NCBI GenBank assembly: GCA_015058275.1
Contig: SVCQ01000017.1
Coordinates: 1-45,314, forward strand
DNA from: Clostridiales bacterium
Lineage (GTDB): Bacteria; Bacillota; Clostridia; Peptostreptococcales; Anaerovoracaceae
DNA length: 45,314 nt
Direction: 5' to 3'
The first letter of the stretch is position 1. Each line of letters begins with the position of its first letter. Both the position numbers and the translations under genes were made by a program. Shown piece by piece: positions 1-45,314 of the stretch. The notes beneath the pieces are model-generated. The model was not told the DNA's origin. It did no database searches and saw only the letters and a program-made list of their open reading frames with translations.

Positions 1-75
1 GTTGGGTTGAACCGCCGTATGCCGAACGGCACGTACGGTGGTGTGAGAGGGGCTACGAGTTAGCCCCTACTCGAT
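1..75 (+). mobile_element. 3' end of a group II intron (domains V and VI)
   Basis: Positions 9-44 form the short catalytic hairpin of a group II intron (domain V): ACCGCCGT pairs back with ACGGTGGT around a CGAA-type turn. Positions 45-72 form domain VI: GAG 45-47 pairs with CTC 70-72, AGGGGCTA 48-55 pairs with TAGCCCCT 61-68, and A69 is left bulged, as expected for the lariat branch point. The intron then ends in ...CTCGAT near 75, about 7 nt after the bulge, which is the normal distance. The rest of the intron, including any reverse transcriptase, lies left of the window. It runs on the + strand, antisense to deoD, and stops 5 bp from the deoD stop codon. Confidence 0.88.
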
Positions 76-80
76 TGAAA

Positions 81-788
81 CTAAGCTATCTCAAGAGCGA
101 TCTCCATCATCTGAGTGAATGAGCTCTGACGCTCCTCGGCTGTGGTGTTCTCCTCAGGATATACGAAGGAGTCGGATACAGTGAGGATGGTGAGAGCCTT
201 GCGACCGAGCCTTGCGGCGTTGAGGTAGAGAGCCGCGGACTCCATCTCGAGTCCGAGTACTCCGAGCTTGGTCCACTCCATGGCGGAATCCGCATCGTCG
301 TAGAACATATCCGATGAGAGGATAGCTCCGACCTTGAATCTGACGCCCATCCTGCGGCACTCGGCTACAGCTCTCTCGAGTGTCTCGAAGTCGGCTATCG
401 GGCAGTAGGTACCAGGGAGGTTATACTGCATGGCGTAGTTACTGTTGGTGCACGCGCCCTGAGCGATGATCAGGTCTCTTACGTGGAGGTCCTTATCGAT
501 GGAACCACAGGAGCCTACACGGATGATCTTTTTGACTCCGTAGAATTTGAAGAGCTCGTATGAGTAGATGCCGATGGCAGGCTGGCCCATGCCGGAAGCC
601 ATTACGGATACTCTCTTGCCCTTGTATGTGCCGGTGTAGCCCTGGACTCCGCGCACGTCGTTGACAAGCTCCGGATTCTCGAAGTAGTTCTCCGCGATGA
701 ATCTGCTGCGGTGCGGATCGCCAGGCATAAGTACTGTATCTGCGAATGAGCCCTGAGGCGCGTTTATATGAGGAGTAGGAACTGCCAT
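81..788 (-). CDS. deoD: Purine-nucleoside phosphorylase, DeoD type
   Basis: The product (235 aa, normal for DeoD) carries out phosphorolysis of purine (deoxy)nucleosides to base and (deoxy)ribose-1-phosphate in cytosolic nucleoside salvage. Family signatures are the N-terminal TPHINAP, the phosphate-binding VLMPGDPHRSRFIAENY stretch, VSVMASGMGQPA, the central RVGSCGSI loop, and GLEMESAALY, which contacts the nucleoside. The reading frame continues upstream, but the ATG at 788 has GAAAGGAG 9 nt before it and begins exactly where homologues begin, so the longer frame was rejected. It stands alone, divergent from asnS. No terminator of its own is seen; downstream it runs straight into the antisense of the group II intron. 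Confidence 0.95.
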   Translation of the reverse strand: MAVPTPHINAPQGSFADTVLMPGDPHRSRFIAENYFENPELVNDVRGVQGYTGTYKGKRVSVMASGMGQPAIGIYSYELFKFYGVKKIIRVGSCGSIDKDLHVRDLIIAQGACTNSNYAMQYNLPGTYCPIADFETLERAVAECRRMGVRFKVGAILSSDMFYDDADSAMEWTKLGVLGLEMESAALYLNAARLGRKALTILTVSDSFVYPEENTTAEERQSSFTQMMEIALEIA

Positions 789-828
789 AATAGTCTCCTT
801 TCTGCTTCTTTTTATTTCGAACAATATG

Positions 829-857
829 ATTTTAGCACAAACAGGGATATATACAAA
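829..857 (-). promoter_or_regulatory. Candidate deoD promoter
   Basis: On the minus strand TTTGTA (857-852) and TAAAAT (834-829) are 17 bp apart, 40 bp upstream of the deoD start. The -10 is good, the -35 weak. It overlaps the region where the asnS promoter should lie, so the two divergent genes may share polymerase-binding space. Confidence 0.4.
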
Positions 858-873
858 ATGCTCTTCTCTATGA

Positions 874-879
874 TATAAT
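874..879 (+). promoter_or_regulatory. Candidate asnS -10 box
   Basis: A perfect TATAAT lies 53 bp upstream of the asnS start. At 17-bp spacing the -35 position reads ATACAA, a poor match, so only the -10 is convincing. No T-box leader motif (GGTGGNACCGCG) occurs between here and asnS. Confidence 0.45.
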
Positions 880-932
880 TTTTGGGCTGATGCGATTGTA
901 TCAGCGCAATAAAAACAAAGGGTAATCAAAGC

Positions 933-2327
933 ATGAAAGACATCGAAATCAAAGAACTGTTCCGCAATACATCCGAGTACGCAGACAAGGAAGTTTTTGT
1001 ACACGGATGGGTCAGAGGTAACCGCGGCAACAACCAGATCGGATTCCTACAGATCAACGACGGCAGCTTCTTCACCTCGCTCCAGGTCGTATACGAGGCC
1101 GGCTCCCTGGACAACTTCCAGGAGGTATCCCATTACCGTCTGAGCTCGGGAGTCAGCGTGAAGGGCAGACTGGTGCTCACACCGGACGCCAAGCAGCCAT
1201 TCGAGGTCAAGGCAGAGGAGATCACGCTCTTAGCCGACTCGGATCCGGACTATCCTCTCCAAAAGAAACGCCACTCGATGGAGTTCCTCAGAGAGATAGC
1301 CCACCTCAGACCGAGGAGCAATACATTCTCAGCCGTATTCAGAGTCAGGAGCGTGGCGGCTTACGCCATCCACAAGTTCTTCCAGGACAAGGGCTTCATC
1401 TACGTGCATTCGCCTGAGATCACCTGCAGCGACGCTGAGGGTGCCGGCGAGATGTTCCAGGTGACGACTCTCGACCTCGACAATCTCCCTAGAGACGAGC
1501 AGGGCAATATCGACTACAGCAAGGACTTCTTCGGCAAGAAGGCCAACCTCACGGTATCCGGTCAGCTCGAAGGCGAGATCATGGCTCTGGCCTTCCGCAA
1601 CATCTACACCTTCGGACCTACATTCAGAGCTGAGAATTCCAATACAGCCAGACACGCATCCGAGTTCTGGATGATGGAGCCTGAGATGGCGTTCTGCGAC
1701 ATCAACGGCAATATGGACCTGGCCGAGGAGATGATCAAGTACATCATCAGCTACGTGCTTGAGCACTGCCCTGAGGAGATGGAGTTCTTCAACAGCTTCA
1801 TCGACAAGGGACTTCTCGAGAGACTCGATCACATCGTCAATTCGGACTTCGTAAGGATCACCTACACAGAGGCGGTCGACATACTGCAGAAGTCCGGCAA
1901 GAAGTTCGAGTATCCGGTAGAGTGGGGGCTCGAGCTCCAGACCGAGCACGAGAGATACCTCACCGAGGAGGTCTACAAAAAGCCGATGTTCGTCATCAAC
2001 TATCCTAAGGACTGCAAGGCCTTCTACATGAGGCTCAACGATGACGGCAAGACAGTCGCGGCCATGGACATGCTCGTACCGGGCGTCGGTGAGATCATCG
2101 GCGGCAGCCAGAGAGAGGAGCGCTACGATGTGCTTCTCGACAGGATACACGAGCTGGGGCTCGAAGAGAGCACTTACGACTGGTACCTCGACCTGAGGAA
2201 GTACGGCGGCGTTTATCACTCGGGCTACGGCCTCGGGTTCGACCGCATCCTGATGTACCTCACAGGCATGAGCAATATAAGAGACGTCCAGATGTTCCCA
2301 AGGACACCTGGTAATGCAGAATTTTAA
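933..2327 (+). CDS. asnS: Asparaginyl-tRNA synthetase
   Basis: The 464-aa product is a class IIb synthetase that charges tRNA-Asn with asparagine in the cytosol. The N-terminal part (about 1-110) has the OB-fold anticodon-binding pattern ([13 protein letters not shown]...[10 protein letters not shown]). The catalytic core shows motif 2 as [21 protein letters not shown] and motif 3 as [15 protein letters not shown], with [16 protein letters not shown] before it. The E-N-S-N-T-x-R-H form of motif 2 favours AsnRS over AspRS. The start has AAAGGG upstream. It is followed by a 198-bp gap filled by a folded repeat element and then an EF-G-like gene on the same strand. Confidence 0.97.
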
Positions 2328-2351
2328 TAATTAGATCATATTTTTAACGCG

Positions 2352-2503
2352 GTGCTGTTATACCCGAGTGGATAACACCGCAACGTGAGGACTAAATGCT
2401 TTCTCTAATAATAGCGGCGTTGCCGTAAGGTCGAAAGCATTGATCTCCGGTGGCGGGCACCTTCGATAAATGCGAGAGCGTGTCCACGAGGGTATAACAG
2501 CAC
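2352..2503 (+). repeat. Family A palindromic element, copy A1, with outer 14-bp inverted repeat
   Basis: The core has stem X AATGCTTTC (2395-2403), hairpin CGGCGTTGCCG (2415-2425), TAAGG, X' GAAAGCATT (2433-2441), then GATCTCCG, a GTG/CAC hairpin, CTTCGATAA and a second partner AATGC (2469-2473) that could pair with X' instead of X. Around this, GTGCTGTTATACCC (2352-2365) is perfectly complementary to GGGTATAACAGCAC (2490-2503). A competing partner ATAACACCGC (2372-2381) can pair with GCGGTG..GTTAT at the left end. The copy fills the leader of the EF-G-like gene, whose AGGAGG follows at 2515. The sequence shows strong folding potential; function is unknown. Confidence 0.8.
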
Positions 2504-2525
2504 TGCACTTAAGCAGGAGGAACAA

Positions 2526-4466
2526 ATGAAAGGCTATTCAACTGACAAGATCCGCAACATCGTACTGCTGGGACACGGCGGAGTAGGCAAGACAACCTTC
2601 CTTGAGGCAGCACTCCTCAATACAAAGGTCATCAGCAGACTCGGCAAGGTCGAGGACGGCAATACCGTATCCGACTATGAAAAGATGGAGATCGAAAAGG
2701 GATACACCATCAACCAGACCCTCGTTCCTGTAGAGTTCAAGGGTACAAAGCTCAACTTCATCGACACTCCGGGATTCTTCGACTTCGCCGGAGAGGCCAG
2801 AGCGGCACTCTCGACAGGCGCGACAGCCATCATCATGGTGGACGCGTCCTCCGGCATCCAGGTCGGTACAGAGAAGGCCTGGGATCTCGTAAAGGAATAC
2901 AACGCTCCTGCATTCTTCGTGATCAGCAAGACTGACAAGGACAACATCGACGTAGACGGCGTCATCGCCGCTATCCAGGACAAGTTCGGTTCGGCCTGCG
3001 TAACACTCGACGACAAGGACGCGCTCGACGAGGCCGTAGCAGGTGCTGATGAGGCTCTCATGGAGAAGTTCTTTGAGGGCGAGCCGTTCACAGACGAGGA
3101 GTTCGCAAACGGACTGGCTACAGGTATCCACAACGGAGACATCATGCCTATCCTCAAGATGTGCAGCATGACAGGCGACGGAGTTGAGGAAGTCCTCGAT
3201 TCCCTCTGCAAGTACGTACCAAAGCCTGACACAGTAGTCACAGCTGCCAAGAATGACAGCGACGAGGATATCGAGATCAAGTGCGATGCAAGCGGCGACC
3301 TCGTGCTCTTCGTCTTCAAGACACTGGCTGACCCGTTCCTCGGCAAGATCTCATACGCCAAGGTAGTATCCGGCACACTCAAGCCGGGTGCTGATGTATA
3401 CAACCCTCGTTCAGAGAAGTCCGAGAAGCTCGGCTCCGTATTCTTCGTAAGAGGCAAGTCCCAGGAGAACGCAGACAGCGTAGCAGCCGGCGACCTCGTA
3501 GCTCTCGGCAAGCTCCAGAACACAAAGACAGGCGACACGCTCTGCAGCAAGAGCAAGCAGGTAAGGATCAATCCGATCGCCTTCCCGAGCCCATGCTACT
3601 TCGTAGCAGTAGAGGCTGCCGACAAGAACGAGGACGAAAAGATGGCTCAGGGTCTCTCCAGACTCATGGAAGAGGATCCTACATTCGTACTCGAGAGGAA
3701 CGCAGAGACACACCAGACTCTGCTCGGAGGTCAGGGAGACATCCAGCTGGGTATCATCCAGGCTAAGCTCAAGGACAGATACGGCGTAAGCGTAAATGTC
3801 GTACCGCAGAAGATCGCGTACAGAGAGACCATCAAGGGCAACTCCGATGTACAGGGCAAGCACAAAAAGCAGTCCGGCGGTGCAGGACAGTACGGTGACG
3901 TACACATCAGATTCTCGCCTTCCCAGGAGGAAGGCCTCGAGTTCAGCGAAGAGCTCTTCGGCGGATCGGTTCCTAAGAATTACGTACCTGCAGTTGAGAA
4001 GGGACTTCTCGAGTGCATGGATAAGGGCCCTCTCGCGGGATGCAAGGTACAGAACATCAAGGCAGTGCTCTATGACGGTTCGTATCACGAAGTAGACTCC
4101 AACGAAGTATCGTTCAAGATCGCTGCTTCGCTGGCGTTCAAGAAGGGTATCGTAGAGGCCAAGCCGTGCCTGCTTGAGCCTATCATGAAGCTCGACATCA
4201 CGGTACCTGAGGCATATGTTGGCTCCGTAATGGGAGACCTGCCTAACAGACGCGGCGTCGTACTCGGCATGGATCCTATCCAAGGCGGACAGGTCCTCCA
4301 CGCGGAGGCTCCGCAGTCCGAGCTCTTCGACTATGCCATCGCTCTGAGATCGATGACACAGGCAAGAGGAAGCTTCACGGTAGAGTTCGCAAGATACGCC
4401 GAACTGCCTTCGAACCTCGCAGAGAAGGTAATCGCAGCCTATAAGGCGTCTCAGGAAGAAAAATAG
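2526..4466 (+). CDS. Elongation factor G-like translational GTPase (EF-G paralogue)
   Basis: The 646-aa product has the domain order of EF-G. The P-loop is GHGGVGKTT (about residues 16-24), not the AHIDAGKTT of canonical EF-G. It has the switch II motif DTPGFFDF in place of DTPGHVDF, no NKxD in canonical form (SKTDKD instead), a domain IV loop GGAGQYGDVHIRF, and EF-G domain V features (MGDLPNRRG). It is shorter than the canonical fusA product in this window (688 aa, at 43088). These changes match the EF-G-like paralogue family, whose cellular role is not settled. A clear AGGAGG lies 5 nt upstream of the ATG. Its last codons form one arm of repeat A2, and the gene is bracketed by A elements on both sides. 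Confidence 0.88.
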   Translation: MKGYSTDKIRNIVLLGHGGVGKTTFLEAALLNTKVISRLGKVEDGNTVSDYEKMEIEKGYTINQTLVPVEFKGTKLNFIDTPGFFDFAGEARAALSTGATAIIMVDASSGIQVGTEKAWDLVKEYNAPAFFVISKTDKDNIDVDGVIAAIQDKFGSACVTLDDKDALDEAVAGADEALMEKFFEGEPFTDEEFANGLATGIHNGDIMPILKMCSMTGDGVEEVLDSLCKYVPKPDTVVTAAKNDSDEDIEIKCDASGDLVLFVFKTLADPFLGKISYAKVVSGTLKPGADVYNPRSEKSEKLGSVFFVRGKSQENADSVAAGDLVALGKLQNTKTGDTLCSKSKQVRINPIAFPSPCYFVAVEAADKNEDEKMAQGLSRLMEEDPTFVLERNAETHQTLLGGQGDIQLGIIQAKLKDRYGVSVNVVPQKIAYRETIKGNSDVQGKHKKQSGGAGQYGDVHIRFSPSQEEGLEFSEELFGGSVPKNYVPAVEKGLLECMDKGPLAGCKVQNIKAVLYDGSYHEVDSNEVSFKIAASLAFKKGIVEAKPCLLEPIMKLDITVPEAYVGSVMGDLPNRRGVVLGMDPIQGGQVLHAEAPQSELFDYAIALRSMTQARGSFTVEFARYAELPSNLAEKVIAAYKASQEEK

Positions 4467-4527
4467 CGACTTCGTCGTAAGGAAAGACGCCTTGATCTCC
4501 GTCGGCGATGCTCCTTCGATAAAAGGC
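4443..4527 (+). repeat. Family A element, copy A2 (starts inside the EF-G-like gene)
   Basis: Stem X AAGGCGTCT (4443-4451) lies within the last coding codons and is perfectly complementary to X' AGACGCCTT (4485-4493). The inner hairpin is CGACTTCGTCG instead of CGGCGTTGCCG, a G-C to A-T covariant pair. TAAGG follows, then GATCTCCG...CTTCGATAA and AAGGC (4523-4527), which can pair with the end of X'. The stop codon of the upstream gene lies inside the loop. Confidence 0.75.
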
Positions 4528-4610
4528 TTCCCAAGAGGAGAAGTAACGGCGTTGCCGTAAGGACGGAAGCCTTGATCTCCGTCGGCGATGCTCCTTCGAT
4601 AAAAGGCTTC
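4523..4610 (+). repeat. Family A element, copy A3 (tandem with A2)
   Basis: X AAGGCTTC (4523-4530), hairpin CGGCGTTGCCG (4547-4557), TAAGG, X' GAAGCCTT (4566-4573), then GATCTCCG...CTTCGATAA and a second perfect partner AAGGCTTC (4603-4610). X' is therefore flanked by two identical complementary arms. The 40 bp at 4491-4530 recur exactly at 4571-4610, giving an 80-bp period with A2. Confidence 0.8.
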
Positions 4611-4639
4611 ACAGGAAGAGAAGTAAAATCAACTACAGG

Positions 4640-4664
4640 CTCCCGGCTCCGGCCGGGAGTTTTT
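4640..4664 (+). terminator. Rho-independent terminator after the EF-G-like gene
   Basis: CTCCCGGC (4640-4647) and GCCGGGAG (4652-4659) form an 8-bp GC-rich stem with a four-base loop, followed by TTTTT (4660-4664). It ends transcription coming through the A2/A3 repeats. Confidence 0.9.
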
Positions 4665-4692
4665 ATATGTCGCGCAGTGATTCAAATGGTTG

Positions 4693-4698
4693 TATAAT
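4693..4698 (+). promoter_or_regulatory. Candidate -10 box for the lipoprotein gene
   Basis: A perfect TATAAT lies 48 bp upstream of the start codon and just after the preceding terminator. The matching -35 position is poor. Confidence 0.4.
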
Positions 4699-4746
4699 CA
4701 GTGTAGTCACAGACTCTTGTTTAAATGAGGGGAGGTAGATGCAGAA

Positions 4747-5673
4747 ATGAAAAAGAAATTTGCTATATTGCTCGGACTGATCATGGTGATGAGCTTCTCG
4801 TTTGCTGCATGCGGCAGCGGAGACAGCGGCCAGGATCTTTCGGACAGTAAGTATCTCGGTGAATGGGTAGCATCCGGCATCTCGGTCGGCGATGAATCCG
4901 AGGCTATCGAAGGCGGGGTGTGGAAACTGACTCTCAAGGAAGACGGTACAGGCACCTTCGTCTCGACTGAGGCTGACGGTACCGAGGAGGTCTCGAACAT
5001 CACATGGGAGCTGACCGATGAGGGATTCAAGACCAAGGGCGACACCAAGCTGACATTCAAGGACAACGGCGATACGCTCTCTACAAAGATCGTGGGCGTT
5101 GATCTCAGCTTCGTAAGACCTGGTGAGGAAGGCCCGGACGACGGTGCTCCGGATATCGGGACTCAGTACGGCTACATGGGCCAGGATCCGGCGGAGTGCG
5201 CTGTATGGAAGTATCTGGCAACGGAGATCGCTTCACAGTATGACGCCGGTGAGGGTACAGATGTGATCACTGTGCCTGTGGTCCGCATCATAAAGACAGA
5301 CAGAGACAATGATGATGGTGATGACAACGATGTGGAATTCTACGGAGATTTCTGGGTAAACAACTACGTAGTCGAAGGCGACACTCTCAAATGCGTTTCG
5401 GGCGGAGACTATGCGGGCAAGATAGAAGTGATCAAAACCGGCGACGAGTATACTGTCAAGGAATTTGAGCAGGTGCAGGACGGCGGAAACTTTGAGCCAA
5501 GCGCAAGGGATATCTTCGAAGAGGACTACGATGCCTTCATGAAGGTCTACAGCGATACCGACGGCCTTAAGGCTCTGAGGACAAAGGGCCTTTCCGATTA
5601 CGTAAAGACCAACGGCCTGAGCGTTACGAAGTATCAGGATGAAGGCTGGGATCCGGTGGATCTTGATCTCTAG
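4747..5673 (+). CDS. Putative lipoprotein with a lipocalin-like N-terminal half
   Basis: The 308-aa product starts with a lipoprotein signal peptide (MKKKFAILLG, hydrophobic core, lipobox S-F-A-A-C with the acylated cysteine at residue 22), so it should be anchored outside the membrane. Residues about 35-130 alternate short polar turns and beta strands around LGEWVASGI and WKLTLKEDGTGTF, like small lipocalin-type or 'DUF-lipocalin' domains. The C-terminal half is acidic and unrecognised. The ribosome binding site GGGGAGG is 11 nt upstream. Its stop codon overlaps the radA stop codon on the other strand. I cannot assign a function; membrane anchoring is the only firm inference. Confidence 0.7.
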   Translation: MKKKFAILLGLIMVMSFSFAACGSGDSGQDLSDSKYLGEWVASGISVGDESEAIEGGVWKLTLKEDGTGTFVSTEADGTEEVSNITWELTDEGFKTKGDTKLTFKDNGDTLSTKIVGVDLSFVRPGEEGPDDGAPDIGTQYGYMGQDPAECAVWKYLATEIASQYDAGEGTDVITVPVVRIIKTDRDNDDGDDNDVEFYGDFWVNNYVVEGDTLKCVSGGDYAGKIEVIKTGDEYTVKEFEQVQDGGNFEPSARDIFEEDYDAFMKVYSDTDGLKALRTKGLSDYVKTNGLSVTKYQDEGWDPVDLDL

Positions 5674-7043
5674 GAGAGGTAAGCGCGTATAGCGTCACTG
5701 ATATTTGAGGCTCCAAAGACTTTGATCTTTGGGGTCTCTTTTATTTGGACGGCGTTTTTGTCCGGCAGGATGACGGCTTCGTAGCCGAGGCGGACCGCCT
5801 CCTGGATTATCCTGTCGGCATTGGAAATGGAGCGGAGATTGCCGGTAAGACCGACTTCTCCGGCGGCGACTATCCTGCGGCGCGAGGCGCGGCTCTTGAA
5901 CGAGCTGTAGATGGCCAGGGCGACAGCAAGGTCGGTAGCAGTGCTGCCTGTGTTCATGCCGCCCACGACATTGACGTAGACGTCATAATCGAGCAGGCTT
6001 AAGCCTGCTTTTTTCTCCAGGACGGCGAGTATCATGTTGAGACGGTTCTGGCTGATGCCGATGGCCGTCCTCCTCGCGAAGCCGACATTGGCTCTTGTGA
6101 CAAGAGCCTGTATCTCGAAGAATACCGGGCGGCTTCCCTCGTATACAGCGGAGATGACGGAGCCCTCCTCGGACCCGCTGTTCTCTATGAGGCTGCCTGA
6201 GAGGTCAGGGACCTCGATCATACCGTCTGAAGTCATGCGGAAGGCGCCTATCTCGTCTGTAGTGCCGAAGCGGTTCTTGAATGAGCGCAGTATGCGCAGG
6301 TCGCGGTCGCGCTCGCCGCTGAAGCTGAGCACGCAGTCCACCATGTGCTCGATGGTCTTAGGACCTGCGAGCTCGCCGGACTTTGTGACATGGGCGACTA
6401 TGAATACAGGAACGTTGTTGTTTTTGGCGTATCTGATCAGGAGGTTGGAGCACTCCCTGATCTGGGTGATGCTGCCGGCGACCGAGTCGGCCGACAGTGA
6501 GTACATCGTCTGTATCGAATCGATTATGAGGAATCGCGGCTTTATGTTGTCGCAGGCCGCGAGGATGTTCTCCATGTTGGTCTCCGGATAGATGAAGAGA
6601 GAGTCGCTGATGGTCCCGAGGACGCGGTCAGCCCTCAGCTTGACCTGCTCCTCCGACTCCTCGCCGCTGACGTAGAGTACAGGGCCGTACTTGTCTGCGA
6701 TCCTGCCTGCGGCCTGGGCGATGATGGTGGACTTGCCTATGCCGGGCTCGCCGGATATGAGAGTGAGGGAGCCCGGGACTATGCCGCCTCCGAGCACGCG
6801 GTCGAGCTCGGAAATGCCTGAACCGAGGCGCGAGTAATCGTGAGTGCCGACCTCGCTCAGCCTGACCGGGCGGCCCTCCGTACCGATGCGCCTTCTTGTA
6901 TCCTTGGCAGCCTCCTCTACGGGAGCTACCTTGTGCTCGACTATGGTGTTCCATGAGCCGCAGTAAGAACACTGCCCCTGCCAGGCAGTGTACTCGTTGC
7001 CGCATTCGGTGCACAGATATACAGTCTTAGTCTTCTTTGCCAT
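5670..7043 (-). CDS. radA: DNA repair protein RadA (Sms)
   Basis: The 457-aa product is a RecA-like ATPase with DnaB-type helicase activity that helps RecA-driven branch migration in recombination and repair. It begins with a four-cysteine zinc finger (C11, C14, C25, C28 in LCTECGNEYTAWQGQCSYC), has Walker A GEPGIGKST at about 98-106, the RadA-specific KNRFG motif near residue 255, and a Lon-like C-terminal domain (NVVGGMNTGSTATDLAVALA). It is the last gene of a minus-strand operon: its ATG lies 17 nt inside the end of the histidine kinase gene, with GAGGG upstream. In many Firmicutes radA precedes disA; here it does not. Confidence 0.96.
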   Translation of the reverse strand: MAKKTKTVYLCTECGNEYTAWQGQCSYCGSWNTIVEHKVAPVEEAAKDTRRRIGTEGRPVRLSEVGTHDYSRLGSGISELDRVLGGGIVPGSLTLISGEPGIGKSTIIAQAAGRIADKYGPVLYVSGEESEEQVKLRADRVLGTISDSLFIYPETNMENILAACDNIKPRFLIIDSIQTMYSLSADSVAGSITQIRECSNLLIRYAKNNNVPVFIVAHVTKSGELAGPKTIEHMVDCVLSFSGERDRDLRILRSFKNRFGTTDEIGAFRMTSDGMIEVPDLSGSLIENSGSEEGSVISAVYEGSRPVFFEIQALVTRANVGFARRTAIGISQNRLNMILAVLEKKAGLSLLDYDVYVNVVGGMNTGSTATDLAVALAIYSSFKSRASRRRIVAAGEVGLTGNLRSISNADRIIQEAVRLGYEAVILPDKNAVQIKETPKIKVFGASNISDAIRAYLS

Positions 7044-8535
7044 CTGATCCCTCTGTATCGGCTGACGCCGCTTTGCTCTTGTCGTTTTTGACGTTTGGCT
7101 TCCTTACGGTCTCCATCTCAAACCAGAAGTCGGAGCCCTTGCCCTCCTCACTCTCTACGCCGTATCTGGCGTTGTGGAGGTTGAGCAGGCCCTTGACTAT
7201 GGACAGACCGAGGCCCGTGCCCTCGATATCTCTCTCGTGGTTGGCCGAAGTCCGGTAGTACTTGTCCCAGACGTGGCTGATCTCGTCGGACGGGATGCCG
7301 ATGCCGTGGTCTATGCAGTGGAAGGCGACCTTGCGGTTGCCCTTATTGAGCCTGATGTCCACGAATTTGTTGTCTCCCGAGTACTTGACCGCGTTGGAGA
7401 CGAAGTTGGTCATGACCTGCATGATGCGGCTGCGGTCGCCGACTATCCAGGCAGACTTGCACGGATGGAACTGTATCTCAAAGTCCTCGGATGAAGCCAG
7501 GACCCTGAAGCTCTCGTATACATCCTCGGCCGCTTCGACCAGGTCGAAGGTCTCCATGTGCATCTCGACGTTGTTGGACTGGAGATTGGATACCGAGAGC
7601 ATGTCCGTCACCATGCGGTTGAGCCGCTCGGTCTCCTGTATGATGACCCCTAGGTCGGAGTTGCGCTTCTCCGGATTGTCTCCGGATATGTCTATTATCT
7701 TCTCTGCGTATGAACGTATCATGGTGAGCGGAGTCTTGAGGTCGTGCGATACGTTGGCGAGGATCTCGCGCTGGTAGAAGTCGGTCTTCTCCATCTCGTA
7801 TGAGGCCTTGTTGAGGGCCCTGGCGAGCTCCTTGGTCTCGGTAAAGCCGGCCCCGTCGAACTTGACGTTGTAATTGCCCTGGGAGAGCTCCTTGGCGGAT
7901 TCTGTCAGGTTCTCGATAGGTGCCGAGAGTCTCCTCGACAGCGCGTATGCAAGGAAGAACGACACGAGCACGACTATGAGCGAAATGTATATGAGCATGC
8001 TCCTTAGTATCCTGAAGGTGACTTCGTCAGGGTAGAGAGGAGCGATGATATACATTATGTCGGAATCGCTGCCCGATCTGATATAGGCCGCATAGACAAG
8101 ACGCGAGTTATTGCCGGTAGAGGATCTCGTCTCGGTGACGCTCTCAAGAGGCGAGCTCTCGAGCTTGGATCGTATCCTCGCGATGTCGTTTGCGAATGCG
8201 CCTGTGTCCTTGACGGTACGGGTGCCGTCGTATATGAGACGGGAATCCGATACGTCTATCCTGATGTAGATGCCGTTGGTACCGGCGGTCTGCACCGCAT
8301 AGGTATCAAAGCTGTCGCGGTCCTGGATGAACTGGGTCTCGAGCGCATTGGCTGTGCGTATGACCTCCTGTGTCCTGGCGCGCGCGTAGTAGGTGTTGAT
8401 AAATGAATTGAACAGGCCCCAGAGCACTGCGACCAGGAAGAGCGCAAAAATGACGAACGACATGAGGGTCGTCGTCTTGATGCTGCTCGTATCCACTTTT
8501 GGTTGTCTGGCTCTGTCGCCTGTGTGGTCTGCCAT
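7027..8535 (-). CDS. Sensor histidine kinase
   Basis: The 502-aa membrane kinase should autophosphorylate and pass phosphate to the response regulator encoded 18 bp upstream. It has a first membrane segment at about 24-46, an extracytoplasmic sensor region of about 120 residues, a second segment at about 178-198, a HAMP linker, a dimerisation domain with the phospho-acceptor H264 in NVSHDLKTPL, and an ATPase domain with N-, G1- (HGIGI) and G2-type (GTGLGLSIV) boxes. GGAG lies upstream of the start. The C-terminal tail is charged and low in complexity, and its end overlaps the radA start. The stimulus is unknown. Confidence 0.92.
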   Translation of the reverse strand: MADHTGDRARQPKVDTSSIKTTTLMSFVIFALFLVAVLWGLFNSFINTYYARARTQEVIRTANALETQFIQDRDSFDTYAVQTAGTNGIYIRIDVSDSRLIYDGTRTVKDTGAFANDIARIRSKLESSPLESVTETRSSTGNNSRLVYAAYIRSGSDSDIMYIIAPLYPDEVTFRILRSMLIYISLIVVLVSFFLAYALSRRLSAPIENLTESAKELSQGNYNVKFDGAGFTETKELARALNKASYEMEKTDFYQREILANVSHDLKTPLTMIRSYAEKIIDISGDNPEKRNSDLGVIIQETERLNRMVTDMLSVSNLQSNNVEMHMETFDLVEAAEDVYESFRVLASSEDFEIQFHPCKSAWIVGDRSRIMQVMTNFVSNAVKYSGDNKFVDIRLNKGNRKVAFHCIDHGIGIPSDEISHVWDKYYRTSANHERDIEGTGLGLSIVKGLLNLHNARYGVESEEGKGSDFWFEMETVRKPNVKNDKSKAASADTEGSDGKED

Positions 8536-8553
8536 GGATAGCTCCGCCTGTCG

Positions 8554-9231
8554 TTAATTGTCGTACTCGAACTTGTAGCCGACGCCTCTCAGAGTGACGA
8601 TGAACTTCCTGTAAGGGCCGAGGCAGTTACGGAGGTTCTTGACGTGCGTATCGATGGTGCGGTCATCGCCGAAGAAGTCGTAGCCCCAGATATCCTCGAG
8701 GAGCTTCTCTCTTGAGAGGGCTATGTTGCGGTTTTGTATCATGTAGAACAAAAGATCATACTCCTTTGGAGTGAGCTCGACACGCTCGCCGTCAACTGTG
8801 ATGGTGCGTGCGGCCATGTTGACCTCGAGGCCGTCGAACTTCTGGATGACAGGGGCGTTCTTTTCGGACGCATCAACACGGCTGAGTACCGCGTTGACCC
8901 TGGCCATGAGCTCCTTTGGGCTGAACGGCTTGACGACGTAGTCATCTATGCCGAGCTCGAATCCGAAGAGCTTGTCGTACTCCTCGCCTCTTGCGGAAAG
9001 CATGATGACAGGGATGTTCTTGATCTTTTGTATCTCCTTGACGGCACTGAAACCGTCGAGCTTAGGCATCATAATATCCATGATGATAAGGTCGTAATCG
9101 TTGAGCTTGACAAGGCCTATGGCGCTCATGCCGTCGGCAGCCTCCTCGGCCTCGTAGCCGCTGAATTCCGCGTACTCTCTGATGACCTCGCGGATCTTGT
9201 CTTCGTCATCTACTATAAGAAGTCTTTTCAT
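8554..9231 (-). CDS. Response regulator, OmpR/PhoB family
   Basis: The 225-aa protein has a receiver domain (D9, D10, phospho-acceptor D52 in IIMDIMMP, K101 in VVKPF) followed by a winged-helix DNA-binding domain (LTPKEYDLLFYMI ... WGYDFFGDDRTIDTHVKNLR ... TLRGVGYKFE). It is the first gene of the minus-strand regulator-kinase-radA operon, with AGGGAGG 6 nt before the ATG. Linking a two-component system to radA by translational overlap suggests co-expression, but not necessarily a shared function. Confidence 0.94.
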   Translation of the reverse strand: MKRLLIVDDEDKIREVIREYAEFSGYEAEEAADGMSAIGLVKLNDYDLIIMDIMMPKLDGFSAVKEIQKIKNIPVIMLSARGEEYDKLFGFELGIDDYVVKPFSPKELMARVNAVLSRVDASEKNAPVIQKFDGLEVNMAARTITVDGERVELTPKEYDLLFYMIQNRNIALSREKLLEDIWGYDFFGDDRTIDTHVKNLRNCLGPYRKFIVTLRGVGYKFEYDN

Positions 9232-9549
9232 CTCGGTCCTCCCTTAATAAGGAAAAATGTATGGAAATATTGTACTAAATCGCTGGCGCGATAGCCAGCG
9301 ACCGTGACCGCCTTTCCAGAGCGCTATTCTTTTTCGAAAAGAAAAAGGAGTAGCGTTCTTTTCTTTTGTTGTGTATCCTCGAATGTACCACCAAACGATA
9401 ATACTCACAAAAGAGAAAACCCTTCTCCTCTTCGTATGCGTATTGTAACAGACTGTAGCACATTCAACAATATTTTGTTTTCAGGCCTACCACCTTAGTG
9501 AAAATGCGATGCTTCGTTATTTCTTTTTCTCTATGGAAGGAGGCCTTTT
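9232..9549. other. Non-coding gap between the regulator operon and the insertion element
   Basis: About 318 bp with no supported gene. It holds a perfect 7-bp palindrome at 9281-9300, a larger hairpin at 9322-9355 (CGCTA/TAGCG outside, CTTTTTC/GAAAAAG inside, followed by a T-rich run), and probably the left end of the IS91-like element. The base composition is more AT-rich than the flanking genes. The exact junction could not be located. Confidence 0.5.
9281..9300. promoter_or_regulatory. Inverted repeat near the response regulator promoter
   Basis: CGCTGGC (9281-9287) and GCCAGCG (9294-9300) form a perfect 7-bp palindrome. On the minus strand it ends 6 bp before TACAAT, the best -10 candidate for the response regulator, so it covers the -35 region. 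It could be an operator; it could equally belong to the edge of the mobile element. Confidence 0.4.
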
Positions 9550-10419
9550 ATGAGCCGCAAAGAATATCTTGACACTTATCTCACTATGATCGCCCTTCGC
9601 GGTCTTACTGATCATACGCTCAAGTCCTACAAGACCTACATCTCTGCATATCTCGACTTTGTCTTTGATCTTCTGAAGAAAGATCCCGCCGATGTCACCT
9701 GGGATGAGATGCGTCTTTTCATCAAGCATCTTCAGGAGACACGGCATCTCTCTGATCGGACGATCAATGCAGCGATCTCTCAACTGAGATTCTTCACCTT
9801 GTATATACTGCATAAGTCCTGGGATCAGACGCAGCTCCCGATGAGAAAATTCGATCAGTACATGCCTTTTGTTCCCTCGCGTCAGGAAGTGACATCTTTC
9901 ATCAACGCGATCGATGACCCGAAAACAAGGGCTATGGTCATTCTCATGTATAGTGCAGGTCTCAGAGTCAGTGAAGTTTGCAGCATCAAGTGCGAAGACA
10001 TCGACCGCAGCAATATGCGAATACATATTGTCCACAGCAAGAATCGTTCAGATCGCTATGCCATGCTATCCCCAATCGCTCTTGCCGAACTTGAGAAGTA
10101 CTGGCGCAGGTGCGGAAGGCCGCGCAATTATCTTTTTCCTCAAAGGCATGATCCGGATAAGCCAAATCGTCCTCAGATCGTAGAGTGGCATATGCGAAAA
10201 GCTGAAGATAAGCTCGGCTGGGAACATCGCTTCACATGCCATTCTCTTCGTCATGCTTTTGCCACGCACTTCTACGAAGACACTCACGATCTGCTGACCC
10301 TCAAGCATCTTCTCGGGCACAGATCACTGAACTCTACGACGATCTATGTCACGCTCTCGAATGCGACTCTCAGAAAGTATGCAAGCCCATTCGATGCTCT
10401 GAAGGTGAATCATGGATAG
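9550..10419 (+). CDS. Tyrosine recombinase (integrase/XerC-like) of the IS91-type element
   Basis: The 289-aa product has an N-terminal SAM-like core-binding domain (about 1-90) and a catalytic domain with R139 in SAGLRVSEVC, H231 and R234 in CHSLRHAFATH, H257 in LLGHRSLNST, and the nucleophile Y266 in TTIYVTL. The catalytic set appears complete. AAGGAGG lies 8 nt before the ATG. The gene overlaps the transposase start by 8 bp (ATGGATAG), so the two are translationally coupled. It may resolve or assist transposition of the element; a chromosomal XerC role is less likely given the partner gene. Confidence 0.9.
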   Translation: MSRKEYLDTYLTMIALRGLTDHTLKSYKTYISAYLDFVFDLLKKDPADVTWDEMRLFIKHLQETRHLSDRTINAAISQLRFFTLYILHKSWDQTQLPMRKFDQYMPFVPSRQEVTSFINAIDDPKTRAMVILMYSAGLRVSEVCSIKCEDIDRSNMRIHIVHSKNRSDRYAMLSPIALAELEKYWRRCGRPRNYLFPQRHDPDKPNRPQIVEWHMRKAEDKLGWEHRFTCHSLRHAFATHFYEDTHDLLTLKHLLGHRSLNSTTIYVTLSNATLRKYASPFDALKVNHG

Positions 10420-11572
10420 CCGTTACCCGATCCGCGAGATCTTTTTGGATTCGCTTGACTGGTATCTGCAGAACAACAGCCCATCGTCAGACCAGATGGC
10501 TGCTGCCAATGCCATACGGACATGCAAGACCGGCGAACTTGGTTACAATGCCAGCAAGTGTGATGAGTGCGGGCACATCGAGCTTCACAGCTGTTCATGC
10601 CGCAATCGCTCCTGTCCAAATTGTCAGTCTGTCCTCAAAGAGGTCTGGATCGACAAGCGTCGCAGCGAGGTGCTTGACGCGAGTTACTTCCATGTCGTCT
10701 TCACCGTGCCTCATACTCTGAATGCGCTGTTCCTCGCGAACCAGAAGCTGCTTTACTCGCTTCTGTTCAGTGCGGCATCCGAGACGCTGCTTACTCTTTC
10801 GCAGGATAAGCGTTATCTCGGCGCAGAGCCCGGCATCATCATGGTGCTGCACACCTGGGGCCAGAATCTGGCGTACCATCCGCATGTGCACTGCATCGTT
10901 TCTGGCGCCGGTCTTACCCGTGACCACCATCTTGTGAAGAGCGGCAAGTCGTTCTTCATCCCGATCAAGGCTGCGATGAAGATGTTCCGTGGCAAGTTCA
11001 TGGCTTCTCTCAAGAGCTGCCGCTCTTCTGGCAGGCTCATCATTCCGGAGTCGTGCTCCGATCTTGCCTTGCCTGAAGGCTGGCAGTCGTTTGTTGATCG
11101 GCTGTACAGTACTGACTGGTGCCCGTACATCAAGGAGACCTTCAACGGATATGGCAATGCCATCAGCTACCTCGGTCGCTACACTCATCGTGTCGCTATC
11201 TCGAACGGCCGTATCTTGGATATGACTGATGACACTGTCACCTTCTGGTACAAGGACTACCGCGACGGTAGTGCCCGCAAGGAGATGACTCTCACTCATG
11301 AGGAATTCATTCGCCGCTTCCTGATGCATGTATTGCCCAGAAGATTCCAGAAGATACGCTACTACGGATTCCTTTCCAACGGCTCCAAGAAAAAGAAACT
11401 TCGCCTTCTCTTCGAGCTTCAGGGACATCAGCAGTTCACTGCGAAATTTTCTGCTGACACTCCGAAGGATGTGATCCTTTCCGAGGTGCTCGGCACCGAT
11501 GTGCATGTATGTCCTTGCTGCGGCAAGCCGTCCATGCGCTATCTCGGCAGGAGATATTATCTCAGGCCGTAG
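10412..11572 (+). CDS. IS91-family (IS801/IS1294-like) HUH transposase
   Basis: The 386-aa rolling-circle-type transposase has an N-terminal zinc ribbon (CDECGHIELHSCSC, then SCPNCQS), the metal-binding HUH motif P-H158-V-H160-C in the segment WGQNLAYHPHVHCIVSG, and the tyrosine region ISYLGRYTHRVAISNGRI. The C-terminus has a further CPCC motif. The length is normal and no frameshift is seen. The enzyme should nick single-stranded ends and move the element without target-site duplication. Confidence 0.94.
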   Translation: MDSRYPIREIFLDSLDWYLQNNSPSSDQMAAANAIRTCKTGELGYNASKCDECGHIELHSCSCRNRSCPNCQSVLKEVWIDKRRSEVLDASYFHVVFTVPHTLNALFLANQKLLYSLLFSAASETLLTLSQDKRYLGAEPGIIMVLHTWGQNLAYHPHVHCIVSGAGLTRDHHLVKSGKSFFIPIKAAMKMFRGKFMASLKSCRSSGRLIIPESCSDLALPEGWQSFVDRLYSTDWCPYIKETFNGYGNAISYLGRYTHRVAISNGRILDMTDDTVTFWYKDYRDGSARKEMTLTHEEFIRRFLMHVLPRRFQKIRYYGFLSNGSKKKKLRLLFELQGHQQFTAKFSADTPKDVILSEVLGTDVHVCPCCGKPSMRYLGRRYYLRP

Positions 11573-11893
11573 CGTTACTCAACTGAATATGTTTTTCAGC
11601 CTCGCTCCGGCGGGGCCGTTTGGAGTTCGTTGAGATGCCCTTGCAGACTGGCTCAAGCCTGTCTGCTGCTCTCAAAGCATATCCTCTATCCTTCACGATT
11701 CATATTTTCAAGGTTCTCTGGCGGGATCGTTCTCCATATCCTCCCCAGTCGATTCAGTACAATTCGGAAGAACCTCATTTCCCGCAGTTACGTTCTTGCA
11801 ACTGCGTATTTTTATGGGCGGGAAATGTGGTACTTCCCTAAGGAATTGTACCATACCCGTATTTCGCTAGTCCATACGGAGCGTATCGGCCGG
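11573..11893. other. Non-coding stretch with a large hairpin, probable right flank of the IS91-like element
   Basis: About 320 bp without a supported gene. It contains a two-level hairpin at 11776-11827: CATTTCCCGC (11776-11785) pairs with GCGGGAAATG (11818-11827) around an inner CGCAGTT...AACTGCG stem that is followed by TATTTTTA. Such a subterminal palindrome fits an IS91-type terminus or a terminator for the transposase gene. GTACCAC-like words occur on both flanks (9389-9395; inverted at 11828-11834), but I cannot prove they are ends. Confidence 0.5.
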
Positions 11894-11922
11894 TTGACAT
11901 TTAAACATGACAGCGGTATAAT
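11894..11922 (+). promoter_or_regulatory. Consensus vegetative promoter for carD
   Basis: TTGACA (11894-11899), a 17-bp spacer and TATAAT (11917-11922) are a perfect sigma-A match. The expected start point near 11929 leaves a leader of about 67 nt before the carD ATG. Confidence 0.92.
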
Positions 11923-11995
11923 AGCAATTTTATTTTTATGTTTGCTTTTTTGTACACGAAAATGTATAATCGGGGTGTATAAAGGAGAGTTGTCC

Positions 11996-12469
11996 ATGTT
12001 CAAAGTAGGCGACTACATTGTATACCCGATGTATGGTGCTGGCGTGATCACCGAGATCGTAGAGAAGGATTTTCTCGGTGAGATGCGCACGTATTATAAT
12101 GTGTCTCTTCCGTACTGCCGTATGGAGGCCTCGGTTCCCGTGGACAACTGCGACAAGCTCGGGGTGCGCCCCATCGTGGACCCATCCCGCATAGACGAAG
12201 TCATCGAGGTGCTCAAAGGCGACACCGAAAAGATGAACAACAACTGGAACAAACGATACCGCGAGAACACCGAGAGGATGCAGACCGGAGACATCCTGGA
12301 AGTGGCGGCGGTCGTCAGGAACCTCGTAAGGACGGACAGACTCAAACCACTTTCCACCGGAGAGAAAAAACTCCTCAACACAGCCAAACAGATACTCGAG
12401 AGCGAGCTTATCTACGCAGGCGAGTACACAATGGAAGAAGCAGACGAGATGGTCGAATCCAACATCTAG
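11996..12469 (+). CDS. CarD/CdnL-family transcription regulator
   Basis: The 157-aa product has the N-terminal RNA-polymerase-interaction domain of CarD/CdnL/TRCF proteins (MFKVGDYIVYPMYGAGVI, about 1-60) and a helical C-terminal DNA-binding part ending in QILESELIYAG. These proteins bind the RNA polymerase beta subunit and stabilise open complexes, often at rRNA promoters. The frame is open further upstream, but AAAGGAG lies 8 nt before this ATG, the protein start matches the family, and a perfect promoter lies just upstream. In Clostridia carD commonly sits next to the isoprenoid gene ispF, as here. Confidence 0.92.
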   Translation: MFKVGDYIVYPMYGAGVITEIVEKDFLGEMRTYYNVSLPYCRMEASVPVDNCDKLGVRPIVDPSRIDEVIEVLKGDTEKMNNNWNKRYRENTERMQTGDILEVAAVVRNLVRTDRLKPLSTGEKKLLNTAKQILESELIYAGEYTMEEADEMVESNI

Positions 12470-12484
12470 CGGGGACAGCTACTG

Positions 12485-12502
12485 AGGCGGATCGGCCTTT
12501 TT
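12485..12502 (+). terminator. Possible weak terminator after carD
   Basis: AGGC (12485-12488) and GCCT (12495-12498) form a short 4-bp stem that runs into TTTTT. The stem is too short to be sure. Confidence 0.3.
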
Positions 12503-12631
12503 GATTTACTTTATTCAGAGAGATCAAAACATGCATATGATACTCGCATGATTTCGCAAACAATATTGAACGATGAGCCTGATTATCCTATAATATCAAG
12601 CGTTAACGTCAACAGGAAAGAGGATACACAC

Positions 12632-13108
12632 ATGGCTGTCAGAACAGGCACCGGATATGATGTACACAGACTTGTCCCGGGGAGACCTTTGATACTCTGC
12701 GGGACCCCGATCCCCAGCGAGCTCGGGCTGGACGGACACTCAGACGCGGACGTTGCCGCGCACGCTCTGATGGACGCACTGCTCGGGGCTGCAGGACTCG
12801 GAGACATCGGGAGACACTTCCCGGATACCGACGACAGATACAAGGGAGCGGATTCGATGAAGCTCCTGGCCGAGGTCAGGAGGATGCTCGGGGATGCGGT
12901 GATCAACAACGTTGATGTCACCATCATCGCCCAGGCGCCCAAACTCGCTCCGTACATGGAAGAGATGAGACATAATTTAGCGACAGTACTCGGGATCCCT
13001 GAGTCGGCGGTCAATGTCAAGGCCACGACCGAGGAGGGACTCGGGTTCACAGGCAGAGGCGAGGGTATAGCCTCTATCGCCGCTGCCGCCATAGAAGGGA
13101 GTTTTTAA
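12632..13108 (+). CDS. ispF: 2-C-methyl-D-erythritol 2,4-cyclodiphosphate synthase
   Basis: The 158-aa enzyme converts CDP-methylerythritol 2-phosphate to the cyclodiphosphate in the MEP isoprenoid pathway. Metal ligands D10 and H12 are in [37 protein letters not shown] and the C-terminal [18 protein letters not shown] are signature stretches. The ATG at 12632 was chosen because GAAAGAGG precedes it and the family starts here; 28 extra upstream codons are open but unsupported. The gene ends 3 bp before proS, so the two are one operon. The usual partner ispD is not in this window. Confidence 0.95.
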
Positions 13109-13111
13109 ACA

Positions 13112-14890
13112 ATGAGATTATCCAAGAACCACCTCAAGACACTGAGAGAAGCACCATCAGATGCCGTGCTCGACAGCCACAAGCTGCTCGTCAGAGCCAA
13201 TATGATCAGACAGGAGGCTGCCGGCCTCTACATGTATCCGAAGCTGGGATACAGATCGATCAGAAAGGTCGAGCAGATCGTTAGAGAAGAGATGGACTAC
13301 ATCGATTGCCAGGAAGTCTACATGCCGCACGTCAATCCGGCAGAGCTCTGGCAGGAGACAGGCAGATGGTATGCATACGGACCTGAACTCTGGAGGATCA
13401 AGGACCGTAACGGCAATGACTTCATCCTCAACCCTACATGCGAGGAGATGTTCACAGACTTCGTAAGGAAGGAATGGTCATCCTACAAGGAGCTGCCGTT
13501 CTCGCTCTATCACATCCAGTTCAAGTACAGGGACGAGTCCCGTCCTAGATACGGACTTCTCAGGACAAGAGAGTTCATCATGAAGGACGCTTACTCCTTC
13601 GACGCTACAGAGGAAGACCTGCACACAGCATACATGAGACAGTATCACGCTTACGAGAAGATCTTCACACGCTGCGGTCTTGACTACAGGATCGTAGAGG
13701 CCGACAACGGCCCTATCGGCGGCAGCAAATCCCACGAATTCTCGGCTCTCTCTGACTGGGGCGAGTCGGATATCCTCTACTGCGACGAGTGCGGCATGGC
13801 AGCCACAGTCGAAAGAGCAGAATGCAGGGACGATGCTCCGGTCAAGGAGGAGATGCAGCCTACAGAGGTCGTCTTCACACCGGGCACAAAGACAATCGAG
13901 GATGTATGCAATTACCTCAAGCTCCCTGTAGAGAAGTCGATCAAGGCTCTGATGTTCACCACATACGACACAGACCTTCAGCCAAAGGACAATGTTGTCT
14001 GCTTCGTAAGAGGAGACAGACAGCTCAACATGACCAAGCTGGTCAACGCCCTCGACATCCCGGCTCACTACATCGAGTTCGCTGACGAGGACATCATGGG
14101 ACCTGTCACAGGCAGCGTAGCCGGATTCACAGGTCCTGTAGGACTCAAGAATTGCATCGTAGTCGTAGACTCCGAGCTCGTAGGCACAGTCAACATGTGC
14201 GCAGGAGCCAACAAGGAAGACCACCACATGCTCGGCGTATGCTACGGCAGAGACTACACGGGCGACATCGTTACGGACATCAAGGAGCTCCAGGAGGGAG
14301 ACGCCTGTCCGCACTGCGGCAAGCCGGTCAAGTTCAGACGCGGTATCGAGGTCGGACAGATCTTCAAGCTCGGACTCAAGTACTCCGAGAGCATGAACGC
14401 CACATTCAAGGACGAGAACGGCGAGGATCATCCGTACTGGATGGGCTGCTACGGCATCGGAGTATCCAGGACCATGCAGGCCGTCGTAGAGCAGCATCAC
14501 GATGACAAGGGCATCATCTGGCCGCTGTCGGTCGCTCCTTACCACGTGATCGTTACAGTCATCAAGTCCAATGATGAGACACAGCTCAACATGGCTTACG
14601 ATATCGAAAAGAAACTCGAGTCCATGGGAGTCGAGGTCATGGTAGACGACCGTGATGAGAGACCTGGCGTCAAGTTCAACGACGCCGACCTCATCGGTAT
14701 CCCTATCAGGATCACAGTCGGCAAGCTCGCCGGCGAGGGCAAGGTAGAGTACAAGCTCCGCCGCGAGGAGGACCACGAGGTCCTGAGCGTTGAGGACGCT
14801 ATCGCCAAGGCAAAGGCCCTTGTCGACCTCGAGGGTGACGGCAGATACCTCTTCAAGAACCTCTCCGAAGAGACCCTGAACGCTCACTAA
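13112..14890 (+). CDS. proS: Prolyl-tRNA synthetase (bacterial type with insertion domain)
   Basis: The 592-aa class II enzyme charges tRNA-Pro. It shows motif 2 FKYRDESRPRYGLLRTREF, the long insertion (editing) domain in the middle (about 225-385, containing VCFVRGDRQLNMTKL) and the C-terminal anticodon-binding domain (VAPYHVIVTV ... DDRDERPGVKFNDADLIGIP). The length is slightly above the usual 565-575, within family range. It is translationally close to ispF (3-bp gap) and ends in a strong terminator. Confidence 0.97.
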   Translation: MRLSKNHLKTLREAPSDAVLDSHKLLVRANMIRQEAAGLYMYPKLGYRSIRKVEQIVREEMDYIDCQEVYMPHVNPAELWQETGRWYAYGPELWRIKDRNGNDFILNPTCEEMFTDFVRKEWSSYKELPFSLYHIQFKYRDESRPRYGLLRTREFIMKDAYSFDATEEDLHTAYMRQYHAYEKIFTRCGLDYRIVEADNGPIGGSKSHEFSALSDWGESDILYCDECGMAATVERAECRDDAPVKEEMQPTEVVFTPGTKTIEDVCNYLKLPVEKSIKALMFTTYDTDLQPKDNVVCFVRGDRQLNMTKLVNALDIPAHYIEFADEDIMGPVTGSVAGFTGPVGLKNCIVVVDSELVGTVNMCAGANKEDHHMLGVCYGRDYTGDIVTDIKELQEGDACPHCGKPVKFRRGIEVGQIFKLGLKYSESMNATFKDENGEDHPYWMGCYGIGVSRTMQAVVEQHHDDKGIIWPLSVAPYHVIVTVIKSNDETQLNMAYDIEKKLESMGVEVMVDDRDERPGVKFNDADLIGIPIRITVGKLAGEGKVEYKLRREEDHEVLSVEDAIAKAKALVDLEGDGRYLFKNLSEETLNAH

Positions 14891-14906
14891 TCAGAATCAA
14901 ATGCCT

Positions 14907-14933
14907 GTGGGCAGGAAATCCTGCCCACTTTTT
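14907..14933 (+). terminator. Rho-independent terminator after proS
   Basis: GTGGGCAGG (14907-14915) and CCTGCCCAC (14920-14928) form a 9-bp stem with an AAAT loop followed by TTTTT. Confidence 0.94.
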
Positions 14934-14970
14934 ATGCGACTGTAACCGCCTTTCGTGATAAAATGACAAA

Positions 14971-15555
14971 ATGAATGTATTGATTGAACTCCTTATTGTA
15001 TTCTTCAAGCTCGGCGCCTTCACAATAGGCGGCGGCATTGCCATGCTCCCGCTTTTAAAGAGCGAGCTTATCGAACGCAAAAGGTGGTTCACCGAGGAGG
15101 AGTTCGTCGACGCCGTGGCCGTGTGTCAGGGCCTGCCGGGCGTCATAGCCGTCAACATGGCGACCTATGTGGGATACAAAAAGAAGGGCCTTGCGGGATC
15201 TCTGGTATCGACCTTCGCGGTGGTGACGCCGTCGTTCCTCATGATACTCATCATCGCCAAGTTCGTATCATCCATCAGCGACAATCCATATGTCGCCGGA
15301 GCGATGGCGGGTCTCAGGGTAGCCGCCCTGGGACTTGTGGTAGTCGCGGTGATACAGCTTGCACCTGCAGCGGTCAGGAGCAAATGGGCGGCAGCCGCAG
15401 CGGCACTCGCCTTCGTGCTCATAGCGGTATTCAATATCAATACCGCTTATGTCATACTGCTGTTCATAATACTCGGCATCATCTCCACCTTCATAGGCAG
15501 CAGCAAAGCAGCCGCATCCGGTGAAGACAAAAGCGAGGGAGGTGACGGAGCATGA
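14971..15555 (+). CDS. chrA: Chromate transporter family protein, first half-size subunit
   Basis: The 194-aa membrane protein is a short-chain CHR family member with about five to six hydrophobic segments. The family repeat signature is seen in FKLGAFTIGGGIAMLPLL and CQGLPGVIAVNMATYVGY. Short CHR proteins work as pairs of oppositely oriented halves, and the next gene is the second half, overlapping by 4 bp (ATGA). Some members export chromate, but in anaerobes the substrate is often uncertain. No ribosome binding site precedes the ATG; a TAAAAT box ends only 6 nt upstream, suggesting a leaderless mRNA. Confidence 0.88.
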   Translation: MNVLIELLIVFFKLGAFTIGGGIAMLPLLKSELIERKRWFTEEEFVDAVAVCQGLPGVIAVNMATYVGYKKKGLAGSLVSTFAVVTPSFLMILIIAKFVSSISDNPYVAGAMAGLRVAALGLVVVAVIQLAPAAVRSKWAAAAAALAFVLIAVFNINTAYVILLFIILGIISTFIGSSKAAASGEDKSEGGDGA

Positions 15556-16160
15556 TCTATCTCAGACTCTTCGCCGCCTTTGCCAAGGTAGGACTTCTGG
15601 GCTTCGGAGGGGGCCTTGCAATAGTCAGGCTCATCTTTGACAGCGTGCAGCCTTTCCTGGACATGAGCAGGGAGGCCTTCGCCAACATAGTCGCGATATC
15701 CCAGATCACTCCGGGACCGCTAGCCGTCAACACGGCCACTTACGTCGGCTACATAGCAGCCGGCATAGGAGGAGCCGCGTGCGCGACGCTCGGAGTGGTG
15801 CTGCCGGAGTTCATCATAATGAGCGTGGTGTGCCGCATGCTCACCCAGTTCAAAGACAGCAAGCTCGTCAGCGGAGCTCTTAACGGCATAAGACCTGCGA
15901 CCATCGGCCTCATAGGGGCCGCTGCCGTCACCCTGATAGCGCCGGCTATCGCCGGAGAGGGGAGGCTCGGACGGGGACTTCTTGCAAAACTCGGGGTGGA
16001 CATAACCCAGGGATTCGCGGGGAACATCTTCGGGCTTCCTGTCGACATAGTGTCGCTTCTGATGCTGGCACTGACCGTGGTGCTGATGGTCAGATACAAA
16101 AAGTCACCGTTCTTTGTGCTGATACTAATGGGATGCCTCGGAGCAATTCTTGGTGTATAA
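15552..16160 (+). CDS. chrA: Chromate transporter family protein, second half-size subunit
   Basis: The 202-aa membrane protein is homologous to its upstream partner, with the same motif in FAKVGLLGFGGGLAIVRLI and ISQITPGPLAVNTATYVGYIAAG, followed by several membrane segments. It overlaps its partner by 4 bp. GAGGGAGGTGACGG before the ATG is a good ribosome binding site within the first gene. The pair probably forms a heterodimeric anion exporter. The stop codon is followed directly by two C repeats. Confidence 0.88.
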   Translation: MIYLRLFAAFAKVGLLGFGGGLAIVRLIFDSVQPFLDMSREAFANIVAISQITPGPLAVNTATYVGYIAAGIGGAACATLGVVLPEFIIMSVVCRMLTQFKDSKLVSGALNGIRPATIGLIGAAAVTLIAPAIAGEGRLGRGLLAKLGVDITQGFAGNIFGLPVDIVSLLMLALTVVLMVRYKKSPFFVLILMGCLGAILGV

Positions 16161-16165
16161 TCCTA

Positions 16166-16210
16166 ATGTTGACGCCCGGATGGTCCGTATCAACGGATGA
16201 GCGTCAACAT
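16166..16210 (+). repeat. Family C hairpin, copy C1
   Basis: ATGTTGACGC (16166-16175) and GCGTCAACAT (16201-16210) are a perfect 10-bp inverted repeat. The interior CCGGATGGTCC...CGGATGA repeats in C2 with a different 7-nt apical loop, and TCC/GGA can form a short upper stem. Confidence 0.82.
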
Positions 16211-16240
16211 TTGGAAACGAACAGGTCATAAAACGGACGG

Positions 16241-16285
16241 ATGTTGACGCCCGGATGGTCCAAACTTACGGATGAGCGTCAACAA
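16241..16285 (+). repeat. Family C hairpin, copy C2
   Basis: This repeats C1 with a 75-bp period: ATGTTGACGC (16241-16250) pairs with GCGTCAACA (16276-16284), with the same conserved interior and a changed loop (AAACTTA instead of GTATCAA). It ends 13 bp before the AGGAGG of cysS, so it is in the cysS leader. Confidence 0.82.
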
Positions 16286-16310
16286 CGGGCGTACAGGAGG
16301 ATAAACCAAT

Positions 16311-17711
16311 ATGCAAGTCTACAACACTCTTACCAACAGAAAAGAAGAATTCGTACCTATCGAGCCGGGCAAGGTCAGGATGTATGTCTGCGGCCCGACC
16401 GTATATAACTTCTTCCACATAGGAAATGCCAGACCTTTTGTCGTATTCGATACGCTCAGGAGGTATTTCAAGTTCAGGGGCTACGAGGTCAAGTTCGTAC
16501 AGAACTTCACCGATGTTGACGACAAGATCATCAACAGAGCCAAGGAGGAAGGCATCACAGCGCCTGAGGTATCCGAGAAGTACATCAAGGAGTACTTCAA
16601 CGATGCAGAGGCACTCAACGTCCTCAGGGCTGACGTACACCCTAAGGTCTCAGAGCACATCCCTGAGATCATCGAGTTCGTACAGACCCTGATCGACAAG
16701 GGTTATGCCTACGAGGCTGACGGCGATGTCTATTATTCGACCCGCAAGTTCGGCGACTACGGCAAGCTCTCCGGCCAGAACATAGACGACCTCGAGAGCG
16801 GTGCGCGTATAGCAATCGGAGAGGTCAAGGAGGATCCGCTGGACTTCGCTCTGTGGAAGGCCCGCAAGGAGGAGTCCGAGATCGCCTGGGAATCCCCGTG
16901 GGGCATGGGCCGTCCGGGCTGGCATATCGAGTGCTCGACCATGGCCAAAAAGCACCTCGGCGACACCATCGACATCCACGGAGGCGGTCAGGACCTGACC
17001 TTCCCTCATCACGAGAATGAGATCGCTCAGTCCGAGGCCTGCAACGGAGTGCCTTTTGCACACTACTGGATGCACAACGGATATATAAACGTAGACGGCA
17101 AAAAGATGTCGAAATCCCTCAACAACTTCTTTACCGTCAGAGATATCAGAGAGAAGTATTCCGGAGACGTCATCAGGTTCTTCCTGCTCTCCGGTCACTA
17201 CAGGAGCCCGATCAACTTCTCGGATCTGCTGATGGAGCAGTCAAAGCAGGGCTACGAAAGGATCGCAACTGCTATCGAGACGCTTGAGTTCCTGATCGCA
17301 AACGGCACAGACGAGCCGATGGCCGATGAGGCGGCCAGGCTCGCAGCCCTCGATCAGTACAAGGACAAGTTCATCGAGGCCATGGACGATGACCTCAATA
17401 CTGCAGACGGCATCGCAGCCATCTTTGAGCTCGTATCCGAGATCAATCTTGCTGTCAAGGACGGCGCTTCGAAGACTTACGCAAAGGAAGCCCTCGCAAG
17501 GATCAAGGAGCTCACCGACGTGCTCGGAATCTTCGGCGGAGAGGACGAAGAGGAAGGCCTCGGAGACGACATCCAGGCTCTGATCGATGAGAGGCAGGCT
17601 GCGCGCAAGGAAAAGAACTGGGCGCGCGCTGATGAGATAAGAGATCAGCTCGCAGCCATGGGAATCACTCTCAAGGACACTCCGCAGGGTGTTCAGGTCA
17701 TAAGGAATTAA
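16311..17711 (+). CDS. cysS: Cysteinyl-tRNA synthetase
   Basis: The 466-aa class I enzyme charges tRNA-Cys. It has the zinc ligand cysteine and HIGH-type motif in CGPTVYNFFHIGNARP, the zinc site GWHIECS with HHENE, and the KMSKS loop in GKKMSKSLNNF. The length is normal. AGGAGG lies upstream. The gene begins the conserved cysS-mrnC-rlmB segment, here interrupted by thyA and an accessory block. The leader carries two C hairpins and no T-box. Confidence 0.97.
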   Translation: MQVYNTLTNRKEEFVPIEPGKVRMYVCGPTVYNFFHIGNARPFVVFDTLRRYFKFRGYEVKFVQNFTDVDDKIINRAKEEGITAPEVSEKYIKEYFNDAEALNVLRADVHPKVSEHIPEIIEFVQTLIDKGYAYEADGDVYYSTRKFGDYGKLSGQNIDDLESGARIAIGEVKEDPLDFALWKARKEESEIAWESPWGMGRPGWHIECSTMAKKHLGDTIDIHGGGQDLTFPHHENEIAQSEACNGVPFAHYWMHNGYINVDGKKMSKSLNNFFTVRDIREKYSGDVIRFFLLSGHYRSPINFSDLLMEQSKQGYERIATAIETLEFLIANGTDEPMADEAARLAALDQYKDKFIEAMDDDLNTADGIAAIFELVSEINLAVKDGASKTYAKEALARIKELTDVLGIFGGEDEEEGLGDDIQALIDERQAARKEKNWARADEIRDQLAAMGITLKDTPQGVQVIRN

Positions 17712-17815
17712 CAAATAGAAGGGTACCTGATATATCCCTTGCGGAGTACGGCTCTCGCCTCGTTGCGGCTTAACGCAGCGGTACTAAGCTCTGTCGGCGC
17801 CTGCGGCTTGCCAGT
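17712..17815 (+). other. Structured spacer after cysS
   Basis: This segment contains several local palindromes, for example GTTGCG with CGCAGC around 17762-17779 and repeated GGCTT words. I see no terminator with a T-run and no gene. It joins directly to repeat A4. Confidence 0.4.
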
Positions 17816-17895
17816 AATGCTATCTATGATGGTACGGCGTTGCCGTGAGGTAGATAGCATTGACCTCCGGAGACTAGGCTCCTCCGGTAACCGCT
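17816..17895 (+). repeat. Family A element, copy A4
   Basis: X AATGCTATCTA (17816-17826) is perfectly complementary over 11 bp to X' TAGATAGCATT (17851-17861). The inner hairpin CGGCGTTGCCG is at 17835-17845, followed by TGAGG. The second hairpin is GACCTCCG, GGAG/CTCC, CTCCGGTAA. The ATC/GAT pair of other copies is replaced by ACC/GGT, a compensatory change. Confidence 0.8.
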
Positions 17896-17957
17896 AAGTG
17901 CCGGCTACCGCAAAGCCTCCGCGCGGGACATATGCAGGTCCCTGTAGTAATAATATA

Positions 17958-18788
17958 ATGAGTAAAGCAGACGTATTATTTGTGAATATGTGCCGGGATG
18001 TGCTCGACAACGGTTTCAGCACCGAAGGCATGCCTGTCCGCCCGCACTGGGAGGACGGCACTCCGGCTCATACAATAAAGAACTTCGGGGTGGTCAACAG
18101 ATATGACCTCTCGGAGGAGTTCCCGGCGCTCACACTGAGGCCGACGGCCATCAAGCTGGCGACCGATGAGATGCTGTGGATATGGCAGAAGAAGTCAAAC
18201 CGCCTGGCTGACCTCAAGTCCCATGTATGGGATGAGTGGGCCGATGAGAACGGGACCATAGGCAAGGCCTACGGATACCAGATGGCCAAAAAGTACAGGT
18301 TCAAACAGGGCGAGATGGACCAGGTCGACAACGTGCTGTGGTGTCTCAAAAACGACAGGTACTCAAGGCGCATCATGACCAATCTGTATAATTTCGAGGA
18401 CCTCTCCGAGATGAGGCTCGAGCCCTGTGCCTACTCGATGACATTCAACGTCAAAGGAGATACGCTTAACGGCATACTCAACCAGAGATCGCAGGACATA
18501 CTCGCTGCCAACAACTGGAACGTAGTGCAGTACTCGATGCTCATGATGATGCTGGCGCAGGTATCCGGCCTCAAGGTCGGAGAGCTGGTGCACGTCATAT
18601 CCGATGCCCACATCTACGACAGGCATGTGCCGCTTGTGGAGGAACTCATCTCAAGGCCGCAGTATCCTGCGCCGAAGGTGACGCTCAATCCGGACGTAAA
18701 GAACTTCTACGACTTCACGACAGACGACATAAAGGTCGAGAACTATCAGCACGGTGAGCAGATCCGCAACATACCTGTAGCGATATAG
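17958..18788 (+). CDS. thyA: Thymidylate synthase, ThyA type
   Basis: The 276-aa enzyme makes dTMP from dUMP with methylene-tetrahydrofolate, releasing dihydrofolate, which the folA product in this window can recycle. The catalytic cysteine is C157 in RLEPCAYSM. The dUMP-binding motif is NQRSQDILAANNWNVVQYS and the C-terminal region contains HIYDRHVP. It belongs to a divergent ThyA subgroup. The start is uncertain: the ATG at 17958 has no convincing ribosome binding site and overlaps a TATAAT. In-frame GTG 17982 or ATG 17988 are alternatives, and a longer upstream frame is open. Many clostridia have thyX near this position instead. Confidence 0.9.
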   Translation: MSKADVLFVNMCRDVLDNGFSTEGMPVRPHWEDGTPAHTIKNFGVVNRYDLSEEFPALTLRPTAIKLATDEMLWIWQKKSNRLADLKSHVWDEWADENGTIGKAYGYQMAKKYRFKQGEMDQVDNVLWCLKNDRYSRRIMTNLYNFEDLSEMRLEPCAYSMTFNVKGDTLNGILNQRSQDILAANNWNVVQYSMLMMMLAQVSGLKVGELVHVISDAHIYDRHVPLVEELISRPQYPAPKVTLNPDVKNFYDFTTDDIKVENYQHGEQIRNIPVAI

Positions 18789-18854
18789 CGCTTGCGGTCA
18801 AAATCCGACCCGGAAAATGACCTCCGCGCTGCATGCACCTGTCATCCTGAGCGC

Positions 18855-18935
18855 AGCAGTTATCGAAGGAGCCCAGCCTCCGTAGATCAATGCTTTCATC
18901 ATCACGGCAACGCCGTTATGAATGAAGAAAGCATT
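18855..18935 (-). repeat. Family A element, copy A5 (inverted relative to genes)
   Basis: Read on the minus strand: AATGCTTTC (18935-18927), hairpin CGGCGTTGCCG (18915-18905), then GAAAGCATT (18897-18889), GATCTACG, a GGAGGC/GCTCC hairpin and CTTCGATAA (18868-18860). The flanking genes thyA and mrnC are on the plus strand, so orientation is not tied to transcription. Confidence 0.78.
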
Positions 18936-18949
18936 TAGGATATAAGAGA

Positions 18950-19360
18950 ATGAAAAAAGAACAGTTAGCAAAAATAAATCCGACCACTCTCGCATACCTC
19001 GGTGACGCAGTCTTCGAGGTCATCGTGCGTGAGAAGATCATAAGCGAAAAGCCTGGCGATGTGGACAGGGCGCATCATACAGCCGTGAGATACGTCTCCG
19101 CGGCCGGCCAGTCAAAGGCCGCAAAGGCCATGGCCTCTTCGGGCTTCCTGACAGCTGAGGAGCTCGAGATCTACAAGAGGGGACGCAACCGCCGCGCCAT
19201 GTCCAGGCCGCAGCATGCAGACCCGAAGGAGTACAAGATAGCTACCGGCTTCGAAGCCCTGCTGGGCTGGCTCTACCTCTCTGACGAGAGGGAGAGGCTC
19301 CGCGAGATCGCGGCCGAAGCCGTCCGCATAGTAGACGCTTCCGAGAGAAAGAAGAACTAA
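18950..19360 (+). CDS. mrnC: Mini-ribonuclease III
   Basis: The 136-aa protein is a stand-alone RNase III catalytic domain that matures 23S rRNA in Bacillus and relatives. Signatures are LAYLGDAVFEVIVRE with the catalytic acidic residues, YKRGRNRRA, and ATGFEALLGWLYL with the second acidic site. There is no double-stranded RNA-binding domain, as is normal for this family. It sits in the Firmicutes order cysS-mrnC-rlmB, but here rlmB is 9 kb away. AGGA lies upstream of the ATG, and the A5 palindrome ends 14 bp before it. Confidence 0.95.
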   Translation: MKKEQLAKINPTTLAYLGDAVFEVIVREKIISEKPGDVDRAHHTAVRYVSAAGQSKAAKAMASSGFLTAEELEIYKRGRNRRAMSRPQHADPKEYKIATGFEALLGWLYLSDERERLREIAAEAVRIVDASERKKN

Positions 19361-19363
19361 AAG

Positions 19364-19390
19364 AAGAAGCAGCGCCGCGGCGCTTCTTTT
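19364..19390. terminator. Bidirectional terminator between mrnC and the HTH gene
   Basis: AAGAA (19364-19368) pairs with TTCTT (19384-19388) around a GCGC/GCGC core. TTTT follows on the plus strand and an A-rich run precedes it, giving T's on the minus strand. The genes converge here. Confidence 0.7.
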
Positions 19391-21125
19391 ACTTTGTCAT
19401 CTCAAATGGTATGAAATCCTGGAAGGCTCGTATCATCCTGCTGTGGTAAATCACGAAGTGGATGGTCGGGCTTTTTTCTTTTGAGACTATCACCATCTTA
19501 TCTCCCGCTATCGTTATGTTGATGTTGTTGAAGAGCGGGGAAGGCACAGGGTCGAATATGAAGCCCGGGTATTGCTCCGCGAGCTGCATGAGTTCGGCCC
19601 TGTACCTGTGAAATGTATCGTAAGGCAGTTTGTAGTCAATATCAATGAACTGATCCGCAAACGACAGCCTGACAGGTGAGGCGTCGTACCCGGCTTTGGA
19701 CACATCAGGCAGTATCAGCCTTATCGAGCCCTCTTCGATGTGCGTAAGCATGCGGGATCTGGCCCTGTCGTAATACCTGCGCAGCCTGTTTGCCTGCTCG
19801 GCCGGAAGATCGATGTCTGCGAGCACCTCTTCAAATGAAGTGCGGTTCAGGAAGTACAAAGGGAGACTCGAGCAGATGAAGCGCAGGTCTGTGTTGGTGA
19901 GTATCCTGCCCAGCACCGCATTGTATCCGCTGCTGCGGCTCGCATCGAATATGTCCATCAGGGGCTTCGCCTTCGCGAGAAGACTCTCTGCGCGCATCCT
20001 GTAGTGGGCCACATCCTCCTTTGAGCGGTAGAGCACATAGCGCCCCTCGCCGTGGCTTCCGTTGACTGCATTGCCCTCAAGTGCGGCGGCTCCGGACACC
20101 TTGAGCAGGTGATTGAAGACTCCGTTGTTAGGGGACGGAAGATAGTACGGAGAGATCTGTCCCGTCATGTACATAGGTATGTAATTCTCAAGGCCCAGCA
20201 TCATCTCGTTGAACGGCCTGTTGATGTCGTGTATGAAATTGATGCGCAGTCCCTTTTTGAGCATCAGAGCGAGCCCGAAGAGATACTTCTTTGGGAATTC
20301 CGGATCGGCAGCCATCTCCTCCATAGGCATGTCGCTGTACAGCGTCACATCATCCATGGATCTGGAGAGCACGGTCGTCTTCATGAAGTCCAGCTCGCTC
20401 TCCATCATCTTGTCTATGCCCGTGTATACCTTGCGCGTAGGAAGGTGAGGCATGGCAGGCGGGACCTTCAGTTCGTCGAAGCGGACGGACGTCAGATACT
20501 CTCCGAGGTCGAAGGAATCCACGCTGCTCAGGAACTTCGGGATGGGATCATCCTGCCTTGCGCTGACCCCGGATCCCAGCCATACGACCAGTGCGTCGCG
20601 GACCTCCGAAGGGGAAGGCGCGGATGCCCCGTCATGGTCTATTATCTGAGCGAGCGAGGACAGATTGCCGCTGTCGCTGAATTTGTTGGTTATGTATGTC
20701 GAGACTTCATTTATGAATGAAGTCACATTGCCCGGCTTACGTGAGCCGGAGAGGATCTTCGAAACATACGAAGGGTCGCTGTAGATGCCGCGGGCAAGCT
20801 CGCTTACGCGGATGTCCAGTGACTTCATCAGCATATTGAGATTGGACACAAAAGCGCCGTAATCGATCACGGCGGAATCGCTAAGAGATGCTGTAAGAAC
20901 ATCAGTGATCGTCCTCACATCCATCCCGTCAGTATCGCGGGCCGATGCGAGCGACGAAAGCCCGTCGGCAAGCTGGGACAGCTGACGGCTGCCCGCTCCC
21001 GGCTCGCGCTCCCCGGAGCAGTATCTGCTGATCGTAGCCGCACTCAGTCCCGAAGCTTTTGCAAGCTCCTTGTGAGTCACGCCCAGACTGTCAATGTATA
21101 TGTTGAGCTGTTCACAGAATCTCAT
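19389..21125 (-). CDS. Large XRE-type helix-turn-helix protein with two HTH regions
   Basis: The 578-aa protein starts with an XRE-like HTH (about 8-40: LGVTHKELAKASGLSAATIS) and has a second similar segment at about 93-147 (DIRVSELARGIYSDPSYVSKILSGSRKPG). The remaining 430 residues are an unrecognised mixed alpha/beta region, probably a sensor. The ATG at 21125 was chosen because GGAGAG precedes it and the HTH begins right after; the 67 upstream codons look non-family. The gene is divergent from two lipoprotein genes. A cytosolic transcription regulator is likely; its target and ligand are unknown. Confidence 0.75.
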   Translation of the reverse strand: MRFCEQLNIYIDSLGVTHKELAKASGLSAATISRYCSGEREPGAGSRQLSQLADGLSSLASARDTDGMDVRTITDVLTASLSDSAVIDYGAFVSNLNMLMKSLDIRVSELARGIYSDPSYVSKILSGSRKPGNVTSFINEVSTYITNKFSDSGNLSSLAQIIDHDGASAPSPSEVRDALVVWLGSGVSARQDDPIPKFLSSVDSFDLGEYLTSVRFDELKVPPAMPHLPTRKVYTGIDKMMESELDFMKTTVLSRSMDDVTLYSDMPMEEMAADPEFPKKYLFGLALMLKKGLRINFIHDINRPFNEMMLGLENYIPMYMTGQISPYYLPSPNNGVFNHLLKVSGAAALEGNAVNGSHGEGRYVLYRSKEDVAHYRMRAESLLAKAKPLMDIFDASRSSGYNAVLGRILTNTDLRFICSSLPLYFLNRTSFEEVLADIDLPAEQANRLRRYYDRARSRMLTHIEEGSIRLILPDVSKAGYDASPVRLSFADQFIDIDYKLPYDTFHRYRAELMQLAEQYPGFIFDPVPSPLFNNINITIAGDKMVIVSKEKSPTIHFVIYHSRMIRAFQDFIPFEMTK

Positions 21126-21139
21126 ATTCTCTCCATATG

Positions 21140-21156
21140 TATAGTACTTAACTATA
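21140..21156. promoter_or_regulatory. Palindrome upstream of the HTH gene
   Basis: TATAGT (21140-21145) and ACTATA (21151-21156) are a perfect 6-bp inverted repeat with a 5-bp spacer, 15 bp upstream of the HTH start codon. Size and place fit an XRE operator for self-control, but no second copy was found. Confidence 0.4.
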
Positions 21157-21294
21157 TTATGCACCATGCGAAAAACTAAGTGTACCGATTTCCGAATTGT
21201 CACGGAATATTCAGAAACCATAAAAGGCTTCCTTTTTGTTTGAGCGGCTATGAAGTAAAATTGTATCAGAAACAGCAGAAAGGAGATGCGAGCC

Positions 21295-21900
21295 ATGAAG
21301 AGCTTTAATAGGTATATGATCATCATGCTGGCCCTGATGATGTCGGTGATGATGCTTCTTGCGGGATGCGGCGGAGGATCTTCCGATACCGAAGCGCAGG
21401 AGGAAGAGACAAAGGTCGAGGAGACCCAGAGCGGAGAATCGGGTTCGGCGTCTGCCGGAGATTATGACGTGATGCAGGGGTTCGAAAAGAAAGCCAATGA
21501 TGACGGCTCGATCGAGTATCTGTACTTCAACGACTTCATGCTGGTCATGCCGGGTAACGAGAAGTGGGCTTTCGAGCCATCCGAGGACGGACGTTCGGTC
21601 ACCTTCTATCTGAACTCTGCCAAACAGGAGGGCTATGGCGGCAAGCTCGTGACTATAACAGCCTATGATATCGACGACAACTCGTATGAGGCCATTCCGC
21701 ACTACAGCGTGGCCGGAGTCGGAGGCAAGACAAACAAACGCTTCATAGCTGATTATCCTACGGACGTCCAGTGGAACCACGAAGACGCCCAGCAGGAAGC
21801 GGACTACAGAGACCTTGCAGACTATCTGGGCAAGATAGGCGAAGGTGCAGTCAACAGCCCGCTCGCTACAGCTGACAGCAACGCCGAGCCGGTGGAGTAG
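21295..21900 (+). CDS. Small lipoprotein of unknown function (C-terminal-domain paralogue)
   Basis: The 201-aa product has a lipoprotein signal (lipobox L-L-A-G-C, cysteine 25), a Ser/Glu-rich linker, and a domain at about 55-190 with GDYDVMQGFEKK, YLYFNDFMLVMP, GYGGKLVTITAYD, and AGVGGKTNKRFIADYPTDVQ. The same domain forms the C-terminus of the next gene's product, so the genes are related by duplication. The ATG at 21295 was chosen over the one at 21286 because AGGAG at 21281-21285 needs a spacer. I do not recognise the domain. It is presumably exposed outside the membrane. Confidence 0.8.
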   Translation: MKSFNRYMIIMLALMMSVMMLLAGCGGGSSDTEAQEEETKVEETQSGESGSASAGDYDVMQGFEKKANDDGSIEYLYFNDFMLVMPGNEKWAFEPSEDGRSVTFYLNSAKQEGYGGKLVTITAYDIDDNSYEAIPHYSVAGVGGKTNKRFIADYPTDVQWNHEDAQQEADYRDLADYLGKIGEGAVNSPLATADSNAEPVE

Positions 21901-21943
21901 ACTCTGGTTTCGGATCGAATGATTATAAGAGGGGAGGAGTGAG

Positions 21944-23410
21944 ATGAGTACGCATAACAAAAGATTCCTTGTGACCCTGCTGGCGGTCATCATGACGGTA
22001 ATGATGCTGCTCCCGGCCTGCAGCGGCAGCGGCGGCGGATCTGCTTCTGTGGACAATATCCAGCAGAACGTAACTGTAGGCAAAAGGGTCTTCGTGGACA
22101 AGAGCGGAGTCGTATATTTCGGATACGAGAACTTCATCTGCTCGGCTCTGTTCAAGGACGGCGAGATCAATGACTTCGTCGTCGAGGGAGCGACTACAGG
22201 CAGGATCTACGGCATTGCCATATACGATGACGCGATGTACATCGCTGCGAGTGACGGACTCTTCAGCTATCCTCTCGCGATGTTCACCGGCGAGGACAAG
22301 AACGCTTCGCCGACGACGGTCTGCAAGGACGGACTTGAGTCCTACAATCACTTCGAGATCTTTGAGGACAAGGTCTTCTTTACCTACGGACACTCGCTGT
22401 ACTACGTGCCTGTAAGCGGCGGGGACAAGCAGGAGATCGCGGATGAAGTCTATGACTTCGAAGTCAGCGACAAGGGCATCTACATTGCCGAGCGCGACGG
22501 GGAGATGAAGATAATGAGCCCTGACCTCGATGACGACAAGGATGCGGGATCGATCGCAAAGGAAGTCAAGTTCACGGTAGGCGGGCCGGACCTGCTCTAT
22601 CGCGACGGATCAAAACTCATGGCTTATTCCGTACAGAAGGAAGAGTCAGAAGAGATCAGGACCGAAAACGGCCTCAATGAATACATGGTGGCCTGGTCGA
22701 ACGGCACCAACTACCTCTACCAGGATGCGGAGTACAAGACTCATCTGGTGACGAAGGATGGTGAGAAGGACATTGAAGATGTCAACAACTACCCGGACAA
22801 ATCGTACGGATACCAGTACGGTGACTACCTCGTGTCCACCTCGCACCAGTACACAAAGATGCAGCTCTTCGATCTGGCAAACGGTACATACAAGGAGTAT
22901 GACCTCGACAAGGAGATGGCTCAGTATCTCAGCCGGATCAAAGGAGGGGACAGCAACCCTGAGCCTCAGACGGAGCCGCAGACGGGCGGTGACTACGATG
23001 TAATGAAGAGCTTCATGAGGAACGCTTCGTCAGACGGCAAGGAGCAGTACATGTACTTCAACGACTTCCTCCTGGTACTGCCTAACGACAGCGATATAGG
23101 CTTCGAGGGCAAGGGCGACAGCGTAGACATCCTGTGCATCCCGGCAAAGAACGAGGGATATGCAGGCAAGCTCGTGACCATAAGGGCCTACGACATGAAT
23201 GATGACTCGTACAAGAACCTGCCTAACTACCATGTGGCGGGAGTGGGGCAGAACGTCCAAAAGAGATTCATTGCGATCTATCCTACGGATCTGCAGTTCG
23301 GACCAAACTCAAAGGCCAAGTACGACGAGCTCCACGATATCGTCTACAAGATACAGGAGGGCTCACCGGACAGCCCGCTCCAGACGGCGGACTCAAGCCC
23401 GGCACCATAG
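21944..23410 (+). CDS. Lipoprotein with beta-propeller-like body and paralogous C-terminal domain
   Basis: The 488-aa product has a signal peptide with lipobox L-L-P-A-C (cysteine 26). The central part (about 35-340) is a series of short repeated strands with GVYFGYENFICSALF, YDDAMYIAASDGLFSY, and FEDKVFFTYGHSLYYVP, like the YWTD/DUF5050-type propellers of Gram-positive surface proteins. The C-terminal 135 residues match the neighbouring lipoprotein domain. GGGGAGG precedes the start and the gene follows its paralogue by 43 bp. The function is unknown; a surface sensor or binding protein is a reasonable guess. Confidence 0.8.
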   Translation: MSTHNKRFLVTLLAVIMTVMMLLPACSGSGGGSASVDNIQQNVTVGKRVFVDKSGVVYFGYENFICSALFKDGEINDFVVEGATTGRIYGIAIYDDAMYIAASDGLFSYPLAMFTGEDKNASPTTVCKDGLESYNHFEIFEDKVFFTYGHSLYYVPVSGGDKQEIADEVYDFEVSDKGIYIAERDGEMKIMSPDLDDDKDAGSIAKEVKFTVGGPDLLYRDGSKLMAYSVQKEESEEIRTENGLNEYMVAWSNGTNYLYQDAEYKTHLVTKDGEKDIEDVNNYPDKSYGYQYGDYLVSTSHQYTKMQLFDLANGTYKEYDLDKEMAQYLSRIKGGDSNPEPQTEPQTGGDYDVMKSFMRNASSDGKEQYMYFNDFLLVLPNDSDIGFEGKGDSVDILCIPAKNEGYAGKLVTIRAYDMNDDSYKNLPNYHVAGVGQNVQKRFIAIYPTDLQFGPNSKAKYDELHDIVYKIQEGSPDSPLQTADSSPAP

Positions 23411-23435
23411 ATCAAAAGACAAAATATCAATGACG

Positions 23436-23462
23436 GAAGGAGTGCTTCTGCGCTCCTTCTTT
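23436..23462 (+). terminator. Terminator after the lipoprotein pair
   Basis: GAAGGAG (23436-23442) and CTCCTTC (23453-23459) are extended by three inner pairs around a TTCT loop and followed by a short TTT. The T-run is weak. Confidence 0.6.
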
Positions 23463-23503
23463 CGTTGTGAGCGCATGCCGGCATGTGGTAAAATATAACG
23501 GTT

Positions 23504-24400
23504 ATGAAGATAAGATTTGCAGGTGATGACAAGGTCTTCAATACGCACAGCGAGGGTATCCCGTACCTGTCCTTTGACATGCTCGACAGGCTCGGGCTGC
23601 CCAACCTCTATTCGACCAGATACGAGTCATGGGACGACGCTGCCGGAAGGGGCGTCACGGGCCTAAGGACGGCTCTCATGAACGGCGATGACATACATGA
23701 GGCGGGGCCTGTGATCACGGATACGCGTGACCGCCTGGCGCGCCAGCTCGGCTCGTCCATAGAGATGGAGTGCATCACTGATCAGAAGCACACCGGATTT
23801 GTGCATGTGGTCAGAGAGGAGGACCTCGGCACCGTATACCCTGACGAGAAGCCTCTCCACAGACAGTATGTGGACGGGCTGGTCACGGACATACCGGACG
23901 TCCTGCTGACGGTATTCGGCGGCGACTGCCCGCCTGTATATCTCGCGGACCCTGTACACAAGGCGATCGGTCTTGTGCATGCCGGATGGAAGGGCACGCT
24001 TGCGCGCATCCCTGAAGTCGCGATAGCCCAGATGAGAGTACGCTTCGGATCAGATCCGGCGGACATGTACGCCGCGGTCGGGCCGGGCATATGCAGGGAA
24101 TGCTACGAGATGGGCGATGAGGTATATGAGATCTTTGAGGATAAGTGGGGACACGATGCCGCTGAGCGCATACTCGGCAGCTACCCTGCGCCTCAGGAGG
24201 AGAGAGGCTGGAAGTACCACCTCGACCTGAGAGAAGCCAACAGGATGACTTTGCTGAGAGCAGGCATCCCGGAGGACAGGATAGCGATATCTAATGTCTG
24301 CACTATGTGCAACGCGGATACATTCTACTCATACCGCGCGGGCCGCATGGAGAATGAACAGGTCGCAATGCTTGTGAACCGTTTCGGAAAGGATAATTAA
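23504..24400 (+). CDS. pgeF: Polyphenol oxidase/laccase-domain protein (PgeF/YfiH family)
   Basis: The 298-aa cytosolic protein has the family metal and active-site motifs: FGGDCPPVYLAD, GLVHAGWKGTLARI, VGPGICRECYEMG, and NVCTMCNADTFYSYRAG. In E. coli the homologue PgeF corrects misincorporated serine in peptidoglycan precursors, and others have purine-nucleoside phosphorylase activity. The gene precedes a NagZ-like glycosidase, which also fits cell-wall maintenance. No ribosome binding site is seen. TAAAAT/TATAAC boxes end 6-12 nt before the ATG, suggesting a leaderless transcript. Confidence 0.9.
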   Translation: MKIRFAGDDKVFNTHSEGIPYLSFDMLDRLGLPNLYSTRYESWDDAAGRGVTGLRTALMNGDDIHEAGPVITDTRDRLARQLGSSIEMECITDQKHTGFVHVVREEDLGTVYPDEKPLHRQYVDGLVTDIPDVLLTVFGGDCPPVYLADPVHKAIGLVHAGWKGTLARIPEVAIAQMRVRFGSDPADMYAAVGPGICRECYEMGDEVYEIFEDKWGHDAAERILGSYPAPQEERGWKYHLDLREANRMTLLRAGIPEDRIAISNVCTMCNADTFYSYRAGRMENEQVAMLVNRFGKDN

Positions 24401-24424
24401 TAAGTAATGAGAGGCAAAGAAGAG

Positions 24425-27157
24425 ATGAAGAAGAACGGCGGAAGGATACTGGCTATACTGCTGACGGTACTGATGCTTGCCGGCGGCGTGCCTGAGGCGT
24501 TCGTGCTTGCGGAGGATGCCGCGAATGCTCCTAAGGAGATCGCTGCGGCTCAGGACCCGGCGGATCTGGCTGAGGACGAAGAGGTTTCTGGTGAGGAGCC
24601 TTCGGATGAGCTGCTTCCGGATGAGGCCCCTGCAGTCAGCGCAGAAGCTGAGACCGAGGAAGCCGTCGAAGCTGATGCCGAGGATGCCGCTGAGGCTGAT
24701 GCCAAGGACCTCGCTCAGTACGGATCGGTCGAAGAGATCCTTGAGCACATGACTCTCAGGGACAAGATCTGTCAGTGCCTGATGATGGACTTCAGGAAAT
24801 GGAAGGATGCCGAAGGCAAATCTCAGGATATGACCGTCCTCCCGCAGGAGGTCGCGGGTGAGATAGCGGAGTACAGATTCGGCTCCATCATCCTCTTTGC
24901 CAATAACATCAAGGAGACGCAGGCTACGCTCAAGCTCACCAAGGACATGCAGGCCGCGGTGCTAAGCGGCGGCGGGCTCCCTCTGCTGATCGCTACGGAT
25001 CAGGAGGGCGGACGCGTATACAGGCTCGGAAGCGGCACTGCTCTGCCGGGCAATATGGCGATCGCAGCGGGCGGAGATACCGAGAATGCTAAGCTGAGCG
25101 CGGAGGTCATAGGACGGGAGATGAGCGCTCTTGGCATCAACACGACTCTCGCTCCTGTACTGGATGTCAACAGCAACGCAGGCAATCCGGTCATAGGCGT
25201 AAGGTCGTTTGGAGACGACGCCGACGCGACGGGCAGCTACGGCACTGCCTTCCTTAAGGGCCTCAATGCTACGGACACGATAGGATGCCTCAAGCACTTC
25301 CCGGGACACGGAGACACCGCTACGGACTCCCACACGGGACTGCCTGTGGTGAACAAGACAAAAAAGCAGCTCTACGAATGCGAGCTCAAGCCGTTTAAGG
25401 CGGCGGCAGACAGCGGAGCGGACATGATCATGACCGCCCACATTCTTTATCCAAAGGTCGACAGCAGCAAACTCCGCTCCGAAAAGACCGGCAAGGACGA
25501 GAGCAGGCCCGCGACCATGTCAAAGACCATACTGACGGGCATACTTCGTCAGGAGATGGGCTTTGACGGAGTCATCATCACTGACGCCATGAACATGCAG
25601 GGCGTCGCCGATTACTTCACAAAGGGCCAGGCCGCCTACGAGGCGTTCATGGCGGGCGCGGACATGATCTGCATGCCGATCGAAAGGGTCGAGACGCAGG
25701 GGTATATCAATACTCTGGCAGAGTCCGAAAGCGAGCTCGAAAGTTTCCTCGCGTATATAGAGGACAAAGCCCAAAATGACCCGGCTGTCGAGGCCAGGAT
25801 CACAGAGGCTGCCGGCAGGGTGATCGCTCTCAAGATGGAGAAGGGCATACTCGACTACGATGCTGATGAATACACCGAAGAGAGAGCTGCAGCCACGGTC
25901 GGAAGCGCGGAGAACCGCGATATCGAGAGAAAGGTCTCGGCTCAGGGCGTGACCGTGGTCAGAAATGACAACAAGCTGCTTCCCTACAGGCCTTCGAAGA
26001 ACGCGCGCGTACTGATGCTCTGCCCGTACGACAACGAGAGGGCGCCGATGATCATGGGCCTCAACCGCGCGAGAGCGGCCGGGCTCGTGCCTAAGGGTGT
26101 GAGCGTGGATTATTACACGTTCTCAAGGAACGACAAGAAGATCGAGGGAGAGCTCAAGGACAAGATAGATAAGGCCGAGCTTGTGATCATGAATTCCGAG
26201 CTATATGACGCGGAGGACATGTCCTACGGCTGGTACACCTCGAGCGTGCCAAAGATGATCACGGAGTATTGCAAGTCAACGGGCACTAAGTCCGTCGTGA
26301 TGTCGGTCAGCATACCTTATGACGTCCAGCTCTATCCTGACGCGGACGCTGTGCTGGCCGTCTATGGATGCAAGGGCTCTTCGATGGAGATCACTAAGGA
26401 GCTGATCGACGGAGCTATCACCGAAGACACCAAGGCCTGCGGCCCTAATATCATCACGGGAGTCGAGGTGGTGTTCGGAGTCTTTGGGGCGAGCGGGCAT
26501 CTGCCTGTCAATGTACCGAAATTCGACAGCAAGACCGCGACATACACAGACAAGATCGTATACAAGAGAGGATACGGGGTCACATACAAGGCTCTCAAGC
26601 CGTCGCTTGAGCATGCCTCCGTCAGCCTGAGCGCCGACACATTCACATATAACGGCAGTGTACAGAAGCCGTCGGTGAGCGTTAGTGATGCCGCGGGCAG
26701 AGTGCTGAGCGAGGGCGTTGATTACAGGCTTACGAATACCGGCAGGAGAGGTGTCGGTGAGGGCAGCGTCAGAGTCGTCGGCATAGGCAATTATACCGGT
26801 GCGATCACCGCGACATACAGGATCGTGGAGGCACCGGCCCAGCCTGACAACAGCGGCGACAAGGTAACGCTCTCATATGCCGCCAAGATCAGATCGGTCA
26901 AGAGAGGCAAGCGCAGGATCACAGTAAAGATGAAGAAAAAGCCTTCAAAGAAGAGCGGCATCAAATACCAGATCGCATACCGTCCTGAGGGCAGCAGCGA
27001 CTGGAGATACAAAGTCACCTTCGGCAAGTCCCTGACGATCAAAAAGCTCAAAAAGGGCAAGCGCTATGAGGTTAAGGCTCGCGCGTACAGGAGATCAGGC
27101 AACGACATACACTTCGGAGCGTGGAGCAAGACCAGACTGAGCGGCAGGGTAAAATAG
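24425..27157 (+). CDS. Secreted glycoside hydrolase family 3, beta-N-acetylhexosaminidase (NagZ-like), with C-terminal repeats
   Basis: The product is 910 aa from the ATG at 24425; ATG 24407 is an in-frame alternative, but GAGAGG is better placed for 24425 and gives a classic signal peptide. An acidic Ala/Glu linker (about 40-105) leads into the GH3 barrel. It has ATDQEGGRV, the KHFPGHG motif (from residue 290) with the D-S-H dyad used by bacterial NagZ, and the nucleophile Asp near residue 387 in ITDAMNMQGV. A GH3 C-terminal domain follows, then an MBG-like domain (FTYNGSVQKPSVSV) and a basic Fn3-like domain. It likely cleaves N-acetylglucosamine units in cell-wall fragments outside the cell. 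Confidence 0.88.
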   Translation: MKKNGGRILAILLTVLMLAGGVPEAFVLAEDAANAPKEIAAAQDPADLAEDEEVSGEEPSDELLPDEAPAVSAEAETEEAVEADAEDAAEADAKDLAQYGSVEEILEHMTLRDKICQCLMMDFRKWKDAEGKSQDMTVLPQEVAGEIAEYRFGSIILFANNIKETQATLKLTKDMQAAVLSGGGLPLLIATDQEGGRVYRLGSGTALPGNMAIAAGGDTENAKLSAEVIGREMSALGINTTLAPVLDVNSNAGNPVIGVRSFGDDADATGSYGTAFLKGLNATDTIGCLKHFPGHGDTATDSHTGLPVVNKTKKQLYECELKPFKAAADSGADMIMTAHILYPKVDSSKLRSEKTGKDESRPATMSKTILTGILRQEMGFDGVIITDAMNMQGVADYFTKGQAAYEAFMAGADMICMPIERVETQGYINTLAESESELESFLAYIEDKAQNDPAVEARITEAAGRVIALKMEKGILDYDADEYTEERAAATVGSAENRDIERKVSAQGVTVVRNDNKLLPYRPSKNARVLMLCPYDNERAPMIMGLNRARAAGLVPKGVSVDYYTFSRNDKKIEGELKDKIDKAELVIMNSELYDAEDMSYGWYTSSVPKMITEYCKSTGTKSVVMSVSIPYDVQLYPDADAVLAVYGCKGSSMEITKELIDGAITEDTKACGPNIITGVEVVFGVFGASGHLPVNVPKFDSKTATYTDKIVYKRGYGVTYKALKPSLEHASVSLSADTFTYNGSVQKPSVSVSDAAGRVLSEGVDYRLTNTGRRGVGEGSVRVVGIGNYTGAITATYRIVEAPAQPDNSGDKVTLSYAAKIRSVKRGKRRITVKMKKKPSKKSGIKYQIAYRPEGSSDWRYKVTFGKSLTIKKLKKGKRYEVKARAYRRSGNDIHFGAWSKTRLSGRVK

Positions 27158-27189
27158 AATGACACAAAAAGACACAAGAGGGCATCTGG

Positions 27190-27681
27190 ATGGATCTGAT
27201 AGTAGCAGCGGACAATAAATGGGGCATCGGCAGGGACGGCGGACTTCTCGCCGACCTTCCGACAGACATGAAGTATTTCAAAGAGCATACAACAGGCAAG
27301 GCCGTCGTGATGGGACGTAAGACCCTCGAGTCGCTCCCGGGCGGACGAGGTCTTCCGAAGCGCACTAACTATGTGCTGACTTCCAATCCGGACTTCGAGG
27401 CGGAGCGATGCATAACGGTGAATTCCGAAGAGGCTCTCCGGGAGGCTCTGTCGCAGTACGGCCCGGGCGAAGTCTTCCTGATCGGTGGCGCTACGCTGTA
27501 CAACAGGCTGTATAAGCAATGCGACAGGCTCTATGTTACGAAGATGGACGCGGACCTTGATGCGGACACCTTCATCGTCAACTTCGACGAAGACCCGGAC
27601 TTTGAGACAGTGTCCGAGAGCGAGCCGGTCACGGAGAACGGCATCACTTTCAGATTCGTCATATATGAAAGGAAGAAATAA
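27190..27681 (+). CDS. folA: Dihydrofolate reductase
   Basis: The 163-aa enzyme reduces dihydrofolate with NADPH, closing the cycle opened by ThyA, encoded 9 kb upstream. Motifs are LIVAADNKWGIGRDG, LPTDMKYFKEHT with the catalytic acidic residue, AVVMGRKTLESLPG for NADPH binding, and VFLIGGATLYNRLY. GAGGG lies upstream of the start. The gene abuts the next one with no gap and seems co-transcribed with the glycosidase gene upstream and rlmB downstream. Confidence 0.95.
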   Translation: MDLIVAADNKWGIGRDGGLLADLPTDMKYFKEHTTGKAVVMGRKTLESLPGGRGLPKRTNYVLTSNPDFEAERCITVNSEEALREALSQYGPGEVFLIGGATLYNRLYKQCDRLYVTKMDADLDADTFIVNFDEDPDFETVSESEPVTENGITFRFVIYERKK

Positions 27682-28539
27682 ATGAGATACCATACCAAAG
27701 AATATTACAGACTGATGATGGCCCAGGGGGCGTCCGACCTCTACGAGCCGGTGATAGATAAGGACTATACAGATGAGGAGATCGAGGATCTCTACCAGAA
27801 GGCACTCGATGACTACATAGATGAAGAGCGCGCCCTCTATGACGCGCCGCCTGAGATGCCGGTCATACTCTCGGAGGATGCTCCGGAGGAGGTCAGGGTC
27901 ATGTGGGAGCAGATGTACGCTGTCTCGGTTGAGACCTACGAGAACCGTCCGCCTTTCGATGAGGAAGAGGCCAGAGAGGAGTTCGAGGAGCTCTATCAGG
28001 ACAATCTCGAGGAGCCTGACGAGGACCTGCCTGACTGGGTTAAGGAGACGGTCGATCCGAGGATACTGGCGATGTATCTGATGCCTGAGAAGACCTATCT
28101 CAAGCTGGTCGCAGAGGATGAGGCCAACGAGGAGAAGTTCGATGAGCTTGATGATGCGGCCGATGAGGCTCTCGAGGAGATAGCAGAGACACTGTCTGAG
28201 GATAGCATCGATCTCATTGATAAAATGGAGGATCTCGAGGACAGCTACGTGATCAGGACAGAGATAGGCGGTGACAGCATCGTGCTGACGCTTACGGACT
28301 GGGACGATGAGGGCGAGGAGACTGAGTCTGTACTCGGCTTCGGCGGAGTCGAGATCCTTGAGAACGAAGGTATCAGCGCAAAGGCCTGGCTCGATGAGGA
28401 CGGAGATCAGGAATCCGACTGCGAGTTCCTCTACGGAGAGGTCTATGAAGAGGACGGCAGGACAGAGGTCCACATGCTATTCGACAACAACGGACTTAAG
28501 TATCTGACATTCAGATGCACGGAGATCAGATATGAGTAA
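27682..28539 (+). CDS. Acidic protein of unknown function
   Basis: The 285-aa product is strongly acidic, with long runs of Glu/Asp between about 25 and 190, a predicted helical middle part, and a C-terminal beta-rich part (SYVIRTEIGGDSIVLTLTDW ... LYGEVYEEDGR). No signal peptide or membrane segment is seen, so it is cytosolic. The N-terminus MRYHTKEYYRLM resembles the DUF4085 family, but I am not sure. The gene starts directly after the folA stop and overlaps rlmB by 8 bp, so translation is coupled. Confidence 0.65.
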   Translation: MRYHTKEYYRLMMAQGASDLYEPVIDKDYTDEEIEDLYQKALDDYIDEERALYDAPPEMPVILSEDAPEEVRVMWEQMYAVSVETYENRPPFDEEEAREEFEELYQDNLEEPDEDLPDWVKETVDPRILAMYLMPEKTYLKLVAEDEANEEKFDELDDAADEALEEIAETLSEDSIDLIDKMEDLEDSYVIRTEIGGDSIVLTLTDWDDEGEETESVLGFGGVEILENEGISAKAWLDEDGDQESDCEFLYGEVYEEDGRTEVHMLFDNNGLKYLTFRCTEIRYE

Positions 28540-29488
28540 AAGAGACAACAAGAGATTCAACGATAAGGATCGCAAGGGCGCGCCGAAGCGGGGCGGCAAG
28601 AACCGCCGCGACTACGGCAGCTCATATGAGCCGAAGGCGCGGGCTGCCGGCGGCAGGAGGACTTCGTCCGCTGCGGGCAGGACGGCAGCCGGAGGCGCGC
28701 TCAAAAGGCTCGGATACGAGAGCTTTGAGGAGAGAGTCAATGTAGGCACGGACGGCCTTGAAGTCGTTGCGGGCCGCAACCCCGTGACGGAGGTCCTGAG
28801 CGGCGACCGCGACGTTGAGAGAGTATTCATCGCTGACGGTGCCGAGGGTTCGGTATCCAGGATCGTGGCTCTCGCCAAGGAGAAGGGCGTCATAGTCGAC
28901 TTCGTCCCGAAGGAGAGGATCGATGCCATGGCTCCGGGCGTCAAGCATCAGGGAGTCGTCGCCAAGGTAAGCGAGTACAAGTACGCTGTGATGGAGGATG
29001 TCTTTGCAAGGGCTGAGGCGTCCGGAGAGGATCCGTTCATCATCCTGCTGGACGAGATAGAGGATCCGCACAACCTCGGCGCGATTATAAGGACGGCGGA
29101 GTGCGCCGGTGCTCACGGGGTCGTGATCCCAAAGAGGCGCAGCGCCTCTTTGACGCAGACAGCTGCGCTGTCTGCCGCCGGCGCCATCGAAAACATGCCT
29201 GTGGTACAGGTGACCAACCTCGCCCGCACAATAGAGGAACTCCAGGAGAGGGGCATCTGGGTAGGCGCAGCCGACATGGACGGCGAGTCCTACTATGACG
29301 CAAACCTCACGGGCCCTATCGCCATTGTCATCGGCAACGAAGGCAAGGGCGTGGGACGCCTGGTCAAGGAGAGATGCGACTTCGTCCTCTCGATCCCTAT
29401 GTACGGAAGGATCAATTCGCTCAATGCATCCAACGCGGCCGCAGTACTGATGTACGGCATACGCCGCGCCCGCAACGCAAAATTGTAA
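28532..29488 (+). CDS. rlmB: 23S rRNA 2'-O-methyltransferase of the RlmB/TrmH (SpoU) family
   Basis: The 318-aa product has a SPOUT catalytic domain (motif 1 DEIEDPHNLGAIIRTAECAGAHGVV, motif 2 IAIVIGNEGKGVGRLV, motif 3 SIPMYGRINSLNASNAAAVLMYG) and an RNA-binding L30e-like N-domain (EVVAGRNPVTEVL). It probably methylates the ribose of G2251 (E. coli numbering) in 23S rRNA. The first 75 residues are a basic, low-complexity extension. It overlaps the upstream gene by 8 bp and ends at a large terminator. In B. subtilis it follows mrnC directly. Confidence 0.93.
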   Translation: MSKRDNKRFNDKDRKGAPKRGGKNRRDYGSSYEPKARAAGGRRTSSAAGRTAAGGALKRLGYESFEERVNVGTDGLEVVAGRNPVTEVLSGDRDVERVFIADGAEGSVSRIVALAKEKGVIVDFVPKERIDAMAPGVKHQGVVAKVSEYKYAVMEDVFARAEASGEDPFIILLDEIEDPHNLGAIIRTAECAGAHGVVIPKRRSASLTQTAALSAAGAIENMPVVQVTNLARTIEELQERGIWVGAADMDGESYYDANLTGPIAIVIGNEGKGVGRLVKERCDFVLSIPMYGRINSLNASNAAAVLMYGIRRARNAKL

Positions 29489-29500
29489 GAAATAAGGATT

Positions 29501-29586
29501 TGAGGAGACGAAACGCTGAAGCGAGCTGACCTTCCCGGCGAGGGAGCCCAGCGAGCAGAAGCGTTTTGGCTCCTCAATATTTTTTT
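29501..29586 (+). terminator. Rho-independent terminator after rlmB
   Basis: TGAGGAG (29501-29507) pairs with CTCCTCA (29570-29576) and AAACGCT (29511-29517) with AGCGTTT (29560-29566), enclosing further local pairing. TTTTTT follows at 29581-29586. Confidence 0.8.
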
Positions 29587-29605
29587 CGAAAGCACAAGAA
29601 ATTCC

Positions 29606-29634
29606 TTGACTTTGCCTTTGACGGCAAGTATAGT
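29606..29634 (+). promoter_or_regulatory. Promoter of the rpmG-secE-nusG operon
   Basis: TTGACT (29606-29611), a 17-bp spacer and TATAGT (29629-29634) match the sigma-A consensus at 10 of 12 positions. It lies after the rlmB terminator and about 100 bp before rpmG. Confidence 0.85.
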
Positions 29635-29743
29635 AATTGAGCGACTTTAAGAGAAGAATCGGAGCACTGGGCAACCGGGCTTCGAGATTTTGATTGAAAA
29701 GACGTATTTTCAAGCGATTCATTATATATTAAGGAGAAAACAG

Positions 29744-29905
29744 ATGGCAGCAGGCGTTAGACAGAAGGTCATCCTCGCATGCACAGAGTGCAAGCAGAGA
29801 AACTACAATACCATGAAGAACAAGAGAAACAATCCTGACAGGATCGAACTCATGAAGTATTGCAAGTTCTGCAACAAGGAGACTCTCCACAAGGAGACCA
29901 AGTAA
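29744..29905 (+). CDS. rpmG: 50S ribosomal protein L33
   Basis: The 53-aa protein is a zinc-binding L33 with two CxxC pairs (ACTECKQRN and YCKFCNKE). The ATG at 29744 follows AAGGAG by 7 nt. An 18-codon upstream extension is open but outside the family. It stands first in the rpmG-secE-nusG group, the standard Firmicutes order. Having all four cysteines marks it as the zinc-containing form rather than a zinc-independent duplicate. Confidence 0.93.
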
Positions 29906-29935
29906 TTTACACCTATTTATTAGTGGAGTAACAGT

Positions 29936-30193
29936 ATGGCTGACAACAACAAGGGAAGTGAGAAGACCACAGCCCAGACTCCTGTAAAGAAGGAGAAGCG
30001 CGGCGGGCTTATCGCTTATCTCAGAGGAGTTAAGCAGGAGTTCAGCAAGGTCGTATGGCCGACAAGAGAAGAGCTCACAACGGATACTATCGTAGTGTTC
30101 GCGTGTGTGGCATTCTTTGCCGTTGCATTCTGGCTGGTGGATACGGGATTCCTCGCAGCACTTAAGGGTATCCTCGGAATAACACTGTCCTGA
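29936..30193 (+). CDS. secE: Protein translocase subunit SecE
   Basis: The 85-aa protein has the SecE pattern: a charged N-terminus, the conserved amphipathic LRGVKQEFSKVVWPTREEL segment, and one membrane helix (about 52-78). It clamps the SecY channel. The start follows TGGAG, and the gene sits 30 bp after rpmG and 16 bp before nusG. Confidence 0.95.
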   Translation: MADNNKGSEKTTAQTPVKKEKRGGLIAYLRGVKQEFSKVVWPTREELTTDTIVVFACVAFFAVAFWLVDTGFLAALKGILGITLS

Positions 30194-30209
30194 TCAAGGA
30201 GCAAAACTG

Positions 30210-30830
30210 ATGACAGATATCATCGAAACTACAGACAACACAGAGATCACCGAAACCAGAGAGCAGGTCAAGCCGAGCGTTTCCCCGCTTGAGGGCGAAG
30301 GCCTCCGTGGTGACGGTACCGCCAAGTGGTACGTCGTCCACACATACTCCGGTTACGAGAATAAAGTAAAGACGAGCATCGACAGGATGGTTGAGTACCG
30401 CGGAATGCAGGACCTCATCCAGGAAGTCGTCATTCCTACAGAGGACAGGATCGAGATCAAAGACGGTGTCAAAAAGGTCAAGACCCGCAAGCTCTTCCCG
30501 GGATACGTAGTCATCAAGATGGTCGTCAACAACGAGACCTGGTACCTCGTACGTAACACAGAGGGCGTCACAGGCTTCGTCGGACACGGTTCCGATCCTA
30601 TTCCTCTGACCAAGGAGGAGATCGTAAGGATGGGAATCGAAAAACTCAGGATCGATCTGGATATCGAGGTTGGCGATACGATCCGTATCATCGGCGGTGT
30701 CTTCGAAGGCCAGCTTGGCATCGTAGAAGCCATCAATCCGGAGAAGCAGATCGTAAAGGTCCGCATCTCGATGTTCGGTAGAGATACTCCTGCGGAGATC
30801 GAGTTCTCGCAGGTGAGCAAGCTGAGATGA
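30210..30830 (+). CDS. nusG: Transcription termination/antitermination protein NusG
   Basis: The 206-aa protein has a 35-residue acidic N-terminal extension, then the NGN domain (KWYVVHTYSGYENKVKTSI ... LFPGYVVIKMV ... NTEGVTGFVGHGSDPIPL) and a C-terminal KOW domain (VGDTIRIIGGVFEGQLGIVEAI). It binds RNA polymerase and modulates pausing. AGGAG is upstream. The stop codon TGA is the first three bases of the B1 repeat stem. Confidence 0.97.
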   Translation: MTDIIETTDNTEITETREQVKPSVSPLEGEGLRGDGTAKWYVVHTYSGYENKVKTSIDRMVEYRGMQDLIQEVVIPTEDRIEIKDGVKKVKTRKLFPGYVVIKMVVNNETWYLVRNTEGVTGFVGHGSDPIPLTKEEIVRMGIEKLRIDLDIEVGDTIRIIGGVFEGQLGIVEAINPEKQIVKVRISMFGRDTPAEIEFSQVSKLR

Positions 30831-31036
30831 CTTGTCCTGACGATCGGCGATCGAGACCTATCCCGATTTCGGAACGAAATCGATGGAAGGTCCGATGCCA
30901 GACTTGCCCGAAGCGCAGCGAGGATGCAAGTCACGGCTGCACATAGTGCGACGGCAGAGTCATGGAAAGTCATTTACGCAGTACGCCGTCGACTGACGAG
31001 TGATAACGAAGTCAGAGACGATGCGTACGAGCCGTT
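30828..31036 (+). repeat. Family B modular palindromic element, copy B1 (nusG-rplK)
   Basis: The outer helix is TGACTTGTCCTGAC (30828-30841) with GTCATGGAAAGTCA (30959-30972), each strand having one bulge. Inside is CGATTTCG/CGAAATCG with flanking GACC/GGTC, then a module GATGCCAG-ACTTGC...GCAAGT-CACGGCTG. After the outer helix comes TTTACGCA, a stem GTACGC (30981-30986) with GCGTAC (31023-31028), and GAGCCGTT (31029-31036). The element occupies nearly the whole 242-bp gap and starts on the nusG stop codon. Confidence 0.78.
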
Positions 31037-31072
31037 CGTTGAACGGATAAAAATTTAAGAAAGGAGCAGACA

Positions 31073-31498
31073 ATGGCAAAGAAGATCGACGGCTATATCA
31101 AGCTGCAGATCCCTGCCGGAGGAGCCACTCCTGCACCACCGGTTGGTCCGGCTCTCGGACAGAAGAGCGTCAACATCATGGACTTCTGTAAGCAGTTCAA
31201 TGCAAGGACACAGGACCAGCAGGGAATGATCATCCCGGTTGTAATCACAGTTTACACTGACAGATCATTCGACTTCGTGTGCAAGACTCCGCCAGCCGCA
31301 GTCCTCATCAAGAAGGCAGCAGGCATCGAGCATGCATCCGGCGTTCCTAATAAGGAAAAAGTCGCAAGCATCACGCTCGCACAGGCAGAAGAGATCGCAA
31401 AGACAAAGATGCCGGACCTCAATGCAGCATCCCTCGAGGCAGCAGTAGACATGATCAAGGGAACAGCTCGCAGCATGGGTGTAACGGTAACTGAGTAA
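31073..31498 (+). CDS. rplK: 50S ribosomal protein L11
   Basis: The 141-aa protein has the L11 signature [15 protein letters not shown] near the N-terminus and the C-terminal rRNA-binding domain ([10 protein letters not shown]). It binds the GTPase-associated centre of 23S rRNA. AAAGGAG lies upstream. It starts the rplK-rplA pair. Confidence 0.98.
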
Positions 31499-31502
31499 TG
31501 AA

Positions 31503-31531
31503 GTGGGAGGCCTATGAGCCGTTAGCACCAC
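31503..31531 (+). promoter_or_regulatory. Probable L1-binding hairpin in the rplK-rplA spacer
   Basis: GTGG (31503-31506) pairs with CCAC (31528-31531), and GGC with GCC, leaving ATGA and GTTAGCA loops. The pattern GTGGGAGG...CCGTTA...CCAC just before rplA resembles the conserved Firmicutes site through which L1 represses its own mRNA. I rely on memory of that pattern, so this is moderately sure. Confidence 0.5.
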
Positions 31532-31543
31532 AAGGAGGAATTA

Positions 31544-32239
31544 ATGAAAAGATCAAAGAGATACGAAGAGCTTGCCAAGACTTATGACAAGCACGAACTC
31601 GTAGACGTAGAGACTGCAGTTAAGCAGCTCAAGAGCTTTGGAAACGCAAAGTTCGACGAGACAGTTGAGATGCACTTCCGCCTCGGAGTAGACGGCAGAC
31701 ACGCAGATCAGCAGGTCAGAGGAGCTATGGTTCTCCCTCACGGCACAGGTAAATCCAAGAAGGTTCTCGTATTTGCCAAGGGCCCTAAGGCAGAGGAAGC
31801 TACAAAGGCAGGCGCTGATTACGTAGGCGCTGAGGACATGGCCGAAAAGATCCAGAAGGAAGGCTGGTTCGACTTCGACGCAGTAGTAGCTACTCCTGAC
31901 ATGATGGGAGTTGTAGGACGTCTCGGTAAGGTACTCGGTCCTAAGGGACTCATGCCAAACCCAAAGTCCGGCACAGTAACCATGGATCTCGAAAAAGCAC
32001 TTGCCGACATCAAGGCAGGTAAAGTTGAGTACAGACTTGACAAGGCTAACATCATCCACTGCATCATCGGCAAGAAGTCCTTTACAGAGGAGCAGCTGAT
32101 CGAGAACGCCAACGCTCTCATCCAGGCTATCGCAAAGGCTAAGCCGGCAGCAGCCAAGGGACAGTACTTCAAGAGCATCAGCATCGCAGCAACGATGAGC
32201 CCTGGAGTAAAGATCAACCCGGCAACAGTTACCCTTTAG
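31544..32239 (+). CDS. rplA: 50S ribosomal protein L1
   Basis: The 231-aa protein contains the L1 signature (MRLPHGTG-like [17 protein letters not shown]), [19 protein letters not shown] and the C-terminal [14 protein letters not shown]. It forms the L1 stalk and can repress its own mRNA. AAGGAGG lies 8 nt upstream, just after the probable L1-binding hairpin. Confidence 0.98.
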
Positions 32240-32264
32240 TCAGGACTGACTATCCAGAACAGAA

Positions 32265-32366
32265 TATCCAACCTAAGACAGCGGGTGCCGAGGGTTCATA
32301 ATCAGTGAATCCGAGCGGCTTAATTTCCCGCCGAGGTACAATTCATAAATTGGACCCCCGCTGTCT
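32265..32366 (+). ncRNA. L10 ribosomal protein leader
   Basis: AGACAGCGGG (32276-32285) pairs with CCCGCTGTCT (32357-32366), enclosing GTGCCGAGG, CTTAATTT and CCGCCGAGG, the conserved pieces of the Firmicutes L10 leader to which the L10-L12 complex binds to control rplJL. It lies directly before a terminator-like alternative hairpin and rplJ. Confidence 0.85.
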
Positions 32367-32389
32367 GCACCGACGGCAGGGGTATTTTG
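32355..32389 (+). terminator. Attenuator hairpin of the L10 leader
   Basis: CCCCCGCTGTC (32355-32365) can pair with GACGGCAGGGG (32372-32382) with one mismatch, followed by TATTTT. The 5' arm is the same segment that closes the leader, so leader fold and terminator exclude each other. Confidence 0.7.
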
Positions 32390-32439
32390 TACCTACAAGA
32401 CTACACTAGGCGAAGGGATATCGCCGGAAAGGAGAAAAG

Positions 32440-32940
32440 ATGTCTGTAGAAGCAAAAGCAGCCAAGCAGGTCGTCATCGACGAGATCAAGAGCAAGTTTG
32501 ACAACGCTCAGTCCGTAGTAGTCGTTGATTATCTGGGACTCACTGTAGCAGAGGCCGACGCTCTGAGAGCAAACCTCAGAAAGGAAGGCGTTGACTTCAC
32601 AGTATACAAGAACACTCTCATCAGAAGAGCTATCGACGGAACTGATTTCGCCGCTCTCGCTGAGGGAGAGACTCTCAAAGGTTCGACCGCTCTCGCATTC
32701 AGCGGAGAGGACGTAACAGCAGGAGCAAGAGTTCTGTCGAAGGCCATCAAGGATTACAAGAAGATGGCATTCAAGGGCGGAGTCGTCGAGGGAACAGTTT
32801 ACGACAAGGCTCAGATCGAGGATTTCGCAAGCATCCCTGGCAGAGACGTACTCATCGCAAGGTTCATGGGAAGCATCCAGAGCCCGATGACAAAGCTCGC
32901 TCTTACACTCAAGGCTATCGCAGAAGCCAAAGAAGCGTAA
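32440..32940 (+). CDS. rplJ: 50S ribosomal protein L10
   Basis: The 166-aa protein has the L10 rRNA-binding N-domain (QSVVVVDYLGLTVAEADALRANLRKEGVDFTVYKNTLIRRA) and a C-terminal helix that carries L12 dimers (SPMTKLALTLKAIAEAKE). AAAGGAG is upstream. It is expressed with rplL under the L10 leader. Confidence 0.97.
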   Translation: MSVEAKAAKQVVIDEIKSKFDNAQSVVVVDYLGLTVAEADALRANLRKEGVDFTVYKNTLIRRAIDGTDFAALAEGETLKGSTALAFSGEDVTAGARVLSKAIKDYKKMAFKGGVVEGTVYDKAQIEDFASIPGRDVLIARFMGSIQSPMTKLALTLKAIAEAKEA

Positions 32941-33011
32941 GCTGATATTTCAAAATTCAAACTTAAGCGGCCGCAAGGCCATTCATCCAATTTAGAAAAG
33001 GAGAAATAACA

Positions 33012-33380
33012 ATGGATAAGGATAAAATCATTGAGGCTCTTAAGAGCATGAGCATTCTTGAGATCAACGAGCTCGTTAAGGCTCTCGAGGAAGAGTTCGG
33101 AGTAAGCGCAGTAGCAGTAGCAGCACCTGCAGCAGGCGGAGCAGCCGGCGGCGAGGCAGCTGAGGAGAAGAGCGAATTCAACGTTGTCCTCAAAGAGGTT
33201 GGTCAGGAAAAGATCAAGGTTATCAAGGCTGTCAGAGAAGCTACAGGTCTCGGCCTGAAGGAAGCAAAGGAACTCGTAGACGGAGCTCCTGCTACAGTCA
33301 AGGAAGGCGCACTGCCTGACGAGGCTAACGCTATGAAGGAAGCACTTGAGGCTGTAGGAGCCGTAGTCGAACTCCAGTAG
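33012..33380 (+). CDS. rplL: 50S ribosomal protein L7/L12
   Basis: The 122-aa stalk protein has the dimerising N-domain ([20 protein letters not shown]), an Ala/Gly hinge ([13 protein letters not shown]) and the C-domain that contacts factors ([27 protein letters not shown]). AAAGGAG is upstream. A 434-bp non-coding region separates it from rpoB. Confidence 0.98.
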
Positions 33381-33465
33381 TTCCTCGATAATCTCCGCCA
33401 TACTTTGTTGCTGCTCGGAAATCTTTCACTTACATACTTCGGTGTATGCGCGTTCAAGATTTCCT

Positions 33466-33651
33466 CGCGCGCCTCGTCTGGCGAAGATTCTCATCGGAAC
33501 AAAGCTTTAAATCTCTGCGTCGCCTAATAGCTTAATAGCTGGCGCAGAACGAGATCTCCGCGCGCCTCGTCTGGCGAAGATTCTCATCGGAACAAGGCTT
33601 TAAATCTCTGCGTCGCCTAATAGCTTAATAGCTGGCGCAGAACGAGATCTC
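33466..33651 (+). repeat. 93-bp tandem duplication (family D) upstream of rpoB
   Basis: Unit 33466-33558 is followed by unit 33559-33651 with one visible mismatch (AAAGCTTTAA versus AAGGCTTTAA). Each unit contains a CTGCG...CGCAG hairpin around TAATAGCTTAATAGCT and ends in the palindrome GAGATCTC. Confidence 0.95.
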
Positions 33652-33717
33652 CTCGCCGGGGAGCATAAATCCGGCGCAAAAATTGGACCGTGCGATATCG
33701 GCCCGACCCACGCAATA

Positions 33718-33746
33718 AAATGAGCCCCGTACTTCGAGGCTCATTT
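33718..33746 (+). promoter_or_regulatory. Hairpin in the rpoB leader
   Basis: AAATGAGCC (33718-33726) is perfectly complementary to GGCTCATTT (33738-33746). Only ATTT follows, so a full terminator is doubtful; an attenuator or processing stem is possible. Confidence 0.55.
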
Positions 33747-33814
33747 CGTGCGTAATAAGAGCCGTTAAATCGGCCCGAAAGCATGTACTTTTTTGTAAAC
33801 AAGGAGACAAATCT

Positions 33815-36800
33815 ATGCCAACCCCAGTAAAAGTTGGAAGAAAAGAGCGTATGAGCTTTGCCAAGATCAATGAGGTCTGCGAAATGCCTAACCTCATCGA
33901 TGTCCAGACAAAGTCATACAAGTGGTTCATCGAAGAGGGCCTCGGAGAGGTTCTCGAAGACGTATCTCCTATCCGCGATACCACCAACACTCTGAGTCTG
34001 GAATTCGCGGACTATCATTTCTCCGATACTCCTAAGTACGATCAGGAGGAGTGCAAGGAGAGAGATGCCACATACGCCACTTCGCTGACCGTAAAGGTCA
34101 GACTGATCAACCGCGAGACCGGTGAGATCAAGGAGCAGGACGTATTTATGGGAGATTTCCCTCTCATGACAGAGAAGGGCACCTTCGTCTACAACGGAGC
34201 CGAGAGAGCCATCGTTACTCAGATGGTACGTTCTCCGGGACCGTACTATGACGTAGCTACGGACAAGTCCAACCAGAAACTGTACAGCTCGCAGGTCATC
34301 CCTAACAGAGGAGCATGGCTCGAGTACGAGACAGACTCGCAGGGCATCCTCTACGTAAGAGTAGACAGGACAAGAAAACAGCCGCTGACTTCCTTCCTCA
34401 GAGCGCTCGGCATCATCGATCCGGAAGCGCTTCAGCTGAGCAGCAACGAAGACATCATCGCCATCTTCGGCGAGGACGACAGACTTCTGCGCACACTCGA
34501 GAAGGACACAACAAAGACCAGCGCTGAGGGACTCAGAGAACTCTACAGAAGACTGAGACCGGGAGAGCCTCCTACAGTCGAGAACGCAAGATCCATGCTG
34601 ATGGCTCTGCTCTTCGATGAGAGGCGTTATGACCTGGCCAAGGTCGGCAGATTCAAGTACAACCGCAAGCTGGGACTCCACGACAGACTCGTGGACACAG
34701 TTGCGGCCGAAGACGTCATCGATCCTAACACCGGCGAAGTCCTCGTTGAGGAGGGCGGAGAGATCTCGAGATCCCTCGCAATGGTGATCGAGGATGCAGG
34801 CGTCAAGTCGGTGCTCGTATACAGCAAGAGCGAGGATGATGAGGACGGCGTTGTCACTAAGGTCATCGGCAACAACTTCGTTGATCCGGCCAAGTACATC
34901 GACTTCGACCTCACTCCTTACAAGCTGTCCGAGAAGGTCTTCTATCCTGTGCTCAAGGACATCATCGACCAGGCAGCCGGAGACGAGGACAAGCTCAAGG
35001 CGGGCATTGCCAACAGGAGAAGAGAGCTGAGCCCTAAGCACATCATCCTTGAGGATATCGTCGCTTCGATCAGCTATCTGATCAACCTTGCACACGGCGT
35101 AGGCGATACAGACGACATCGACCACCTCAGCAACAGAAGGCTCAAGACGGTCGGCGAGCTTCTGCAGAACCAGTGCAGGATCGGCTTCGCCAGAATGGAG
35201 AAGACCATCAGAGAGAGAATGACTACTGAGAACTCGACTCCTCAGCAGCTCATCAACATCCGTCCTGTAACAGCAGCTATCAAGGAGTTCTTCGGATCAT
35301 CCCAGCTGTCGCAGTTCATGGACCAGAACAACCCTCTTGCTGAGCTGACTCACAAGAGAAGACTCTCGGCGCTCGGACCTGGCGGACTTTCGAGAGAAAG
35401 AGCCGGCATGGAGGTCAGAGACGTACACTACTCGCACTACGGACGTATGTGCCCGATCGAGACTCCTGAAGGTCCTAACATCGGACTTATCGGATCTCTC
35501 ACCACATACGGCATCATCAACGAGTACGGATTCATCGAGACTCCGTACCGCAGAGTAGACAAGGAGACGGGTGTCGTTACAACTGACGTTGAGTATCTGG
35601 CTGCGGCCGACGAGGATCTCATGATCGTCGCACAGGCCAACGAGCCGCTCGATGAGCAGGGACACTTCGTCAACAACAAGGTAGCCGTAAGAGGCATCAA
35701 GGGTGAGATCACAATGGTGCCTAAGAATGAAGTCGACTACATGGACGTATCCCCTAAGCAGGTAGTATCCGTGGCTACAGCCATGATCCCGTTCCTCGAG
35801 AACGACGACGCTAACCGTGCCCTGATGGGATCCAACATGCAGAGACAGGCAGTTCCTCTGCTCGTCACCGAGGCTCCGTACATCGGAACAGGTATCGAGT
35901 ACAAGGCAGCCTGCGACTCCGGCGCTGTAGTGCTCTGCAAGCACGCAGGTACAGTCACATTCGTTGACGCCAACACCGTCAGGGTCACAAGAGACGATGA
36001 CGGCACAGTCGACGAGTACAAGATGCTCAAGTTCAAGCGCTCCAACCAGGGTACATGCATCAACCAGAGACCTATCGTCTCCTTCGGTGAGCACCTCGAA
36101 GAGGGTGAGGTCGTAGCTGACGGTCCTTCCACAAGCATGGGAGAGATCTCGCTCGGCAAGAACCTCCTCATCGGATTCATGACCTGGGAGGGCTACAACT
36201 ACGAGGACGCTATCGTACTCAACGAGAGACTGCTCATGGACGACGTGCTCACTTCGCTTCACATCGAGAAGCACGAGTGCGAGGCCAGAGACACCAAGCT
36301 CGGACCTGAAGAGATCACAAGGGACATCCCGAACCTGCCTCAGGACATGCTCAAGGAGCTCGACGAGGACGGTATCGTCAGGATCGGAGCTGAGGTCAAG
36401 TCGAACGACATCCTCGTCGGCAAGCTGACTCCTAAGAGCGAGACAGACCTCACACCTGAAGCCAGGATGCTGCGCGCTATCTTCGGCGAGAAGTCCAAGG
36501 AAGTAAGGGATTCGTCCCTCAAGCTGCCGCACGGTGAGGAAGGTATCGTCATCGACGTCAGAGTATTCGACAAGACAAACAGCCAGGAGCTCCCTCCTGG
36601 AGTAAACAAGATCGTAAGAGTCTACGTTGCTACAAAGAGAAAGATCAACGTCGGCGATAAGATGGCGGGACGCCACGGTAACAAGGGTGTTATCTCCAGG
36701 ATCCTGCCTCAGGAGGACATGCCGTTCAAAGAGGACGGTGAGCCGCTCCAGGTAATGCTCAACCCTCTGGGCGTACCGTCCCGAATGAACGTAGGACAGG

Positions 36801-37663
36801 TACTCGAGGTCCATCTCGGACTCGCAGCCAAGTCAAAGGGCTGGTACGTATCCACTCCGGTATTCGACGGAGCGAGCGAGAAGGACGTTATCAAAATGCT
36901 CACAGAGGAAGGCTATCCGGAGACAGGCAAGCTGAGACTGAGAGACGGACGTACGGGCGAGTACTTCGACAGCCCTGTAACGGTCGGCTACATGTACATG
37001 CTCAAGCTCCACCACCTGGTAGACGACAAGATCCACGCCAGATCGACGGGCCCGTACTCGCTGGTAACACAGCAGCCGCTCGGCGGTAAGGCTCAGTTCG
37101 GCGGACAGAGATTCGGAGAGATGGAGGTATGGGCGCTCGAGGCTTACGGCGCTGCGTACACTCTCCAGGAGATCCTGACCGTCAAGTCCGACGATATCAT
37201 CGGACGTACAAAGACATACGAATCCATCATCAACGGAGTCAACATCCCTGAACCGGGCATCCCTGAGTCGTTCAAGGTACTCATCAAGGAGCTCCAGGCA
37301 CTCGCTCTGGATATCCGCACCAAGGCCGGCGACGATTCCGAGATCAAGATCAGAGAGACATCCGAGTATGAGGGAGCGCTTACATTCGACAGGATGATAA
37401 GCGAGAACGACAGAAGAGCAGAGCGCGAGAGAAGAGAGCTCGAGCAGGATGCCGAAATGGCAGAGGCAGCGGCCGAGATCAATGCGGCTGAGGCTGAGGA
37501 CGATGCAGAGCTCGATATCGACGCTATCTCTTCGCTGGTAGAGTCCATGGCAATGGCTTCGGCCGAGCCGGATATGGACCTGACAGAAGCTGTAGAGATG
37601 GACAGCCTCGAAGACCTGGCAGAAGCCGAGGCCGGCGAGACGTTCGAGGATGAAGAGCAGTAA
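33815..37663 (+). CDS. rpoB: DNA-directed RNA polymerase beta subunit
   Basis: The 1282-aa protein has all beta-subunit landmarks: the N-terminal [18 protein letters not shown], the rifampicin region [31 protein letters not shown] with sensitive-type residues (D, H and S at the usual resistance positions), [15 protein letters not shown], and [11 protein letters not shown] near the active site. It is about 90 residues longer than B. subtilis RpoB, mostly from an acidic Ala/Glu/Asp tail after residue about 1205. AAGGAG is upstream, and rpoC follows after 15 bp. Confidence 0.99.
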
Positions 37664-37678
37664 AGGAGGGCTCAAAGC

Positions 37679-41323
<3,645 letters not shown>

Positions 41324-41341
41324 TCTGTAACCAGATACTGA

Positions 41342-41376
41342 GAACGGAGCGCGATATACAGCGCTCCGTTCTTTTT
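41342..41376 (+). terminator. Rho-independent terminator after rpoC
   Basis: GAACGGAGCGC (41342-41352) pairs with GCGCTCCGTTC (41361-41371) over 11 bp, followed by TTTTT. It separates the rpoBC and str operons. Confidence 0.95.
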
Positions 41377-41417
41377 GCGGCCGGCCGGGCCGGGATCCGC
41401 TCCGTTTTGGGCCCGGA

Positions 41418-41458
41418 GTTGACGCCGGATCAGCGGATCCGCCCGCAAAAACGTCAAC
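41418..41458 (+). repeat. Degenerate family C hairpin, copy C3
   Basis: GTTGACG (41418-41424) pairs with CGTCAAC (41452-41458). The interior starts CCGGAT as in C1 and C2 but then has GGATC...GATCC instead. It lies between the rpoC terminator and the rpsL promoter. Confidence 0.55.
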
Positions 41459-41504
41459 AACCCTTTGATATGCAGAAAGGCTGCAAAAATAAAGGCGGAA
41501 ATCG

Positions 41505-41533
41505 TTGACATATCAGGGGCTTGCTAGTAAAAT
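41505..41533 (+). promoter_or_regulatory. Promoter of the str operon (rpsL-rpsG-fusA-tuf)
   Basis: A perfect TTGACA (41505-41510), a 17-bp spacer and TAAAAT (41528-41533) lie 71 bp before rpsL. It comes after the rpoC terminator, so the str genes have their own transcription start. Confidence 0.88.
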
Positions 41534-41604
41534 ATACAAGTTCGATTGCGCCTTCACACAGTTGGCGGCAACGGATAATACAACTATTATGAAAGGAGAA
41601 AAGA

Positions 41605-42021
41605 ATGCCTACAATTAACCAGTTAGTACGTCAGGGCAGACAGAGCTCAGTCAAGAAGTCGACAGCTCCTGCGCTCGGTAAGAACATGAACACACTTCGC
41701 AAGACTCTTACCGACGTTAACTCCCCTCAGAAGAGAGGCGTTTGCGTAGCAGTCAAGACTGTCACACCTAAGAAGCCGAATTCAGCTCTTAGAAAAGTCG
41801 CAAGAGTACGTCTGACCAACGGAATGGAAGTTACTGCTTACATTCCTGGTATTGGCCACAACCTGCAGGAGCACAGCGTTGTTCTCGTAAGAGGCGGCAG
41901 AGTCAAGGACCTTCCTGGTGTTAGATATCACATCATCAGAGGTACACTAGACGCTTCCGGCGTTGCAGACCGTGGACAGGGCCGTTCCAAGTACGGAGCA
42001 AAGAAGCCTAAGAAAAAGTAA
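41605..42021 (+). CDS. rpsL: 30S ribosomal protein S12
   Basis: The 138-aa protein starts [12 protein letters not shown] and has [20 protein letters not shown] and [18 protein letters not shown], with the lysines at both classical streptomycin-resistance positions unchanged. GAAAGGAG is upstream. Its stop codon TAA is part of the first arm of repeat A6. Confidence 0.99.
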
Positions 42022-42260
42022 GGTTTTCTGCTGATCCATACGCCGTTTCGAGACTTGTCCTGACGACTGGCAAACGAAGTGAAGCCAGAGTCATGGAAAG
42101 TCCGATGCCAGAATTGCCCGAAGCAAAGCGAGGGTGCAATTCACGGCTGGCGTAAGGACGAAAACCTTGATCTTCGGGGGCGGTGCCCCTCCGATAAAGT
42201 CTCTCTTCTGATTTATATACGCCTTCGGCGCGAAGCGGCGTTGCCGCAAGGAGGAGAGTG
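42020..42260 (+). repeat. Composite element: family A copy A6 with a nested family B module (B2)
   Basis: A-type stem X AAGGTTTTC (42020-42028) is perfectly complementary to X' GAAAACCTT (42160-42168), 131 bp away. Between them is B2: helix GACTTGTCCTGAC (42052-42064) with GTCATGGAAAGTC (42090-42102), inner ACTGGC/GCCAG, then GCCAG (42107-42111) with CTGGC (42147-42151) enclosing AATTGC/GCAATT. GTAAGG, X', GATCTTCG, GGGGCGGTGCCCC and CTCCGATAA complete the A part. A further GCGGCGTTGCCGC hairpin (42235-42247) follows. Confidence 0.78.
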
Positions 42261-42892
<632 letters not shown>

Positions 42893-42894
42893 GA

Positions 42895-43014
42895 GGATTT
42901 GTCCTGACGACTGGCGAGCGCCAGCGAAGACAGAGTCATGGAAAATCCTTTACGCAGTGTGCCTGCGAGTGTCAAGCCAAAAGGCGCAGACAGAGCAGCT
43001 GCACACGAGCCGTT
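42895..43014 (+). repeat. Family B element, copy B3 (rpsG-fusA)
   Basis: GGATTTGTCCTGAC (42895-42908) pairs with GTCATGGAAAATCC (42935-42948), the GGATTT/AAATCC arm covarying with GACTT/AAGTC of B1 and B2. TTTACGCA follows, then GTGTGC (42957-42962) with GCACAC (43001-43006), covarying with GTACGC/GCGTAC of B1, and GAGCCGTT (43007-43014). Confidence 0.8.
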
Positions 43015-43049
43015 ATCAACAATAATAATTTGAAGGTTATTTACACATG

Positions 43050-43065
43050 TTACATCTAAATGTAA
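43050..43065 (+). repeat. Short palindrome before fusA
   Basis: TTACAT (43050-43055) and ATGTAA (43060-43065) form a perfect 6-bp stem with a CTAA loop, 7 bp before the GAAAGGAGG of fusA. It may tune fusA translation; nothing more can be said. Confidence 0.4.
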
Positions 43066-43087
43066 TCACGGTAGAAAGGAGGAAATA

Positions 43088-45154
43088 ATGGGCAGGAAAT
43101 TCAGTCTTGAAAAGACCCGCAACATCGGAATCATGGCACACATCGACGCCGGCAAGACTACTACGACAGAGAGAATTCTGTTCTATACAGGCAGAACTCA
43201 CAAACTCGGAGAGACTCACGAAGGCGCTGCTACCATGGACTGGATGGAGCAGGAGCAGGAACGCGGAATCACCATTACTTCCGCCGCTACTACTGCACAG
43301 TGGAAGGACACAAGGATCAACATCATCGACACTCCGGGACACGTAGACTTCACAGTTGAGGTCGAGAGATCCCTCAGAGTTCTCGACGGAGCCGTAATGG
43401 TGCTCTGCGCCAAGGGCGGTGTCGAGCCTCAGAGTGAGACAGTCTGGAGACAGGCCGAGAAGTACGGAGTTCCTAGAATGATCTTCGTCAACAAGATGGA
43501 CATCCTCGGTGCCAATTACTTCCACGTTCTCGATATGATCCACGACAGGCTCAAGGCCAATGCCGTAGCAGTTCAGCTGCCAATCGGCTCCGAGTCCGAC
43601 TTCATCGGTATCATCGACCTCATCAAGATGAAGGCCGAGATCTACCACGAAGACGACCTCGGTAAGGCTTTCGACGAGAAGGATATCCCTGAGGATATGC
43701 TCGAAGAGGCCAAGGCGTGGAGAGACAAGATGCTCGAGTCCGTAGCCGAGTGCGACGAGGAACTCATGATGATGTACCTCGAGGGTGAGGAGATCCCTGA
43801 GAAGGACATCAAGAGAGTCATCCGTCAGGAGACGATCAAGGGCAATATGTATCCGGTATTCTGCGGATCAGCTTATAAGAACAAGGGCGTTCAGCTGATG
43901 CTCGACGGAGTTGTGGATTACATGCCGTCGCCTCTCGATATCCCGGCTATCAAGGGAGTCAACCCATACACCAAGAAGGAAGAGGATAGACCTGCATCCG
44001 ACAAGGAGCCGTTCGCTGCACTCGCCTTCAAGATCATGGCTGACCCTTATGTGGGCAAGCTCGCATTCTTCAGAGTTTACTCCGGTACCCTTGAGTCCGG
44101 TTCGCACGTATACAATGCGACAAAGGACCGCAAGGAGAGGATCGGACGTATCCTCCAGATGCACGCCAACCACAGGGACGAGATCGACATGGTTTATTCC
44201 GGAGACATCGCTGCAGCGGTCGGACTTAAGTTCACCACAACAGGCGACACTCTCTGCGACCAGAAGGCACCTATAGTGCTCGAATCCATGGAATTCCCTG
44301 ATCCGGTCATCGAGATCGCGATCGAGCCGAAGACCAAGATCGGCCAGGAAAAGATGGGTATCGCACTTTCCAAGCTGGCAGAGGAGGACCCTACATTCAG
44401 GACATACACCAACCCTGATACAGGTCAGACCATCATCGCCGGCATGGGCGAGCTCCACCTGGAGATCATCGTCGACAGGCTTCTCAGAGAATTCAAGGTA
44501 GAGGCTAACGTCGGTAAGCCGCAGGTATCCTACAAGGAGACTGTTACTTCAACTGCCGATGTGGACTGCAAGCATGCCAAGCAGACAGGCGGAAGCGGAC
44601 AGTACGCTCACGTCAAGATCAAGCTCTATCCGAGAGAGCCGGGCGCAGGCTTCGAATTCAAGAACTCCATCGTCGGCGGTGCTATTCCTAAGGAATACAT
44701 ACCGAAGGTACAGGAGGGTATCGAGGAAGCCATGCAGGCAGGACCTCTGGCAGGCTACAATGTAGTAGACGTCGGAGTCGAGCTCTACGATGGTTCGTAC
44801 CACGAAGTAGACTCTTCGGATATGGCATTCAAGGTCGCCGGATCCAAAGCATTTAAAGAGGCAGTAATGAAGGCTAAGCCTGTACTGCTCGAGCCTATAT
44901 TCAAGGTCGAAGTTACCGTTCCTGACAACTACATGGGTGATGTCATCGGCGACATCAGCTCCAGAAGAGGAAGGATCGAGGGCTCCGACATCGAGAACGG
45001 TGCAGCAGTTATAAGAGGCTTCGTACCGCTGTCCGAAATGTTCGGATATGCGACAGACCTCAGGTCGAGGACACAGGGCAGAGGCGTTTACGTCATGCAG
45101 TTCGACCACTTCGAGCGTCTTCCGGAGTCCCTTGCGGACAAGATCACCAAGTAG
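43088..45154 (+). CDS. fusA: Translation elongation factor G
   Basis: The 688-aa GTPase drives ribosomal translocation. It has the canonical G1 [11 protein letters not shown]2 [10 protein letters not shown]3 DTPGHVDF, and G4 NKMD, the domain IV loop [11 protein letters not shown], and domain V GDISSRRG. It is the housekeeping EF-G, in contrast to the paralogue at 2526. GAAAGGAGG is upstream, and the gene sits in the normal rpsG-fusA-tuf order. Confidence 0.99.
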
Positions 45155-45213
45155 GCGATCATTACAAAGCAAACTAAACACTATTTATTTTCTATATCAA
45201 TAAGGAGATAAAA

Positions 45214-45314
45214 ATGGCTAAGCAGAAATACGAAAGAACCAAACCGCATATCAACATCGGTACAATCGGCCACGTTGACCACGGTAAGACAACTCTTACA
45301 GCAGCAATCACAAG
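45214..45314 (+). CDS. tuf: Elongation factor Tu (N-terminal part, cut by window end)
   Basis: Thirty-three codons are visible: [16 protein letters not shown] then [17 protein letters not shown], which includes the complete P-loop GHVDHGKT of EF-Tu. AAGGAG lies 6 nt upstream. The gene continues beyond the window as the fourth gene of the str operon. Confidence 0.97.

Follow-up and report, generated by a model that had tools for sequence, protein, structure and literature searches.

A small palindromic element at promoters and stop codons in one family of Clostridia resembles an undescribed mobile element more than it does an RNA gene

Several known kinds of bacterial DNA element invite comparison with the one described here. 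MITEs and REP/REPIN are short palindromes that recur many times in the intergenic regions of a genome, and PATEs are non-autonomous elements derived from IS200/IS605, which are short, lack terminal inverted repeats, carry hairpins near both ends, and insert 3' of a short fixed target that their right end resembles. Integron attC sites are folded single-strand sites, in which the arms are variable in sequence and complementary. Putative mobile promoters, in which promoter sequences lie scattered ahead of genes that are not related, were reportedly described by Matus-Garcia in 2012, a study cited in PMC4596501. Here, a palindromic element was analyzed in a contig of Clostridiales bacterium from the family Anaerovoracaceae (SVCQ01000017.1; the whole stretch of 45,314 nucleotides is called the window).

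The initial annotation had placed six copies of the element in the window, with a common order of parts and an arm X complementary to its own X' in each copy. All six copies were re-located in that order, and X/X' were perfect complements in 6/6. The element was non-coding and about 75-80 bp in length (roughly 78), with the order TAA (X starts at its AA)-X-N10-HP1-X'-TTGA-HP2-(G/T)ATA(G)AA. A small ORF within the element was considered and rejected, as the reading frame was by eye not kept. Copy 1, of the TAAA type, was found on the plus strand at 2393..2469 (X 2395-2403, HP1 2414-2426, X' 2433-2441, HP2 2442-2469; X/X' AATGCTTTC/GAAAGCATT), with a class II tRNA synthetase gene on one side and an EF-G-like gene on the other. 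On the same strand, copy A at 4443..4522 (X 4443-4451, HP1 4466-4478, X' 4485-4493, HP2 4494-4522; AAGGCGTCT/AGACGCCTT) was followed in tandem by copy B at 4523..4602 (X 4523-4531, HP1 4546-4558, X' 4565-4573, HP2 4574-4602; AAGGCTTCC/GGAAGCCTT). Copy 4, of the TAAT type, at 17814..17890 on the plus strand (X 17816-17824, HP1 17834-17846, X' 17853-17861, HP2 17862-17890; AATGCTATC/GATAGCATT), lay inside a GCGGTACTAAGC repeat flanked by the cysteinyl-tRNA synthetase and thymidylate synthase genes. Past the latter gene, copy 5 occupied 18860..18937 on the minus strand (X 18935-18927, HP1 18916-18904, X' 18897-18889, HP2 18888-18860) inside a GATCC..CTCAGGATGAC repeat, with the same X/X' letters as copy 1. 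By reading, the flanks of the copies at 2395, 17816 and 18855 recurred at other copies, which indicated that these copies were nested within other repeats. Copy 6, at 42019..42197 on the plus strand (X 42020-42028, X' 42160-42168, HP2 42169-42197; AAGGTTTTC/GAAAACCTT), started at the TAA that ends the S12 gene and owed its length to an insert of about 103 nt from a second repeat in its inner hairpin HP1 (arms 42039-42045 and 42149-42157); the corresponding rpsL copy in genome G022 was without this insert.

A lack of further copies would have spoken against the initial annotation, but hundreds were found. The source genome contained 34 matches at E<1e-4, and the genus contained 403 matches in 40/47 genomes. 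The survey outside the genus was widened from 16 to 393 genomes of the order with stricter filters and 11 candidates scored per genome, by which weak copies may be missed, and the only other matches came from the same family, in 15 additional genera. In line with the earlier statement that the element matches no named RNA or repeat, Rfam, the sole family resource searched, gave no gathering-level match on the copies and none at E<=1 in seven copy-bearing loci. No match to one two-unit stretch was detected in phages, no viral contig fitted the strict pattern, and no match to one window copy was detected in plasmids. The same promoters and stop codons were occupied in several species, and the presence or absence of copies varied between related species. 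The nearest relatives of the copies were mostly in other genomes (26/31 for stop-type and 20/23 for promoter-type copies), and thus no recent bursts were indicated within this genus.

The copies often lay at two kinds of sites. In context counts from about half of the 403 genus copies, with corresponding sites across species counted separately, TAAT-type copies away from stops started in TATAAT in 30/56 cases compared to a background of 595/5810, and TAAG-type copies closed an open frame of at least 100 codons in 28/55 cases compared to 1011/21435 for control TAA. Copies within the genus also started at the TAA stops of tuf, rpsL, groEL and EF-G, and many of the host genes found were housekeeping genes. 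In other genera, 55/63 units started inside TATAAT (31/32 in the array-rich genome G171 and 24/31 in the others), mostly with an extended -10 motif, the downstream genes were unrelated, and a TATAAT-like box was also present near the right end in 53/63 units; these promoters were predicted from sequence, and at least one row of the unit set (L390) looked spurious while row L419 carried no genome label. X:X' was perfect in only 46/63 of these units, even though the scan kept units with the expected HP1 and at least 6/9 X:X' matches, a selection which favours pairing. The promoter-type X covered about -9 to -1 relative to the predicted start, and therefore it should be absent from the RNA that carries X': lying upstream of the transcription start, this arm should be untranscribed by that promoter.

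The insertion point was read from a single clean filled/empty locus, a glyoxalase-like promoter, where the sequence was CTATAATAGGAAGCG in G012 and G057 and CTATAATGG...GATAGAATCAGGAAGCG in G004. This comparison placed insertion at T^AA in the -10 box with one further base difference, C, and the repeated bases were AA(T) only. A target duplication of 16-24 bp, prompted by right flanks resembling X+N10, was rejected on this comparison, although it may apply at the EF-G-like gene; such flanks are more readily explained as what is left of tandem copies.

The element resembled PATEs, as these are generally described, in its small size, the lack of terminal inverted repeats (none by reading; left AATGGTTTC vs right CTCCGATAG, with X' internal), hairpins near both ends, and a target-like right end, and the one clean locus would fit insertion 3' of a short fixed target without a long duplication; by reading, the inner TTGA was also able to pair with both ends. 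However, its copy number was not tracked by Y1 transposase genes, its arms of 9-11 bp showed perfect covariation, and its targets were the -10 box or the stop codon TAA. As described for putative mobile promoters, predicted promoter sequences were scattered before unrelated genes, but the element sat inside the -10 box, occurred also at stop codons, and in other genera carried the second TATAAT-like box at its far end. Going by their general descriptions, MITEs and REP/REPIN shared its small, palindromic, intergenic, dispersed and multi-copy nature and differed from it in the matter of terminal inverted repeats, and in that its arms varied among many loci yet remained complementary. Arms that change sequence and keep complementarity are likewise a feature of attC sites as usually described, but no cassette-like setting was noticed around the element.

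At the EF-G-like gene (2526..4466, plus strand), whose C-terminus was recovered in 42/47 genus genomes, copies A and B were located at the 3' end. The X of copy A (4443) was coding sequence within the terminal KASQEEK*, the left part of copy B spelled the same peptide end a second time, and a third copy of it with no core behind was located at 4603..4626 on the plus strand (AAGGCTTCACAGGAAGAGAAGTAA). The KASQEEK* stretches on either side of each core in G000, G023 and G058 differed at 19 bases, all of them third codon positions and one changing E to D, so both sides seem to have once been coding. Copies at this gene in different genomes were often only about 65-86% alike.

Arrays of up to nine units were observed, and by reading the element was nested in several other repeats. 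The HP1-HP2 parts at 8 loci of G171 were on average 0.78 alike (28 pairs), compared to an average of 0.56 (564 pairs) and a maximum of 0.90 between genomes; together with the arrays, this suggested amplification within lineages.

Pairing was examined across the copies. A perfect 9-bp X:X' stem was present in 172/192 copies with 40 distinct X sequences. In 83 distinct rows, 98.2% of cells paired and two-sided changes numbered 129 compared to 33±4 in shuffles; in 113 rows, two-sided changed cells numbered 214 compared to 50±5, and such changes were found in all four helices. The covariation that had been noted from the six copies was thus upheld, but it was less well supported as a sign of structured RNA, because it was near-pure Watson-Crick. 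Only 13 of 1703 canonical X pairs were G-U, about 11 times rarer than the 142/1678 in 154 terminator-like hairpins of the same DNA, which were used as the control after the L10 leader was rejected as overly conserved (3 G-U and 3 A-C in 351 cells). Since G-U was scarce and A-C mismatches were about equally common (13 and 10 across all 192 copies), the stem seems to reflect base pairing in DNA, or copying. If the element were a family of structured non-coding RNAs, such as a 3' stabiliser of mRNAs acting at stop codons, this would account for the strong covariation and for the copies at the EF-G-like gene, which by reading were placed between the stop codon and the terminator; given the scarce G-U and the promoter-type copies, which should not co-transcribe X with X', we consider it quite improbable. 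Template switching has been proposed as a mechanism that generates perfect hairpins and keeps them perfect (PMC8794818). On this explanation the element would be a neutral quasi-palindrome within a dispersed repeat, whose arms are kept perfect as the DNA replicates while the stem itself is not under selection, and both the pairing chemistry and the changes of several bases in X and X' at corresponding sites agree with it. It is nevertheless hard to reconcile with the little variation at X positions 1, 2, 6 and 9, with the unpaired 3x3 loop retained in the HP2 consensus, and with the arrays, in which the leading X was perfect in 24/25 cases and the trailing X in 3/25, with 22/25 trailing X:X' pairs left uncorrected with an edit in X; we regard it as improbable.

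Selection for cis-regulation, by a structured 5' or 3' UTR or by a promoter controlling re-initiation, is unlikely but deserves more weight. In its promoter version, the X' carried by the transcript would pair with X (-9 to -1) in the melted non-template strand at the promoter it came from, and the spoiled trailing X arms would mean that X' is not competed for. The sharing of occupied promoters and stops among species and the many housekeeping hosts are in favour of it, as is the identity of the element at two orthologous promoters, which was 92-99% compared to 57-64% at third codon positions and could mean a conserved function, and in that respect counts against mobility. The 100 bases upstream were 75-95% identical there, however, one of these flanks was as conserved as the element (94/99), and identity among copies at the EF-G-like gene was often lower. 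Cis-regulation is also opposed by the differing presence of copies between related species, the stop-codon copies without a promoter at X, the scarcity of G-U, and the numerous nested and tandem copies.

The reading that we favour, at about even chances, is a family-wide non-autonomous mobile palindromic DNA element which inserts at -10 boxes and stop codons without destroying either. Insertion in the -10 box would keep TATAAT and insertion at TAA would keep the stop codon, and therefore hosts should tolerate the element. X and X' would have to stay perfectly paired as DNA, forming a left-end hairpin in a single strand, if the element is to be moved or copied, and the mobilising activity would come from the host or from a lost enzyme. 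Among the 47 genus genomes, which are incomplete MAGs, no mobiliser was found: Y1 transposase was present in 24/47 and reverse transcriptase in 18/47, and both candidates were rejected, as neither correlated with copy number. No Y1 transposase was found in the incomplete MAGs of G012 (25 copies), G021 (16), G047 (13) and G049 (10). The dispersed, nested and arrayed copies, the filled/empty locus, the two kinds of target, the DNA-type pairing and the edited trailing X arms speak for mobility; besides the missing mobiliser, the lack of recent bursts in the genus, the single clean locus and the less perfect X:X' pairs of other genera count against it. More speculatively, the element might move as single-stranded DNA, and the -10 box might be struck because, in open promoters, the non-template strand of this box is melted. 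A specific form of this, in which the single-stranded element is pasted into the melted non-template strand, guided by an internal complement of its own target (X'-CATTGAA vs TATAATG-X), and a -10 box is rebuilt at the far end, seems improbable; by such rebuilding the host promoter would survive and tandem arrays would grow.

If the mobile-element reading is true, a family-wide element exploits two tolerant, TA-rich, gene-adjacent sites, the -10 box and the stop codon, while damaging neither, and this would provide a natural route for promoters to multiply into tandem arrays. It would also serve as a warning that strong covariation, which is usually taken to prove RNA structure, can also arise with arms that are not expected in one transcript.

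Six copies of a palindromic repeat of about 78 bases were confirmed at the window sites claimed by the initial annotation, and all followed a common order, namely the arm X, ten variable bases, an inner hairpin (HP1), the complementary arm X', TTGA and a second hairpin (HP2), with GATAA or GGTAA at the right end. Copies A (4443) and B (4523) lay at the site where an EF-G-like gene ends, X of copy A being coding sequence, and copy 6 (42020) began at the TAA that terminates the S12 gene. The flanks of copies 1 (X 2395-2403), 4 (17816) and 5 (18935, minus strand) were found by reading again around other copies, so these three were considered nested inside other repeats. The GTCATCCTGAGCG...GGATCTC repeat, recurrent in the genome, held many own copies (loci L031-L044; window 18855-18945), and a GCGGTACTAAGC...GCTAAGTGCCGGCTACCGC repeat bore the element at about 17775-17925 and at loci L046, L050 and L052, apparently in either orientation in other loci. 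A second repeat of about 103 nt (GACTTGTCCTGACGA...GAGTCATGGAAAGTC; 42045-42150, 30822-31000 and 42889-42976) interrupted HP1 of copy 6, and the rpsL copy of genome G022 was without it; by eye, it resembled the DNA upstream of an own-genome Y1 (IS200/IS605-type) transposase gene. Elsewhere in the window, an Rfam group II intron match was located at the contig edge (10-75), and a 93-bp tandem duplication with 99% identity (33466-33651) lay upstream of ORF 33815-37663, a putative rpoB by its size and place.

As had been stated from the sequence alone, no named RNA family was matched: Rfam gave no match on the six window copies and nothing at E ≤ 1 in seven loci carrying element copies, and a literature search at the level of titles and abstract openings returned nothing recognisable as this element. 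Further copies of the proposed family were recovered with a covariance model built from 25 own-genome copies, which gave 34 own-genome matches (E < 1e-4). In the genus, 403 matches were distributed over 40 of 47 genomes, and 7 had none. Of 393 sampled genomes in the order, 53 had matches, 23 of them belonging to this genus and the other 30 spread over 15 further genera of its family, with no match in other families of the order. A strict pattern search of a collection of 84,980 species yielded 64 stretches, from records with the titles Mogibacterium sp., Clostridiales or Clostridia, among which RGIG record titles named sheep and goat gut; the RUG genome series is of rumen origin.

The claimed covariation of the stems was upheld, with two-sided changes in 129 cells of an 83-row alignment against 33 ± 4 when shuffled, 214 against 50 ± 5 in 113 rows, and 160 against 41 ± 9 in 70 rows from other genera, all three alignments being fitted to the covariance model and biased towards structure. 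When 192 of 207 distinct copies with gapless arms were kept and 15 left out, X:X' was perfect over 9 bp in 172, with 40 different perfect X sequences; the non-Watson-Crick cells comprised 13 G-U, 10 A-C and 15 other mismatches. The G-U share of canonical X pairs was 13/1703 (0.76%), compared with 142/1678 (8.5%) in 154 terminator-like hairpins from the same DNA, in which A-C was not countable because they were chosen by folding energy. In other genera, 35 distinct X:X' pairs contained 10 G-U and 11 A-C. The element helix had no preference for G-U over A-C, unlike what should be expected of a selected RNA helix.

With corresponding sites in several species each scored separately, the TAA of TAAG-type copies (named from the bases at the left end) terminated an open frame 100 or more codons long in 28 of 55 cases (control TAA, 1011/21435), and TAAT-type copies away from stops started within TATAAT in 30 of 56 (background, 595/5810), 18 of these 30 having TG one base upstream (background, 70/595). 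Among open frames of at least 60 codons, the genes ending at TAAG-type copies included EF-Tu, EF-G, S12, S2, IF-1, SecY and GroEL, as well as acetate kinase and iron hydrogenase. Of 46 leading promoter-type copies, 19 carried a -35-like hexamer agreeing at 4/6 positions or more (shuffles, 12.5%). TAAA-type copies were, by reading, mostly nested within other repeats.

At a glyoxalase-like promoter, the empty form in G012 and G057 was CTATAAT-AGGAAGCG and the filled form in G004 was CTATAAT-GG...GATAG-AAT-CAGGAAGCG, the C being an additional difference. Based on this comparison, the element sits at T^AA(T) in the -10 box and would leave the box usable; alternatively, it may have been precisely lost from G012 and G057. 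At the EF-G-like gene, full copies, remnants and empty sites were interspersed across the tree (41 loci, by reading), which indicated high turnover. The peptide end KASQEEK* recurred after every core (window 4443-4626; loci L161 and L171), and all 19 differences between its copies before and after the core fell at third codon positions. Of 25 pairs, tandem or remnant, 24 had a perfect leading X and 3 a perfect trailing X, and trailing-copy edits affected 31/225 positions in X versus 25/475 in the next 19 (p = 2.6e-4). This pattern may mean that a single active left end is sufficient or that a competitor for X' has been removed, the data favouring neither.

The element is dispersed and perfectly paired in a DNA-type manner, with a target preference and likely ends. 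It would move through a single-strand hairpin intermediate, with a mobiliser acting in trans; neither Y1 nor reverse transcriptase genes, the candidate mobilisers, tracked its copy number. Against a purely selfish reading, the element was 92-99% identical at two orthologous promoters where third codon positions were 57-64% identical, but the upstream 100 bases also reached 75-95% (94/99 in one pair). A further point against that reading was that stop- and promoter-type copies mostly had their closest relatives in other genomes; at the EF-G-like gene, however, copy identity between genomes spanned 52/80 to 78/78.

In other genera, where half of the 63 units stem from the single genome G171, 55 started in TATAAT (G171, 31/32; elsewhere, 24/31), the motif being of the extended type in 46 of these 55, and a TATAAT-like box lay close to the right end in 53 (29/32 and 24/31), a count without background. 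X:X' was perfect in 19/32 and 27/31, respectively, which indicated looser pairing within the G171 arrays. G171 held 75 matches, and its longest array comprised nine units, each about 78 bp in length. In these genera, the genes preceded by arrays encoded MetRS, a quinolinate phosphoribosyltransferase and a protein of the PF00144 family, and those preceded by single units encoded a ribosome hibernation factor and an AraC-type regulator. Putative mobile promoters were reportedly described by Matus-Garcia in 2012. Judged by its sequence, the element in other genera looks like a promoter unit, and the likeness of HP1-HP2 parts, 0.78 at different G171 loci against 0.56 between genomes, suggests that copies spread within lineages.
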